A stretch of 58,751 nucleotides of DNA, taken from IMG/VR virus record IMGVR_UViG_3300035190_001906, positions 1 through 58,751 of that record; one strand, written 5' to 3'. A program made the position numbers and the translations under genes. Source of the stretch: a virus. Shown here piece after piece: positions 1 through 58,751 of the stretch. The notes under the pieces are model-generated. The model was not told the DNA's origin and did no database searches. It saw only the letters and a list, made by a program, of their open reading frames with translations. How positions within the stretch are numbered: position 1 is the first letter of the stretch; each line of letters begins with the position of its first letter.

Positions 1-4
1 TTCG

Positions 5-49
5 TTAGGAAGCGATCGCGTTTTATAAATATCTGCGATCGCTTCCTAA
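5..49. terminator. HIP1-armed hairpin, probable terminator
   Basis: A perfect 15-bp inverted repeat (arms 5-19 and 35-49) with a 15-nt loop. Each arm contains the HIP1 octamer GCGATCGC. There is no long T tract on either side, so it is a weak intrinsic terminator at best; it may end the gene that lies before this window. Confidence 0.5.
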
Positions 50-62
50 TAACAAAATTCCG

Positions 63-85
63 TGTTAAAATAATCTTGTTGAGTT
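63..85 (+). promoter_or_regulatory. Extended -10 promoter with conserved start region
   Basis: TGT followed by TAAAAT (66-71) forms an extended -10 element, and GTTGAGTT follows exactly 6 nt later (78-85). The same TAAAAT-N6-GTTGAGTT arrangement occurs at 26487 and 44496, each just before a gene, which supports a real promoter. No good -35 is visible here. Confidence 0.4.
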
Positions 86-230
86 TTCAATTACCATTGA
101 ATACAGAATTTTAATTGAACTTGAGATTTTAAATGAATCACGAAAGTTTTTCGAGAAAAACTTCAATGATTTGATTATATTACATTGTGATTACGGTTTA
201 TGTAATCAACTTGAGTTGTTGGATGAATAA
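69..230 (+). other. Open frame of about 50 codons without a normal start (gene remnant or unusual start)
   Basis: The frame that ends with TAA at 228-230 is open back to a TAA at 66-68. The translation looks protein-like, with an alternating hydrophobic/acidic pattern (for example ITIEYRILIELEI and LIILHCDYGLCNQLELLDE). It has no ATG or GTG; possible starts are ATT at 90 or 96, or a late TTG near 168. It sits just after the conserved promoter element at 63-85. It may be a short gene using a rare start, or a decayed gene end. I do not recognise a family. Confidence 0.22.
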
Positions 231-241
231 ATACAAACAAC

Positions 242-250
242 TGCTACAAT
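242..250 (+). promoter_or_regulatory. Candidate extended -10 promoter of the tape measure gene
   Basis: TGCTACAAT matches the extended -10 form (TGN followed by TACAAT). No convincing -35 hexamer is present at 16-18 bp. Transcription would start near 257, just before the leader hairpin at 265. Confidence 0.4.
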
Positions 251-264
251 AACAGAGCAACCCT

Positions 265-303
265 AAAACGGGGCAAGTCTAACGACTTGTCCCGTTTTGT
301 TTT
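265..303 (+). terminator. Leader hairpin/terminator before the tape measure gene
   Basis: The arms (265-279 AAAACGGGGCAAGTC and 284-298) pair over 15 bp with one G-T wobble around a TAAC tetraloop, and the second arm ends in TTTT with more T following. It has intrinsic-terminator form but lies between a candidate promoter and the start codon at 320, so it may act as an attenuator. Related CCTAAAACGGG hairpins stand before the genes at 32446, 33629 and 44839. Confidence 0.65.
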
Positions 304-319
304 GGACAATTGACTCCCA

Positions 320-3300
320 ATGGAAGAAACAGATCGCTACGGCCTATTCGCGCAATACGACTTTGAGTTGACGGGTGCATCCTTGAAAAATATGGCATCC
401 GTGCGATCGCAATTGTCTGGATTAGAGAAGGGAATTGCCAGGGTTGCCGATGCCGTTAATAAATCGGATTTTGGCCGTGGGTTAGAATCTGCATCTCGTC
501 GCGCTCAAAAATCTACCTCCAAAGCGGGTACAGAAATTGATGAGTTAGCTCAGTCCTTGAAACTTGCTGAGAAAAGGCTGAAACCTCTAAAAAGAGAGTT
601 TAGAGCCTTACGAGCCGAAATTCGGAATGTTGATTTTGGGGGGGTAGAAGATAAGGGTAAGTTCCGACAAGCTGCACGGGAAGTCAAGAATTATGTCGCT
701 ACACTTAAAACTTTAGAATCCCAAATTGAGGGGAATACCGCAGCCGAACGGGAATTTGCTGCAACACTAAAAGCGCAACAACGTATCTCTAGTTCCAAAC
801 TTGAGATGCAGATGCAACAACGAACTGCTGCCCTGTCTGCTCAAAGGATTGGGGAGTTTTCTGCACTCAGAGATATTGGTAGAAATGCCCTGATTCCGAT
901 TAATCAGGAAATAGATAAAGGGGTTAATCTATTCTCCGCCTTTGATGACTCAATGGCTTCCGTTGGAGCAGTGTCGGGAGCAACGGGAAAAGACCTGGAG
1001 AAGTTGCGCCAAACAGCTAAAAATTTAGGAGCTTCAACTCGCTACACTTCTTTCCAAGCTGCGGAAGCTGAAAAATATTTAGCAACAGCCGGGTTCAAAA
1101 CGGCTCAAATTTTAGGGACAGTTTCTAATGCCCTGGAATTAGCTTCTGCTGGGGAATTGGACTTGGCTCGGTCTGCCGATATTTCCTCAAACATCCTGTC
1201 CGGTTTTCGACTCAAAGCGGAACAGTTGTCTTCCGTTGTTGATACCCTTGCCCTAACTTCCGCCTCAGCCAATACGAACATCGAACAATTGGGTATAGCT
1301 ATGACCTACGCTGCACCCCCCGCATCTTTGTTCGGAGCTTCGATTGAGGAAACCTCAGCTTTTATTGGGGTCATGTCCAACGCTGGTATTCAGGCAGATA
1401 AAGCGGGTACGGCTGCTAGGAGTGCATTTTTACGTTTAGCTTCCCCAGTTAAACAAGGGAAAGTTGCTTTAGATTCATTAGGGATTTCAACAATTGATAG
1501 TTCTGGCAACCTCAGAAACTTTGTTGATTTGATGTCTGAAATTTCTGATAAATTAGCCCTCGATCCTGAAACCCTGAAAAAAATTCAGATGGCAGGGGGA
1601 GATTTAGAGTTAATCGAAAATGCTATTCCTGATAGTAAAAAAATTGAAGCCCTCAAGGGAATTTTTGGAACTACCGGAATTTCTGGGGCAACCGCAGCTT
1701 TAACTCAAATGGCTGAATTTAAACGTTTAAGTTTGGCTAACTTAGCTTCCAGTTCTAACACTGACCAGATAACCCAATATTTCAGTCAGATGGGAGTCAA
1801 GGTTGCCGAGGGTCAGGATATTTTCACTGCGATTGGTGAACAAGCCCCAGATTACCAAACCGCAGCTTCCTTAATTACCCAAGCTAATTCTCAATTAATG
1901 CAGTCCAACCTGCAAACCCTGTCCTCCCTCCAACGCAATAAACTTTACGAATATTTCAAGGTTTCTAAGGACAAAGATCTATTCACTGAAATTACCCGCT
2001 CAACCCAAGACTCTCAAGAATCTGTTTCCCGACTCAACACCGCTATGAGTTATTTAGGAGTTGAGATGAAGGTCGAGACTCGCGCTGCCCGTCAAATGGC
2101 AAAAACGATGGAGGATAACTTAGCGGGGTCATTTAGAGCATTAGCGTCCGCCGCAGAAGCCGTTTATATTAACTTAATCGAACCACTCTCCCCAATTCTT
2201 CGACTTGTTATTAATGGCATAACTAAGGTTTTGTTAGTTGTTGCTAATGCCCCTTACCCAATCCGTCTCTTAATTGGATCTGTTATTGGGTTGACCGCAG
2301 CAATGGCGGCAACTGCTGTAGCTGTAGGAACCGTTGGATTTTTCTTGTTCTCGTTTTCTCAAGCCGCTGCAACGGCCGCGATCGCATCTCAAACCCTTGC
2401 ATCTGGATTAATACCCTTAACTGGCTTTTTTCAATCCTCGATGCTGGGATTTATTGGTACTAACCCCCTGGAGACTTTCTTTCAATACAACACTGAGTTA
2501 GCTAGTGATTTTTCGTTGGCGTGGAAAAGAACCAGTCAAAAAACCGTTGGGGGATTGGGGGGGATTTATAAAGCCGTTGTCACTGTCACCAAAGCCACCT
2601 TCCTGTTGTCACGGGCATTTTTGTTTTCACCCATAACGTTATGGGTAGGATCGTTTTTACTGTTAAACGCCTTCATTGAGCAAGCAATTCCAGGGTTCAA
2701 TTTACTCGGTTCCGCCCTGAGTCTTGTTACCGCACCCCTGGGATTTATTTGGGGATTAATCAAGGGTATTGGCCAATCCTTGATGGAAGTATTGGGGATT
2801 GTCGGGGGCGGAACTATTGGTGTTTTAGCTGCTCCGATTCATACCTTCACTAACGCCCTGAATAACGCCCTGGAAACTTTTAAATCATTTTCAGATCGAG
2901 GGGAAGAACTGGGATTGTATTTGGGACGGTCGATTGTTGCCCCGATTGAAAACGCTGCAATTTTGATTGATACAATTTGGCAACAAGTTTTGGGAGGGAT
3001 TCAACTTGTTTCTATGCTTGCGGTGATGTGGATACAGGGGGCATGGCAAGGATTTGTTGATCGCTTCAAACAAATTCTGCAACCTGTCGTTACTATCGCC
3101 CTGACTATTGCCCAACAATTAATTAATGCCTTAAACCACAACCCTACAGAACGGATTCCCGAAGCATGGCACAAAGCCGTAACCTTAATTAAAGGATACC
3201 TGTCGGACTTATTAAAATTTGCTCAAGATATCGGGAATAGAATTGCTGAAACTGGAATTGCGATCGCAACTTATTTCCAAAACCTAATTCAATCCATCGC

Positions 3301-6300
3301 TAATACCGTTGGTGTTATTGGCACAGTCTTTAGAATTGTTGGCAAAGGAATATCCCTACTCTTTAAAGCATTTGTTTTTATTGAAACCAAGGCAATTCAA
3401 GGGATTTTCTTGTTAGGGGAAGCAACAATTTGGCTATATAAAACCCTGTTTACCGTTGGACTTCAAGCCATCGACATCCTCAAGAAGACTTATGATCAAG
3501 CCTTTGAGACAATTCAAATTTTTAGCTCCGCCTTTGGATATGGAGAATTTTCACCCGATGACCGTGCGATCGCACGTCAAACCTTAATTCTCGGAACCCT
3601 AAATAGCATTGGTGCTGCCTTTGGGTTAGTAGCTCAGGGCGGAAGAAAGGTAGTTGATGTGTTCTATAGTATCAATAGCTTAGTGACTCAATCCATTGAG
3701 AAGTTTGATTTATTAACCCTGGCTTTGATGACCGCAGCATCTCTCCCTATGACTTTGATTGGGATGTTAGATGAAGCTGCTCATTTAATTATTCCAGAGT
3801 TAGCGTTACTGACTCAACCGGGATTATTCAAAGCCCTAGTCTATGCTATGCCTGGAATTATTGCCACCGCTACGGCAACTGGGATAACTCAAGGATTCCA
3901 AAAAGGGTTTACAAATGCGATCGCTAAACTTCCAGATCAATTAATTGGAACCGTTGACTGGGTACACAGCTTAATCCCTCAAGATTTGCGTGATGAAATT
4001 AATTTCGCTTTGTCTGACGTATTTAATCGTCCGGTTGATACCAGCGCAGTGTACACCCAAACTCGCGGTTTCCTAGATAATCAATTTAGATCGTTTACCG
4101 ACTACCTACAGCAAGTTGGTCAAACCATCAAAGAATCAAGTATTGCATTTCGGGAGTTTCTCAAGCCGTTCCTAGAATATGACATTCTAGGGGTTGCAGT
4201 TATCCCAGCCCTGACTACAATTATTCCCGCGTTTCAAGCCTTCTGGGAAGTTTTAAAAGCTCCTTCTGTTGCTGGGATTCTGAAATACCTAACTTTTACT
4301 GTTCTTCCGGCTTTAGGTCAAACTATTTTAGCGATCGCAGAATACCTTAATAACATTCGCTTAATCGTAATGCTTCCTTTTGTAAGCGTTGCTGTGCGGA
4401 TGATTCAAATTTTAACCGAGAAAATTCAATCCTTAATTCCTCAAATCTCCAATCTAAGGAAAACTTTACTGGCATTATCTAAAACTTTAGGGGTATTAGC
4501 TGTTCAAGGAATTGCTTCATTTTTACGGACAATTCCTTATGTGGGAACTTTCTTGGCTAACAACTTCCTGTTAATTGTAGATGTCATTGCTACCAGCTTC
4601 CCAATTTATATCAACCTGTTGAAACGCTTTATTTCCGTTGATATGTTGAAAGCGTTAATTCCTGCCTACGCCAAGGTTGTTAAGGGAATAGCCACAGGGA
4701 TTATCTATATGTTTGAGCAGGGATTTAAACCCCTAGCTCAACTATTATTCAAAGCCCTGAATCCTTTTGGGACGTTTAAGTTATTGGGTTTATATTTTAA
4801 AACTCAAGGCTTTAAAGGATTAATTAAGACCCCACAGTTATTAGATGTCTTCGGAGTTCTTAACTTTATTAACCCGTTTGATGTCCTGTTCTCAGTTTCT
4901 AAGAATGTAAATGCGTTCGTTAAACTATTCACGAATAGTGCAGAATTTTCTTATGACATGGTTTTGAAAAAGCAGACGATGTTATTCCAGTCGCTTAAAA
5001 CTAATAGCCCTGCATTTTATAAATATATGCGAATGGGAGCATTGATTCCCTTAGAAGAATTATTAGAACAATCTCCTGCCCTGGTTAAATTCTTTGTTCA
5101 ATTGACCAGGGGATTGATGATGATTTCCCCAATCGTGCAAATTGTTGGGCGAATAGCTTTAGCATTTACGGTTTGGTATCAAATCCTTAAACCCGTGAAT
5201 GAGGAGATGTTGAGCGCGATCGCTGCTACAGAAGTTATGGGGTATAAGCTGAAATTACTGGCTGATACCATTCGAGTATTGCGGTTTTTGGTGGTAGATG
5301 GTTCAGATGCGTTTATCTGGTTTGCTTTCTTTGTTCCCAAGGCGATTAATGCTGTTGTCGTTGCCTTCAGAGTTTTAGGGGATACTGCCTATTACGTCCT
5401 GCACGATGTCATTAGTTTAGGGATTTTAGGATTTAATGCTTTAAAAATTACCGTTATTAATCCTCTCGTAGTTGCCTTAATTGGTGCAACTGTCGCTTTA
5501 AGGGCTTTCTTAACTGTTGTCCAATACGCCTTGATATTTATTCGCCTAAAAACCCAACAATACGGTGATGCTATTCACAAAGGGTTTGGGGCTGTGATGC
5601 AGCAAATAGCTAGTGATGTTTGGGGTGTAATTAGTTTTCTTGGTATCCAACTTAGTAACGCCTTTGTTCTGATAACTTCTGCTGTTCACAGGACTTGGAA
5701 ATCTTTGACTGGTTTGGTAGGTGCGATCGCGCATGAAATTTATTTAATTCTCGTTGACCCCGTTGGGGAATTTAATCGACTGTTGATATTGTTGGTGGGA
5801 GAAGTTAATAACCAAATTGAAAGAACAGGAACCCTATTAGACCGACTCCCATTCAAATCTTTAATTGTATTAGTCCAGAAGTATTGGCGGGAATTGATGT
5901 TTGCAGGAGGGATTGCTTTGCAATTTGTCAAAGCCCTAAATCCTGCGGTGCGGATTAGTTTGTTGTTAATAGATTTAGCTTTAGCGTTAGTCAATGAATA
6001 TGAGACTGGATTTAAGCGATTAGATGCAATTATTCAGGCATTAAGTCATCCTATTGCATTGTTAGATTCCATGATTAAGGGACTGGTTAGCTTCCTGCAA
6101 GGAGGTTTCATCCCCTTAGATGCTGCGGATTGGATTTCCAAATTTATTGCTGGCTTTATCAAGATGATTCCCGTTGTCATGGGAGGATTCTTTGTTGTAG
6201 CTCTCTTGATTAAGCGAGATGTGGGGGGAGCCTTCCAATTGGTTTCCGACAAGGTATTGTTATTTATTGGTCGGATTATCCAAGCGGTTGATGCAGTAAA

Positions 6301-9300
6301 ATCCCTTGGCTATTCTATTAGTCGTATTTACAAAGGGGATTTAGTTCAAATGAACCTTTTAAATACTATTCACGGTGTCCGTTCTAAAGATAATTTCGGC
6401 CCAATTCAAAACCCGTTTGCCTATTCTCAAGATCCCGTTCAACAACAATACGCCGTAGGGATTGGTGATCAACGCAAACAGAAAGCACAAGCCCTGTTGA
6501 GCTACCAGAAAGAACTGGACTACATGGCTAGACAGGAACAGAAAAGAGCAGAACGAGAATTAATTCGGAGAGCTAAAACGAGCCATCCTGACTTAATGAA
6601 TCCAGAGCATAGTTTTTACATGGATTCCCCTGATCAACCTGGGGTTAAAGTTAGAATGTCTGGCGCACAGGTTGAGAAGCGTCGAAATCGGTTTGGAATT
6701 GAGGGATATCAAGTAACCCAATTGGGTCGTAGCGTTATGGGCGCTGCAAACCAAGGATATAATGCTTTTCGATATGGGGAAAGTTATGAAGCAGAGGAAG
6801 CTCGGAAACAAGCTGCGAAAAAATCAGGACTAGCTAGTGTTTACCAACAATATCACGGTCATGATCTAAAACCCGATCACTTAGCTAGGTTATCAGCAAC
6901 AACCAACGATGAAGAAAATATATTTACTCGCAACAGTCTAGCCCCACTTCTTAGATCATTCCAAGATTTCTTTGAAAATATTCATGTTAAAGATTTTAAG
7001 GTCAATGATTTCTATGTTGGGCGTTTAATAGACACTAAATTAAAGAGTGGAATGATGACTCCTAAATCCTTGGATTACCAAGTGGAATCATTTTTGAATC
7101 CGCCCGTAGGAATGGCAAGTTTGTCATCAAATCATCAGGAAGTTTTAAAAAAATATGTGCCAACAGCATCTATACCTACACCGTGGGAACATTCCGAGAT
7201 GGGTGTGAAAGGACTGTACGGCTTGGATGCGTCTAGGTTTGAAGTTGAACGTGAGAGAATGATAAGGGAGTATAAAGAAAGATTAATCAAGTCCCTTGAT
7301 GATCCAAAATATAGTAGGACACACTTTTTTGGTACAGATATGGGTTCGGGCATTGGTACTAGCAATATTGGAGGAGGATCTGTAAATCAATTTTCGTCAG
7401 TGTCAAATGAATTAACACGCGAATTAAATCAAATTATTAGTAATGCGTTTGGCAAAATAAATAGCGGTACAGATAAAGAAACAGCAACTCGTTTAATAAA
7501 AGAGTTTCAATTAGAATTTCAACAATATCAAGCTAAAATGATGGCAAATAATTTGCCTTCTACTCATCGAGATCAGTTCTTGGATTTCACTGAAGCAAAT
7601 TCTAGGGCGATTACGATGGGAGATAACTTTTCTGGGGGTAAAATAGCCACTGGATTTGATGTTATCACTCAAGGGATTACTAACGTTCGTTTGTCTGCTA
7701 ACAGAGCTTCCGGTGAATTAACGGATGAATTGGGCGCAACACGAAAATCATTAATGAGTTTAATAGTGGAATCAACTGGGATTCCTAAAATGCTTGAATC
7801 TTTAAACATTAATAATTTATTAGGTCGCCAAGTTCGGAGTACCGAAAGAAAAGTCAATCGCAACAATCGACAAGCCGAGAAGTTCAAAAGACTTGCCCTT
7901 TATCACCGAGAAACTGGTCTGAGAGCATTCCTGGCGAACAAAGGACATACGGACAGTAATCCTGATACTGCGTTAACTAATTACGGGACGGCGAATAATG
8001 TTGGGGAAGATACGATTTCTGTTTTAAAAAATTGGAGGCAAACAGGTAAATTCCAGAGGGAATTAAGTAGTAAAGAACAGGGGCATATTACTGATTTTTC
8101 TACAACTATAAGAACACAACTGGAACGCTATAACGAGACACAACACTTAGATAATAAAGTCAATGATTTGAACAGCCTTGCTAGGATGATGAACCGACTT
8201 GCTTTGGATAAGACAAAACCGGATTTCAACTCTGGCCATGTTCAGGATTTAGTGAAATTTTTAGAACACGGCGTTATGGCTGATGACGCTAAAGGGAATG
8301 GTATTATCCAAAAAAGGCTGAATGAAATTTTATTGAGTATAAATAGTGCATTAGGTACTGGTGGTAGTGATGCGTGGACTTCTACGATGTTGGAAGAAAT
8401 TAAAGGTAATATTGGTAGGAATAAAGAACCCAAGGACAAAGATAATCTACTTAAAATTATTCGACAAGTTATGTTGAGTGACAAAAAGTTTGATCCAGAT
8501 AAGTTTTTTGTAAGAGCAGATAAAGATGCGATCGCAAAAGAAATGGGATTCCGCTACGAAAGTCAATTGCGAAAAATAGGTGAGACTAAACTTGCTAATC
8601 CCATTCAACAACTCAAGCAGTCCGTCAGGGATTATATCTTCCAGTTTGAGGAAAATATGCTTACCTTCCATCTGGAAAATATAGATACTTTGGGCAGGGC
8701 TAAGGAATTTTTACTGAGAAGATTGAAACTAGAGAAGCTCCCATTTGGGAATATTGCCGGGCGTTTAGATTCTATTATCAATGCTTACTCATCTTTCGCT
8801 GACAAAATTAAAGATCAATATTTAAGATTAAAAGGCACGGGCAAAGAAAACTTAGGCAAGATGAGTACATTCTTCAATGAAAGGATTAACTTTAAATCTT
8901 CAATTGATAGAGCTATATCTAAATTCAAGACAGCTAAATCAGGCAATATTGAAGGTTTCTTGGAGATGGTTAGTGAACGACAAAAAACAAAAGTAACTCG
9001 CCGTTTGCTACAGGCTAATTTCTATGGACAAATGTTAACGTCTGGTGTGGATCAAGCGGATGCACGGAAAGCTATGTTGGCTCTATATAAAAGACAGGGT
9101 GATAGCAAAACCTTGAGACAGGAGATGAAGGGATTTGATCTTGAGGATACTACCATCGCATCCATCGAAAAAGTTTTATCTCAAATCACAAACTTAAAGC
9201 AAGATGAGATTTCTAGGCATCTTATGGACAAACAAGGATTGAGCTTAAAAGGGATGATGCCGATTCAATTCTATATTGCTCAAGAAATTCCTGGGATTTT

Positions 9301-12300
9301 AAAAGGGTTGTTTAAGGATGTCCGTGCTATTACTGGTGCAGCAATTAAGGTTTCTAAAATAGATAAAATCATTGGCAAAATCTTTACCGATGTTGCTGCT
9401 GGTTTGCAACAGACAATTGCACCCAAGATGAGTTCCTTTGTGTTCCGTCAAGCTCGTATTCTTTCGGGTTTATCCCTCTCTGTCTCTAATATTATCCGAC
9501 GCACCTTTGGGGAGAATGTTATCGAAAAGTGGTTTGTTGGTTTATCCAAGACTTTATTTGATAGTTCCATAAAACTTAGGGCAGATATCAAAATATTAGG
9601 AAAAGACTCTAAATCTTATACCGCTAAATTATTAGATGCAGGTCAATTCTTATTTAAAACTTTATCAAATGGAATCATATCTGCTGCTAAAGCCCTAGCA
9701 AATCCTAAGTCTATTTGGATATCTATTCAAGGATTCTTTGGTAAGGTTAAAAACTTCTTCGGTAAATTATTCCCTAAACGCCCTGGAACGTTAGCGGAAG
9801 TTGATCAACAAATTGCTCGAAATCAAATGATCAAGACAAGATCTGAACGTTTGATGGGAAGCAAGAATCTTGGTGAAACCCAAAAAGCTAAAGCCAATAA
9901 ACTATATCAATCTAGTAATCGGGAGTTGGATCGTTTACAAGCAGAACGATTTGCACTTACCAGCACTCCCGAAGCAATTGCAGAGAAAGTGATGGGTTTA
10001 TCGCATAAAATTACACAGAAACAAAGTACGGCTCTTAGAAGAAAATCGCAAATTGAAGCCGTAGAAAAACCTTTGTCTGGGTTGGTAGATCCTGAATACA
10101 AAAAATCCGCTCAAGCCTATGAACAATTGCAAGAAAAACACAGGAGGATTAGGGAGCAATTTAAAGCCGAAAATAAACAGTTAATTGAGGGTGATATAGG
10201 TGGTGATCACCGTGCAATCCCCGCAACACTTGACGCAAAGAGAAAACAAAACAAAGAAATCAAGGGAATGGATTCCTCTATCGAAAAGTTAGTAAAGGAT
10301 CTCAATAAATTGAGAGCAAAAGGTTTGAATAATAAAGCACCAGAATATACAGAAATTCTGTCTAAAATCAAGGATTTAGGTATTAAGAGAAAGAAAGCGT
10401 CTTACGGTAAAATGAGTCCTGAAGAAATAATAGAATACGACAATATTTATGATGAGATGGAGGTTCGTATTAAGAAGTTGGGACAGTTAAGTAAACAGAT
10501 TCAAAAATTAGAGAAGCAAAACCCTAATCTTAAACAGCATCGGAAAAAGAGTTATGCAAATACAGTTGGTGAGATTGAATCTCAAAGATCGACACTAAAA
10601 TCTAATTACGAAAATACTTTAGCAGAAATAGAAAAACTAAAAGAACAGAAGAAATTAATATCTGGCAGAACTTCTCCATTCTTGGTGTTTATGACGGATT
10701 TAGCTGTGCTTACACAGAAAGTTGGTCGTAATATTGTCGATCTTGCTACCAATCAAAAATCTAAGAAAATTGATCTGTTTAAACAAACAGCTAAAGATTT
10801 CATGAAGTTTAAGGAAAAAGTCACTCCTTTAGTTAATGAACTGTTTGCTGAATTGATGCAGAAGGGAGCTAATGCAACGGCTCGATTATCTCAATACTTT
10901 GAAAATGTTGCTCGTAGAAGCGCGATCGCATGGAGACGCTCACAACGAGAAGTTGAAGGTAAAACCTGGCCAGGTTGGTTAAAAGCTGCTTATCGAGTCG
11001 GGAAAACCTTGGTGATGACCTTGAATCATGGGACAACTGACGTTATTTCTGAGGCTTGGGGACGAACCCGAATCGCGGCTACCGAGAATATGCAGCAAAT
11101 GGTTGAATCCGCCCATGAAGCAGGGACAGGTATTCAACGAGGGTTAGGTCAATCCCTGGAAAAAACAGAGGGATTTTTCTCAAGATTAAAAGCCGGATTA
11201 ATGGATTGGGCTTTCCCTGTTCGTAAAATTAATCGTCAAATCGAAGCATTAAAACCCGCCCATCAAGCTGCGAAAGAAAGTTATGAATCCCAGAAGGTTT
11301 ATACCTTCAAAGATGAACGGAAAAAACAACAGAAATTTGGGAAATTCAATTCCCTGAATTTACAAATTGAGCAATTAGAAGCCCAAAAAGAAGCTCAACA
11401 GATGATGAACCGATTAGGTCGGTTTATGGGCGGTTTATTCCCCGGTCGTCAATTTAAAACCCCACAACAATATCCGAAATTAGCTCGAATTGCCTTAAAA
11501 CGTTTTCATCGTCGCTTCAATAACTTCTTTGGAGGATTATTTAAAGCAAAAAGCAAGCATCTCCAACTTCCTGCGATGAACTTTAGTAGTCCTCGTATTA
11601 ACGTCGGTCAGTCAATGGAAGATGCTTCTCGGAGAGTAGTCTTAGCGTGGAAACGTGCGGGTCGAGAAATTCGAGGCAAGGAATGGCCGACATTAATTAA
11701 AGCTGCTTCTCGCGTTGGGAAAACTTTAGTTAACTTCCTAAATCACGGCGCTGCTGATGTTACGACCGATGCCTGGGGTCGTACCCAACGCACCACTGCC
11801 CACTCAATGCACCAAATGGCAGAAACCGCCCATCAAACAGGGGGACAAATTCAAAGTACATTTGAACGGGCAATTAATAAAACTATTCATCTGTTTGGAT
11901 TGTTAGGTAAAAGCGTTGGTAACGTTGGTAGAGCAGGGATGGCAATTGGGGGTGTGGTTTCTGCCACTGGGTTTGCTGCCCAATCAGTGTTCTATTCCCT
12001 TAGTAATATTGGCTTAATTGACGAAGAAACCAGTCAGTCTCTCTACAAAGTCACGGAATTAATTAGTATTTTTGGGGCTGTCACTGGACTTGGAACACCA
12101 CTAATAATGGCATTCACCTCCTCGGTATCGGCACTTGGTACTGTTGCCGCAACGGTGGGGACAGCAGTAATGGGATTGGGACGTGCGATGTCCCTTGCTG
12201 TGGGATTAGGCGCATCTCCCTTCGCTCCCTTGGTATTAGGAATCGGAGCCGTGAGTTTAGCTGTATTTGGACTGTACAAAGCCTTTAATGCTAACTTCAT

Positions 12301-15300
12301 GGGGATTCGAGATATTATCCAAAACACCCTAGTTGTCCCCATCGAATTTATCCAATCTGCCTGGGAAGGATTTGTTGCTAAATTCGGCGGGATTCTAACC
12401 CCTATCGTCAAACCCGCATTAGATATCGCTCAACACTTAATCAATGCCCTCAACCACAATCCTACAGAACGGATTCCCGAAGCATGGGAAGGGGCAAAAG
12501 AGAGAATCCAAGGTAGTTTAACCGGATTGGTTGACACGGGGTACAGGGCTGGAAATCAATTAAATCAAGCTCTTGACCCCACAAAAGCAGGAGAACGCAA
12601 ACATTTAGCTGCTGTTGTCAAGGAAAAATTAACAGGGATTAAATTTGAAGATCAAGGTTATTTAGATAGATTTAAACAATGGTTTTCTTCTTTGCAAGAA
12701 AGCATTACGTCCGTATTTAGCCAAAATTTAATAACCAACAATAAGCTAGATATCCAGACCGAATTAATGCAAAAGCAGTTGAAAATTCAGGAATTTCAAC
12801 AAGCTCAAAATTTGTGGAAGACTTTAAGTAACCGCGATCGCAACACTAAAATCCAAGGCTTTTTAGAAAGCAAAGATTGGTTCCAATCTATTAAAGGTGC
12901 TGTCAACAAAACACCGTTAAAAAGCCTTGGAGGAACATTCGCAGGGAAGCAATTAACTAAAGTAGGTGGTTTCCTGGCAATGACCATGGGACTAAGCGGA
13001 GGGCCTTTATTATCACTCTCCTTGGGAATTGGGGCAGTAACTACAGCTTTAGCACTCTTGTATTCAGTCTTTGCTGATGATTTTGGAGGGATTAGAACAA
13101 AGTTAGAAAAGGTGATTGGCAAGATTACACAATTATTTGTGATGTCTGTGCAAGCAATTAAGTCCGCATGGGTTGGATTTGTCAGTTGGTTCTTTGATAT
13201 GCCCTTGGTACAAGCTGCATTGGTTATCGCTAAAGGATTAATCAATGCCTTGAATCACAATCCAACAGAACGAATCCCCGAAGCATGGGAAGGGGCTATT
13301 ACTCGGATCAAAGAGATGTTCGGATGGTTAATTGCTCCTGCACAAGCGATCGCATCTAACTTAACTAATTTATTCAGTCCCGTAACACAATGGTTCTCTG
13401 GTTTGTTTAAACCGAAACAATCTCAATCTACACCCATTCAGAAACATCAATTAATCAATAAAGAAAGTCGATCAATCTCATCTAACTCAATTTGGGAATT
13501 GTTGGTAGCAAAAATTGGATTGCTAATTATCAAGATTACCGAAATTGTTAAATCTTTAAATACTTATAATCAGAAATTTACTCAATTTAACCAGAGATTA
13601 GACGAAAAATTAAATGCTTTAATTCAGAACTTACCTGAAAGGATGCAAGGGAAAAGAAAATCCAACTCAGACATCTATACGGCAATTGGATTCGCAGTTG
13701 CACTGAAAACCAGTGGATTCATGTCGGCAATGCTTGGGTTGTTCAATATCACCAAGGAAATATATGGCTTACTTGCCAAAGGAACTATTCAACAGGGAAT
13801 TAGAAATTATGTTGGCAGCGAGAAATTCACCAACTTCAGAGATAAAGCAAAATCAGTTTCCAGTAAAATCAAACCGTTCCAACCCCTCCTCCCGATTACC
13901 TCATTCTTGGTTCCCCAGGTTGCACCTATAACGGGTTTATTGTCTACCTTTGTTCTGGTAATGGAAGATTTACCTGGATATTTAGAGAAGTTTGGTAAGT
14001 TCATTCCTTGGATTGCTGGGTTGTCGGGAGCATTGTTAGGGGTGGTAACAGTTTTAGAAATTCTCACCCCACACCTTAATGTTTTAGGAGTAATTGCCGG
14101 GGGGATTGGTTTTATATTCCGAGGCATATCCGGTGTAATCACAGGATTTACAGATACACTCAGAAACTTCAACAAGGAAAGTAGTCGAGGTGATTTAAGT
14201 CAACAATCCTCATTCTTCTCGGATTTTGTTCAAACCGCAGGTAAAATTTCTGCCTTGGGTGAATCCTTGGGAACTAAGTTTGGCGAATTTCTAGCATTTG
14301 CTTTCGTTGACCCCATTCAATTCATCATGAGAGCTTGGCTGGGATTCTCGGAATGGTTCTCTAATTTACCTCTGGTCGGTCATGCCCTAAATATTGCCAC
14401 CGGATTAATTAACGCCCTCAACCATAACCCTACAGAACGCATCCCTGAAGCCTGGGATGTGGCAACCAACCGAATCTCTGGAATGTTGGGTGATACTGTC
14501 ACCGTTGCTCAAAAAACAGGGCAACAGATGACAACCGCTTTGAGTTCGGGTGTTGATACTGTTAAATCAGGTGCGATCGCAGTTCGAGATAATTCCGTCA
14601 AGACAGTTCGGAATGTTTTTCTAGGTGATATGAGTCCTTTTGCTGATTTACTTGATAATATTTTTCGAGACAACCTGAGATTTTCTACACAACAAATTTT
14701 TTCAGTGTTAGTGTCTGTTCTTGGCGTTCAAAATCAGATATTAGCTGAAACTCGAAAAGTAGTTGAACAAGCGATCGCAATCAACACAACAATTCAAGGA
14801 CTCAACCAAACCGTCTCCGGTTTCAATACTTCTATTGACAATACAACTGACAAATCAATCTTAGATGAAGTCACAAAATTCAATACTAATCTCGCGGTTG
14901 TGCAGGAATATTTAAAACCGAAACCTGTTGTTGCTCCAGAAAGGGGTGAAAAAGTCGCAAAATCTAATGCTAATTGGTTTGATCATTTATTTAATAATCC
15001 AATGTCGGAACAAATTGCTTTGCGGCAAAACCAATTGATTCAAGAAATGGTTAACAACAGTAAATCCAGTAGTTTAACTTTAAGCTCTGAATTTTCTAAG
15101 TACGTTTTTAAAGAAGAAAAAACAGGTAAAACCGAGTTAACAAAAGAAGGTCAAATCTATTTAGAGACAAAAATAGCAAAAGAATATCGAGATCATGAAG
15201 GTGCTTTTTCCAAAGAATTTGTACAATATTTTGCAACCAAGTACGGTAGAACCAAGGAACAAGTTTATCAAGAAGGTTTACAGAAACAACCTATTATAAA

Positions 15301-18300
15301 AGAAGCTATCAAAGCATTGCCCGAAACACAAAAAAGTTTAACGGAAAAACAATCTACCCCAGGAAATAAAATCGCAGGTGGTTTTAATCCATTGGGGCAA
15401 GAAGGATTTTTGGGGATTGGGGGGAATCAAAAAGGGTGGAGAATGGATCAAACTATCTATAATTCGGGAACTACTCTTGGTGGGGTAGAAAGAGACTTAA
15501 CATCCGCAGCTAACTATATCAAAGGCTTTGGTGGAAACTTGTTAACTAGCACACTTGATTTATTCCAGGGGGGTGAAGCATCAATTCGAGATAAGGTAAC
15601 ACAACAGGTATCAGCACGTCAAAATCAGTTAATTTATGAAATGGCTAATAATAGTATTTCTGAAAGTTCGGCTTTACGTTCTGAATTTTCTAAATATATT
15701 ACTAGGGGACAATATGGGAATCCAGAACTAACACAAGAAGGTCAGACTTACCTAGAGAAAAAATTAGCCACAGAATATCGCGATCGCAAAGGAGCATTCT
15801 CAAACGAAATCCTACAAAATTTTGCTGGTAAATCTGGTAAAACAGCAGATCAGGTTCATAATATTGGTTTACAAGGACAGCCAATTATTCGAGAAGCAAT
15901 TAAAGCATTGCCTGAGAAGGAGAAAAGTTTAGCTGAAAAAATAGCCCCTCAGATTGACCGTGTTGTTCAATCAATAGATCAATCTTCTAAAATACTTAGC
16001 GGTATTATTCAGTCAATAGATCAAACCTCTAAAATACTTAGCGATATCTTAAATGAATTTAAGATTCCTGACGAAATCAAACCTTTGGTAGAAATACCAA
16101 TTCAATCCATGCCTCAGTCTCAATCCCAACCCAAGCAAAGTTTGTGGGATAATTCAACTAATTTTGTAGCTGATTTATGGGGTAAAGTTACAAGTTATTT
16201 TGATGGATATTATGCCAAAACAAAGGTTCCATACAAAAATCCGCAAAAACTTACTGAACCCAGTATTCCAGATTTTAAAAATAATATTGTTCCTTATCGC
16301 CCCAAGAGTGTTGGTGATGTTGTTAACCCGATTATTAAAGAAAAAACCAGTAAATTAATTCCCGTTGTCCAACAAAAAGCAAGTCAAATAATTCCTGCTG
16401 CTCAACAAGCCGTTAGTGGATTAGCGGAGCGTTGGCAAAAACATCGGAAAAATGAACCCGTTGTCGATGACTTAGTTACCAACGCAGAAACCGAGTGGGA
16501 TAATAAGGAATCTTGGTGGGAGAAAAACTTTAAATCTATCCGAAAATCTTGGGGTCTTACATCTTCCACAGTCTCAAAAGGGATTGATAAATTAGTTGCC
16601 CAGGCTCCTGATCAGGGATATGAATTACAAAAAGGATTAGCTGAAGGTTCTCCAGGGCCTACTTTCTATATTCGGAAATACTGGAAGAAAACCATTAATC
16701 AAGTCACCGACTGGATGGGTGACTTGGCGGGGAGTGCCGCTAAAACCGGAATTTCCCTAGCTCAATCTATGGGAGTGGGAACTGTTAAAACCGCGATCGC
16801 TATTACCCCATTTGTCTCGGAAGCAACTAAAAATGAAGCCATTCAAAGTATTGAGGCGGGGATAATCTCAATTCAAGATCGATACGATTACCTAGAAGCT
16901 CAAGGATTTGGAAATCTGGGGGTACTATTTGAACCTGGTGCAGCGCAAGTTACCGATGCCCTGCAACTTCTGGGAGGAGATATCGCTGATTTTGCCAAGC
17001 GATCAGTCAATGCCTTATTAACTTTGAACTTTGGGGAACTAGCTCAGGCTTCTAAAGACTTTGGTGGGAACTTAGCCTTTGCCCTGAAAGGATTGACTGC
17101 CGGATTTAATAGTATGGGATTAAGCGCGATCGCAGCAGGTGCAGCCGTTCTCACTGGCATGGCTCCGGCAATTATTACAATTGGTGCGATCGCATTTGGG
17201 GCTGCGGTAATTCTGGCGAACTTCCTGGGGATTCGTTCAATCCTGAAGGGTATTATTCAAATTCTGGTTGCCACAGGGAAAATAGTATTCTTTACATTTA
17301 TGGCTGCCGGACGAGTCCTGAAAGGATTTAGTTTAATCCTGAGAGGATTGTTTGGTGATAGCGAATTGATCAAACAAGGGATTGCCGAAATTAAAGATGC
17401 GTTTCAAGTTCTGGGTCAACAACTCAAATTAGAGTTTAAAGCGATCGCGCAAGGATTCCTGTCTATTGGAGAGGGATTGAAAATTGCTTTAGTTCAAATC
17501 TTCCCGTTCCTAAAACAACCGCTTCAAGATTTAAAACAATGGTTTGACGAATTTTGGTCGGTCTTTGCCCTCAGTCCCGAAAGGGCAGGACGGATGGCTG
17601 CTGAAGCTTTGATTGACTTTGTTAAAAATATCTTCCGAGCATTTAATAACCTACGTCTTTCTGTTATTAGCACTTGGCAGAAGATGATGGTTTGGTTCAA
17701 GATACAACTTTGGCAAGCTAAAGATTGGGTTGTTGAGGCATTCCGTAAAATGTCTCAGCTTGATTTTAGTTTCCTCCAAGATATTCCCAATGCTTTGTTA
17801 AACGGCTTTAAGTGGGTTGCAGAAAAAATTCCTACTTTATTCCAAGGCACAGGGGACGGAATCCTCAGTCGGATACTGAACCCGATTCGAGATGGATTTA
17901 ATGCGATCGCGCAATTTGTTAAAGGGTTTAGCGATCGTATTAATGAAGAACTCCAACTGGTATTCCCTGGATGGATGAAATCTTTGGGGCAATCCATAAT
18001 CCCTTTATTTGACACACTCTCGAACGGAGCGCAGGGTTTACGAGATGCAATTGTAAATCTAGGAGCGCAGTGGGTAAAATTAGCACTGGGATTTGATCTA
18101 CCAATCGGATATCCTTTCTTTGAATTTTTAGATAGTCTAGTACAACGCTTCCAGTCAACTGTTGTAACCATTGAAAAAGCCTGGTTAAAATTCTTTGTTA
18201 ATGCCGGGAAACTAGAATGGAATCAGATTACCGAAGATATTGGAAATACTCTCAAGTCAGGGTTTAAATCTCTAGCTACTTCCGTTGGTCAACTTTGGAA

Positions 18301-21300
18301 TCAGTTCTGGTCAACGGTTTTAGAAGCACCAACATTAAAAGGAAAAGTAGACGCTTTTATGTCTAACTTCTCCTTTTTGAGTATTCTAAATTATGTTGAT
18401 GATGTTGCGATCGCCTTTGATAGACTCAGGGAAAAAGTCGGTCAAGTCACTTCCTGGTTATCTAATTTAATTACAACTTGGAATCAAGTTACCGATAAAG
18501 CTCCTAAACTCAAACTTGATATTGATACCGCATCCCTAGAAACTAAAGCTAATAATTTAATTGATAACGTTCAGGGTAAATGGAATCAATTAGTTAAATT
18601 CTTTGAGAATCCTAAATGGCCGACAGCGCGACAAACTTGGCAAGGGTTGTTAGATGGTTATGGGTGGCTGCGATCGCAGTTCCGCACTATTACCGATTGG
18701 TTTGGACGTACCCCCGAAATGTTAGCCCCTTTCTTTAATCAGTTGAAACTTGGGGCTGATAAGGTTGGTGAGTTTCTATTCAATATGGAATTGCAGTGGG
18801 TGAAATTAGTTTTAGCTTTTAATCTTCCCCTCCCCATGTTCTATCAATTGTTTGAATTTATTAACGCAATTCCGAAGTTGTTTAAAGCGGGAGTAATTCA
18901 AGTTGAAACCAGTTGGACATGGTTGGCTAACGAAATTGCTAATTTAAACTGGAAAACCTTAACCCATGTTTGGAACGGATTTAGTAAATTATTTGGGTTG
19001 CTGGGTACATCCTTGGATTTCGCCGAAAATAAATGGCGAGAGTTTCAATCTTATATTTTGACTTCTCCACAACTTCTTGCACCTATATTCGAGAAACTCA
19101 GAAATGGGTTACAAGGGTTTAGTGGTCTTATTGTTAGGTTATTTGAAAGATGGAAAAATTTTGCTACCCAATTCCATCTTCCTCACTTAGAAGGACTTTT
19201 TACTCCGTTGTATGCACTTTCCGAAATTTTTCAAATGGTTTTAACCGGAATTGAAACCCGATGGGAGAAATTTGCAACTTGGTTAGGGACAACTGAATTA
19301 TTTAGTTATGTCCTGGGTGGGTTGAAAAATTTATCCTACGCCTTCAGTACGGTCACGGGATTTATCGGTAGACATTGGAATACATTGGTTGAGTTTTTGC
19401 GGTCAACTCAATTATTGGTACATTTAGGTAATGGTATTGTTCTCTTAGTTGAATTTGTTGATAACCTGTCTACTACCATCAGTAACCTAAAACAGCGTTG
19501 GAATACCTTCTTGGAAGCCAACGAGACAACAGTTAAACGAATTAAACAGGCGTGGGAAGGATTTACGACAAGTTTCAAAACTATCCTCAAACCAATTGTT
19601 GAGTTTGCGCTAGATATTGCTCAGAAATTAATTAACGCCTTAAACCATAACCCGACTGAGAGAATCCCCGAAGCGTGGCGTAAAGCGGTTGAATTTATCC
19701 AAGGAAAATTGTCGGGATTGCTAGACTTCGCTAAGGACATTGGTAAACAATTGGTCTTTGCGTTGGTCGGGAAGGATAATGTTACTGGATTCTTTACCCG
19801 TTTTAATAAGGAGTTGGGCGAATCGAACTCTGTTGTCACGGAAATCAAGAGTAATCTTCGCGCTTTGTTTAACGATGTTAAGACGGTTTTCTCTAATGTA
19901 TTGAGTGCAATATCAGAGATTTCTGCTATTGGACTCCCTCTTATTAGAATAATGCTTGAATCCATTAAAACGGAATATACAGTTTACTTTAATTCAATTG
20001 TTACTTTATTTAAAAACACAAAAACTTATCTGGCAACCAGTTTTACCAATGTATTGACGGGAATAGCAAACTCAATAAAATTTGATTTACTGATTGCATC
20101 TTTGGGCGAAGTTAAAACACAAGTAGATGAACTGTTTAGAACATTATCTGGTGTTTTCTCTAGTTTTGGGCAAGCATTGGTAAACTTCAAATTTGGATCG
20201 GGTAGAATACTGAAGTTTATCAAGAGCTTTGGTGAAACTGCCGTAAATGCTGTAAGTGGTTTGTTTTCTGCGATTGGTCAACAATTAGGAAGTGCTGCGA
20301 CCGAGATAAAATCGGGAATAGGATTAGCGTTTAGTGGTTTTATTACCCAACTTAGAACACTCCGAACAGGAATAGAAACAACGCTCACATCAATCTCTGA
20401 ATATTTCTCTAAATTTGGAGCTATCAAGGACAAATTTATTGGTTTTATCTCAGTGGTCTTTAGTGGAATCAAAGGTTTTATTTCTGGTATTGTTGACTAC
20501 TTCAAACAGTTCTTTACTGAATTAGTCGCAGCAAAAAATGTAGGTGAAGCCTTTGCGATTATTTTAGGCGGGTCACTGAAAGGAATTTTAAATACAGTTA
20601 ATTTCCTGTCTTCTGCTTTTGTCCAGTTGGCTTCTATTATTCTGCACCCTATTCAATCTATTAAGAAATTTGGCGAGGTTACGGGATTGACCGACCTGTT
20701 GAAATTATCTATTGAGGGGTTAACAAATGTATTCAAAACCTTAATTTCTGTAGTTGGTTTCTTTATTCGGTTGGCAGTCGATGGATTGGTATTGATTTTA
20801 AAAATTACAGTTAGATTGTTTCAAGCAATCCTTGACCCCATTACAGCTTTCCGTGATTTAGATAAAGGAATTACATCGGTAGTGCGATCGCTTGGAGAAG
20901 CTGCTCCAGGGTTAAAACCACTACTTGATATTTTGGATTTTACAAGAAAAATATTACAAGATTTAACTATAAATTTTGCTAAATTCTCAGCAGGATTTGG
21001 TGTTGGCTTTGTGAAAGGGTTTATTGGCGAGATGGAAAATCTCTACAATGCTTTGATTAAATTTAAAGACCCTTTGATGACAATCTCAGAAGCCTTTGGA
21101 AAAATATTTTCGTTTATCACAGAGAGTGTACCTAAAGCATTCTCTGAAATCTCAAAATTATTTACTCCCGTACAAAAAGTAGTGACGGAGGTTAACAATG
21201 GATTGACGGCTGTTGCGCCAGCGACAACCGCGATCGCTAATAGCATATCAACTGTTGCGCCAGCGACAACCGCGATCGCATCTGGTATGTCAACTGTTGC

Positions 21301-24300
21301 GAATAGTGCGACAACCGTTGCTAATGGTGTTTCAAACGCTGCTACGAATATAACGGCTGCTGCTAATGCTGTACAGGGGATTACCACTGGGGTTACAGAA
21401 CTTGGTAATAGTCTGACCAATGTTGGCGGTGAAATTGGTCAGACTACCACTGCGATCGCGGAAACAGCAAAACAGATAATTAATATATTCCGCATTGGGG
21501 AAGATTTGGGTCGTAAATTTGGGTCAGTTAGTGCTACTGCTTTTACATCAGTTATCAATGTTACAAGGGATTTGATTACTGTGTTTGCAGATTTACTAAA
21601 TAAATATGCAGTTCCTTTCTTAAATACTTTAGCCAGAATAGCTAAGTTTGTAGCTTACTTCTCGAAAGGTTTATTCACGGGATTATTCACAGAAATATCT
21701 AAAGTTACTCCTGCCTTCAAGGAGATTGGGAGAGCAATCCTCAAAATACTGGGGGCATTAAAACGACTCGCTCCTATTATTGCTACTGCGATCGCAGCGT
21801 TTTATGGGTTTAACGCTTTATCTCCTGTTGTTGATTTTATTGGTCATATTTTAAATCACTTTGATTTATATCCTGCCGCGATCGCACTTGTAACAGGCGC
21901 AATCGGAACATTAGTTTTAAATTTCAAAAACTTATTTGATACAACAAAAAGCTATACAGAAATTGCTGAAAGTTTAGGGAATAAAATTGGTGAGATATTC
22001 GGGGGGATGGTGAATCTAGCTATTAAATCTATTCAAACTATTGTCTCGGTTATTGCGGAGGTGTTAGACGCGGTTTCTAAAATACCCAACGCAATCCTTC
22101 ACCCTATTGAGACGTTTGAATCTGTGATGACAGGAGCGGGAGATGTTATTTCCGATAAGTTTGATGGGGTTACTCAAGGGATTGGGGGTAAGTTTCAGGG
22201 AATGTTTAATGGAATCAAGAAGCGTTTAGGTCTATTTGTTGAAGAAACTGAAGTTGAAGGGGGAAGCGTGGAACAAAACTTATCTAACGATCCTCCTGGC
22301 CCTACTTACATGATTCGTAAGAAGTGGTTTGAGATGTTGGATATGATCGGGGATCGAGTTGAAGATTTCACGTCCTTTACTAAAAAACAAGGACAGAAGA
22401 TTCAATCCGCAGTTACAATCTCTCCACAAGTATCTTTAGGTGATCAAACTCAATCTTTGCGGAATCAGTTTGGAGTAATTCAACAAATTCAACAGGCTCA
22501 GGCAGATAGCGTTCAAAATTTAGGTAGTAATGGATTGCGAGGAGTTTTAGTTTCAATCAATTCCTTGATGTCTAATTTTTCTGGTCAACTTAAACCATCG
22601 CTATTTCTTCTGAATGAATTTGTTGATGCGTTTGTTGATATTAAAACCTTGTTACCCAGTCTCCAAATGGAGATGATAAATTTCGGAAAAGCCGTCGCTA
22701 TTTCAAATTCAATTGCTGCTGGAACTTTTTCTGATTTAGCGATCGCAATGAATTCTTTTCGTTCTTCAAGCCTCCCAATGCTACCGTCCTCAGATCGTTC
22801 AAATCTCCCTGTGTTAGCATCGCCAGATCGTCTAAATTCTTATTCTTCTTATTCACAGTCTGATGTAATTGACGTAGAGTTTAGGGTACTTGGCACGGAA
22901 CCCATTCCCAATATTTCTGATGGTGTTCAAGGTTTGGATGGTGGGTTACAGGGATTGCGTGGAACATTAATTTCTGTAGGTTCCCTGTTATCTAACTTCG
23001 CACCCGAATTAGCAACTCCGCTTTTTGTCCTGAATGATTTTATTGATGCGTTTGTAGATATTAAAGCATTGCTTCCAACCCTGGAGGCGGGCGTATTGGC
23101 TTGGGGAAATTCGATCGCGGCTTCTAACTCATTCGTTGGCGGAACATTTACTTTACTCAAGGCTGCTGCATTAAAAGCCTATACAACCTTGCTTGTTCCC
23201 ATACTGCCATTCTTGCCAATTATTTTAGGGGTTATTGCTGCGGTCGGATTATTCTACTTAGCCTTTAAATCCAACTTCTTAGGAATCCGTGATTTAATCT
23301 ATGGTGTGGGTTGGGCATTTAAGAAGTTCTTTGGGGATTTGTTCGGAGGCTTCTTTGCTGCGATTGGTAGTATTTTTACTACGATTGACAGGGAAGTAAG
23401 AGCGATCGCTTCTGTCTTTGGGGAATTAGTTTCTACTGTTATCTCAATCTTTGACCCAATCCTGAAACTATTTGGTATTGATGTCGGCAACAGTGTTTTG
23501 AATCTATCTGATGTTTTATCGGCAGTTGTCAATGCTTTGCTGTTCCCGATTCGGATTCTAGTAAAATCCCTTAACTTCTTAATTACAACTATTTCCTGGG
23601 GAATCCAATTAATAGTTAAATCGTTGATTTTTACTGTCAACGTTATTAAAACGATTTTATCCTTTACCTGGGAACTCATAAAATCAATTCTAATTATTGG
23701 TGCAACTATAGGAGGGATTGTAGCAGTCCTGAACTTTGGTGCAGTTCTAGCTGGGATTGTCTCTGCTTTTGCAACGATAGCAGGTTTAATTGGCTCTATT
23801 AGTGTGATCGTGAGTGGAATAATTTCAGGGATTGTATTTGTAACACCCTTTTTGATTACAGGGGTTGCGTCAGTATTGACAATGATTGGAGGAGCTATTA
23901 CTGGTATTGCGATCGCAATAGCTCCAATTCTTCCTGTAATCCTCTTGATTTCAGGTGTTTGTGCTGTAATTATTGGAGTTGCTTTTGTTATCAAGAAAAT
24001 ATTTGAAGGAATTTGGTGGGTAATTTCTTCTGTTATTAACTCGATTTCATCTATTCCTTTCGTCGGTGGTTTATTTGGGGGTCAACCTAAAACAGAAAAA
24101 CCCCCAGGTTATGCAACTGGGGGTTTAGTTAAAGGATCGGGAACAAGTACAGGAGATCGTATTCACGCAAAACTCTCACCTGGAGAATATGTAATTAATG
24201 CCTCCTCAACTAAAGCCAATCTTCCTTTACTTGACGCAATTAATACAGATAAAGCAAGCGTAATATCAACTCCTCAAATCATGGCATCGCCTACATTTGC

Positions 24301-24502
24301 TCCTGTTCCCTTCTTCCCCCCAACTCAATCTGAATCTGCGGGAGGACAGGAATTTAATATTAATTTGAACTTTGGGGATATTATCGTTCAGGGTGAAACT
24401 GGAGAGGATGTTTATCGTGATTTCTTGAATAAGTTGCGATCGCCTCAAGCAAAAATGGAAATTCGTCAAATTATGCGGGAATTTGTTGAGCGTATGAGGT
24501 AA
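320..24502 (+). CDS. Giant phage tail tape measure protein (8060 aa)
   Basis: Tape measure proteins fill the tail tube during assembly, set tail length and are ejected into the host. Residues about 205-375 carry the TP901-type tape measure core (AFDDSMASVGAVSGATGKD, then GASTRYTS and GIQADKAGTAARSAFLRL). Residues about 600-2000 and much of 3860-8000 alternate amphipathic and strongly hydrophobic helices. Residues about 2000-3860 are hydrophilic and helical. The C-terminus (about 7930) has the usual GGLVKGSGTSTGDR...LSPGEYVIN motif. The protein contains five copies of LINALNHNPTERIPEAW, two degenerate copies and several internal duplications. Typical tape measures are 600-2500 aa, so this one is extreme; at roughly 0.15 nm per residue the tail would exceed 1 micrometre if all of it is ruler. 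The ATG has no clear Shine-Dalgarno. HIP1 sites occur throughout and the frame is intact. Confidence 0.95.
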   Translation: MEETDRYGLFAQYDFELTGASLKNMASVRSQLSGLEKGIARVADAVNKSDFGRGLESASRRAQKSTSKAGTEIDELAQSLKLAEKRLKPLKREFRALRAEIRNVDFGGVEDKGKFRQAAREVKNYVATLKTLESQIEGNTAAEREFAATLKAQQRISSSKLEMQMQQRTAALSAQRIGEFSALRDIGRNALIPINQEIDKGVNLFSAFDDSMASVGAVSGATGKDLEKLRQTAKNLGASTRYTSFQAAEAEKYLATAGFKTAQILGTVSNALELASAGELDLARSADISSNILSGFRLKAEQLSSVVDTLALTSASANTNIEQLGIAMTYAAPPASLFGASIEETSAFIGVMSNAGIQADKAGTAARSAFLRLASPVKQGKVALDSLGISTIDSSGNLRNFVDLMSEISDKLALDPETLKKIQMAGGDLELIENAIPDSKKIEALKGIFGTTGISGATAALTQMAEFKRLSLANLASSSNTDQITQYFSQMGVKVAEGQDIFTAIGEQAPDYQTAASLITQANSQLMQSNLQTLSSLQRNKLYEYFKVSKDKDLFTEITRSTQDSQESVSRLNTAMSYLGVEMKVETRAARQMAKTMEDNLAGSFRALASAAEAVYINLIEPLSPILRLVINGITKVLLVVANAPYPIRLLIGSVIGLTAAMAATAVAVGTVGFFLFSFSQAAATAAIASQTLASGLIPLTGFFQSSMLGFIGTNPLETFFQYNTELASDFSLAWKRTSQKTVGGLGGIYKAVVTVTKATFLLSRAFLFSPITLWVGSFLLLNAFIEQAIPGFNLLGSALSLVTAPLGFIWGLIKGIGQSLMEVLGIVGGGTIGVLAAPIHTFTNALNNALETFKSFSDRGEELGLYLGRSIVAPIENAAILIDTIWQQVLGGIQLVSMLAVMWIQGAWQGFVDRFKQILQPVVTIALTIAQQLINALNHNPTERIPEAWHKAVTLIKGYLSDLLKFAQDIGNRIAETGIAIATYFQNLIQSIANTVGVIGTVFRIVGKGISLLFKAFVFIETKAIQGIFLLGEATIWLYKTLFTVGLQAIDILKKTYDQAFETIQIFSSAFGYGEFSPDDRAIARQTLILGTLNSIGAAFGLVAQGGRKVVDVFYSINSLVTQSIEKFDLLTLALMTAASLPMTLIGMLDEAAHLIIPELALLTQPGLFKALVYAMPGIIATATATGITQGFQKGFTNAIAKLPDQLIGTVDWVHSLIPQDLRDEINFALSDVFNRPVDTSAVYTQTRGFLDNQFRSFTDYLQQVGQTIKESSIAFREFLKPFLEYDILGVAVIPALTTIIPAFQAFWEVLKAPSVAGILKYLTFTVLPALGQTILAIAEYLNNIRLIVMLPFVSVAVRMIQILTEKIQSLIPQISNLRKTLLALSKTLGVLAVQGIASFLRTIPYVGTFLANNFLLIVDVIATSFPIYINLLKRFISVDMLKALIPAYAKVVKGIATGIIYMFEQGFKPLAQLLFKALNPFGTFKLLGLYFKTQGFKGLIKTPQLLDVFGVLNFINPFDVLFSVSKNVNAFVKLFTNSAEFSYDMVLKKQTMLFQSLKTNSPAFYKYMRMGALIPLEELLEQSPALVKFFVQLTRGLMMISPIVQIVGRIALAFTVWYQILKPVNEEMLSAIAATEVMGYKLKLLADTIRVLRFLVVDGSDAFIWFAFFVPKAINAVVVAFRVLGDTAYYVLHDVISLGILGFNALKITVINPLVVALIGATVALRAFLTVVQYALIFIRLKTQQYGDAIHKGFGAVMQQIASDVWGVISFLGIQLSNAFVLITSAVHRTWKSLTGLVGAIAHEIYLILVDPVGEFNRLLILLVGEVNNQIERTGTLLDRLPFKSLIVLVQKYWRELMFAGGIALQFVKALNPAVRISLLLIDLALALVNEYETGFKRLDAIIQALSHPIALLDSMIKGLVSFLQGGFIPLDAADWISKFIAGFIKMIPVVMGGFFVVALLIKRDVGGAFQLVSDKVLLFIGRIIQAVDAVKSLGYSISRIYKGDLVQMNLLNTIHGVRSKDNFGPIQNPFAYSQDPVQQQYAVGIGDQRKQKAQALLSYQKELDYMARQEQKRAERELIRRAKTSHPDLMNPEHSFYMDSPDQPGVKVRMSGAQVEKRRNRFGIEGYQVTQLGRSVMGAANQGYNAFRYGESYEAEEARKQAAKKSGLASVYQQYHGHDLKPDHLARLSATTNDEENIFTRNSLAPLLRSFQDFFENIHVKDFKVNDFYVGRLIDTKLKSGMMTPKSLDYQVESFLNPPVGMASLSSNHQEVLKKYVPTASIPTPWEHSEMGVKGLYGLDASRFEVERERMIREYKERLIKSLDDPKYSRTHFFGTDMGSGIGTSNIGGGSVNQFSSVSNELTRELNQIISNAFGKINSGTDKETATRLIKEFQLEFQQYQAKMMANNLPSTHRDQFLDFTEANSRAITMGDNFSGGKIATGFDVITQGITNVRLSANRASGELTDELGATRKSLMSLIVESTGIPKMLESLNINNLLGRQVRSTERKVNRNNRQAEKFKRLALYHRETGLRAFLANKGHTDSNPDTALTNYGTANNVGEDTISVLKNWRQTGKFQRELSSKEQGHITDFSTTIRTQLERYNETQHLDNKVNDLNSLARMMNRLALDKTKPDFNSGHVQDLVKFLEHGVMADDAKGNGIIQKRLNEILLSINSALGTGGSDAWTSTMLEEIKGNIGRNKEPKDKDNLLKIIRQVMLSDKKFDPDKFFVRADKDAIAKEMGFRYESQLRKIGETKLANPIQQLKQSVRDYIFQFEENMLTFHLENIDTLGRAKEFLLRRLKLEKLPFGNIAGRLDSIINAYSSFADKIKDQYLRLKGTGKENLGKMSTFFNERINFKSSIDRAISKFKTAKSGNIEGFLEMVSERQKTKVTRRLLQANFYGQMLTSGVDQADARKAMLALYKRQGDSKTLRQEMKGFDLEDTTIASIEKVLSQITNLKQDEISRHLMDKQGLSLKGMMPIQFYIAQEIPGILKGLFKDVRAITGAAIKVSKIDKIIGKIFTDVAAGLQQTIAPKMSSFVFRQARILSGLSLSVSNIIRRTFGENVIEKWFVGLSKTLFDSSIKLRADIKILGKDSKSYTAKLLDAGQFLFKTLSNGIISAAKALANPKSIWISIQGFFGKVKNFFGKLFPKRPGTLAEVDQQIARNQMIKTRSERLMGSKNLGETQKAKANKLYQSSNRELDRLQAERFALTSTPEAIAEKVMGLSHKITQKQSTALRRKSQIEAVEKPLSGLVDPEYKKSAQAYEQLQEKHRRIREQFKAENKQLIEGDIGGDHRAIPATLDAKRKQNKEIKGMDSSIEKLVKDLNKLRAKGLNNKAPEYTEILSKIKDLGIKRKKASYGKMSPEEIIEYDNIYDEMEVRIKKLGQLSKQIQKLEKQNPNLKQHRKKSYANTVGEIESQRSTLKSNYENTLAEIEKLKEQKKLISGRTSPFLVFMTDLAVLTQKVGRNIVDLATNQKSKKIDLFKQTAKDFMKFKEKVTPLVNELFAELMQKGANATARLSQYFENVARRSAIAWRRSQREVEGKTWPGWLKAAYRVGKTLVMTLNHGTTDVISEAWGRTRIAATENMQQMVESAHEAGTGIQRGLGQSLEKTEGFFSRLKAGLMDWAFPVRKINRQIEALKPAHQAAKESYESQKVYTFKDERKKQQKFGKFNSLNLQIEQLEAQKEAQQMMNRLGRFMGGLFPGRQFKTPQQYPKLARIALKRFHRRFNNFFGGLFKAKSKHLQLPAMNFSSPRINVGQSMEDASRRVVLAWKRAGREIRGKEWPTLIKAASRVGKTLVNFLNHGAADVTTDAWGRTQRTTAHSMHQMAETAHQTGGQIQSTFERAINKTIHLFGLLGKSVGNVGRAGMAIGGVVSATGFAAQSVFYSLSNIGLIDEETSQSLYKVTELISIFGAVTGLGTPLIMAFTSSVSALGTVAATVGTAVMGLGRAMSLAVGLGASPFAPLVLGIGAVSLAVFGLYKAFNANFMGIRDIIQNTLVVPIEFIQSAWEGFVAKFGGILTPIVKPALDIAQHLINALNHNPTERIPEAWEGAKERIQGSLTGLVDTGYRAGNQLNQALDPTKAGERKHLAAVVKEKLTGIKFEDQGYLDRFKQWFSSLQESITSVFSQNLITNNKLDIQTELMQKQLKIQEFQQAQNLWKTLSNRDRNTKIQGFLESKDWFQSIKGAVNKTPLKSLGGTFAGKQLTKVGGFLAMTMGLSGGPLLSLSLGIGAVTTALALLYSVFADDFGGIRTKLEKVIGKITQLFVMSVQAIKSAWVGFVSWFFDMPLVQAALVIAKGLINALNHNPTERIPEAWEGAITRIKEMFGWLIAPAQAIASNLTNLFSPVTQWFSGLFKPKQSQSTPIQKHQLINKESRSISSNSIWELLVAKIGLLIIKITEIVKSLNTYNQKFTQFNQRLDEKLNALIQNLPERMQGKRKSNSDIYTAIGFAVALKTSGFMSAMLGLFNITKEIYGLLAKGTIQQGIRNYVGSEKFTNFRDKAKSVSSKIKPFQPLLPITSFLVPQVAPITGLLSTFVLVMEDLPGYLEKFGKFIPWIAGLSGALLGVVTVLEILTPHLNVLGVIAGGIGFIFRGISGVITGFTDTLRNFNKESSRGDLSQQSSFFSDFVQTAGKISALGESLGTKFGEFLAFAFVDPIQFIMRAWLGFSEWFSNLPLVGHALNIATGLINALNHNPTERIPEAWDVATNRISGMLGDTVTVAQKTGQQMTTALSSGVDTVKSGAIAVRDNSVKTVRNVFLGDMSPFADLLDNIFRDNLRFSTQQIFSVLVSVLGVQNQILAETRKVVEQAIAINTTIQGLNQTVSGFNTSIDNTTDKSILDEVTKFNTNLAVVQEYLKPKPVVAPERGEKVAKSNANWFDHLFNNPMSEQIALRQNQLIQEMVNNSKSSSLTLSSEFSKYVFKEEKTGKTELTKEGQIYLETKIAKEYRDHEGAFSKEFVQYFATKYGRTKEQVYQEGLQKQPIIKEAIKALPETQKSLTEKQSTPGNKIAGGFNPLGQEGFLGIGGNQKGWRMDQTIYNSGTTLGGVERDLTSAANYIKGFGGNLLTSTLDLFQGGEASIRDKVTQQVSARQNQLIYEMANNSISESSALRSEFSKYITRGQYGNPELTQEGQTYLEKKLATEYRDRKGAFSNEILQNFAGKSGKTADQVHNIGLQGQPIIREAIKALPEKEKSLAEKIAPQIDRVVQSIDQSSKILSGIIQSIDQTSKILSDILNEFKIPDEIKPLVEIPIQSMPQSQSQPKQSLWDNSTNFVADLWGKVTSYFDGYYAKTKVPYKNPQKLTEPSIPDFKNNIVPYRPKSVGDVVNPIIKEKTSKLIPVVQQKASQIIPAAQQAVSGLAERWQKHRKNEPVVDDLVTNAETEWDNKESWWEKNFKSIRKSWGLTSSTVSKGIDKLVAQAPDQGYELQKGLAEGSPGPTFYIRKYWKKTINQVTDWMGDLAGSAAKTGISLAQSMGVGTVKTAIAITPFVSEATKNEAIQSIEAGIISIQDRYDYLEAQGFGNLGVLFEPGAAQVTDALQLLGGDIADFAKRSVNALLTLNFGELAQASKDFGGNLAFALKGLTAGFNSMGLSAIAAGAAVLTGMAPAIITIGAIAFGAAVILANFLGIRSILKGIIQILVATGKIVFFTFMAAGRVLKGFSLILRGLFGDSELIKQGIAEIKDAFQVLGQQLKLEFKAIAQGFLSIGEGLKIALVQIFPFLKQPLQDLKQWFDEFWSVFALSPERAGRMAAEALIDFVKNIFRAFNNLRLSVISTWQKMMVWFKIQLWQAKDWVVEAFRKMSQLDFSFLQDIPNALLNGFKWVAEKIPTLFQGTGDGILSRILNPIRDGFNAIAQFVKGFSDRINEELQLVFPGWMKSLGQSIIPLFDTLSNGAQGLRDAIVNLGAQWVKLALGFDLPIGYPFFEFLDSLVQRFQSTVVTIEKAWLKFFVNAGKLEWNQITEDIGNTLKSGFKSLATSVGQLWNQFWSTVLEAPTLKGKVDAFMSNFSFLSILNYVDDVAIAFDRLREKVGQVTSWLSNLITTWNQVTDKAPKLKLDIDTASLETKANNLIDNVQGKWNQLVKFFENPKWPTARQTWQGLLDGYGWLRSQFRTITDWFGRTPEMLAPFFNQLKLGADKVGEFLFNMELQWVKLVLAFNLPLPMFYQLFEFINAIPKLFKAGVIQVETSWTWLANEIANLNWKTLTHVWNGFSKLFGLLGTSLDFAENKWREFQSYILTSPQLLAPIFEKLRNGLQGFSGLIVRLFERWKNFATQFHLPHLEGLFTPLYALSEIFQMVLTGIETRWEKFATWLGTTELFSYVLGGLKNLSYAFSTVTGFIGRHWNTLVEFLRSTQLLVHLGNGIVLLVEFVDNLSTTISNLKQRWNTFLEANETTVKRIKQAWEGFTTSFKTILKPIVEFALDIAQKLINALNHNPTERIPEAWRKAVEFIQGKLSGLLDFAKDIGKQLVFALVGKDNVTGFFTRFNKELGESNSVVTEIKSNLRALFNDVKTVFSNVLSAISEISAIGLPLIRIMLESIKTEYTVYFNSIVTLFKNTKTYLATSFTNVLTGIANSIKFDLLIASLGEVKTQVDELFRTLSGVFSSFGQALVNFKFGSGRILKFIKSFGETAVNAVSGLFSAIGQQLGSAATEIKSGIGLAFSGFITQLRTLRTGIETTLTSISEYFSKFGAIKDKFIGFISVVFSGIKGFISGIVDYFKQFFTELVAAKNVGEAFAIILGGSLKGILNTVNFLSSAFVQLASIILHPIQSIKKFGEVTGLTDLLKLSIEGLTNVFKTLISVVGFFIRLAVDGLVLILKITVRLFQAILDPITAFRDLDKGITSVVRSLGEAAPGLKPLLDILDFTRKILQDLTINFAKFSAGFGVGFVKGFIGEMENLYNALIKFKDPLMTISEAFGKIFSFITESVPKAFSEISKLFTPVQKVVTEVNNGLTAVAPATTAIANSISTVAPATTAIASGMSTVANSATTVANGVSNAATNITAAANAVQGITTGVTELGNSLTNVGGEIGQTTTAIAETAKQIINIFRIGEDLGRKFGSVSATAFTSVINVTRDLITVFADLLNKYAVPFLNTLARIAKFVAYFSKGLFTGLFTEISKVTPAFKEIGRAILKILGALKRLAPIIATAIAAFYGFNALSPVVDFIGHILNHFDLYPAAIALVTGAIGTLVLNFKNLFDTTKSYTEIAESLGNKIGEIFGGMVNLAIKSIQTIVSVIAEVLDAVSKIPNAILHPIETFESVMTGAGDVISDKFDGVTQGIGGKFQGMFNGIKKRLGLFVEETEVEGGSVEQNLSNDPPGPTYMIRKKWFEMLDMIGDRVEDFTSFTKKQGQKIQSAVTISPQVSLGDQTQSLRNQFGVIQQIQQAQADSVQNLGSNGLRGVLVSINSLMSNFSGQLKPSLFLLNEFVDAFVDIKTLLPSLQMEMINFGKAVAISNSIAAGTFSDLAIAMNSFRSSSLPMLPSSDRSNLPVLASPDRLNSYSSYSQSDVIDVEFRVLGTEPIPNISDGVQGLDGGLQGLRGTLISVGSLLSNFAPELATPLFVLNDFIDAFVDIKALLPTLEAGVLAWGNSIAASNSFVGGTFTLLKAAALKAYTTLLVPILPFLPIILGVIAAVGLFYLAFKSNFLGIRDLIYGVGWAFKKFFGDLFGGFFAAIGSIFTTIDREVRAIASVFGELVSTVISIFDPILKLFGIDVGNSVLNLSDVLSAVVNALLFPIRILVKSLNFLITTISWGIQLIVKSLIFTVNVIKTILSFTWELIKSILIIGATIGGIVAVLNFGAVLAGIVSAFATIAGLIGSISVIVSGIISGIVFVTPFLITGVASVLTMIGGAITGIAIAIAPILPVILLISGVCAVIIGVAFVIKKIFEGIWWVISSVINSISSIPFVGGLFGGQPKTEKPPGYATGGLVKGSGTSTGDRIHAKLSPGEYVINASSTKANLPLLDAINTDKASVISTPQIMASPTFAPVPFFPPTQSESAGGQEFNINLNFGDIIVQGETGEDVYRDFLNKLRSPQAKMEIRQIMREFVERMR
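3119..3169 (+). repeat. Tape measure motif LINALNHNPTERIPEAW, copy 1
   Basis: Encodes residues 934-950 of the tape measure protein. It lies in a longer module that begins about 30 residues earlier with AWQGFVDRF and ends with an amphipathic helix. The protein motif is identical in five places while the DNA differs at silent positions, so it is under protein-level selection. Confidence 0.85.
11021..11059 (+). repeat. Degenerate tape measure motif LNHGTTDVISEAW
   Basis: Residues 3568-3580. It keeps the LNH...EAW frame of the main motif and lies in a block of about 70 residues (AWRRSQREVEGKTW onward) that is duplicated about 240 residues later. Confidence 0.55.
11738..11776 (+). repeat. Degenerate tape measure motif LNHGAADVTTDAW
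   Basis: Residues 3807-3819, in the second copy of the duplicated block (AWKRAGREIRGKEW onward). The LNH...AW frame is kept and the centre has diverged. Confidence 0.55.
12437..12487 (+). repeat. Tape measure motif LINALNHNPTERIPEAW, copy 2
   Basis: Residues 4040-4056, preceded by SAWEGFVAKFGGILTPIVK and followed by EGAKERIQGSL. Confidence 0.85.
13238..13288 (+). repeat. Tape measure motif LINALNHNPTERIPEAW, copy 3
   Basis: Residues 4307-4323, preceded by SAWVGFVSWFFDMPLV and followed by EGAITRIKEMF. Confidence 0.85.
14405..14455 (+). repeat. Tape measure motif LINALNHNPTERIPEAW, copy 4
   Basis: Residues 4696-4712, preceded by RAWLGFSEWFSNLPLV and followed by DVATNRISGML. Confidence 0.85.
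15011..15340 (+). repeat. Tape measure internal duplication A, copy 1
   Basis: Encodes about 110 residues beginning QIALRQNQLIQEMVNNS and ending ALPETQKSL. The same block recurs at 15602-15931 with clear residue-by-residue alignment (EFSKY, EYRD.., GAFS, IIKEAIKALPE). Confidence 0.8.
15602..15931 (+). repeat. Tape measure internal duplication A, copy 2
   Basis: Second copy of the block at 15011-15340 (QVSARQNQLIYEMANNS to ALPEKEKSL). The DNA has diverged enough that the duplication is old. Confidence 0.8.
16649..16684 (+). repeat. Tape measure motif SPGPTFYIRKYW
   Basis: Residues 5444-5455. It is related to PPGPTYMIRKKW at 22292. Both have a Pro-Thr turn, then Ile-Arg and a Trp, and so resemble the NPTERIPEAW motif in layout. 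Confidence 0.6.
19628..19678 (+). repeat. Tape measure motif LINALNHNPTERIPEAW, copy 5
   Basis: Residues 6437-6453, preceded by QAWEGFTTSFKTILKPIVE and followed by RKAVEFIQGKLSGLLDFAK. Its flanks are closest to copies 1 and 2. Confidence 0.85.
22289..22327 (+). repeat. Tape measure motif DPPGPTYMIRKKW
   Basis: Residues 7324-7336, partner of the motif at 16649. A further duplication follows it: a block of about 70 residues (GLRGVLVSINSLMSNF near 22530) recurs near 22950 (GLRGTLISVGSLLSNF). Confidence 0.6.
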
Positions 24503-24543
24503 TTAAAATATTCCGTATCTACGGGAGGAAATATTTGGCAAAC

Positions 24544-24590
24544 AAAAACCCCATCTAGCCGGATTTGCGCTTGGGCTAAATGGGGTTTTT
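24544..24590. terminator. Bidirectional terminator between tape measure and miniprotein operon
   Basis: The arms 24544-24560 (AAAAACCCCATCTAGCC) and 24574-24590 pair over 17 positions with one mismatch. The run of A before and the run of T after allow termination in both directions. It sits between two convergent genes. Confidence 0.8.
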
Positions 24591-24595
24591 AGGTT

Positions 24596-24715
24596 TTAGT
24601 TTGCTGATTTCTTGTAATCAGAAACTTTTTTGTAGAGCCACAAGGCTCCGATTACTGTGCCAGTCCAAAAGACGGGAGCAGCGATTACTCCGACCAACAT
24701 TCCTAATAAAAACAT
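24596..24715 (-). CDS. 39-aa membrane miniprotein
   Basis: Translation MFLLGMLVGVIAAPVFW followed by one hydrophobic helix and a Lys-rich tail (LYKKVSDYKKSAN). One membrane span with a positive C-terminal end is predicted. The ATG is preceded by AAGAAGGA about 9 nt upstream, a good Shine-Dalgarno, which supports real translation. It is the last gene of a minus-strand operon starting at 26291. Single-span miniproteins next to an endolysin suggest a holin or spanin-like helper, but no family is recognised. Confidence 0.6.
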   Translation of the reverse strand: MFLLGMLVGVIAAPVFWTGTVIGALWLYKKVSDYKKSAN

Positions 24716-24756
24716 AGATTTTTTTCCTTCTTGATTTATGCGTGAATTTTGGTTTT

Positions 24757-24785
24757 GACCTGACAACCGAGGGGCTACCAGGATT
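24757..24785 (-). repeat. CCTGGTAGC-type hairpin, copy 1 (diverged)
   Basis: Sense strand reads CCTGGTAGCCCCTCGGTTG then TCAGG. It is one of three related inverted repeats placed between the genes of the miniprotein operon; this is the most diverged copy. Confidence 0.55.
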
Positions 24786-24790
24786 TTGAT

Positions 24791-24877
24791 TTAGCGAGTC
24801 GCGTTGTATGCGATTGCACTCATTACGACTAGCCCGATAAAGGCCAATACGTTCGAGGCGAAAAGTATGATTTCCAT
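24791..24877 (-). CDS. 28-aa membrane miniprotein
   Basis: Translation starts MEIILFASNVLAFIG and ends IAYNATR: one hydrophobic span with almost no loop. Its ATG overlaps the stop codon of the preceding gene (TAATG), so translation is probably coupled. Function unknown. The length is very small, and the main support is the coupling, the operon position and the hydrophobic pattern shared with its neighbours. Confidence 0.5.
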   Translation of the reverse strand: MEIILFASNVLAFIGLVVMSAIAYNATR

Positions 24878-25026
24878 TAAACTTCTACGAACTGAGTTTT
24901 GCGTTGTTTTCCGAAAGCCTTCTCTAAGGCTTTTTGTGCGAAGTACATTAGCGTTCCCACGATGGGGATTGCTATGGGCGCTATAATTGCGCCGAATACT
25001 GCGCCTGCGAAAGCTGCTAAAAACAT
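24877..25026 (-). CDS. 49-aa membrane miniprotein
   Basis: Translation MFLAAFAGAVFGAIIAPIAI, a further hydrophobic stretch to MYFAQ, then a basic amphipathic tail (KALEKAFGKQRKTQ). One long or two short membrane spans are predicted, with a basic C-terminus like class II/III holins or small pilus or coat subunits. The start has a strong Shine-Dalgarno (AGGAG, 8 nt upstream). It overlaps the next gene by one base. It shares the MF start and Ala/Gly/Ile-rich core with the genes on both sides, so these may be distant paralogues. Confidence 0.62.
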   Translation of the reverse strand: MFLAAFAGAVFGAIIAPIAIPIVGTLMYFAQKALEKAFGKQRKTQFVEV

Positions 25027-25068
25027 TTGATTTCTCCTAAACTAAAAATAGTGTGTGTTTTGTTCGTA

Positions 25069-25092
25069 ACCTGGTAACTGAGGAGCTACCAG
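25069..25092 (-). repeat. CCTGGTAGC-type hairpin, copy 2
   Basis: Sense strand CCTGGTAGCTCCTCAGTTACCAGG in two halves of 12: 7-bp arms CCTGGTA and TACCAGG. The loop contains CTCCTC, complementary to the AGGAG ribosome binding site of the next gene. Confidence 0.7.
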
Positions 25093-25101
25093 GATTTTGT
25101 T

Positions 25102-25212
25102 TTAACGAGCTAATTGAGTAGTAACCAATCCAATTCCGATTCCAATTAATAGTCCGATGACTTGGTAAGCTACTAAAGCTGTTAAAGTTGCTGCAAATAC
25201 TGTGAAAAACAT
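25102..25212 (-). CDS. 36-aa membrane miniprotein
   Basis: Translation MFFTVFAATLTALVAYQVIG, then LLIGIGIGLV and a short TTQLAR tail. One or two hydrophobic segments are predicted. The ATG is preceded by AGGAG at a good distance, in the same context (TTAGGAGAAAT) as the 49-aa gene, so both leaders appear duplicated. It lies between two copies of the CCTGGTAGC hairpin. Function unknown; a holin-like or membrane scaffold role is only an inference from size and position. Confidence 0.6.
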   Translation of the reverse strand: MFFTVFAATLTALVAYQVIGLLIGIGIGLVTTQLAR

Positions 25213-25255
25213 TTGAATTTCTCCTAATTGTTTAGTTTGTGTTGCGTGTGTTGTA

Positions 25256-25279
25256 CCTGGCAACTGAGGAGCTACCAGG
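25256..25279 (-). repeat. CCTGGTAGC-type hairpin, copy 3
   Basis: Sense arms CCTGGTA and TGCCAGG (one wobble) around a loop with CTCCTC. It lies just after the stop of the 333-aa gene and upstream of the 36-aa gene. A T run before it on the plus strand means it would not terminate well in the operon direction. Confidence 0.7.
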
Positions 25280-25289
25280 GTTTTTTGAT

Positions 25290-26291
25290 TTAGGCTGCAA
25301 CCATTTGGTTGTTAGCCCGAATGTCTTTGACTTGCCGCTTGATGCGGTTAATCAAAACATTTTTTCCCTCACCTTTTGGGGTGTTTTTTGGAGGGTGACT
25401 GCTCACCTTCTGGGGAGCTTTTAGGTGCGAGTTTAACGCTGCAATCATTTTCTTGATTGCTTCCATGTTTAGCTCTGTTAGCTCTTTTGTTAATGTCGCT
25501 TCGTCTAAGACGAATAACATTGACAGAGGATGATTGATGTTTGTAGGAGGAACGGGACTAGAATCAACCGTTTCTTCAACTTCATCTTCATCTTCGATTT
25601 CGATTACAACAGGTGTAACTTCTTTTGTAGGAGTTGCGATCGCTGCGGGACTAGAATCAACCGCAGTTAATACAACTTCTGTTTCAGTTGTTGTAACTGG
25701 TGTGGGTGTTGCGACTACTGCGGGGGCAGTAATTACAACTTCTGGAGTTGCGATAACTGTTGGTTGTGTGGTAGCGAGATCGACCTCGACCACTACTTCA
25801 ACTGGAATCACAGGTGTTTTTTTCTTTGAACTTACCAGGCTTAAAGCCCAGGTCAAGAGTTCAAAGGAAAGAATTTGGACAGCGCAAGCACCTATGTTTG
25901 CCAGGAGAATTACTCCTAGTTCTGCCACTCCTCCCGCTTGCCACATCGAGACGATCAAGGCGATCATTCCGCTTGTGGATATCAGGGTGTAACAGGCATA
26001 GTTGAATGCTACGAATGCAGCAACAACTGTTACTGCATAAACCGCTTTTATTGTCGCTATTGCGACTTTTTTGGCGATTTGGAAGGCTTGTTTTAGTGTT
26101 TTCTTTACAAAACCTTCTTTTTCTTCAGTTTGAGCTTCGGTTTTATTTGCAACTTGTTCTACCACTTGTGGAGGGACGGCGGATTCAACCACTTGTGGTT
26201 TTACTCCGAAAATCCCACCTACAAAGGCGACAATCTTGCTAACGACTTTTTTGCCGAAAGACTGAAAATTTGAAATAATAGATTTGAACAT
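25290..26291 (-). CDS. Membrane protein with Thr/Pro/Val-rich linker and SAP-like C-terminus (333 aa)
   Basis: Residues 1-30 form an amphipathic helix (MFKSIISNFQSFGKKVV). About 75-155 carries two or three membrane segments (VYAVTVVAAFVAFNYACY; ALIVSMW; ILLANIGACAVQILSF). About 160-240 is a low-complexity linker of Val, Thr, Pro and acidic residues. The last 60 residues (MEAIKKMIAALNSHL ... GEGKNVLINRIKRQVKDI) resemble a SAP-type helix-extension-helix, which in other proteins binds nucleic acid; this is a tentative match. The ATG has a good Shine-Dalgarno (AAGGAGAG). It is the first gene of the miniprotein operon and is driven by the promoter at 26367-26395. It could tether DNA or a virion part to the membrane. 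No family was recognised for the whole protein. Confidence 0.75.
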   Translation of the reverse strand: MFKSIISNFQSFGKKVVSKIVAFVGGIFGVKPQVVESAVPPQVVEQVANKTEAQTEEKEGFVKKTLKQAFQIAKKVAIATIKAVYAVTVVAAFVAFNYACYTLISTSGMIALIVSMWQAGGVAELGVILLANIGACAVQILSFELLTWALSLVSSKKKTPVIPVEVVVEVDLATTQPTVIATPEVVITAPAVVATPTPVTTTETEVVLTAVDSSPAAIATPTKEVTPVVIEIEDEDEVEETVDSSPVPPTNINHPLSMLFVLDEATLTKELTELNMEAIKKMIAALNSHLKAPQKVSSHPPKNTPKGEGKNVLINRIKRQVKDIRANNQMVAA

Positions 26292-26366
26292 TTCTGCTCT
26301 CCTTGTTTATTGTTGATTAGGAAGTAACAAATATTTTGTGGAGATTTGTTCTTTTCCTATATCATT

Positions 26367-26395
26367 AATATAACAAATTCTTATATAAAAGTCAA
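26367..26395 (-). promoter_or_regulatory. Promoter of the miniprotein operon
   Basis: On the minus strand, TTGACT (26395-26390), a 17-bp spacer and TATATT (26372-26367), with TGT directly before the -10. This is a strong sigma70-type promoter pointing to the 333-aa gene. It is divergent from the promoter at 26464. Confidence 0.7.
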
Positions 26396-26463
26396 GTATT
26401 TTATCACATTTTTATCAAATAAATCAATGTTTTTAATGTTAATTATTTGTTGTTTAGAACCCA

Positions 26464-26506
26464 TTGACTTTTAATATTATTGATAGTAAAATTCTATAGT
26501 TGAGTT
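26464..26506 (+). promoter_or_regulatory. Promoter of the acidic-tail gene
   Basis: TTGACT (26464-26469), a 17-bp spacer and TAAAAT (26487-26492), followed 6 nt later by GTTGAGTT. The last part matches the elements at 66-85 and 44496-44515. The start codon is at 26519. Confidence 0.7.
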
Positions 26507-26518
26507 AAAATAAATCAA

Positions 26519-26857
26519 ATGACCAAAAAAATTTATCGATCTGAAATTTACGAGATTCTAAAGCTACAAAAAAGATTACCTGGTATTATTTCCCAAGTAA
26601 AAGAAATCATGGAGAGTCTTGTAGATTATCCGTTTTCAGAATTAAAAAGTTCTAGTTCTGCCGGAGATCATTGCCTCAGAACATTTCATTTAGCGCATAA
26701 TATTACTTGTTCGCTAAACCACCTCAATGACAATATTAACTATATAAATGATATTGCCAAAGATGAGGACGAGGACGAGGATGAGGATGAAGATGATGAT
26801 GACGAGGACGAGGACGAGGATGAAGATGACGAGGACGAGGATGAAGATGACGAGTAA
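26519..26857 (+). CDS. Small protein with a 31-residue Asp/Glu tail (112 aa)
   Basis: Residues 1-81 are a mixed helical domain (MTKKIYRSEIYEILKLQKRL; two Cys at about 52 and 64). Residues 82-112 are only Asp and Glu, encoded by a GAGGAC/GATGAA-type simple repeat at about 26764-26854. Pure acidic tails occur in DNA mimics, histone-like protein inhibitors and chaperones, so an anti-host or nucleic-acid-mimic role is possible but not shown. It is a single-gene unit with its own promoter and terminator, on the strand opposite to both neighbours, which suggests early or separately controlled expression. Confidence 0.7.
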   Translation: MTKKIYRSEIYEILKLQKRLPGIISQVKEIMESLVDYPFSELKSSSSAGDHCLRTFHLAHNITCSLNHLNDNINYINDIAKDEDEDEDEDEDDDDEDEDEDEDDEDEDEDDE

Positions 26858-26870
26858 ATAAAAATAGATC

Positions 26871-26906
26871 AAAAAAAGACCCGCTAAATTATAGCGGGTC
26901 TTTTTT
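26871..26906. terminator. Bidirectional terminator
   Basis: Arms GACCCGCT and AGCGGGTC extended by A7 and T6 runs give a 14-bp stem with a 7-nt loop. It lies between the convergent acidic-tail gene and endolysin; the endolysin stop codon overlaps the T run. Confidence 0.85.
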
Positions 26907-28371
26907 ATTTGTTCAAACGGTAAATTCCATGCTCAGAACCACCATAAAACCCGTTAACCGAATCAATATTATCCTCCCAACTGAAGGATGCTTTCGATGA
27001 AGAATTAGACAGAACAGTAGTTTTGTCCATCATGATTCCAATGTGTGCCATATCAAAACCAACCCAAATATCACCCGCGATCGCCTGATCTCTCGAAACC
27101 TTTTGCGCTCGACCCCCTTCCATATCCTGAACACAGGAAACCACAGAAGCCATCCCCGCTTCTCCCCCCAACATAGGTAGCCCAATAACTTGAATCACGA
27201 ATAAATTAACTGCCCAAGCACAGGCAACATTCCCCCCTCCTGGCCCCTCAGCAGAAGAACGTCCCTTGGCTGCAACGGCGGCATCATAAATCTTTTTATT
27301 CAACCCCGTTAAATCAGGTCTTTGATTAGTTCCTTGTGAAACATCGGGTTTATTGGCATCCCCTTTTAAAATCTGAGGAGTTCCCATTTTAGGATCTGGT
27401 TTATAAGCCTTTACATGAGCCTCCGCAGTATATCCAAAGATGAATAATACCGATTCCACTGTATAGGTATCATCTAAATCCTGCCCCAAACCCTTCATCT
27501 TAAAAGTAGTTTGAGCATCTAAATTCAAGATATCCGGTTGACCCGCCAAATCCAAAACCAAATCAGCCCGAATCGACTTATGAGCTTCTGCCGCATACAA
27601 TCCCAACGCATATTCCAAAGCAGATAATTGGGATGTTGGGTTTTGCTGAATCATTGTCTTGTGAGCAGCACCGCCCGTATCAAAATCATTTGCACCATAA
27701 GTACCAGGAAGGGGAATAGCACTAGGATCAATTCCAAACTTAAACCCCGCCTTCCCTCGTTCGATTGCTTCAAAAAATTGAGGACTAGCTGTAGCTTTAT
27801 GAATTAAATCAGGATGCCCAGCGTTAACAATACTCCGAACATTATCCCAATCTCCTTGCTCGGCGTAAGGACGCATATCATATCCCCCTGCTGATGGTTT
27901 GGGTGATGCACACCAATACCAACAGAAGATTTTTGCTGCAAGATTGGGTTCTAAAATTAAGTCGGGGTTAGCTAGGCAATCAATTTTAAAATATTCTTTA
28001 CAAGCCTCATAACCAGAGAGTCCTGTTAACTGAATAAACCCTCTACCTACAGGAGATGGTGGATTATCGTATGTAACCCAATCAACTACACCCCCTTCTT
28101 TTTTTGGTTCAAATCCACATTCAGCATATAAAGTCCCGCAGATAGCGATCAAATGATTAACGCTGGTCATCTGATTTTGAGCCGCTTCTCTAGCTAGAAG
28201 CGGAAAATATTTAACAATATTGTCTTTAAATTCAGGAAATACTTCCGCAACTTGCTGAACAACATTTAACCCAGAACTTTGTTGCTTATCCTCTGCTTTT
28301 TTACTATCCGTTGCTTGATTTGGCGTGGGAGTTGTTGTAGTATTTGTTGGCTTTATGGGGTTGTCAACCAT
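26905..28371 (-). CDS. Two-enzyme endolysin/tail lysin: GH19-like glycosidase plus NlpC/P60-like peptidase (488 aa)
   Basis: Residues 1-35 are a Thr/Pro/Gln linker. About 45-215 look like a GH19-type muramidase/chitinase: GTLYAECGF holds the likely catalytic Glu and GRGFIQLTG is the family signature. About 265-335 (DLAGQPDILNLDAQTTFKMKG ... TYTVESVLFIF) resemble the C-terminal barrel of phage gpD-like tail hub proteins. About 365-488 look NlpC/P60- or CHAP-like: GGGNVACAWAVN would hold the nucleophilic Cys and AHIGIMM the His. Two wall-cutting domains around a hub-like module would suit a tail-associated lysin, but the minus-strand site next to membrane miniproteins also fits a lysis enzyme. 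A hairpin precedes it at 28413. No signal peptide and no clear Shine-Dalgarno are seen. Confidence 0.8.
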   Translation of the reverse strand: MVDNPIKPTNTTTTPTPNQATDSKKAEDKQQSSGLNVVQQVAEVFPEFKDNIVKYFPLLAREAAQNQMTSVNHLIAICGTLYAECGFEPKKEGGVVDWVTYDNPPSPVGRGFIQLTGLSGYEACKEYFKIDCLANPDLILEPNLAAKIFCWYWCASPKPSAGGYDMRPYAEQGDWDNVRSIVNAGHPDLIHKATASPQFFEAIERGKAGFKFGIDPSAIPLPGTYGANDFDTGGAAHKTMIQQNPTSQLSALEYALGLYAAEAHKSIRADLVLDLAGQPDILNLDAQTTFKMKGLGQDLDDTYTVESVLFIFGYTAEAHVKAYKPDPKMGTPQILKGDANKPDVSQGTNQRPDLTGLNKKIYDAAVAAKGRSSAEGPGGGNVACAWAVNLFVIQVIGLPMLGGEAGMASVVSCVQDMEGGRAQKVSRDQAIAGDIWVGFDMAHIGIMMDKTTVLSNSSSKASFSWEDNIDSVNGFYGGSEHGIYRLNK

Positions 28372-28412
28372 AGTTTTTGCGGTAAAATGAACGGGTCGTC
28401 ACACAATCCAAT

Positions 28413-28453
28413 AACCTAAAAAAAGGAATCCTAGTGACCCCTTTTTTTAGGTT
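28413..28453. terminator. Leader hairpin upstream of the endolysin
   Basis: Perfect 14-bp stem: arms AACCTAAAAAAAGG (28413-28426) and 28440-28453. In the endolysin direction it starts with CCTAAAAAAAGG, like the CCTAAAACGGG leader hairpins, and ends in a T run. It lies 40-80 nt before the start codon. Confidence 0.6.
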
Positions 28454-28581
28454 TTGATTTATAGCGAATATTAACAAAACCCCAAGTTATCTTGGGGTGA
28501 CTTAATGTTTCTTCTCTCTTTTATTATGGCATACACAGCAAGAAAAAAGAATGACGAATTTCTCACGGCTTTAAAAACAAA

Positions 28582-28614
28582 AAGCGATCGCATATCTAAA
28601 AAGTGCGATCGCTT
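28582..28614. terminator. HIP1-armed hairpin
   Basis: Arms AAGCGATCGCA (28582-28592) and TGCGATCGCTT (28604-28614), perfect 11 bp with an 11-nt loop. No T run follows. It has the same arm sequence as the hairpin at 28735. Confidence 0.5.
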
Positions 28615-28734
28615 CTATATTCATTTCCACCAAATTATTCACAAACCAAATCCAAGGAAAGTATAACATGAAATTTGAGATATTTACCTAATTTGTTCGG
28701 AAGACGAAATTTGTCCATGTCTGGACTGTTAATT

Positions 28735-28769
28735 AAGCGATCGCATTTCGTAAAGAAGTGCGATCGCTT
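28735..28769 (+). terminator. HIP1-armed hairpin with T tract
   Basis: Arms AAGCGATCGCA and TGCGATCGCTT, 11 bp, followed by a T run on the plus strand. It lies just beyond the stop codon of the minus-strand gene at 28773. The T run suits plus-strand termination, so its role for the minus-strand operon is unclear. Confidence 0.55.
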
Positions 28770-28772
28770 TTT

Positions 28773-29177
28773 TTATTTCAGTGCAACAATTGTCGGAGCC
28801 TCATTTTTAATAAGATATTTGTACAAAATTTTCTGACCTCGACTGATAATAATATCCTTCATTTCCAGATAATACTTTACCCCCTGAAATTCAATCATAG
28901 TTTCAGGCGTAATCATTGACTCATTAAAATCAGGGCCAGGAATTAAGCAGATATTCCAGTCTTTGTCTTCTACAGTTTTGACGGAAGTTGCGATCGCGCT
29001 AAACCTCTGTTGATAAGCGTAACCCGTCACCGGAGTACATACCCAATTAATTTGTTCGGGTAGATTATATTGCGGTTGGGCAGGTTGAACAACTTTGCGA
29101 TGACAAAGTTTTAATAGATTACCTTGTTCTTTGCAAACTTGTCGCATTGCCTCAATATCAAACCAATCGTTTATCAT
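28773..29177 (-). CDS. Small beta-rich protein, possible head-tail stopper (134 aa)
   Basis: Residues 1-20 form a helix (INDWFDIEAMRQVCKEQG). The rest is beta-rich and ends with an EFQGVKYYLEMKDI ... QKILYKYLIKNEAP pattern typical of small phage neck and tail-completion barrels. This is inference from fold pattern and from its place as the last gene of the operon that starts with a connector-like protein. It starts 2 nt after the stop of the 827-aa gene. No Shine-Dalgarno is visible. It could also be an unrelated small structural protein. Confidence 0.6.
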   Translation of the reverse strand: MINDWFDIEAMRQVCKEQGNLLKLCHRKVVQPAQPQYNLPEQINWVCTPVTGYAYQQRFSAIATSVKTVEDKDWNICLIPGPDFNESMITPETMIEFQGVKYYLEMKDIIISRGQKILYKYLIKNEAPTIVALK

Positions 29178-29179
29178 AG

Positions 29180-31663
29180 TTAATCTTTTTTGTTGATTTT
29201 TAACAATAGACGCTTCACTTCTTCTTTAGCAGATTCTTCTTCTGGGTCTAATTTTAGGATTTCCTTGTAAGCTTCAATAGCTTCTTCGTATTTCCCTTCC
29301 CGATCTAAAAAACCTGCTTTTCTATGCCATTGTCTGATATTTTTGCCTGGGTTTATTTTTGCTATTGTTTTACCTAACGCAGCCTTTTCCTCTGTCTTTC
29401 CTAAATCTTCAAGTAGTTCGGATTTGAGATCTAAAGCAATGACATGATTTGGGTCTATTTTCGAGATTTCTTCATAGATATCAATCGCTTCTTGTAGTTG
29501 ATCGTTGCGTTTTAATTTATTCGCTTTTCTCAACAATGTTTTGATATTTTCTGGATCGGATTCCAGTTTTTCTCGCTCCATAAGTATTGCTTTTCTTTTG
29601 GCTATACGTTCAGCTTCTTCCTTGTTTTTTTGCTCTACAATCTTACGTTCCGCCTCCGCTTTGGCCTCTCGTTCTTTTACTTCTTTAGCTATGCGTTCAG
29701 CCTCTTCCTTGTTTTTTTGTCTCGTAATCTCTAGTTCTGCCATCTCTTTGTCTCTAATCTTAGATCTTTGTTCTCTTGCAATATCTTCTTTAGCCTCTCG
29801 TTCTTCTATTTCTTTGATTGCACGGTCGTATTCTTTAGCTCTACGCTCGGCTTCTTTTTCACGTCGTTCCTTAATCTCTTTTTTGGCTAGTCGGTCAGCT
29901 TCTTCCATAATTTTTTGTTCTGCTTCCCATTTAGCCCAATCTTCAGTATCTTGTTCGACTTTATTCTCAACTGATTCCATAGCATTTTTCTTCCCTAAAT
30001 GTACTTCCTCTAATATATTTTTAAGCATCTTCTTGAATTCAGGGACATTAACTTCGTACAACTTCCCTATTTCTTCAGTAAAAATATCCTTGTCTAATTT
30101 TTCTCTAACTTTTTCCCAGTTTTCAAAAACATAATCATGTAAACTTCTGTGAATTTTTTCATTTTTCAGCGCAAGCGCATCATCTTCCGATATATTTATT
30201 GCTGTTCTAATAGTGAAAGCACTGTAACTAGGTCTATTTAGGTAATCGACTCTAGGAGAATAAAATCCATTAAATTCTGAAGATATACTTTCTTTTGATT
30301 TTGTCAATGAAACTCCCGTGTTATCGGAGTCAGTAGGTATTATATACTTACCGTCTTTGTCGTAATTGTCGCCCCAGATATTCTCATTTTTCTTGCTCGA
30401 AAGAGATCCAACTTTTTCAAATTCTTCTTTTTCTGTGAAGGAAATGTGTTTGCCTGTATCGACCCAGAAATCACGAATACGATCATCTGCCCCCCCATCA
30501 TCCACGAACCTAGAAAAATTTTTAGCATCCATCGTTTTGTCGAACGTAAAGACTGTGCCGTCCGAATCAACCCAATCCCCGTTATTATCTATCCGATGAA
30601 AGCCAAAAATATAATCCTTTGATAGATAAGTGATGTCAGACTTTTCTATAAAATCATCTATATCCTGGCTGTTTATTTTAGCTGATTTAACTTGATTAGA
30701 AGGCTCCCTTTTTAATCCAGTGAATACTGACGATGCTTTTACTTTTTTACCTAAACCTCTATGATTATTGATAATTCGTCTTTCTACAGTAAAATTCTCT
30801 TTGATGTATTTCTTGAGATTGATGTTGCTGGCTCCCGTAACCAAACCACCCGCCAAAGCCCCAGCAACCATACTAGCCCCAATCCGAACAGCAGGGTTAT
30901 TAATTTCCAACTTATCCAAACCCTTTTGTACTGCAAAGTCCGCAGCTTCGCCAATAGCTACAGAACTTAAAATTGTTCCCCAATTCAAACCCTGAGCCAT
31001 AAATAAAGGGATAGCCACTTCAAACCCTAACGCAATTGCCAAACTAATCCCAATTGGAATTGCAGCACTCGCAGCCTTGCCAATTATTTCATCTCGTTTA
31101 CTGAAATCTTCAGGACTTTCTAGTGCCTCTTTGTAAGCCGCATATTGGGCAAACCGGAACTCCATCTTTTCATTAAAACTCGCATCCTTGGGTGGTTGGG
31201 CTAAATTGGCGTTGCGGATTGCCTGTGCCATCGGGTTTTTGTCATCCCCGTATTGGTCAGCAAATTCCTTAGTCGCCCTGGCAATCCATTCTTCTAACTT
31301 CTCCGTTAATTTAGGATTTAGATTAACTTGAGCCGCTAAATTAGAAATCAATTTCGCCATCGGTAAACCCGCAGCAATCCCGGCACGTTTTCTGAATTCA
31401 GGATCTTTAATTAGTGATTGAATTGTGTCACCTGTCAGATCGAATCCTTGCTTTAGGATGGCAGTTGCATCTTGAATTGGTTGAGCAATGGACATTCCTT
31501 TTTTAGCAAATCGTCCCGTTCCGTCTCTAACTACGGTATCAGTGTTTTTTAGCCAATCAGCCTTGTATTCCTTGGCGGCTTCTGCCTGTAGTAGACTTTG
31601 TACAATCAGGCTTCGAGATTGAAATTCCAAGATTAAACACAATAGTTCGGTGTTATTTTGCAT
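29180..31663 (-). CDS. Protein with shared N-terminal module and coiled-coil/TPR C-terminus (827 aa)
   Basis: Residues 1-281 align almost without gaps to the N-terminus of the plus-strand protein at 37300. This module has a GRFAKKG motif (about 50), helices, and a hydrophobic glycine-rich segment at about 195-280 (IPIGISLAIALGFEVAIPLF; GASMVAGALAGGLVTG) that could insert into or cross a membrane. Residues about 285-560 are unique (FGFHRIDNNGDWVDSDGTVF; SLTKSKESISSEFNGFYSPR). About 565-705 are a highly charged coiled coil (EEADRLAKKEIKERREKE type). About 710-827 hold two or three TPR-like repeats (AIDIYEEISKIDPNH; AIEAYKEILKLDPEE). The common-front, variable-end design recalls injected or secreted effectors, but no toxin fold is recognised. 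A hairpin precedes the start. Confidence 0.75.
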   Translation of the reverse strand: MQNNTELLCLILEFQSRSLIVQSLLQAEAAKEYKADWLKNTDTVVRDGTGRFAKKGMSIAQPIQDATAILKQGFDLTGDTIQSLIKDPEFRKRAGIAAGLPMAKLISNLAAQVNLNPKLTEKLEEWIARATKEFADQYGDDKNPMAQAIRNANLAQPPKDASFNEKMEFRFAQYAAYKEALESPEDFSKRDEIIGKAASAAIPIGISLAIALGFEVAIPLFMAQGLNWGTILSSVAIGEAADFAVQKGLDKLEINNPAVRIGASMVAGALAGGLVTGASNINLKKYIKENFTVERRIINNHRGLGKKVKASSVFTGLKREPSNQVKSAKINSQDIDDFIEKSDITYLSKDYIFGFHRIDNNGDWVDSDGTVFTFDKTMDAKNFSRFVDDGGADDRIRDFWVDTGKHISFTEKEEFEKVGSLSSKKNENIWGDNYDKDGKYIIPTDSDNTGVSLTKSKESISSEFNGFYSPRVDYLNRPSYSAFTIRTAINISEDDALALKNEKIHRSLHDYVFENWEKVREKLDKDIFTEEIGKLYEVNVPEFKKMLKNILEEVHLGKKNAMESVENKVEQDTEDWAKWEAEQKIMEEADRLAKKEIKERREKEAERRAKEYDRAIKEIEEREAKEDIAREQRSKIRDKEMAELEITRQKNKEEAERIAKEVKEREAKAEAERKIVEQKNKEEAERIAKRKAILMEREKLESDPENIKTLLRKANKLKRNDQLQEAIDIYEEISKIDPNHVIALDLKSELLEDLGKTEEKAALGKTIAKINPGKNIRQWHRKAGFLDREGKYEEAIEAYKEILKLDPEEESAKEEVKRLLLKINKKD
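30820..31663 (-). repeat. Shared N-terminal module, minus-strand copy
   Basis: About 840 bp coding for residues 1-281, in inverted orientation relative to 37300-38142. The proteins look about 80-90% identical by eye and the DNA clearly less, with many silent changes. Confidence 0.8.
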
Positions 31664-31681
31664 AGATTTTTATATAAAAAT

Positions 31682-31705
31682 AGAGGCAGAAATTTCTACC
31701 TCTGG
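31682..31705 (-). terminator. Leader hairpin before the 827-aa gene
   Basis: On the minus strand AGAGGTAGAAA and TTTCTGCCTCT pair over 11 bp with one wobble, followed by ATTTTTAT. It ends about 20 nt before the ATG. The bases before the start (AAAAATCT) are identical to those before the plus-strand twin at 37300. Confidence 0.6.
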
Positions 31706-31722
31706 TTCGAGTTGATTCCATT

Positions 31723-32343
31723 CTAAACCTTAATCCTGTGTTTATATCGACCCAATGGTTGAACAAAGCGCTCAAACCAAGTTCCAAGTGAAGCATTTTT
31801 ATTTTCCCCAAGTTTGAATTGCTGACTCATGCCCCCTGGTAGGTTTACGCTGGTCAAATCCCTTGTTGGTTCTTCTAAGGAAAAAGTATCGCAATTATTC
31901 TTAACAGAGTGACGTAACAAGGCAAATGCGACATTCTCGAAAATAGGAGGAATTTCTTTCAGTCCCGCTATGTAACGGACTTCATAGTTTAATCCCGACG
32001 AGCTTATTCCCATTACATAAATAATTTCAATAGTGCGCTTGCCGTCCCAAGTCCAATAGGCATTAGTTAAAGTCGTTCCCCCAAATACAGGGTGAATCCG
32101 TTTGACCTCCAAAACCTTTGTAGGAGGGGCTTGGCTATTGATATTCAAATACCCTATATGGTTCGGAATGATCGTGGTGTGGTACTCCTTCGGTAACGGC
32201 GAATAACCCAACCAAGTATCGATCCGATATTCGATATCATCAATCATAAGTTGGATCGCGTCGAATGATGGGACTGTTTCAGGAGTGCGATCGCCTAGAG
32301 AGATTAATCGTTTTTGAACAGCTTCAGGGGTAATGTATGACAT
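31723..32343 (-). CDS. Head-tail connector/adaptor-like protein (206 aa)
   Basis: The N-terminal part (MSYITPEAVQKRLISLGDR ... IDDIEYRIDTWLGY) is helical like HK97 gp6/SPP1 gp15-type adaptors. The middle is a beta insertion (TKVLEVKRIHPVFGG; TIEIIYVMG). The end (DLTSVNLPGGMSQQFKLG ... LGRYKHRIKV) has the conserved adaptor tail that docks on the portal. Adaptors of this type join portal to neck. I chose the ATG at 32343 because MSYITPEAV is the usual start of this family and because the 10 extra upstream codons overlap the plus-strand promoter; an ATG at 32373 is the alternative. It leads the minus-strand operon 32343-28773. Confidence 0.7.
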   Translation of the reverse strand: MSYITPEAVQKRLISLGDRTPETVPSFDAIQLMIDDIEYRIDTWLGYSPLPKEYHTTIIPNHIGYLNINSQAPPTKVLEVKRIHPVFGGTTLTNAYWTWDGKRTIEIIYVMGISSSGLNYEVRYIAGLKEIPPIFENVAFALLRHSVKNNCDTFSLEEPTRDLTSVNLPGGMSQQFKLGENKNASLGTWFERFVQPLGRYKHRIKV

Positions 32344-32366
32344 TTGACTTTTAGATCGTGTATAAT
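32337..32366 (+). promoter_or_regulatory. Promoter for the 32446 gene cluster
   Basis: ATGACA (32337-32342), an 18-bp spacer and a perfect TATAAT (32361-32366). Transcription would begin near 32373, just before the leader hairpin. It overlaps the start of the minus-strand connector gene, so the two units may interfere. Confidence 0.65.
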
Positions 32367-32389
32367 TGAGCATAACAAAAAGAAATCCT

Positions 32390-32426
32390 AAAACGGGGCG
32401 GAGATTTATTCTCTGCCCCGTTTTTT
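32390..32426 (+). terminator. CCTAAAACGGGG leader hairpin
   Basis: Arms AAAACGGGGCGGAGA (32390-32404) and 32410-32424, 15 bp with one wobble, a 5-nt loop and six T after the G. It has intrinsic-terminator form but lies between the promoter and the start codon at 32446. Confidence 0.75.
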
Positions 32427-32445
32427 GCGTCTAGGGGACAACCAA

Positions 32446-32796
32446 ATGCCCAGCATTGATAGTCGTTTGCGACTAAATGAGAAGCAGTTAGAAGTATTGT
32501 CGGAACAAGGTATTCGTTCTGACGATGTTTACAGGATTTCCGGTGACCTCCTCCACCATACAGCTTGTCGGATTGATGGGTATAGCAATGGCCACTTCAT
32601 TTTCTTTATCGAAGGAACCATGAGCGAACATCTGATCTTTCTGAAATATTTGTTTGGTGACAGCTATAGCGCAGTTATTCCTTCTCGATTCAGGGGTTTG
32701 ACGATTTACGCGAGTCCAACCGGAAAATTCGTGAAGCCTGAAAACAAAGTCACTATTGAAGTTGTATTGGTTTCAGCGCCGATAGATTACATTTGA
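32446..32796 (+). CDS. Small virion-region protein, paralogue of the next gene (116 aa)
   Basis: I do not recognise the family. The segment RIDGYSNGHFIFFIEG ... FLKYLFGD ... FRGLTIYASPTGKF..PEN is matched in the next protein (PIDGYITGHYLFFISG ... FFKLLYQ ... APGLWVYAAATAKFMTPEN), so the two are tandem paralogues. Their position between the connector and sheath genes suggests neck or tail-completion proteins, possibly forming a mixed ring. The ATG at 32446 is chosen because AGGGG lies about 9 nt upstream; an in-frame TTG at 32425 lies inside the hairpin and is unlikely. Confidence 0.7.
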   Translation: MPSIDSRLRLNEKQLEVLSEQGIRSDDVYRISGDLLHHTACRIDGYSNGHFIFFIEGTMSEHLIFLKYLFGDSYSAVIPSRFRGLTIYASPTGKFVKPENKVTIEVVLVSAPIDYI

Positions 32797-32813
32797 AAAG
32801 GAGATAATCGGCT

Positions 32814-33143
32814 ATGCCAGTAGTAGCACCAGTTCAAATCACCTTGTCCCAGGATCATAAAGATAACTTTCTGCAAATTGGGGTTGACTTGGCGGTTACA
32901 TTAATTCATCGTGTGGATAACCATGCGATCAATGCTACAGCCCCGATTGACGGTTATATCACGGGTCATTACCTGTTCTTTATTAGTGGTGCAGAGGAAC
33001 AGCATCGTCAATTTTTTAAATTGTTATACCAAACCCAGCAAGAACCTTTTTTGGCTTTGAAAGCACCTGGATTATGGGTTTATGCTGCGGCAACCGCTAA
33101 ATTTATGACTCCCGAAAATCTAGTCACATTATCTTATGTTTAG
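32814..33143 (+). CDS. Small virion-region protein, tandem paralogue (109 aa)
   Basis: It is a paralogue of the preceding gene across most of its length (see the IDGY..GH..FFI.G and TPENLVTL motifs). A good ribosome binding site (AAGGAG) lies upstream, and its end overlaps the next gene by 8 nt. It is predicted to be beta-rich with no membrane segment. Function unknown; tail terminator or neck protein is an inference from position. Confidence 0.7.
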   Translation: MPVVAPVQITLSQDHKDNFLQIGVDLAVTLIHRVDNHAINATAPIDGYITGHYLFFISGAEEQHRQFFKLLYQTQQEPFLALKAPGLWVYAAATAKFMTPENLVTLSYV

Positions 33144-33543
33144 ACAAGCTCAACTCAAAAATGCGAGAGAACCTTTACAGGTTCCCTATCCCCTTGATTT
33201 TCTGGGGATTAAGTCATCGAACAATCCTGACGATACTTCTATTTTTATTTCGACCGAGCCTCGTTTTTTGAGCGATGATGAGGTTAAATTAATTCAGGAG
33301 TATGTCAAAGGATTGAACTACGATCAATCTCTGGTTCTGACCGGATGTGTAATGATTGACTCTGATGATCCACTCTTGAAATGTACCCACGAACAACTGA
33401 ACAAAATTGAGTCGGAAAACTACTTGCTTTCAACAGCTAAAATTCCGACCAAGGGAGGTAAGCCCTCAATTCAACAGCGTGTTTTGTTGATTCGAGAACG
33501 GGGATATTTTGGGACTGGAGTACCACGACTTCATTCCGCATAA
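33136..33543 (+). CDS. Hypothetical protein before the sheath gene (135 aa)
   Basis: It begins MFRQAQLKNAREPLQVPYPLD and is mixed alpha/beta with one Cys pair region (LTGCVMIDSDDPLLKCTHEQ). No family recognised. It overlaps the previous gene by 8 nt, so the two are translationally coupled. By gene order (connector, two small proteins, this gene, sheath) it could be a tail terminator or completion protein. Confidence 0.65.
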   Translation: MFRQAQLKNAREPLQVPYPLDFLGIKSSNNPDDTSIFISTEPRFLSDDEVKLIQEYVKGLNYDQSLVLTGCVMIDSDDPLLKCTHEQLNKIESENYLLSTAKIPTKGGKPSIQQRVLLIRERGYFGTGVPRLHSA

Positions 33544-33573
33544 ATCTTAATTCTATTAATTTAATTCAAACCT

Positions 33574-33612
33574 AAAACGGGTTTCCTAAAACAAAAAGGA
33601 AGCTCGTTTTTT
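33574..33612 (+). terminator. CCTAAAACGGG leader hairpin before the sheath
   Basis: Arms AAAACGGGTTTCC (33574-33586) and GGAAGCTCGTTTT pair over 13 bp with two wobbles, followed by T residues. It lies just upstream of the Shine-Dalgarno (AGGAG) and start of the sheath gene. Confidence 0.7.
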
Positions 33613-33628
33613 TACTTAGGAGATATCA

Positions 33629-36619
33629 ATGGCAGATTTACAATCTGTGCGTGTATTTGGCCCTCCTGCTGGTGCGGCAGGTCTGGCTGTTATCGAACGT
33701 TCAGGGAATCAAATCGTAATTGATTCGAGATACGGCACAACAGCTTTTTTTGGAGTTCAGAAGCGTGGCCCTATGGGGGTCGCAATTCCCTATCTTTCTA
33801 AAGAGCAGTATTTACAAATTGCGGGAGATCCAAAAGATTCATCGTGGCATTTATATCCTGATGCCAGTCATCTTTGTCCTGATGCAATTGATGGATTTTT
33901 TAATAGTGCTGGAAGCGGTGCTATGACATGGATTACGCGGGTTGAGCTAGAAAATGCTCGTCCTGCTAAAATCGTTGTCAAAAATCGGTTAGGGACGGAA
34001 ATTTTAGAGTTGGAAGCCGCGAACCAAGGTCGATGGGGTGGGTATCGTAAAATCGTGCCTTTTTCGACTGTTGTTGTTGCGACAGCGAAAACTTTTACGA
34101 TTGTTGCACCAGGTATTTTTGCTAACGAATTGGTCGATGCAAATATCGAATTTTCGGGAAGCAATAAAACTTATCAGGTGATCGCCAACACCGCTTCAAA
34201 CCCGATAAGCGGAGAAGTTGTTTTTACGATTGGTTCCCAATACGATCTATTTGCAGATGGTGTGTCTGGGCCATTAACCCTGTCTGGATTAGCAACTTAT
34301 TCTCGTCACAAAAACCTAGTTGGAACAATTGAATTTCAAAGATTGATTTCAATGATGGGGACTGTAACGATTAGCGGGACTACGGTTATTGGGGTTGGAA
34401 CTCGATTTTCTAGTGATTTGAAAGTTGGAGATCCGGTCTACTACGCGGGTGAATCTCGGCGAGTTACCTCAATTACTTCTAATACGTCTCTAACGATTGA
34501 ATCACCATTTATCGTTGATGGTGTTACAGCAACAATTCTGGAAAAAGATAATTTAGAAGTTGTTGGAAATAATACTACCTTCCTAGTGGAAGTTGCTCCA
34601 GGTGACAAACTTTATTGTTTGGTAAATGGAATCGAAGTTGTCCGAACAGTAGCTAGTGTGGTTAGTAACACTTCCTTGTTACTGGAGTCTGGGTTTGAAT
34701 CCGATGTCAATGTTGGAACGGTTGCCTACTTAGACAATTACTGGGTAGATGTTGTTGACGGTGATTTACTGAGTGAACTTTTGTCTGGGGAAAAAATTAT
34801 TGACCCCAATCGTCGTGGAGACGGGGCAATTGTTACGGAGATTCAGGCAGATCGATTTAAAGTTGCCAAACCTTTTTATGGTAGTTTTGTTGACACGGAA
34901 CTTGCTAAACAAAGTCAAGTTGCTAAAATCTCCCTAATTCCTCCTGAGAAAACGGGATTGAGTGTAGAGATTGGTCAGGGGACAGCTTACCCAGAAACCC
35001 ACTTTAGTCTACAAATCCGGTTCAATGACTCTCTCGTCGTATCTATTGCAGATGCTTCTTTAGATCCCAGTGATTCTTTATTTGTTGAAACCCTGGTTAA
35101 CAATACCAATGTTGCCTACCGAACAGGAACCGAGAATTACTTGTCTTGGGTTCGAGCTAAATCTTTTTGGAATGGGAGTACGGCAAGCTACACAACCGCG
35201 ATGTCAAATGATGTCCGACCTGCTAATGGCAGTGGGACTATTTTATCCTTAACCCAACAACGTATTTATACCATTGGGGATTTTGATTATCAAGCCAGTG
35301 TTGGGAATTACATCTACCCCAATCCCTATCGCTACGCCAGAAACGCCCTCCGAGTCAAACAAGCTAAATCCCCTGTTGTTCTAGCGGGAACTGTTTCTAC
35401 CATGGGGTCTGTTGTAACAGGATCGGGGACTGCTTTTCGTTCTGTTGTTGCTGCTGGGGATTTGGTTGTTTCTCCTGCTGGTGAAATCCGAACTGTTCGT
35501 CAGGTGATTGGTGATACTGAATTGTCCTTGACTCAAGGATTCTCTGTCAATCTAACTGCCGGAAGTAAGCTCACCAAATCAGGTTATCTTTCTTTTGATT
35601 CGGGGGTTGATTTAACTCGTTATGCCAGTCAAGGCGATCGCTTCATCGTTTCCTTTCCTCAATATTTTGAAGGTGGTTACGACGGCGACTCCTCGATGAT
35701 GCAACCTTACCATTTCACTCGCTACCTTGACCCAGACCTCAATTTCCTTGAGCAAGCGGTTTATGGGTTAAACGTTGGATTGGTGCGCTTCGCAATTCCT
35801 GGCGTTAATGATTTATCTGTGCAGAAAGCGGGGATTGCTTATGCTGAATCCGTTGCCTTTGAGTTCCGTGCTGAAATTCCTGCCTTCGTTAACAATGTTG
35901 CTGTTGCTGAATCCTATGTCAATTTAGATTTAGGGCGCAGTGATCATCTTTCTGTTGCCTTCCCTAGCTACGCCTTTATTCCCAACCCTCGTTCCAGAGG
36001 CGATCGCATGATCTCCATCTCTGGAGACATCATGGGATTGGAAAGTGCCATGGCTTCTCGATACAGGGGATACCATTATGTTGCGGCTGGATTAAATGCG
36101 GTATTGGGGCGGATCTCCAAACTACCTTTCACACCCAATCCAAGAGAGGAAGGGATCTTGAATTTAGCAGGGATTCAACCGATTAAATATTTCGGTGGGC
36201 AGATTATTATTTTTGGTAGCCGATGCCCTGCTCAAAACTCAATTTATACCTTTCTTCATGTCCGAAGAACGCAGAGTAACTACGTCAGAATTTTTCTGGA
36301 AGCCCAGCCTTTATTGCAACAATTATTCCGACCCAATCAACCCGAGATGTCGGATCGGTTATTGCTGGCGTTAGAGGGATTTGCTAAAGAAGAATACCAA
36401 AAAGGAGTCTACAGTCGATATTTGACATTTGATCAAGCTGTAAGATTTGCTACAGTCCCTTCTGTGGGCGAACAAGGAGTTGATGTATTTCTTCAAGTCG
36501 CCAATGGAAAATTGAAGCTTTTTTATTCCTGGTTCCCAACTGGAATCTTAGAAAGGCTTGAATTAGAAATTGGCCCCGAATCTTTGGTTTCTCGGTTTGG
36601 TTCTTCTGTAACAACTTAG
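33629..36619 (+). CDS. Phage tail sheath protein (996 aa)
   Basis: The contractile sheath surrounds the tail tube and drives injection. The N-terminus has the sheath pattern (RYGTTAFFGVQKRGPMGV; DGFFNSAGSGAMTWITRV). The C-terminal 280 residues form the conserved sheath core (YVNLDLGRSDHLSVAFPSY; GLNAVLGRISKLPFTPNPRE; VRRTQSNYVRIFLE). The middle is an unusually long insertion, roughly residues 230-660, with three copies of an SH3-like or barrel unit of about 60 residues: GTVTISGTTVIGVGTRFSSD, then LEVVGNNTTFLVEVAPGDKL, then GTVSTMGSVVTGSGTAF. Usual sheaths are 380-700 aa. The insertion probably faces outward and decorates the tail. The start has a good AGGAG. Confidence 0.92.
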   Translation: MADLQSVRVFGPPAGAAGLAVIERSGNQIVIDSRYGTTAFFGVQKRGPMGVAIPYLSKEQYLQIAGDPKDSSWHLYPDASHLCPDAIDGFFNSAGSGAMTWITRVELENARPAKIVVKNRLGTEILELEAANQGRWGGYRKIVPFSTVVVATAKTFTIVAPGIFANELVDANIEFSGSNKTYQVIANTASNPISGEVVFTIGSQYDLFADGVSGPLTLSGLATYSRHKNLVGTIEFQRLISMMGTVTISGTTVIGVGTRFSSDLKVGDPVYYAGESRRVTSITSNTSLTIESPFIVDGVTATILEKDNLEVVGNNTTFLVEVAPGDKLYCLVNGIEVVRTVASVVSNTSLLLESGFESDVNVGTVAYLDNYWVDVVDGDLLSELLSGEKIIDPNRRGDGAIVTEIQADRFKVAKPFYGSFVDTELAKQSQVAKISLIPPEKTGLSVEIGQGTAYPETHFSLQIRFNDSLVVSIADASLDPSDSLFVETLVNNTNVAYRTGTENYLSWVRAKSFWNGSTASYTTAMSNDVRPANGSGTILSLTQQRIYTIGDFDYQASVGNYIYPNPYRYARNALRVKQAKSPVVLAGTVSTMGSVVTGSGTAFRSVVAAGDLVVSPAGEIRTVRQVIGDTELSLTQGFSVNLTAGSKLTKSGYLSFDSGVDLTRYASQGDRFIVSFPQYFEGGYDGDSSMMQPYHFTRYLDPDLNFLEQAVYGLNVGLVRFAIPGVNDLSVQKAGIAYAESVAFEFRAEIPAFVNNVAVAESYVNLDLGRSDHLSVAFPSYAFIPNPRSRGDRMISISGDIMGLESAMASRYRGYHYVAAGLNAVLGRISKLPFTPNPREEGILNLAGIQPIKYFGGQIIIFGSRCPAQNSIYTFLHVRRTQSNYVRIFLEAQPLLQQLFRPNQPEMSDRLLLALEGFAKEEYQKGVYSRYLTFDQAVRFATVPSVGEQGVDVFLQVANGKLKLFYSWFPTGILERLELEIGPESLVSRFGSSVTT

Positions 36620-36632
36620 GTAGGCTATTGAC

Positions 36633-37214
36633 ATGAGAAAAGCAACACTTTCAAAAAATCCTTTCCCTCAAAATAAGCAACGGTTTATTGTTGAAGGAAT
36701 GACGAATTCTGCAAATATTATCACCCGCGATAATATTACGATTGAGATCAATACCGCAGAGCGTCCCGACAAAACCGTGATCCCAATTGGTCGAGTTAAT
36801 AGTGGTGAGTTTAATATCACACTTGACTTTGCTGATAACGATACTCGCTATGAATATATTAATTGGTTTCAACGATGTGTCGACAGGGCAACTACAACAT
36901 CTGTATCGTCAATTGTGGGTAACGGCGGATTGACAGGTGTTTTACAGGGTGACGTATCAACCGCAGGTCTAATCATAGGGATCGATCCTGGTTACAAAAA
37001 AAATGCAGTAATCGTGTACCACCGATTATTTCAAGAGGCAGGTGTTCTACCTGTTAAACTTAAATTAGCAGGATGTTTCCCTAAGTCGCTAACTGCACCT
37101 GACTTCGATATGGATGGCGAGGACATGGCAACTTTAGAGATGTCGATCAGTTATGATGACGCTGAAATTATGCAAGCCACCGCTATGGATCAATACACAA
37201 GAGATCGCTTCTAA
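36633..37214 (+). CDS. Phage tail tube protein (193 aa)
   Basis: It directly follows the sheath gene (13 nt gap), the usual place of the tail tube gene in contractile phages. The protein is beta-rich (NITIEINTAERPDKTVIPIG; GEFNITLDFAD; PVKLKLAGCFPKSLTAPDFD; MATLEMSISYDDAEI), with the size and closing strand typical of tube proteins. It would form the hexameric rings inside the sheath. Confidence rests on order, size and pattern. Confidence 0.82.
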   Translation: MRKATLSKNPFPQNKQRFIVEGMTNSANIITRDNITIEINTAERPDKTVIPIGRVNSGEFNITLDFADNDTRYEYINWFQRCVDRATTTSVSSIVGNGGLTGVLQGDVSTAGLIIGIDPGYKKNAVIVYHRLFQEAGVLPVKLKLAGCFPKSLTAPDFDMDGEDMATLEMSISYDDAEIMQATAMDQYTRDRF

Positions 37215-37256
37215 TGTGTTAGTGTAGAGGTTAGATTTGTACACCTATATATTGTC

Positions 37257-37281
37257 AAAACCTCGAATTTTTCGGGGTTTT
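37257..37281 (+). terminator. Leader hairpin before the 776-aa gene
   Basis: Arms AAAACCTCGAA and TTCGGGGTTTT pair over 11 bp with one wobble, a 3-nt loop and more T after. It lies about 20 nt before the ATG at 37300 and after the tube gene, so it can both end the tube transcript and attenuate the next gene. Confidence 0.7.
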
Positions 37282-37299
37282 TTTGATTACCAAAAATCT

Positions 37300-38142
37300 A
37301 TGCAAAACAATACCGAATTATTGTGTCTAATCCTAGAGTTCCAATCCCGAAGTTTAATTGTCAAGAGATTGTTACAGGCGGAAGCTGCTAAGGAATACGA
37401 AGCAGATTGGTTAAAAAATGCAAAAGTTGTCACCAGGGATATGACGGGACGGTTTGCATCAAAAGGTTCATCTATTAAGCAATCCGTTCAGGATACAACT
37501 GCTATTCTGAAACAAGGATTTGATCTGACAGGTGATACAATTCAATCCCTGGTAAAAGATCCTGAGTTCAGAAAGAGGGCGGGATTAGCCACTGGTTTAC
37601 CGATGGCGAAATTAATTAGTAATTTAGCAACTCAAGCCAGATTGAATCCTAAACTAACTGAAAAATTAGATGAATGGATTGCCAATGCGACCAAAGAATT
37701 TGCCGATCAATATGGGGATGATAAAAGCCCGATGGCGCAGGCAATTAGGAAGGCGAATTTAGCGCAACCTCCCAAAGATGCCAATTTCAATGAGAAAATG
37801 GAATTTAGGGTTGCTCAATATGCGGCTTATAAAGAAGCCCTGGATTCTCCTGAAGATTTTAGTAAGCGGGATGAACTAATCGGCAAAGCCGCTGCTGCTT
37901 CGATTCCGATTGGTGTCAGCTTGGCAATTGCATTGGGATTTGAAGTTGCGATTCCTCTATTCCTGGCTCAAAGCGTGAATTGGGCTACTGTATTGAGTTC
38001 TGTTGCACTTGGAGAAGCTGCGGATTTTGCGGTACAGAAGGGTTTGGATAAATTAGAGATTAATAACCCTGCTGTTCGGATTGGGGCTAGTATGGTTGCT
38101 GGTGCTTTGGCAGGGGGATTGGTTACGGGGGTTAATAATAAA
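37300..38142 (+). repeat. Shared N-terminal module, plus-strand copy
   Basis: Codes for residues 1-281 and pairs with 30820-31663 as a diverged inverted duplication enclosing the connector, sheath and tube genes. Confidence 0.8.
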
Positions 38143-39630
38143 ATTGCTTTTGCTAAACAAACTAAAAAATCATTAGAAACTTTAGGTGAACCGAAGTTAT
38201 ATCTTTACGCACAAAACTTAGACAATGAAAGTCAAGATCATTTGAGATACAAGGGTAACGACAACTTAGATATAGAACAAAGAAGAAAAGTGGTTTTTGA
38301 TGCTTCCGAAATAAGAAGCCGTGGTAAAGAGAAAAAAATTAGAGATATAAATAATTTAAACATAGGGATAACAGACAAGGAGTTTACATTAGAAATTATG
38401 CCAAACGAATTAGACAAGGCGGGTAGAGGCTCGGCTATCGTAGCTCATGGTGAATTACCAAAAGGTTTCAATCCCGAACAGAAGGAACAATGGATTGATG
38501 AAGTAGTTCAAGAAATTGAGCAATTTACTACAGATATCAATAGGACATTTAAACCAGAAACCATAGAAGGATTAAAAGATTTCTTCAGAGGGCCAGAGAG
38601 GGTCGCCAATCGAGCGTCATCAAACTTGGGGAAACCAAAGTTTGATATTTCTGCTCAAAACGCAGATAATATCAACCCAGATCATTATATGTCTAAAGGA
38701 GTTGTTTTACCTGAAGATCCTGATATATTGGAAGGTATTCCTTATGAAAAACAATTTGATAGACTAAAACAAATGGCAATAGCTAGTCGTGCTTCTAAAA
38801 TAGAAGGTAAAAAAATTGCTATTAGTCACGAACTAGGTATAAGAAGTGATAACAAAAGTTTTTTAGCGGAAATCACTGGTATCGAATTAGATGAAGGTGG
38901 AAGATTTATGCCTATCCTTGTTCAAGGTGATTTACCAAAAGGGTTGACTCCTAAAGAGATGGATCAATGGGTAGACGAAGCTATAAATGAAGTCAAGCAA
39001 TTTGGATCTATATTTGGTAGAACATTTCAACCGGAAACATTGGACGATTTTAAAACATGGCTTACAAATAAAGACAAACTTAAACCAAAAATAGAAAATC
39101 ATACCAGGGAATTAGTTAGACAAGAAGCTAAATGGGTTGAACAACTCAAAACCAACGAGTTAGCAAGAAGATTCTTACTGGGTAAGCCAAAACTTGATAT
39201 TTCGGCACAAGATTTAGATAATCTAAACCCAGATATATACACATCCAAAGGTATTGATCTGCCCCATGGAAGTACCGAAAATAATTCTAAACGGATATCA
39301 ATCACAAGGAATATTGATAATTTCTTAAATAAGAATAAATTTGAATCGTTGGGTGACGAAATCAAAATAGCAAAAGACAAGGAAAAGTTTGTTGCCAAGA
39401 TGACTCCCAATGAAAAGGATGGTTATGGTAGATTGGCTCCAATTTTGGTTCACGGTGAATTACCTAAAGGTTTAAACCCAGAGCAGATGGGTCAATGGGT
39501 TGAAGAAGCGATCGCGGAAATTGAACAATTTACAGCCAGTATTGATAGGACATTTAAGCCAGAGGTAATAGAAAGGTTAAGAAATTTCTTCTTTGATCAC
39601 ACTAAAATAAAGAGAATTAATAATCCATAA
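37300..39630 (+). CDS. Protein with shared N-terminal module and three C-terminal repeats (776 aa)
   Basis: Residues 1-281 are the module shared with the minus-strand protein at 31663 (MQNNTELLCLILEFQSRSLI; GRFASKG; hydrophobic IPIGVSLAIALGFEVAIPLF; GASMVAGALAGGLVTG). The C-terminal part is unlike its twin and consists of three repeats of about 140-170 residues starting near 295, 443 and 627. Each begins LG(E/K)PK and ends GELPKG(F/L)NPEQ..QW(I/V)(D/E)E followed by an FKPE helix. The ATG at 37300 is chosen because it matches the twin's start; the upstream TTG frame lies in the hairpin. It sits between tube and gpI-like genes, so it is likely carried by the virion. Function unknown. Confidence 0.75.
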   Translation: MQNNTELLCLILEFQSRSLIVKRLLQAEAAKEYEADWLKNAKVVTRDMTGRFASKGSSIKQSVQDTTAILKQGFDLTGDTIQSLVKDPEFRKRAGLATGLPMAKLISNLATQARLNPKLTEKLDEWIANATKEFADQYGDDKSPMAQAIRKANLAQPPKDANFNEKMEFRVAQYAAYKEALDSPEDFSKRDELIGKAAAASIPIGVSLAIALGFEVAIPLFLAQSVNWATVLSSVALGEAADFAVQKGLDKLEINNPAVRIGASMVAGALAGGLVTGVNNKIAFAKQTKKSLETLGEPKLYLYAQNLDNESQDHLRYKGNDNLDIEQRRKVVFDASEIRSRGKEKKIRDINNLNIGITDKEFTLEIMPNELDKAGRGSAIVAHGELPKGFNPEQKEQWIDEVVQEIEQFTTDINRTFKPETIEGLKDFFRGPERVANRASSNLGKPKFDISAQNADNINPDHYMSKGVVLPEDPDILEGIPYEKQFDRLKQMAIASRASKIEGKKIAISHELGIRSDNKSFLAEITGIELDEGGRFMPILVQGDLPKGLTPKEMDQWVDEAINEVKQFGSIFGRTFQPETLDDFKTWLTNKDKLKPKIENHTRELVRQEAKWVEQLKTNELARRFLLGKPKLDISAQDLDNLNPDIYTSKGIDLPHGSTENNSKRISITRNIDNFLNKNKFESLGDEIKIAKDKEKFVAKMTPNEKDGYGRLAPILVHGELPKGLNPEQMGQWVEEAIAEIEQFTASIDRTFKPEVIERLRNFFFDHTKIKRINNP
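38182..39594 (+). repeat. Three tandem C-terminal repeats
   Basis: Repeat starts are near 38182, 38626 and 39178. The shared core reads G(R)G....(P/A)I(L/V)V.G(E/D)LPKG, then P.....QW(V/I)(D/E)E. The spacing varies because the middle of each repeat has insertions. No known repeat family recognised. Confidence 0.75.
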
Positions 39631-41571
39631 ATGACCCAACAATTATTCCGCCGATTCTACGATAACCTCCCAATATATGCCCGATTAGCAGATGAAATTG
39701 GGCTGCTTCAACATTTCTGTGATATTGGAGTTCAACCCCCATTAGATGAACTGCATAACACCGTTGCCACCCGATCGCGCTACTTCGATGTCGATAGCCC
39801 GATCGCAATTCCTAATTTAGATTGGCTAGGACAATTTGTTGGTTTAGGGATTGTCGGGAGACATTATCTGGGAATTGGGATTAATCCTAATTGGCCCGTG
39901 TGGGCAAAACGTCAAATTATTAAACGGGTTTGGAAATACTGGCAATTCAAGGGAACTGAAACCGGAGTTAGGGAAGCAGTATTACTTTGGTTGCTATTTG
40001 ACAAGGCTTACGATCGCCAATACTTTGAAATCAAATATCCCATCGGGCGTTTAATTAGAGAACAATTCCCTGGATGGATTGGTTACGGCGATCGCTATGA
40101 TGCCTATAGAACCCAACCCTTCACTCAAATCCAAAAAGTAGGATTTGGGGATTATCCTAGTCTTCAAGGATTTCCCTCTCGTCAAAAAACCTTACTTCCA
40201 TTGAGCGATCACTTTTATGGAAGTCAATATTGCGATCGCAACTTAGCCTACGATTCACAACCCGATCCCCCCATTCGAGGAGACTTATCCCGAATGGGAG
40301 TTTTAAGACCCTGGATGCACTTCCACGACTTAACAGAAGAAGAATGGCATCGTATCTTCCCTGAAGTCATGGAATTAAATCAGGAAATTTGGGAAGTCGG
40401 CGTAATTCCTACGGTTGTAGGGTGGGTTCCACTAAGTAATAACGGATTCAACTTAATTCCTGCTCCCGATCAAAAACCAATCTACAAGACTATTTACGAC
40501 CTAGATGGACACCATTATGGAGATGTTTACCCTGTCCGAACAACAAAAATAATCAAAGAGGAGATCGTTGTAAAGGAAAAGAATTGGGCAATGTATCCCG
40601 ACCTGTTTTGCCATTATGGAGATTTATATGGGTCTGCTTCCGATCTAGGTTTTATTAGAAAAGAAAAAAAAATATTGCCAACTACTTCTTTTGGGGTAGA
40701 ATACGGTTTAAGTCATGGGCGGATCAACATCATTTCTCCTACAAGTAGCCCTGCCCCCAGTTACAGATACTACGGGGCAGGGATTTTGTTATCTAAAGAA
40801 ATCAGAATCACAGAAACAGGCGTTTGCCAACCTGGAATATTATTTGACTTTTATCAAAAATCTCAAAACACGATAGAATCAATAGCTGATGTAATCTCTT
40901 TTGATACCGATTCACGGGTTGTTGAGGATGTCTCGGCGGATCTTGTCTCACAGCCTGTGTTTTCTTTTGTAGATAATTCCTGGGGATCTCTCTATCCCGT
41001 TATTTCTCCCCATCCCAACATCAGCAACCCCAAAGCCAAAATTCCTTACACCAAAAAAATAGACCCTTTCTACGGTTCTCGTTACCCATCCCAATACTTC
41101 GCCCAATTCTCACGAAAATCAACCAATTTATCTGAATCTGTTAAGCAGGTTCAGCTTTGCAATCTACAACACCGATTCAGTACCCGCACAGTTACAAAAA
41201 GGCAAGTTGTCGAAATCAATCAACCCCCTTTATTTAAGCGGTATCCTGAATTGAGTGCGATCGCAGATAGCCAAAACTGGGAACTCCTAATCTATTCCAG
41301 TGTGGGAATCGTCAAACTTCCCCCTGCAACTATCATGGCTTTATCTTCCTCTGAGTGGAAATCGGCATCCCGTTCAACTCGGATATCCAAAAAGCACCCA
41401 TACCTTCTAATTGAATTTGTCTCCCGTTTTCCTGTCGATACCAAGATTGTTGCGATTTCGTTACAAAACCAAAGTCGATTATTCGTTCAGGACAGTTACG
41501 TTAAGTCCTTGGAAGTCCCATTATTCAGTCACTTCGGGGTTCGCGCTATCATCCCCTTGAACTTCTTGTAA
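39631..41571 (+). CDS. gpI-like baseplate/tail protein with long C-terminal extension (646 aa)
   Basis: Residues about 1-130 match the phage tail protein I family: LPIYARLADEIGLLQHFCD, NLDWLGQFVGLGIVG, then KRQIIKRVWKYWQFKGTETG, the conserved helix and KGT loop. Such proteins are baseplate wedge parts that link to fibres. The other ~500 residues are not recognised; they include several short similar motifs (HFYGSQY, HHYGDVYP, CHYGDLYG, SWGSLYP, PFYGSRYP) that may mark a degenerate repeat. The start follows the previous stop directly (TAAATG). The extension may replace separate wedge or fibre-adaptor proteins. Confidence 0.8.
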   Translation: MTQQLFRRFYDNLPIYARLADEIGLLQHFCDIGVQPPLDELHNTVATRSRYFDVDSPIAIPNLDWLGQFVGLGIVGRHYLGIGINPNWPVWAKRQIIKRVWKYWQFKGTETGVREAVLLWLLFDKAYDRQYFEIKYPIGRLIREQFPGWIGYGDRYDAYRTQPFTQIQKVGFGDYPSLQGFPSRQKTLLPLSDHFYGSQYCDRNLAYDSQPDPPIRGDLSRMGVLRPWMHFHDLTEEEWHRIFPEVMELNQEIWEVGVIPTVVGWVPLSNNGFNLIPAPDQKPIYKTIYDLDGHHYGDVYPVRTTKIIKEEIVVKEKNWAMYPDLFCHYGDLYGSASDLGFIRKEKKILPTTSFGVEYGLSHGRINIISPTSSPAPSYRYYGAGILLSKEIRITETGVCQPGILFDFYQKSQNTIESIADVISFDTDSRVVEDVSADLVSQPVFSFVDNSWGSLYPVISPHPNISNPKAKIPYTKKIDPFYGSRYPSQYFAQFSRKSTNLSESVKQVQLCNLQHRFSTRTVTKRQVVEINQPPLFKRYPELSAIADSQNWELLIYSSVGIVKLPPATIMALSSSEWKSASRSTRISKKHPYLLIEFVSRFPVDTKIVAISLQNQSRLFVQDSYVKSLEVPLFSHFGVRAIIPLNFL

Positions 41572-41601
41572 AAAATCTTCCGTAGGTACGGAGCGAAATA
41601 C

Positions 41602-41630
41602 TTGACAATTGTTTTCCTGAGATTTATCAT
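41602..41630 (+). promoter_or_regulatory. Promoter for the 41693 gene
   Basis: TTGACA (41602-41607), a 17-bp spacer and TATCAT (41625-41630). It overlaps a 35-nt element starting TCTTCCGTA that also follows the tape measure stop codon at 24509. Confidence 0.72.
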
Positions 41631-41692
41631 AGGTTTCATTGGTTGACAGTTACAGGTAAGCCAAAAAAACACAACTACCAAATCACGAAACA

Positions 41693-42703
41693 ATGAAACA
41701 ATTAACTGACAAAATCAGTAAGAATTTGAAGATTCTGGATGATACCTTGTATTCATGCCAGATAACTATTCAAATGGGTGCTAAACCCTCGATAGGAATA
41801 AGACTAGAAGACATTCTTGACAGAAACACTATCAAAGTGTGGAATGAAGTATTTCCAAAAAGAAAATCACCCGAAATCGAAGTGTTTGGGGATCTGCGGA
41901 TTTCCTATAATAAAGTTGTAAGTCAAAAAGAAAAGCTGTACGACAAATATGCGATTTCCTTTGGAGTTTACAAAAATATTATCCCTGGAAGCAATCTTGA
42001 TAAATTCTTGTCTGAATACCAAGAAAAGGTTGTTGGTACGGCACAACGAGAATTAAACAGAATTAAAGGATTGTACCCAAAAAGATTGCAAGAATATCTG
42101 AAAGATGTTCGTAAAATCCTCAAAGAAAACTCCATCTGCTCAGAGCAAAAACTAATTCAATACCAACAACGATTCCCTTCTATAACAATGATAGAAAAAT
42201 CGTTCGGCCCGATAATAGAAGGGCCATACCAAATGCCCAGTATCCACGACGCAGCGTTGTTAGACCTCAGATTGAAGTCAGTAGTGCGAGAAGCCCAATT
42301 AGAGAAGGCTAAAATTGCCCAACTAAACACCAAACAACAAGAATACTGGGGTATCTCTGGACAGGTTCAACAGGTTTGTAATGGGTTGATTGAAAAAATA
42401 TCAGAGATTAAATTTGACATTCTCGAAAATCTCAAGTTTCACTTAGAAACTATCGAGAAAAAAAATAGTTTCTATTCCTCAAGTAAAAAGACTTTACTAA
42501 AAGATGTTGGGGAAATAAAAAGAACTTTAGCGTCGGTTCAAGTTGTTGAGTCAATTATGGGAGAGGGGTATTTAAGTATTTCCTCAAAAATTGAAAAGAT
42601 GCTTGAATCCAATGACCCTTCTTACGCATCAGAAATTATTTTACTAATTGAGTCCGAGTTGTACATTGTCGAAAACCTAGAATCAACCTACGCAGTAGCC
42701 TAA
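41693..42703 (+). CDS. Coiled-coil hypothetical protein (336 aa)
   Basis: It is mainly helical and charged (KQLTDKISKNLKILDD; KVVGTAQRELNRIKGLYPKR; EAQLEKAKIAQLNTKQQ), with no membrane segment and no family that I recognise. It is the first gene after a strong promoter, followed within 8 nt by the holin-like small gene and then by the methylase genes. This separates it from the structural operon and suggests an early or regulatory unit, or a scaffold-like protein. Confidence 0.7.
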   Translation: MKQLTDKISKNLKILDDTLYSCQITIQMGAKPSIGIRLEDILDRNTIKVWNEVFPKRKSPEIEVFGDLRISYNKVVSQKEKLYDKYAISFGVYKNIIPGSNLDKFLSEYQEKVVGTAQRELNRIKGLYPKRLQEYLKDVRKILKENSICSEQKLIQYQQRFPSITMIEKSFGPIIEGPYQMPSIHDAALLDLRLKSVVREAQLEKAKIAQLNTKQQEYWGISGQVQQVCNGLIEKISEIKFDILENLKFHLETIEKKNSFYSSSKKTLLKDVGEIKRTLASVQVVESIMGEGYLSISSKIEKMLESNDPSYASEIILLIESELYIVENLESTYAVA

Positions 42704-42711
42704 AAAAAACC

Positions 42712-42882
42712 ATGAAACTCAAATACGGTGCTTCTCAACAATCTCGGCAATTCCGACAATTTGTGTCTGGATTCCTACTCTTTTGCCCACTACTTTTGTT
42801 AACTTACCTGTCAAGCATAATGCCCCCTGTGGTTATCGTTGGCATATCCTTTTTGTTGGTAATCTCAATTTATTTGGCATAA
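42712..42882 (+). CDS. 56-aa two-span membrane protein, holin-like
   Basis: The translation begins MKLKYGASQQSRQFRQ (basic, cytoplasmic) and then has two hydrophobic segments, FVSGFLLFCPLLLLTYLS and MPPVVIVGISFLLVISIYLA, separated by a Pro turn. This is the layout of small holins or of superinfection-exclusion proteins. It starts 8 nt after the preceding gene and has no clear Shine-Dalgarno. A HIP1 hairpin follows it directly. Confidence 0.6.
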   Translation: MKLKYGASQQSRQFRQFVSGFLLFCPLLLLTYLSSIMPPVVIVGISFLLVISIYLA

Positions 42883-42888
42883 CAAAAA

Positions 42889-42923
42889 ACGCGATCGCTT
42901 TTTTTTGAAGATAGCGATCGCGT
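42889..42923 (+). terminator. HIP1-armed hairpin between membrane protein and methylase
   Basis: Arms ACGCGATCGCT (42889-42899) and AGCGATCGCGT (42913-42923), perfect 11 bp. Each arm contains a GATC, the site of Dam-type methylation, just upstream of the adenine methylase gene. It may terminate and/or respond to methylation. Confidence 0.5.
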
Positions 42924-42940
42924 CAATTAGTAATAAACAA

Positions 42941-42998
42941 GAAGGAGTTGAGAGATATCAGCAAACTAAAACAATGCACATTATCCAACAACTCCTTC
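42941..42998 (+). promoter_or_regulatory. Inverted repeat in the methylase leader
   Basis: GAAGGAGTTG (42941-42950) and CAACTCCTTC (42989-42998) are perfect 10-bp arms 38 nt apart. The first contains a Shine-Dalgarno-like AAGGAG that pairing would hide; the methylase start lies 23 nt after the second arm. It may control translation. Confidence 0.45.
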
Positions 42999-43021
42999 AT
43001 CTTAGCGGATGGAGAAATATA

Positions 43022-43825
43022 ATGCAAGTATCTCGCCCAGCACTGAAATATTACGGGGGAAAATGGAATCTAGCCAATTGGATTGTTGACTTCTTCCCAC
43101 ACCACAACTGCTACGTTGAACCATTTGGAGGTGCAGCGTCGGTTTTATTACAGAAACCTCCATCTCCCCACGAATTTTATAACGACCTGGATTCCGAAGT
43201 TGTGAACTTTTTTCGGGTTTTGCGAGAAAATCAATCTGAACTAATCCAAAAAATAGACCTAACCCCCTACAGTCGGGAAGAATACGAACTATCCTACGAA
43301 CCAACTATTGATCCAATAGAAAAAGCGCGACGCTTCTACGTTCGTTCCTGGCAATCCCATAATCCATCGCGATTAAGTGGTTGGCGAAATTCCTTTAAAA
43401 ATAATCGCTCTCAATCCTTTGCTCAGGATTGGAATAGCATTAATCATTTGTATGCGATCGCGCAACGCTTAAAACAAGTCCAAATAGAAAACCGTCCTGC
43501 TTTGGAATTAATTAAGCGGGTTGACACCGAAGAAACCTTGTTTTATGTTGATCCACCGTACCTTAATGAAACCCGAACTTCAAGCACTCTGTATGATTTT
43601 GAATTAAAAAAAGAAGATCATATTCAGTTAGCAGAATGTCTAAACTCAATAAAGGGTATGGTCATTGTTTCAGGGTATGAACATCCTTTGTATAATGAAT
43701 TATATGCGGGATGGACAAAGAAGCAGGTAGCTACAAAGAAAAACGGTGGGGCAAATTCTATCGAGGTATTGTGGATATCTCCAAATATTCAATTACAACA
43801 AACATTATTTGATTTTGTTAACTAA
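43022..43825 (+). CDS. DNA adenine methyltransferase, Dam/D12 class (267 aa)
   Basis: This class transfers methyl from S-adenosylmethionine to N6 of adenine, usually in GATC. The motifs are in the D12 order: KYYGGKWNLANWIVDFFP (SAM-binding start), YVEPFGGAASVLLQKP (motif I, FxGxxS-like), EFYNDLDSEVVNFFRVLR, and LFYVDPPYL (catalytic DPPY). The ATG at 43022 is chosen because GGAG lies about 8 nt upstream and because 267 aa is the normal family length; in-frame starts further up (TTG 42905, ATG 42974) would add a non-conserved tail. It is followed 12 nt later by the GNAT-like gene. GATC is the core of HIP1, so this enzyme would mark or protect these sites. Confidence 0.92.
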   Translation: MQVSRPALKYYGGKWNLANWIVDFFPHHNCYVEPFGGAASVLLQKPPSPHEFYNDLDSEVVNFFRVLRENQSELIQKIDLTPYSREEYELSYEPTIDPIEKARRFYVRSWQSHNPSRLSGWRNSFKNNRSQSFAQDWNSINHLYAIAQRLKQVQIENRPALELIKRVDTEETLFYVDPPYLNETRTSSTLYDFELKKEDHIQLAECLNSIKGMVIVSGYEHPLYNELYAGWTKKQVATKKNGGANSIEVLWISPNIQLQQTLFDFVN

Positions 43826-43837
43826 CCAATAAAAAAC

Positions 43838-44284
43838 ATGGGACAATTATATATTCCATTCGACGATTTTGTAATCGTAAAAGACGGTGATCTGCTTGCG
43901 TCCGAAATAGCTAATCGACATTACTCTCGTATTTGGAGGGGGAACACAACCCAACCCCGATTCATGCCACCAGGAAAGCGACTGATTCTAATGGAACCGA
44001 TGGGAAAATGGTTGTTTGCTTGGAGTTTTCAGTTATACAGAAAAGATGAGCAAACGGGAGCGCAATGTACTATTTTTCGCAATGAATCAAATATTCTGTC
44101 TAGTAAAATAATCTTAAAATCAGAAGAAATCTGGGAAAGTAAATATGGGAGAACAAGGAAGTTTACCTATGTCCACCCAGAAAAGATTAAAAGCGTAAAT
44201 CCAGGGTATTGTTTTCAGTGTGCTGGATGGAAGAAAGCAGAAGTAAAGTCTAATAGGGGATTGGTTTTACTGGTTAAAGATTGA
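43838..44284 (+). CDS. GNAT-like, possibly Mom-like DNA-modification protein (148 aa)
   Basis: The protein has the pattern of a phage acyltransferase-like family: EIANRHYSRIWRG, FMPPGKRLILMEP, GAQCTIFRNESN..LSSKII, TYVHPEKIKSVNPGYCFQCA, then GWKK....SNRGLVLL. The strand-helix order fits a GNAT fold. Phage Mu Mom is a GNAT-like protein that modifies adenine in DNA, and its gene is controlled by Dam methylation; this gene lies directly downstream of a Dam-type gene. Mom-like function is therefore a reasonable inference, not a demonstrated match. Confidence 0.6.
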   Translation: MGQLYIPFDDFVIVKDGDLLASEIANRHYSRIWRGNTTQPRFMPPGKRLILMEPMGKWLFAWSFQLYRKDEQTGAQCTIFRNESNILSSKIILKSEEIWESKYGRTRKFTYVHPEKIKSVNPGYCFQCAGWKKAEVKSNRGLVLLVKD

Positions 44285-44454
44285 TAGTTATGTTTTTGTT
44301 CGGTATACTGAAGGGATAAACCTACGGAACCTACCGCTTTTTTGAATTTATCGAATTGCTGACGCTATTCTTGACAAATACATGGTAGATAATTGTTCTG
44401 CGATCGCACTCTTGAGATGCTTCCCTACTCTTAATATCCTTTTCTAGTAAAGCA

Positions 44455-44491
44455 AAAAAAGCGATCGCGAATCTATTGCAATCGCTTTTTT
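44455..44491 (+). terminator. HIP1-containing terminator
   Basis: AAAAAAGCGAT (44455-44465) pairs with ATCGCTTTTTT (44481-44491) over 11 bp; the inner part (CGCG/TGCA) pairs imperfectly and contains a full HIP1 and a one-base variant. The T run makes it a good intrinsic terminator for the methylase operon. The 170 bases before it hold nothing recognised. Confidence 0.7.
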
Positions 44492-44492
44492 G

Positions 44493-44515
44493 TGGTAAAA
44501 TATCTTTGTTGAGTT
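44493..44515 (+). promoter_or_regulatory. Extended -10 promoter for the 78-aa gene
   Basis: TGGTAAAAT (44493-44501) followed 6 nt later by GTTGAGTT (44508-44515), the third copy of this arrangement in the window. Confidence 0.5.
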
Positions 44516-44527
44516 AAAAAGAAAAAC

Positions 44528-44764
44528 ATGATGGAAGAATATCAAGAACAAATGGAAAGATTGATTTCTGAAATAACAAAACTAACAAATTCTTATCTTC
44601 CAGACAAAGGCTTGACTTTTGAGCAATCTCAAAAAGTCGGGATTCTCAATGCTATTCAAACATTAGATCAGCAAATCAACGGTTTAGAAGAAGCGGATTT
44701 TCGTGATGATGACGAAGAATTGGAAAAAGCACGAATAAAAAAGCGACAACTAAATTGGCTGTGA
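44528..44764 (+). CDS. Small helical protein (78 aa)
   Basis: It begins MMEEYQEQMERLISEITK and ends with an acidic/basic helix (ADFRDDDEELEKARIKKRQ). Helical coiled-coil type, no Cys, no membrane segment. The second ATG (44531) could also be used. It has its own promoter and stands between the methylase operon terminator and the leader hairpin of the next gene. No family recognised; small helical proteins of this kind are often regulators or chaperones. Confidence 0.6.
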   Translation: MMEEYQEQMERLISEITKLTNSYLPDKGLTFEQSQKVGILNAIQTLDQQINGLEEADFRDDDEELEKARIKKRQLNWL

Positions 44765-44783
44765 TAATATAGAGAATATTCCT

Positions 44784-44822
44784 AAAACGGGACGCAATAC
44801 CTACGGGTGTTGTGTCCCGTTT
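44784..44822 (+). terminator. CCTAAAACGGG leader hairpin before the 737-aa gene
   Basis: AAACGGGACGCAATACC (44785-44801) and 44806-44822 pair over 17 bp with two wobbles around a TACG loop, followed by a T-rich run. A possible -10 (GATAAT) lies about 20 nt upstream. Confidence 0.75.
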
Positions 44823-44838
44823 ATTTTTGTAAAGAAAA

Positions 44839-47052
44839 ATGACAGATCCTTTGCAACGAACAATGAACGATCTTGGTGTTTTACCTCAAACGCCTGACGG
44901 CGCAGAAAAGATTAGCGTTGTGTTGGCTGAAGAACAACGACTCCAGACGGAATCAAGCGCCTACTACACCTATATTTCCAGAGGGGAACCCGCCTGGGTG
45001 AAACCCCCTGAAGTAATTCGCCGATCTAATACCAATACTTTTGATGTTCGGGGTCAGGCTTACCTACCTATTTTTCCCGCCAATAATCTGCAAATTGATT
45101 TTCCCGTTAACATCCCCTTGTTAAAAGGAAATCCAAATAGCAGTATTGATCGAGAAGATTTTTTATATTTGATTGGAATTGGTGTAGAGGTTGGGGCAGA
45201 ACAAGATCCTGTGTTGGGAGAATTATCTTTCCAGTATCGAGAGCGTAACGAAACAACCCAGGAAATTGAGATTAAGCAAATGACGGGGGAAAACTCCCGT
45301 AGACTTCGGAGTTATGTTTTCGCTATCCTGACCCCTGAGCCATTAACAAAAAAAGACGTTAATGCTATTTTTGATGTCCCCACAACTACCGATTACCCCG
45401 CCCATCATCGGATTACGATTACAAAGCTAGGTGTTGATGGATTTCCCTTGGGACTTTATCATGTCTGGCCGATGGATATTAATTGGAAGCAGGGTAAGTC
45501 TTATATAATTTATCCCGAATATACCGATCCCCTCCCCATTTGTAAGATTAGACGAACTCTTAACTCAAATAGCGGAGGGATAATTGATACAGGCGTTGAT
45601 ATCGTTGATTTAATCCTTCAAGGCAGCCTAACTAAAGATGATTTAGATGTGGTTGTTTGGAAGAAATTAATTGATATTTTTACGGGTTTTGATCAAGCCT
45701 ACAGAAAAGCAGTCTTGAACTTGGGACTGGGAAGTTTTTCAATTAATCCGGCAATGCCAGGTGAAGCTGCGATCGCAACCAATGACAGTAACATGGTTGC
45801 CAATGGTCAACGGATGATTTTCTTTGATCAGGAAATTGCAGATACCTTTTCTGCTTTTAAAGTTAGAGCCGAAAACACAGAAGGCGATCGCCCTCTAGTT
45901 AGCCTGACCTTGCGCCCTAACCTCCCATTTGGAACCCAATTCTCAGAAGGGGGTCACAGGATTTTCGATCTAAAAGGTCAAAACCAAACTAACTTAGGTC
46001 GCTTTACACGATTACAGGGAAGTGTGATTGCTTGGGTGGGTTCCGAAGGTTCGACAATCAAACCAGGCGATGAATGTTATCTGCAACCGTCAATTGTTTA
46101 TCCCGGTGGATCTGGATTCAAGATTCCTTTTAGATCCTGTGAAAAGATTTTCGTTCGTGGCCAAGAACTTCCTAAAGTAAATATTCGGGAAGGAGGGCAG
46201 AATGATATCCAACAATATGAGTCGCCTGCTGGCAATATTCCGTTTATCGTAATTACAGCACGGGAACGGTCAGGGGTTCTCTATATTTACCAAGAAGTTA
46301 TTTTAACCTCATCTTCTGAAGGAATTTTAGCAGTCCCTCCTGAATCTAATGGGGTATTTGCTTTTATTGAAGGTGTTTCTGGTCGAATCAATTCTCCTGT
46401 AGTTACGGGATTACGCCCCAATACCAGTTACCGAACCCTTTGTTACCATCCCCCGATTCCCGAAGAATACTGGCAATTCCTTTTGAATTACCCAAGATAT
46501 TTAGGGACAGGTGAAGCAGGTTTGATTACAGATGCCGAAATCGTCTCAGACCCAATATTTTTCATTCACACACAAGGGGGTGGGAACCTAGTTTTTCGAG
46601 GGGAAGAATCGTTACGATTTTCTCCTATTGCCAAATACCTGCCATCACTAGGCGGACGGTTTCAAATCCCATCATGGGAATTAAAGGGGCCAATTCATTT
46701 AATTAATGAACCCTACCCAGGCCCTATTACTGCGTTGCGTGTCCCTGTTTCCCCTGGTTCCATGATGGTGCAACCTATGGTTGGGCAAAAGCTCAGTTTA
46801 TTTATTGGGACAGAACATCACTTCTTTAGCGATCGCTCTATTCGCGGAACTGTGATGGTTAACGATAAACCCCTGGGGTGGCGTATCCCACACCTTTCCC
46901 ATCAATCCCCCTGTCAGGGAGTGATTTCCTTCTTGATCAAGCAAGATGACAAAATTCGTCTATTTATTGCTTGTCATAATGGGCCTGGAGGAGCGATTGT
47001 TACCTGTGATTCCAGCAAGTCCACTGCGTTTGATTTATTCGACTTAACTTAA
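44839..47052 (+). CDS. Large virion-region protein, probably tail/baseplate appendage (737 aa)
   Basis: It is beta-rich with no membrane segments or enzyme motifs that I recognise. The first ~160 residues include AYLPIFPANNLQIDFPVNIP. The centre has LILQGSLTKDDLDVVVWKK. The second half has several beta units (FIEGVSGRINSPVVTGL; LIKQDDKIRLFIACHNGPGG). It starts a cluster of three genes with minimal spacing (2 nt, then 4-nt overlap) that leads into the fibre cassette, so a fibre-connecting or surface-decorating role is likely. The start has no clear Shine-Dalgarno. Confidence 0.7.
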   Translation: MTDPLQRTMNDLGVLPQTPDGAEKISVVLAEEQRLQTESSAYYTYISRGEPAWVKPPEVIRRSNTNTFDVRGQAYLPIFPANNLQIDFPVNIPLLKGNPNSSIDREDFLYLIGIGVEVGAEQDPVLGELSFQYRERNETTQEIEIKQMTGENSRRLRSYVFAILTPEPLTKKDVNAIFDVPTTTDYPAHHRITITKLGVDGFPLGLYHVWPMDINWKQGKSYIIYPEYTDPLPICKIRRTLNSNSGGIIDTGVDIVDLILQGSLTKDDLDVVVWKKLIDIFTGFDQAYRKAVLNLGLGSFSINPAMPGEAAIATNDSNMVANGQRMIFFDQEIADTFSAFKVRAENTEGDRPLVSLTLRPNLPFGTQFSEGGHRIFDLKGQNQTNLGRFTRLQGSVIAWVGSEGSTIKPGDECYLQPSIVYPGGSGFKIPFRSCEKIFVRGQELPKVNIREGGQNDIQQYESPAGNIPFIVITARERSGVLYIYQEVILTSSSEGILAVPPESNGVFAFIEGVSGRINSPVVTGLRPNTSYRTLCYHPPIPEEYWQFLLNYPRYLGTGEAGLITDAEIVSDPIFFIHTQGGGNLVFRGEESLRFSPIAKYLPSLGGRFQIPSWELKGPIHLINEPYPGPITALRVPVSPGSMMVQPMVGQKLSLFIGTEHHFFSDRSIRGTVMVNDKPLGWRIPHLSHQSPCQGVISFLIKQDDKIRLFIACHNGPGGAIVTCDSSKSTAFDLFDLT

Positions 47053-47054
47053 AA

Positions 47055-48737
47055 ATGAGCAATAAAATTAACTTTGCGATTAAGGGAACGCTCAGAAACC
47101 TGTATAGCAGTCGTGGTTTTGGCAGCCTGTTCCCGACATTTATCCGCCCAACTCCAATCTTTATTGAGCGGGACAATAACAACTCAATAGATTTAATTCC
47201 CATATCTTCTAATGACCCTGCTATTTACCCTGATGGCAGTTTTGCGCTTGCTCCTGGGATTGAAAACTTAATCCCAAATAGCGATCGCTTAAATGCAGAG
47301 GGATGGGTGCGGGGATCTAATGTCTTTGTAAGAAGCAATATTGACAAGGGTTCGGTAGAACTACGTCAAGAAGCTGATGCAATTGTTGTGGGTGCGCGAC
47401 AATCTGGTAATGAAAAAGGGCAAATCTTTCGACGGGTAATTAGCATACCCCACGATAACTCAACCTATACCGCATGGACTCTGTTGAGATTGGGTGATGG
47501 GGTGTTAGGTGCGAATGACGTTTTTCGAGTTGCTTTAGCAGACGGTTCTATCTTGGCTTCGACGAATTTAGAATCTAAATTGGTTCTCAACCAGAACAAC
47601 CCTGTTGACGTTCAATTTAGTTTACCTGCCGACTTAGTATCAATTGGGCAACCTATTGAAATTCACATTGAATGGTACATTGAAAATTCCTGTACCCTTT
47701 ATATAACTGGTTTACAACTAGAAAAACGCGACTTCAGAAGTCTCTTTGTCTATCAAGACAATGAAATCAAGAAGGTCGCGGAATCAATTCTCTATTACCA
47801 ACAATCTCCAATTGAAGGATTGGGGAGTTTTGGGATTTTCTTTCGAGTTGTTGGTTGGCGAGGTAATGGCAATATTATTCAATCGGGAGATGTCAAAATT
47901 TCCCTTGAATCAAACCAATTGGTTGTTACTAAAGGGAATGAGCGTTACCTAATAGAACAAGACTTACCTCAAAAATTCGCCTGCTTTGTTCAGATTGCCA
48001 CTGAAACCCAGTCGATCAATGTTTATATTGATGGAATTTTGGTTTGGAAGCGATCGCTCGGAACCGGAACTTATCGGTTAGCCCCAGGGCCAATGCTTCT
48101 AACTACAAAGGGAGTTAGGGTTTACAGTTTGATTGCCACAACCAATGCCTACCTTGAAGACGGTTTAATTGATGTTGGTCAAGTTGCCCTACGAGAAGTC
48201 GGGGATCTATTTACTAAGTTTTTCATCCCTCCCGAACTCCTAACTTCTGCTCCTCAAAAATTTGTAACAGATTCAGTTAAAATTCCTGCATCTCAAGTAG
48301 ATGCGGTAACAGGAATGGTTGCCCCTGGGTATGCGGAAGTCCGGTTTCCGTTCCGTGCCATAGATCCAGTTGTCATCGAAGAATTAATCCCAGCAAGTAA
48401 CGCGATTCGAGTAACATCAAGTATTTCTTTTATTGAAGGAAATGCTTATGTGCGATCGCCGGATGGTAGAAATATTCGGACAGTTAGAGTTGCAGGGATT
48501 AACCCCGTCAATAAACTAATCTACCTAAGCACACTGGAATTATTGGAAGTTGGGATGATTATTGCCCAGCCAACTCCTTCGGGGGAAACCTTGATTCCAA
48601 CTGATAATTATCGAGTAGAATTCTTGCATCCCGTTCCCGGTGTTAAAGTATTTTTACTAGCTACAGATGGGATTGCACTGAGAAACAATAATCCCCATCC
48701 CGTAACCGTTGTTCCTATGTTGGTTGTAGTCCTATGA
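47055..48737 (+). CDS. Beta-sandwich appendage protein, LamG/CBM-like (560 aa)
   Basis: About residues 70-225 read like a carbohydrate-binding jelly roll (ENLIPNSDRLNAEGWVRGSN start; HIEWYIENSCTLYITGLQLEKR end, a common CBM ending). About 240-370 resemble a LamG/concanavalin-like sandwich (GSFGIFFRVVGWRGNGNIIQ; SINVYIDGILVWKRSLGTG). The C-terminal ~190 residues are further beta structure. This fits a sugar-binding tail appendage. The gene starts 2 nt after the previous stop and overlaps the next by 4 nt (ATGA). Confidence 0.65.
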   Translation: MSNKINFAIKGTLRNLYSSRGFGSLFPTFIRPTPIFIERDNNNSIDLIPISSNDPAIYPDGSFALAPGIENLIPNSDRLNAEGWVRGSNVFVRSNIDKGSVELRQEADAIVVGARQSGNEKGQIFRRVISIPHDNSTYTAWTLLRLGDGVLGANDVFRVALADGSILASTNLESKLVLNQNNPVDVQFSLPADLVSIGQPIEIHIEWYIENSCTLYITGLQLEKRDFRSLFVYQDNEIKKVAESILYYQQSPIEGLGSFGIFFRVVGWRGNGNIIQSGDVKISLESNQLVVTKGNERYLIEQDLPQKFACFVQIATETQSINVYIDGILVWKRSLGTGTYRLAPGPMLLTTKGVRVYSLIATTNAYLEDGLIDVGQVALREVGDLFTKFFIPPELLTSAPQKFVTDSVKIPASQVDAVTGMVAPGYAEVRFPFRAIDPVVIEELIPASNAIRVTSSISFIEGNAYVRSPDGRNIRTVRVAGINPVNKLIYLSTLELLEVGMIIAQPTPSGETLIPTDNYRVEFLHPVPGVKVFLLATDGIALRNNNPHPVTVVPMLVVVL

Positions 48738-49114
48738 GCAGTTACTCTAACCCCGTTTATTATCCCCTGGATTTTCCCCAAGAAAATCTACTGCCCGATC
48801 CTTCCGATCTTCTCAATCACCTAGAAGAACGTTGGTCGGATACCCAACTCCAATTCCTTGCAGCCCAACAAAAAGCCGAAAAAGCTTTGATTGCGGCTGC
48901 CAACACGAATTTAATTAAGTTAGAACGACTACCATCTCCACTGACTGCGATTAGTGTTGACGAGTTACTGTCTGGGACGGAATTGGTTACAATGGCTCAA
49001 TACAATGAGTTACTAGCAAGTCTTACTTGCTTAGCTGCCCATATTCAGTCTTGGCAGTCGGCAACGTTAGAGCCTATAGTCCCGAATAGTGTAGTCGCGC
49101 CTTGTAGCGACTAA
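48734..49114 (+). CDS. Small helical protein of the appendage operon (126 aa)
   Basis: It begins MSSYSNPVYYPLDFPQEN and has a helix (LNHLEERWSDTQLQFLAAQQ) and an Ala/Leu-rich second half. It overlaps the preceding gene by ATGA and is the last gene of that operon. No family recognised; possibly a trimerising or assembly partner of the appendage proteins. Confidence 0.6.
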   Translation: MSSYSNPVYYPLDFPQENLLPDPSDLLNHLEERWSDTQLQFLAAQQKAEKALIAAANTNLIKLERLPSPLTAISVDELLSGTELVTMAQYNELLASLTCLAAHIQSWQSATLEPIVPNSVVAPCSD

Positions 49115-49126
49115 CAAAAACTAGAC

Positions 49127-49155
49127 TTGTCATCTTATTCTGGAGGTGCTATGAT
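49127..49155 (+). promoter_or_regulatory. Promoter of the tail-fibre cassette
   Basis: TTGTCA (49127-49132), a 17-bp spacer and TATGAT (49150-49155) with TGC directly before it (extended -10). This is one of the best promoters in the window. Confidence 0.72.
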
Positions 49156-49194
49156 TTAGATAACTGAAGCACCATTCAATTCAATATTCGACCC

Positions 49195-49228
49195 AAAACC
49201 CCTGGAGAATTAATTTTCCAGGGGTTTT
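49195..49228 (+). terminator. Leader hairpin of the tail-fibre cassette
   Basis: AAAACCCCTGGA and TCCAGGGGTTTT are perfect 12-bp arms; weaker pairing extends into the loop. It lies 40 nt after the promoter and 17 nt before the start codon. Confidence 0.75.
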
Positions 49229-49245
49229 GCTGTTTGAGGAGATTT

Positions 49246-49680
49246 ATGCCATTACCTTGTGAATTACCTCTTTCTGGCTACTCTAGTAATCCAGTTTCTT
49301 TGCCGGGTGCGATCGCAGCCCTTTCCGCTCAGGTCACTTCTACTCTTTTGGAGGTTCGACAAGAAATTGGGGAGCTAAAGTGTGAATTTATTGAAGTGCG
49401 GGGATTGGCAATCGAATTGGCTGCTTCCTTGATCAAAGAACAAACTCAGAAAGTCAAGTATTTATTTGATCAACGGAGTGAATCTGATATTGAAAACAGA
49501 AAACGACAAGAAATAATTTGTCAGTTTGCAGTTTCAGCTATCAAAGAACAAACCCAAAAAGTCAAATATTTGTTCGATCAACGGAATGAAACTGATATTG
49601 AAATCAGAAAACGACAAGAATTAATTTGCTCGTTTGCTGCTTCAATTATTAGAACTCAAGCAATCTTAATTGTAAATTAA
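49246..49680 (+). CDS. Coiled-coil protein with a 36-residue tandem repeat (144 aa)
   Basis: A short Pro-rich start is followed by a helix (LSAQVTSTLLEVRQEIGEL) and two near-identical units beginning IKEQTQKVKYLFDQR, encoded by 108-bp repeats at 49432 and 49540; a partial third unit (ASIIRTQ) ends the protein. The ATG at 49246 has GAGGAG upstream. It is the first gene of the fibre cassette and probably a trimeric coiled-coil connector or fibre shaft piece. Repeat number may vary. Confidence 0.65.
   Translation: MPLPCELPLSGYSSNPVSLPGAIAALSAQVTSTLLEVRQEIGELKCEFIEVRGLAIELAASLIKEQTQKVKYLFDQRSESDIENRKRQEIICQFAVSAIKEQTQKVKYLFDQRNETDIEIRKRQELICSFAASIIRTQAILIVN
49432..49647 (+). repeat. 108-bp tandem repeat, two copies
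   Basis: Units 49432-49539 and 49540-49647 start ATCAAAGAACAAAC and differ by scattered substitutions. They add 36 residues, or whole heptad turns, to the coiled coil. Confidence 0.85.
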
Positions 49681-49701
49681 AACTATCTTACAGAAATTAT
49701 C

Positions 49702-50898
49702 ATGACATTAGAACAACAAGTAGCATCCTTAGTTACCGCAACAACAGATTTAACTACTGTTGTTAATACAGAATTAAATAATGTTAGAACAGAAAATGCA
49801 GTCTTCAAAGAGACGGTAATATCAAAGCCTGCGACTGCTACCAATAATTGCTTTGCCTTATTTGATAGCACAACCAGAGGACTCAAGCAATCATCGTCTT
49901 ATATTAATGATTCAGGGTTTATGATCTTAGGCGGTCAGCTTGTTGTTGGAAACAAAGGCAATAATTCTTTTATTATAATGGGTGATGGTAATCCCGGCGT
50001 GAATACTATCATGCCAGGGCAGCACAATATAATACTAGGGAACAGTAATAGTTTTACATCCAATACCACTGGTGGTTATAACGTTGGTATAGGTGCTAAC
50101 AATTTTTCGTCTAATACCACAGGAAGTCAAAATACTGGGGTTGGCACATTGGCACTCAGGGCAAATACAGCAGGAGAAAACAATGTTGCTGTTGGAATGT
50201 ATTCGTTAACTACAAACACCATTGGATATAATAATGTGGCAATAGGGGTGTTGTCTTTATCTCAAAATACAGAAGGGAATAATAATACTGCTGTAGGTTT
50301 TGGTTCTTTAAATCAAAATGGATTAACTAACTGTACTGGAATAGGATATGGTGCGGCAGTTAGTGGATCGAATCAAGTCCAATTGGGAGATTCTTCGACA
50401 ACAACTTATGTATTCGGAACTGTTCAGAACCGTTCGGATGTTCGAGATAAAACAGATGTTCGGAATACGATTTTAGGTTTGGATTTTATAAAATCCCTCA
50501 GACCCGTTGATTACCGATGGGATATGCGAGAAGATTACAAACCTGTCGCACCGCAAGATCCGGGTATAGATGCTACAGATGAACAGAAAGCAAGATATCA
50601 ATCTGATATAAAAACCTGGTTAGAAAATTGTAAATTAAAAAATATTACTCACAATGGAACAAAAAAACGGAATCGCTTCCATCATGGTTTGATTGCTCAA
50701 GAAGTAAAGGCAGTTTTAACTCAAAAAGGAATTGATTTTGGGGGGTATCAAGATCATTCTATATCTGGTGGGGATGATGTTTTGAGTTTAGGTTACGACC
50801 AATTTATTGCTCCACTAATTAAAGCGGTTCAAGAATTATCCGCGCAAAATGAAGCGTTAATCGCCAGAATTTCGGTATTAGAAAGCAATCTTAAATAG
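49702..50898 (+). CDS. Tail fibre with C-terminal S74 intramolecular chaperone (398 aa)
   Basis: Residues about 1-40 form a coiled coil. About 85-225 consist of YadA-head-like repeats (NNVAVGMYSLTTNT; NNVAIGVLSLSQNT; NNTAVGFGSLNQN) that form a trimeric beta-roll. About 240-398 match the endosialidase-type chaperone: SDVRDKTDVRNTILGLDFI, then LRPVDYRW and HHGLIAQEV. In this family the chaperone folds the trimer and cuts itself off at the Ser of the SD motif. It is a host-binding fibre. Confidence 0.88.
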   Translation: MTLEQQVASLVTATTDLTTVVNTELNNVRTENAVFKETVISKPATATNNCFALFDSTTRGLKQSSSYINDSGFMILGGQLVVGNKGNNSFIIMGDGNPGVNTIMPGQHNIILGNSNSFTSNTTGGYNVGIGANNFSSNTTGSQNTGVGTLALRANTAGENNVAVGMYSLTTNTIGYNNVAIGVLSLSQNTEGNNNTAVGFGSLNQNGLTNCTGIGYGAAVSGSNQVQLGDSSTTTYVFGTVQNRSDVRDKTDVRNTILGLDFIKSLRPVDYRWDMREDYKPVAPQDPGIDATDEQKARYQSDIKTWLENCKLKNITHNGTKKRNRFHHGLIAQEVKAVLTQKGIDFGGYQDHSISGGDDVLSLGYDQFIAPLIKAVQELSAQNEALIARISVLESNLK

Positions 50899-50907
50899 GA
50901 TTCTTGT

Positions 50908-51768
50908 ATGCCACGTCTTGCTTCTGATTTAGATGCCAATGATAACCGAATTAGTAATCTTGCGATCGCATCCCAACCCGCCGATGCTGTCCGATTAGAT
51001 TACATAACAGCACTAGAAGCCCGATTGGAATCCGCACAAATTCAGATGTTGAATTATGTTCAACTTCTGAATGCTGTTAATCAGGAAATCCAGGCTTTAA
51101 AAGCAACAATTTCCCAACAGAACAAAAAAGCACCTGTTGTTCTAGCAATAACAGAACCCATCAGTATTCAGACGGGTGGGCAGATTGCTGTTCAGGGTGT
51201 GGGTTTAGTGGTGGGCGATCGCGTTTTACTAACAGCTAACGGTGCAAACAATGGCATTTATGTCGTAGCAAATGGGGCGTGGCAACGAGCTATTGATGCC
51301 AACGAACCTTCTGAATTTCCAAGTATGGAAATCGAAGTAATGGAAGGTGATTATCCTGGTGTCTGGAAACTCACCAATGCGCCTAACCCGATTGTTCTAG
51401 GAGTGAGTGTTCTTACCTTTGAACGAGTAAGCAGCACCTTTGCAATCCTTCCGGTTTGTAAGGGTGGGACGGGCGCAGACAACCCAAGAACTGCTCGTAA
51501 AAATCTCGGATGTGTGGAACAAATTTCTTTTGATTTTGTTGGGGACGGGATCGAAACATCTTTTCTTTTTCAACACAATCTAGGTCAATTGTATCCATTT
51601 GTTAAGGTCTTTGATCGGACTCACCCTCAATCAACAATTTTTGCTGAGGAGTATCCGATTGACGAAAATACTATCCGAGTTGAATTTTCTGCTCCTCCTG
51701 CTCTTAACTCAATTGCGGTTTCGATTTTAGGAGCAGTGAGTCCATCCTACAACAATTGTTTTACCTAA
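50908..51768 (+). CDS. Modular tail-fibre protein (286 aa)
   Basis: The N-terminal module (LASDLDANDNRISNLAIASQP) is also at the start of the next two proteins. The middle module (VGDRVLLTANGANNGIYVVA ... WQRAIDANE) is the beta unit known from many phage fibres. A GGTGADNPRTARKNLG linker follows, then a C-terminal domain (GDGIETSFLFQHNLG ... IRVEFSAPP) shared with the proteins at 51784 and 55620. It is a likely receptor-binding or adaptor fibre. AGGA precedes the start. Confidence 0.78.
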   Translation: MPRLASDLDANDNRISNLAIASQPADAVRLDYITALEARLESAQIQMLNYVQLLNAVNQEIQALKATISQQNKKAPVVLAITEPISIQTGGQIAVQGVGLVVGDRVLLTANGANNGIYVVANGAWQRAIDANEPSEFPSMEIEVMEGDYPGVWKLTNAPNPIVLGVSVLTFERVSSTFAILPVCKGGTGADNPRTARKNLGCVEQISFDFVGDGIETSFLFQHNLGQLYPFVKVFDRTHPQSTIFAEEYPIDENTIRVEFSAPPALNSIAVSILGAVSPSYNNCFT

Positions 51769-51783
51769 GTTTAAGGAAGATAT

Positions 51784-52689
51784 ATGGCTATTTTATTTCA
51801 GAACAGTGTTGATATGTCTAGCAACCCCATTGTGGGAGTTGTTGATTCCATTGATCCTACTTCTGCGATCACAAAAACAAAATTAGACACTGAAACTGGC
51901 ATCCTTCAAACTGGTATTGACACTGTTGATGGTCGTGTTGATACCGTTGAAACCAACTTATCTAATGCGATCGCAACTTTAGAAGCACAAGTTCAAGCTG
52001 CTGTTAACAACCGCGATTTTAAGGACTCCGTTCAAGTTGCTGCGACCGCTAATGTGAACTTAGCTTCTGGCGTAGCATTAATCGGAACTGCTATTCAAGG
52101 TGTTACCTTGAGTGCCGGAGTTCGGGTTTTGCTAACCGCCCAAACTGACGCATCTCAGAATGGTATTTATGTGGTTGCAGCCGGAGTTGGTTTGCAACGT
52201 TCGGAAGATGCCAATGCCGATTCTGAAGTTACTAACGGGATGCTGATTGGTGTCACCGGAGGCGATTTACTGAATCAAGTGGTTTGGATGCTGATTACAG
52301 CAGACGCAATTTCCCTTGGAACCACTGAATTAACCTTTCAGAAGTTTCGTTCAATTCACGATTTATCCGTTGCCAGTGCAACGGGACTGGAATTGACTGG
52401 AGGAGGCGTTCTTCAATACGCCAGTGTTGCTCAAGCTCGTAAAACCTTGGGTGCTGCCGAAGAATATTCTGCTTTAATTGGCAACGGCGTGGATACAACC
52501 TATACCGTTACTCATAACTTAAACACTGACTTAGCTGCCATGCCTGCCCTGATTCGTGTGTCTGACGGTGAGTTTGCTCAAGCACAAATTAAACGAGTGT
52601 CTGCTAATGCAGTTTCAGTAACCTTTGGTTCTGCTCCTGCCTCTAACGCATACAAACTTGTGATGGTCGCTGTTAATAAAGCCGCGTAA
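51784..52689 (+). CDS. Modular tail-fibre protein (301 aa)
   Basis: Same plan as the previous gene: N-terminal module (FQNSVDMSSNPIVGVVDSID), a short coiled coil, the beta unit (LSAGVRVLLTAQTDASQNGI), and the C-terminal domain (GNGVDTTYTVTHNLNTDL ... VSVTFGSAPASNAYKLVMV). The start has a good AAGGAAG. It is a paralogue, so the phage may display more than one fibre type or a mixed fibre. Confidence 0.78.
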   Translation: MAILFQNSVDMSSNPIVGVVDSIDPTSAITKTKLDTETGILQTGIDTVDGRVDTVETNLSNAIATLEAQVQAAVNNRDFKDSVQVAATANVNLASGVALIGTAIQGVTLSAGVRVLLTAQTDASQNGIYVVAAGVGLQRSEDANADSEVTNGMLIGVTGGDLLNQVVWMLITADAISLGTTELTFQKFRSIHDLSVASATGLELTGGGVLQYASVAQARKTLGAAEEYSALIGNGVDTTYTVTHNLNTDLAAMPALIRVSDGEFAQAQIKRVSANAVSVTFGSAPASNAYKLVMVAVNKAA

Positions 52690-52710
52690 TTAGTTCTGGA
52701 TATATATTTC

Positions 52711-52743
52711 AAGAATTTGACCAGAAAACTTAGTCAAATTCTT
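52711..52743 (+). terminator. Leader hairpin before the 70-aa fibre gene
   Basis: AAGAATTTGAC (52711-52721) and GTCAAATTCTT (52733-52743) are perfect 11-bp arms. There is no GC-rich core and only a weak T run, so this may be an RNA-stability or attenuation hairpin more than a terminator. Confidence 0.5.
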
Positions 52744-52764
52744 GGAATAAAACAGGTGAAACTT

Positions 52765-52977
52765 ATGTCAATTAGAGTTTTATCGAACCTAGATTTAAGT
52801 CAAAATACAATTCTCAATGTCTCCCAGGGGACTGATCCAAATAATGTAGTAACAATCGCTAAATTGCAGGAAGAATTGAACAAAAAAGCTGATATTATTC
52901 ACACTCATGAAATTGGAGACGTAAATAATATTGAGTTTTATTTAACACACCAAACATTAGACGGAGGATTACTTTAA
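52765..52977 (+). CDS. Short fibre adaptor with HxH motif (70 aa)
   Basis: It carries only the N-terminal fibre module (MSIRVLSNLDLSQNTILNVS) and a KADIIHTHEIGDV segment. HxH motifs in trimeric phage fibres bind a metal ion on the axis. The ATG at 52765 has AGGTGAA upstream; the upstream in-frame TTG lies in the hairpin. It ends 2 nt before the next gene, so it may be a detached N-terminal half of a fibre. Confidence 0.65.
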   Translation: MSIRVLSNLDLSQNTILNVSQGTDPNNVVTIAKLQEELNKKADIIHTHEIGDVNNIEFYLTHQTLDGGLL

Positions 52978-52979
52978 TT

Positions 52980-54656
52980 ATGCCGAATACAATTCTTCTA
53001 AAGCGGGGGACGACCGCAAAGAACGATGTTTATACGGGTCAATCGGGAGAAATTACTGTTGACACAGATGTTAAAAACGTTCGCGTACACGATGGGACAA
53101 CTCCAGGGGGAACAGCTTTAGCAAAAGCAACCCACGTTCACGCGATCGCTGACGTTTCTAACTTGACAGTTTCTTTAGCTGGTAAAGCTGATGCAATTCA
53201 CTCCCATAGTGATGCAACAACAGGAGTATCGGGATTTTTATCTGCTTCTGATAAATCGAAGATTGATGGGATTGCAGTAAACGCCAACAATTATGTTCAC
53301 CCAACGACAGATGGTAGCCTCCATGTCCCAGCAACAGGAACAGGTAATAATCTCAAGGTTCTAAAGGCTGGCGCAACAGCAGGATCGATTACCTGGGGAG
53401 ATGTTGCGTTTGCGGAAGTAGCAAGTAAGCCCACAACACTGGCCGGATATGGGATTGCGGATGCCGCACCATTAGCATCCCCCGCATTGACGGGAACCCC
53501 CACTGCCCCTACTGCTACTGTCGGGACAAATACAACTCAATTAGCAACAACGGCTTTTGTCCAAGCCGCGACTGACGCTGCTCGACAGGGATTAAGCGTA
53601 AAAGATGCGACTAGAGTTGCTACAACTGCTAATTTAACTGCATCCTACGCTTCTCAGATTCTTACAAATACCGGAACATTAGCTGCTCTGGTACTAGATG
53701 GGGTAACTTTAGCCCTTAATGATCGAGTTTTAGTTAAAGATCAAACCACCGCTAGTCAGAATGGAATTTACATCGTAACAGCAGTGGGTTCGGGAGCAGT
53801 TGCCTGGACTTTAACCCGTGCTACTGATGCGAATTTAAGTAGTGAATTGCCTACGGGAACTTTTGCCTTTGTCTCAGAAGGGACTACTAATGCAGATGCG
53901 GGATTTGTTTTAGCGACAAATGCTCCAATTACTCTTGATACCACTGCTTTAGCTTGGACTCAATTTAGTGGTGCTGGACAAATCACTGCGGGTACAGGTT
54001 TAACTAAGACCGGAAACTCAATTGATGTTGGTACAGCTTCCACAGGCCGAATTGTAGTTAATCCTGATAATATCGATCTAGCCACAACTGGGATTGCAGG
54101 AGGAACCTATCGCTCTTTAACTATTGATACCTATGGTCGAGCGACGGCAGGAACCAACCCCACGACATTAGCTGGATATGGGATTACGGATGCTGCGCCA
54201 TTGGCATCCCCCGCATTAACAGGAACCCCAACCGCTCCTACTGCTACTGTAGCGACAAATACGACTCAATTAGCAACAACGGCTTTTGTTCAATCAGCAG
54301 TAGGACAAATCACTGCTGGTACAGGTTTAACTAAGACCGGAAACTCAATTGATGTTGGTACAGCTTCCACAGGCCGAATTGTAGTTAATCCTGATAATAT
54401 CGATCTAGCCACAACTGGGATTGCAGGAGGAACCTATCGCTCTTTAACTATTGATACCTATGGTCGAGCGACGGCAGGAACCAACCCCACGACATTAGCT
54501 GGATATGGGATTACGGATGCCGCACCATTGGCATCACCCGCATTAACAGGAACCCCAACCGCTCCTACTGCTACTGTAGCGACAAATACGACTCAATTAG
54601 CAACAACGGCTTTTGTTCAAGCTGCGATCAGCGTTATTGATGGGGGAGTCATGTAA
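52980..54656 (+). CDS. Tail fibre with Mtd-like N-terminus and long repeats (558 aa)
   Basis: Residues 1-45 match the N-terminal module of Mtd-type tropism proteins (LLKRGTTAKNDVYTGQSGEI ... RVHDGTTPGG). Then come KATHVHAIADVSNL and KADAIHSHSD (HxH metal motifs), a beta unit (VKDATRVATTANLTASY ... GVTLALNDRVLVKDQ), and repeats ending GYGITDAAPLASPALTGTPT and TTQLATTAFVQ. A 327-bp tandem duplication makes up residues about 333-547. It is a receptor-binding fibre whose length can vary through the repeats. It overlaps the next gene by one base (TAATG). Confidence 0.85.
   Translation: MPNTILLKRGTTAKNDVYTGQSGEITVDTDVKNVRVHDGTTPGGTALAKATHVHAIADVSNLTVSLAGKADAIHSHSDATTGVSGFLSASDKSKIDGIAVNANNYVHPTTDGSLHVPATGTGNNLKVLKAGATAGSITWGDVAFAEVASKPTTLAGYGIADAAPLASPALTGTPTAPTATVGTNTTQLATTAFVQAATDAARQGLSVKDATRVATTANLTASYASQILTNTGTLAALVLDGVTLALNDRVLVKDQTTASQNGIYIVTAVGSGAVAWTLTRATDANLSSELPTGTFAFVSEGTTNADAGFVLATNAPITLDTTALAWTQFSGAGQITAGTGLTKTGNSIDVGTASTGRIVVNPDNIDLATTGIAGGTYRSLTIDTYGRATAGTNPTTLAGYGITDAAPLASPALTGTPTAPTATVATNTTQLATTAFVQSAVGQITAGTGLTKTGNSIDVGTASTGRIVVNPDNIDLATTGIAGGTYRSLTIDTYGRATAGTNPTTLAGYGITDAAPLASPALTGTPTAPTATVATNTTQLATTAFVQAAISVIDGGVM
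53976..54620 (+). repeat. 327-bp tandem duplication in the fibre gene
   Basis: Units begin GGACAAATCACTGC at 53976 and 54303 and differ at only a few positions over about 320 bp, so the duplication is recent. A diverged partial third copy (GGATATGGGATTGCGGATGC) lies near 53445. Confidence 0.92.
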
Positions 54657-55618
54657 TGCCAAACGTAAAACATAGAAGGGGGACGACAGCTAAGAATAAC
54701 GCATACACTGGACTTGAGGGTGAATTAACTGTTGATTTAGAAAGAAAAACAGCCAGAATACATGATGGGATTCAATCAGGAGGATTTTCCTTGGCTAAAG
54801 AGGAAGTCACTGAAACTGTACTATCAAATTCAAGTGCAATTATTACCCTCCAAAATCGAGTTTTCGAGTTAGAAAATACAGTTGATACTTTGATTTCGGG
54901 ATTGAAAGTATTGAGTGCAGTCCGCGTTGATACTACTGCTAACTTGACCTCCAGTTACAACAGTACAAATAAAACTTTAACCAATACCGGAACTCTGGCT
55001 GCTCTTGTGATTGACGGAGTTACCTTGGCCCTTAATGATCGGGTACTGGTTAGCAATCAAACCACAGCATCTCAAAACGGAATTTATACCGTTACAACAG
55101 TTGGGTCAGTGTCAGTTGCTTGGGTTTTAACTCGCGCTACTGATGCCGACACTAGCGCAGAAGTGGTTAATGGGATTTACACCTTTGTCTCCGAAGGTAC
55201 GATTAACGCCAACAGAGGATTTGTATTAATTACCCCAAATACAATTACCCTCGACACAACTGCCTTGACTTTTACACAAGTTACCGCAGCCGGACAGGTT
55301 GCGGGAGGGGCAGGATTGACTCGCACGGGTAACGTGGTAGATGTTGTGACTGCTTCCAGTTCTCGGATTGTAGTTAACGCTGATAGTATCGACTTGGCGA
55401 CAACAGGAGTTGTTGCAGGAACCTATCGATCAGTTCAGGTTGATACCTATGGTCGAGCGATCGCGGGTTCTAACCCATCAAGAACTGGATGGACAGCTTC
55501 AACTGGAACTGCCACAAGATCAGCGCTCGCAACATCAACTGCCACAACAACTCAAGTCGCAGAAAGGCTAAAAGCCTTGATTGATGACTTGATAGCACTC
55601 GGAATTTTAGGAGTTTAA
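54656..55618 (+). CDS. Tail fibre with Mtd-like N-terminus (320 aa)
   Basis: It is a paralogue of the preceding gene: the same N-terminal module (HRRGTTAKNNAYTGLEGELT ... RIHDGIQSGG), a short coiled coil, and the beta unit (VRVDTTANLTSSY ... DGVTLALNDRVLVSNQ) followed by one copy of the GGAGLTRTGNVVDV to DTYGRAIAGSNP block. The usual GYGI repeat is replaced by a Ser/Thr-rich stretch and a helix (AERLKALIDDLIALGILGV). TAATG coupling to the upstream gene suggests fixed co-expression, perhaps in one fibre. Confidence 0.8.
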   Translation: MPNVKHRRGTTAKNNAYTGLEGELTVDLERKTARIHDGIQSGGFSLAKEEVTETVLSNSSAIITLQNRVFELENTVDTLISGLKVLSAVRVDTTANLTSSYNSTNKTLTNTGTLAALVIDGVTLALNDRVLVSNQTTASQNGIYTVTTVGSVSVAWVLTRATDADTSAEVVNGIYTFVSEGTINANRGFVLITPNTITLDTTALTFTQVTAAGQVAGGAGLTRTGNVVDVVTASSSRIVVNADSIDLATTGVVAGTYRSVQVDTYGRAIAGSNPSRTGWTASTGTATRSALATSTATTTQVAERLKALIDDLIALGILGV

Positions 55619-55619
55619 T

Positions 55620-55916
55620 ATGGCAATATCTGTTGCTCCGATATCTAATTTGCCCTTACATCAAAACTGTGCAAATCATTTTATTAACCTACCTTGTGAA
55701 CGCGAGCCTGAGAGCGTGGGATTAAATCTAGGCAACGGTTTGTCCAATACTTTTGTAGTCAAAACCGGATTTGAAATCATAAATTGGTGGGTTGTTGACA
55801 ATGAATCAGGGGAACAAGTGGAAGCGGACTTTTACCCAGAAAAAGAACAGTTGACAATCATTTTTTCCGTACCGCCCACGGTTGGTAAATATAAGTTAAT
55901 GCTTATAAAGAAATAA
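55620..55916 (+). CDS. Stand-alone fibre C-terminal domain (98 aa)
   Basis: The segment GNGLSNTFVVKTGFEIINW ... LTIIFSVPPTVGKYKLMLIK matches the C-terminal domains of the proteins at 50908 and 51784 (GNGVDTTYTVTHN ... VSVTFGSAP..NAYKLVMV). Here it is almost the whole protein, after a short Pro/Cys-containing start. It starts one base after the previous stop. It may cap a fibre or be a detached tip domain. Confidence 0.65.
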   Translation: MAISVAPISNLPLHQNCANHFINLPCEREPESVGLNLGNGLSNTFVVKTGFEIINWWVVDNESGEQVEADFYPEKEQLTIIFSVPPTVGKYKLMLIKK

Positions 55917-55918
55917 AT

Positions 55919-56185
55919 ATGATTATCATCTTTTTTATCCTACTTATTCACGGCTTACTCGTAATATCTATTGGAGTTATACTGAGGCAAGATAAACTAA
56001 CGTTGTCTAGGCAACTCAGTCCCTTGCTGATCGGTTTAGGTATTCAGTCTTGTGATGCAATTGTATCTATCGTAAATCGGGAGATTTTTGAGACTATTCT
56101 AATGGCAACAACATTTTTTAACTTATTTTTCTGTATTCAGCTTATTACTGAACTAAAAGCGATTATCCGTAGAAAAAATGATTAA
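55919..56185 (+). CDS. Small membrane protein (88 aa)
   Basis: Hydrophobic segments at about 1-22 (IIIFFILLIHGLLVISIGVI), 33-50 (LSPLLIGLGIQSC) and 58-78 (ETILMATTFFNLFFCIQLIT), with a basic end (KAIIRRKND). Two or three membrane spans are predicted. It overlaps the next gene by 8 nt. Holin-like or superinfection-exclusion roles are possible; no family recognised. Confidence 0.6.
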   Translation: MIIIFFILLIHGLLVISIGVILRQDKLTLSRQLSPLLIGLGIQSCDAIVSIVNREIFETILMATTFFNLFFCIQLITELKAIIRRKND

Positions 56186-56690
56186 GGAAACTGGTATGTC
56201 AAGATGGAATACAACCAGAAGGGTTCTTTTGGGAAAAGAATACGCAACGATTTTTGCTTGCATCTCCACCGTGGTTAGGCATATTGCTAACAACCCTGAA
56301 GCATTTTTAATGTTTACTACAGCATTGTTTTGGAACTCTTTTAGTATGGGAGATGAAATTTTTGCGTATATCAAAGCCTATGAATCCATTCAAAGCCACC
56401 AAATATTTGTGGGGTTTTTTGTTTTCTTGAGTCAGAATGTTAGTCTTTTCAGGGGCTTTATGCTAGGACTAGGAGGAGGTGCTATTGGTTTGTATATTAT
56501 TCCCCCCGATGGAGATAAAATGAGATGGTATTTATTATTTTCTTTCGTTTGCACTTTATTTCTTTTATTCGTAAGATTGCCAATAGCAATTATTCTTGGA
56601 TCAAAGTTGCAGATACTTTTGATAACTTTTTGCTTAATCTCTGGTTATACTTTTCGCCACCAGTGGGTAAGTCATCTCAAGGACTATTAA
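56178..56690 (+). CDS. Membrane protein (170 aa)
   Basis: A basic N-terminus (SRWNTTRRVLLGKEY) is followed by about four hydrophobic segments (EAFLMFTTALFWNSF; IFVGFFVFLSQNVS; YLLFSFVCTLFLLFV; LQILLITFCLISGY). No enzyme motif seen. It is coupled to the preceding membrane gene and overlaps the next by about 28 nt, giving a three-gene membrane unit after the fibres. Function unknown; lysis or host-membrane interaction is an inference from position. Confidence 0.6.
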   Translation: MIKETGMSRWNTTRRVLLGKEYATIFACISTVVRHIANNPEAFLMFTTALFWNSFSMGDEIFAYIKAYESIQSHQIFVGFFVFLSQNVSLFRGFMLGLGGGAIGLYIIPPDGDKMRWYLLFSFVCTLFLLFVRLPIAIILGSKLQILLITFCLISGYTFRHQWVSHLKDY

Positions 56691-57151
56691 TAGCTTTTGT
56701 TTTATTGAGTCAAGCAACCCCTTCTTCTACGAGCGATCGCACTCAAGTAGATAGTCATAATTTTAACAATGAACTAATAGCATTGGCATCTATTTTTATT
56801 TCAACAATTCCGTTGATTATTGCTCAGTTTGTAAGACTAAATAGAGATACAATCAAGACTGCTATTGTAAACAATAAAATGCGGCTAGACGAAATTAGTC
56901 TTCAAAGCCAGCAAAAAGATCAAAAAATCTCAGAAATTGAAATTAGGATTATGTCGGCGAACGATACAATAACAGTTCTCAAGGAACAAATTATTGATTT
57001 AAAATCCGAAATCAGTAACCGCAACTTACTTTTTAGCCACATCTCAACAATAATTCAAATTTCTTTAAGAGAAGACAACCTAGAACAAATCAAAAATCAA
57101 CTAGCTTCAATTATTGCAATGATTGAAAATAATCAGCCAAAGTCAAAATAA
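56663..57151 (+). CDS. Membrane-anchored coiled-coil protein (about 162 aa)
   Basis: From the GTG at 56663 the protein begins VGKSSQGLLIAFVLLSQATP (signal-like), then has a membrane span (LIALASIFISTIPLIIAQFV) and a long coiled coil (DEISLQSQQKDQKISEIEIR ... ITVLKEQIIDLKSEISNR). This layout, one span with a periplasmic or cytoplasmic coiled coil, resembles spanins or small adhesion anchors. The open frame extends further upstream (ATG 56525), but that would overlap the previous gene by 166 nt and add an atypical sequence. It ends directly against the convergent gene on the other strand. Confidence 0.5.
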   Translation: MGKSSQGLLIAFVLLSQATPSSTSDRTQVDSHNFNNELIALASIFISTIPLIIAQFVRLNRDTIKTAIVNNKMRLDEISLQSQQKDQKISEIEIRIMSANDTITVLKEQIIDLKSEISNRNLLFSHISTIIQISLREDNLEQIKNQLASIIAMIENNQPKSK

Positions 57152-57424
57152 TTAATTTTCTATATATTTTGAGAAGGAATTGGATTGATTTAATATTTTC
57201 ACTTCTTGACCCGCCTTTAGATCATCGTAAACAGACCCCACTCGGTTATTCCAAAGGAATTGGCGGAATCTATCAGGGTTTCCGTCATTGTCCAAAAGGA
57301 AAACTGGGAGGGGTCTACCGTCATAAACTGTAGTTTCATAAGGTATCCTAGAAATATCCCTCCCGTAAATCACCGGGGCGGATGGTCGATTCATGCTACG
57401 CTTCTGCAATTCTTCTAAACTCAT
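57152..57424 (-). CDS. Small minus-strand hypothetical protein (90 aa)
   Basis: It begins MSLEELQKRSMNRPSAPVIY and continues GRDISRIPYETTVYDGRPLP; it is compact alpha/beta with no Cys. No family recognised. It is the only minus-strand gene in the last 26 kb, and its start codon overlaps that of the portal on the other strand (CATG, 57422-57425). A second, internal ATG (57394) also sits in a CATG. No Shine-Dalgarno for the first start; AGAAG precedes the second. The position next to the portal suggests a role at the packaging vertex or a regulator, without direct evidence. Confidence 0.6.
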   Translation of the reverse strand: MSLEELQKRSMNRPSAPVIYGRDISRIPYETTVYDGRPLPVFLLDNDGNPDRFRQFLWNNRVGSVYDDLKAGQEVKILNQSNSFSKYIEN

Positions 57425-58751
57425 GACATACCCATCTAATTACGACTATAATTTACCAGAAGAAACGACTACAGGGCTTCCCGATTACCGACTTACAAAT
57501 TTAGTTGGGTGGGATCGTCCTAATAAGATTGACATATATAACGATAATTTTAACGCGAGTTTTACAAGAAAAAGGAACCCAGAGCGAGTTGAAGACTTTA
57601 CTCCTAAGCAGTTTCGACAATGGTGTGAGCAGCAACCTTTGTTTGCAAAGGCATTGGAGAAAGTCAGTGATGGTGTAGCTTTATTGCCTTGGACTGTTTA
57701 CGATCACAAAAACAAAGATGATTCGGATGTAGTTGATGAGAAAATCATCCGAATTGAGGCATCTATTGAAAATCCGAACTTTTTCCCTCAAGGGACTTAT
57801 TTTGAAACAACTAAAAAAGCTATTAAGGATTTATTGATTTTTGGGACAACTTTTGTCGAACGTCAACCTGGCATAACTAACGATCCTAAAGCTAATTCAT
57901 TTAGCTGGTATTCTCTACCCGCAGAAGATTTGGTATTTAATCCCGAATGGGAGCCACACATTGAAGGCCTGATTCCACAGTTTTACTATTACCCCCAAAA
58001 TCAATGGGGAAAAGTGATTTACGAAAAATCCCGTGCTTATTTCTCGGAAAATATTTTCATGATCCAGCACAGAGTAAGCAATGGTAGTCTGTCAGCGATG
58101 TCTCCTGCTAAGTTGGCTTATAAGGAAATGTGCGAGTGGTCTGAAGCTAGAAATTACCAGAATCGAGTTGCGTCTAACCCTGTTAGGGATTATTTGATTT
58201 GCTTAAAAGATGGGACTCAAGAAGAACTTGAATTATTTAGATCTCATTGGAGAAACAATGTTACCGGAACGGGTAAGCATGAAATTGTTTCGGGTGATAT
58301 TGATATTAAAAAATTAGGGGCAAAAACCGTCGATGACCTGATGTTGGAGTTTACGAATTATCTAGCCAATATCATTGCCCTGTGTTTCAATATTGACAAG
58401 CGAGACTTTGGGGTTGATCCTCACGATAATCGGGCAACACTTGATACGGCAAGCGATCGCACTTTCCAAGAATCCATCCTCCCAGTTAGCACTCTTTACC
58501 TCAAGGCATTGAGTACAAACCTGGTTAACTATTACCAACCAGGATATGCTATTAAAATTAGTGACACCGAACCCCGCAAAGAATCCGAGGAGGCTTCTGT
58601 TGCCCGTGATCTATTTAAAGAAAATATTATTACCAAGGATGAGGCTAGACGTAGGGTTAAAGAAAATCCATTACCACCTGAAGTTGGGAATAAATTTGCT
58701 GATGGTAAGTCGATGGATGGAAAAAATGATCCGCAACAACCAACAAGTTAA
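57423..58751 (+). CDS. Phage portal protein (442 aa)
   Basis: The portal ring is the DNA entry point of the head and docks the tail. The pattern of the HK97/SPP1-like portal family is clear: KALEKVSDGVALLPWTVYD near the start, IKDLLIFGTTFVERQPG, SLPAEDLVFNPEW, IFMIQHRVSNGSLSAMSPAK (the conserved segment after the wing), HWRNNVTGTGKHEIVSGDID, LMLEFTNYLANIIALCFNID and RATLDTASDRTFQESILP. The C-terminus has the usual EARRRVKENPLPPE. The ATG at 57423 is chosen; another in-frame ATG lies at 57393. The stop codon is the last triplet of the window, so the gene is complete. Downstream head genes would lie beyond the end. Confidence 0.92.
   Translation: MTYPSNYDYNLPEETTTGLPDYRLTNLVGWDRPNKIDIYNDNFNASFTRKRNPERVEDFTPKQFRQWCEQQPLFAKALEKVSDGVALLPWTVYDHKNKDDSDVVDEKIIRIEASIENPNFFPQGTYFETTKKAIKDLLIFGTTFVERQPGITNDPKANSFSWYSLPAEDLVFNPEWEPHIEGLIPQFYYYPQNQWGKVIYEKSRAYFSENIFMIQHRVSNGSLSAMSPAKLAYKEMCEWSEARNYQNRVASNPVRDYLICLKDGTQEELELFRSHWRNNVTGTGKHEIVSGDIDIKKLGAKTVDDLMLEFTNYLANIIALCFNIDKRDFGVDPHDNRATLDTASDRTFQESILPVSTLYLKALSTNLVNYYQPGYAIKISDTEPRKESEEASVARDLFKENIITKDEARRRVKENPLPPEVGNKFADGKSMDGKNDPQQPTS

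Follow-up and report, generated by a model that had tools for sequence, protein, structure and literature searches.

The 8,060-residue reading frame described here is real and encodes a tape measure protein (TMP), and we think it rather probable that the whole chain acts as a ruler, setting tail length in a large cyanobacterial phage or phage-plasmid with a contractile tail. The 58,751-bp window, by which we mean the entire stretch of DNA analyzed, is a whole IMG/VR record and is probably a piece of a larger phage genome. The frame begins with ATG, encodes a protein of ~886 kDa, and contains zero internal stops; the original prediction of one intact frame filling 41% of the window is borne out. 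Its start agrees with those of relatives, as the window protein (MEETDRYGLFAQ...) and a homologue from Nostoc (METDFWGLSAQ...) align from their first residues. The 41% share merely reflects the window being a fragment; in pC052_F, a complete Nostoc plasmid, the TMP gene occupies 11% of 223 kb. The main features of the frame are as follows.

320-24502, + strand: tape measure protein, 8060 aa (profiles at both ends; end-to-end homology with the 8170-aa Nostoc protein)
935-1780, + strand: TP901-type TMP core domain, aa 206-487 (TIGR01760, NCBIfam tape_meas_TP901, 4.8e-53)
6320-11719, + strand: hydrophilic stretch, aa 2001-3800 (retained by relatives; helical period present; no known domain)
24104-24337, + strand: C-terminal TMP motif region, aa 7929-8006 (PHROG TMP families)

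The identification of the protein had rested on a TP901 core and a C-terminal motif, and profile searches support both. The TIGR01760 match scores 180 against a cut-off of 28.8 bits, Pfam PhageMin_Tail (PF10145) matches aa 230-418 with an E-value of 2.1e-40, and numerous PHROG TMP families match aa ~30-960 and the C-terminal third of the chain. The protein thus has what is expected of a TP901-type TMP, namely the core domain near the N terminus and a long, largely helical chain.

The 8,060-aa TMP is not unique, as a longer homologue annotated as a tape measure protein has already been deposited. This protein (WP_179070682.1; 8,170 aa, 110 aa longer than the window TMP and of the same size class) is encoded by pC052_F (NZ_CP040278.1), a complete circular plasmid of 223,442 bp from cultured Nostoc sp. 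C052. The two TMPs are collinear for ~3,360 aa from the N terminus, at 45% and then ~28% identity, and match again to the C terminus, with identity along the chain varying between 22 and 50%. A homologue of the window sheath (47% identity over 99%), annotated only as hypothetical, is also encoded by pC052_F, as are homologues of the tube, portal, adaptor, baseplate-type, and endolysin-like proteins. Because TMP, sheath, tube, portal, adaptor, and baseplate-type proteins are all shared, we read the window as a fragment of a phage of the pC052_F type, whose host is very probably a cyanobacterium. The plasmid, an apparent phage-plasmid in a cultured host, carries an annotated terminase and ParA/ParB, whereas no replication or partition genes were seen in the window, which is a fragment. 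Our literature search, which covered few subscription papers, found no paper on the pC052_F-type clade with giant TMPs.

Additional relatives were found among metagenomic records. An IMG/VR scan with the TMP N terminus as a single protein gave zero matches; motif and profile queries recovered the relatives. The nearest, G001 (62.5 kb), has a sheath 95% identical to that of the window, and its TMP frame (2,894 aa) is cut by the contig end; its DNA is 92% identical over window positions 15549-19782, and the C-terminal part of its TMP is arranged differently. In nine IMG/VR contigs that are more distant, the TMP frames range from 3,991 to at least 7,200 aa (at least 7,200 in G002, ~6,330 in two, ~4,850 in three, and 4,305, 3,991, and at least 5,086 in the others). 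G002, a 21.6-kb contig that is open from end to end, spans the equivalent of aa 29 to near aa 7,975. The sheath is also carried by two cyanobacterial MAGs; in a sample of 386 cyanobacterial genomes, G011, a MAG already known, was the only one with the full-length sheath type, and the remaining weak matches were mostly confined to the C-terminal domain of shorter frames.

The virion genes of the window point to a contractile-tailed particle with a head.

31723-32373, − strand: head-tail adaptor (PHROG 442, 1e-5)
33629-36619, + strand: contractile tail sheath protein, 996 aa (PHROG tail sheath, 7.7e-13)
36633-37214, + strand: tail tube protein, 193 aa (profile matches; directly follows the sheath gene)
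39631-41571, + strand: baseplate-type protein (weak Tail_P2_I match; first 300 aa 40% identical to pC052_F)
57393-58751, + strand: portal protein, at the record end (PF04860, 1.3e-20)

The earlier claim that the TMP lies beside a contractile sheath holds for the sheath itself, since a profile built from a six-member sheath alignment also matches tail sheaths of known structure (PDB 9ezm, 5e-14; 8bky, 5.1e-10). The word "beside" was loose: the sheath gene begins 9.1 kb past the TMP, with opposite-strand genes in between, and the records of larger relatives show separations of ~20-93 kb between the two genes. A sheath gene with an adjacent tube gene is consistent with myovirus morphology and sets the window apart from P74-26-like siphophages, the tails of which are non-contractile and sheathless. 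Head genes, which distinguish a phage from a headless tailocin, are represented by the portal in the window, a major-head-like gene in G001, and terminase in relatives. The Pfam terminase family PF03237 matched none of the six records searched; the annotated terminase used as a query did find homologues. The sheath is about twice the usual length and contains inserted tail-fibre-like repeats (GTxTxxGxGTxFxxxLxxGD) that match tail fibre profiles in PHROG and distal tail profiles from the PDB.

Several further genes of the window were characterized in passing. The proteins encoded at 29180-31663 (− strand) and 37237-39630 (+ strand) are paralogous to each other and to those at L004 4185-15817 and L031 45564-46781, with a common N-terminal segment (KEYxADWLKN...RDxxGxFAKKG) and differing C-terminal parts. 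Beyond the two in the window, at least six adjoin the capsid genes in G001, and pC052_F has one after the TMP; a Pfam search returned only TPR and helical matches for this family, the members of which look like polymorphic virion cargo. Tail-fibre genes at 52980-55618 contain internal repeat units of ~140-330 bp that are recombined differently in G001. A tail-spike/fibre protein (49702-50898; PHROG 4636, 8.5e-89) has a C-terminal end resembling self-cleaving chaperone domains, and a different fibre protein occupies this site in G001. A DNA adenine methyltransferase-like gene (42905-43825; PHROG 56, 2.7e-82), a small protein with a terminal run of ~35 aspartate/glutamate residues (26519-26857), and an endolysin-like protein (26905-28371, − strand; PHROG 181, 1.1e-18; 43% identity to a pC052_F protein) are also present, as are two same-strand ORFs (56178-56690 and 56525-57151) that overlap by 166 bases in different frames, an overlap kept in G001.

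Signs of a helical chain extend over the full length of the TMP. Every 400-aa block shows a helical period of hydrophobicity, with its peak at 94-104 degrees per residue; the period is weakest in the hydrophilic stretch (1.44-1.66) and still present there. Mean helical periodicity is 2.24 for the window TMP and 2.21 for the Nostoc TMP; the other window proteins tested reach at most 1.52, and the P74-26 TMP has 1.49. AlphaFold models of aa 2040-3229 (71% helix) and aa 3740-4639 (74% helix) contain almost no strand; they lend weak support to a helical chain because their pLDDT values are 36 and 35, respectively. Searches of Pfam, NCBIfam, and PHROGs revealed no enzyme, cargo, or other recognizable domain in the TMP beyond its core, and matches to COG6_N and SMC_prok_A were rejected as coiled-coil-type hits far below cut-off. 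Cysteine is nearly absent, with one in 8,060 residues in the window TMP, none in the Nostoc protein, and zero to three in relatives, versus 0.69% elsewhere in the window. As most ordinary TMPs and the P74-26 TMP (0 in 5,006) share this near-absence, it was rejected as a special trait; low cysteine characterizes TMPs in general and is seen here along the entire chain, and it supports TMP character.

Hydropathy changes sharply along the TMP. About 40 membrane-like segments were counted, compared with 27 expected in shuffled sequence, and they cluster at aa 620-1960, 3910-4600, and 7620-7890; this outcome of the proposed membrane-segment check leaves room for non-ruler parts. The hydrophilic stretch, which includes a strongly conserved motif (SGAxVEKRRNRFGIExYQVT), is not an insertion: three relatives each align with 81-88% of aa 2001-3200, collinearly and at 21-32% identity. 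Length differences among relatives fall mainly at aa 3200-3800 and 4400-6800.

Repeated modules are distributed along the chain. A module of ~60 aa ends in LNHNPTERIPEAW, with diverged forms LNHGAADVTxxAW and SPGPTxxIRxxW, and is present in 8 copies in the window TMP, 12 in the Nostoc protein, 9 in G002, and 3-8 in other relatives.

3029-3214, + strand: module copy 1, LNHNPTERIPEAW, aa 904-965 (8.6e-31)
10928-11107, + strand: module copy 2, diverged, aa 3537-3596 (2.2e-13)
11639-11821, + strand: module copy 3, diverged, aa 3774-3834 (7.0e-13)
12344-12532, + strand: module copy 4, aa 4009-4071 (7.1e-32)
13154-13333, + strand: module copy 5, aa 4279-4338 (4.7e-29)
14318-14497, + strand: module copy 6, aa 4667-4726 (4.4e-27)
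16538-16726, + strand: module copy 7, diverged form SPGPTFYIRKYW, aa 5407-5469 (1.0e-07)
19538-19723, + strand: module copy 8, aa 6407-6468 (1.8e-31)

Internal duplications pair aa 3523-3623 with 3762-3862, aa 4893-5010 with 5091-5207, and aa 7395-7489 with 7533-7630, and near the C terminus modules are rearranged in G001 relative to the window. Elongation of the TMP by module duplication would be the simplest reading of these patterns.

Published calibrations allow a tail length to be predicted. Mutants of TP901-1 gave 0.145 nm per residue once 127 residues are subtracted (PMC5099701), and ratios of 0.156-0.157 nm per residue follow for phage G, with a 450-nm tail and a TMP of 2,893 aa, and for T4, with 92.5 nm and 590 aa (PMC8570332). 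At these ratios, 8,060 aa correspond to 1.15-1.25 μm, or, with the tail rise of 3.62 nm seen in Anabaena phage A-1(L) (PMC10966104), to ~320-345 rings and 1,900-2,080 sheath copies. The whole chain would most likely be the ruler for a contractile tail with a predicted length of ~1.15-1.25 μm. If the ruler behaves like those measured, the predicted tail is well over twice the longest contractile tails that we found reported, 450 nm for phage G (PMC8570332) and ~418 nm for the Synechococcus phage S-CREM2 (PMC10665884). A further calibration through S-CREM2 gp124 (2,668 aa) was discarded: its length would fit 418 nm, but the protein lacks helical character and falls in no TMP family. In the cited cases, the ruler rule is supported to ~2,900 residues in contractile phages and to ~5,000 in siphophages.

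In the proposed mechanism, several TMP copies, mostly long α-helices, would lie inside the growing tail tube, and polymerization of tube and sheath would halt at the end of the chain, yielding the ~1.15-1.25-μm tail. The hydrophobic stretches would probably aid DNA entry as well, and TMP length within the family would have changed as helical modules, among them the ~60-aa module (3-12 copies), were gained, lost, and duplicated.

The original prediction left a choice between an exceptionally long virion and a chain with large non-ruler parts serving as cargo or pore, and our results lean to the long virion. In a partial ruler, the hydrophilic region (aa 2000-3860), the hydrophobic clusters, or the repeat modules would not measure, and these parts would be folded back, sit at the baseplate or connector, be cut off, or pass into the host as pore or cargo, leaving a shorter tail. 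The sharp hydropathy changes and the three clusters of membrane-like segments are compatible with such an arrangement, the conserved motif in the hydrophilic part could be functional, and cut or folded-back regions and the low model confidence may likewise leave room for parts that do not measure. Against these points stand the lack of any enzyme or effector domain in Pfam, NCBIfam, and PHROGs, the helical period throughout, the retention of the hydrophilic part in three collinear relatives, and the finding that hydrophobic segments of the TP901-1 TMP contributed to length, as their loss by deletion also shortened the tail (PMC5099701). We therefore regard a partial ruler as possible and doubtful.

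It is very unlikely that the window derives from a domesticated or decaying prophage-plasmid that makes no particles and in which TMP length is functionally meaningless. No clade member is known to make particles, and pC052_F contains several transposases, but open frames of 12-24 kb have been retained across large divergence, and the genes for sheath, tube, portal, major-head-like protein, and terminase are intact. An assembly error is essentially excluded: repeats inside the TMP gene could mislead short-read assembly into joining unrelated or repeated pieces, but the independent contigs and a finished plasmid with an 8,170-aa TMP provide equally long, collinear frames and, with the G001 match within the gene, answer the fusion concern that had been raised. 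The whole-chain ruler remains our preferred explanation.

Known systems resemble the window in single respects. The Thermus phage P74-26 has an extremely long, cysteine-free TMP (5,006 aa) and a tail of nearly 1 μm, whereas it is a siphophage and its TMP is 1.6 times shorter with an annotated metallopeptidase domain. In Bacillus phage G, a long TMP (gp183) sets the contractile tail length (PMC8570332), yet gp183 is 2.8 times shorter and carries C-terminal cell-wall hydrolase domains, none of which were found in the window TMP. The Lactococcus phage TP901-1 shares the TP901 core domain family, but its TMP is of the 937-residue class in a siphophage with a 118-nm tail (PMC5099701). S-CREM2 is also a contractile-tailed cyanophage with an unusually long tail; unlike the window, it is T4-like, and the window sheath had zero matches in the phage collection.

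Rulers of many lengths accompany one sheath type. Sheaths are ~995-1,010 aa in relatives in which both genes were found (1,022 for the G397 frame), and the TMP frames found with them comprise 4,305 (G397), ~4,850 (G006 and G007), ~6,330 (G004 and G005), 8,060 (window), and 8,170 aa (pC052_F). With a ~1,000-aa sheath and a TMP above 4,000 aa, the window falls within the pC052_F-type clade. Contigs sharing the TP901 domain alone have TMP frames mostly of 760-2,040 aa (one of 3,512 aa), and this sheath was found in one of eight such records checked (G397).

The clade offers a series of rulers (~4,300, 4,850, 6,330, 8,060, and 8,170 residues) with a single sheath type, so that the ruler rule is directly testable, and a test is feasible because a complete member is available in a cultured host, Nostoc sp. 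C052. The series could probe the rule at far greater length, along with micrometre-scale sheath contraction and the threading of a ~880-kDa protein into the tube. The chances are evenly balanced that this clade of cyanobacterial phages and phage-plasmids makes contractile tails of ~0.6 to more than 1.2 μm from essentially one sheath/tube pair, with length set only by the ruler gene. If so, its contractile tails would be the longest known, and, as a guess, they are perhaps adapted to reach through the thick polysaccharide sheaths of filamentous cyanobacteria.
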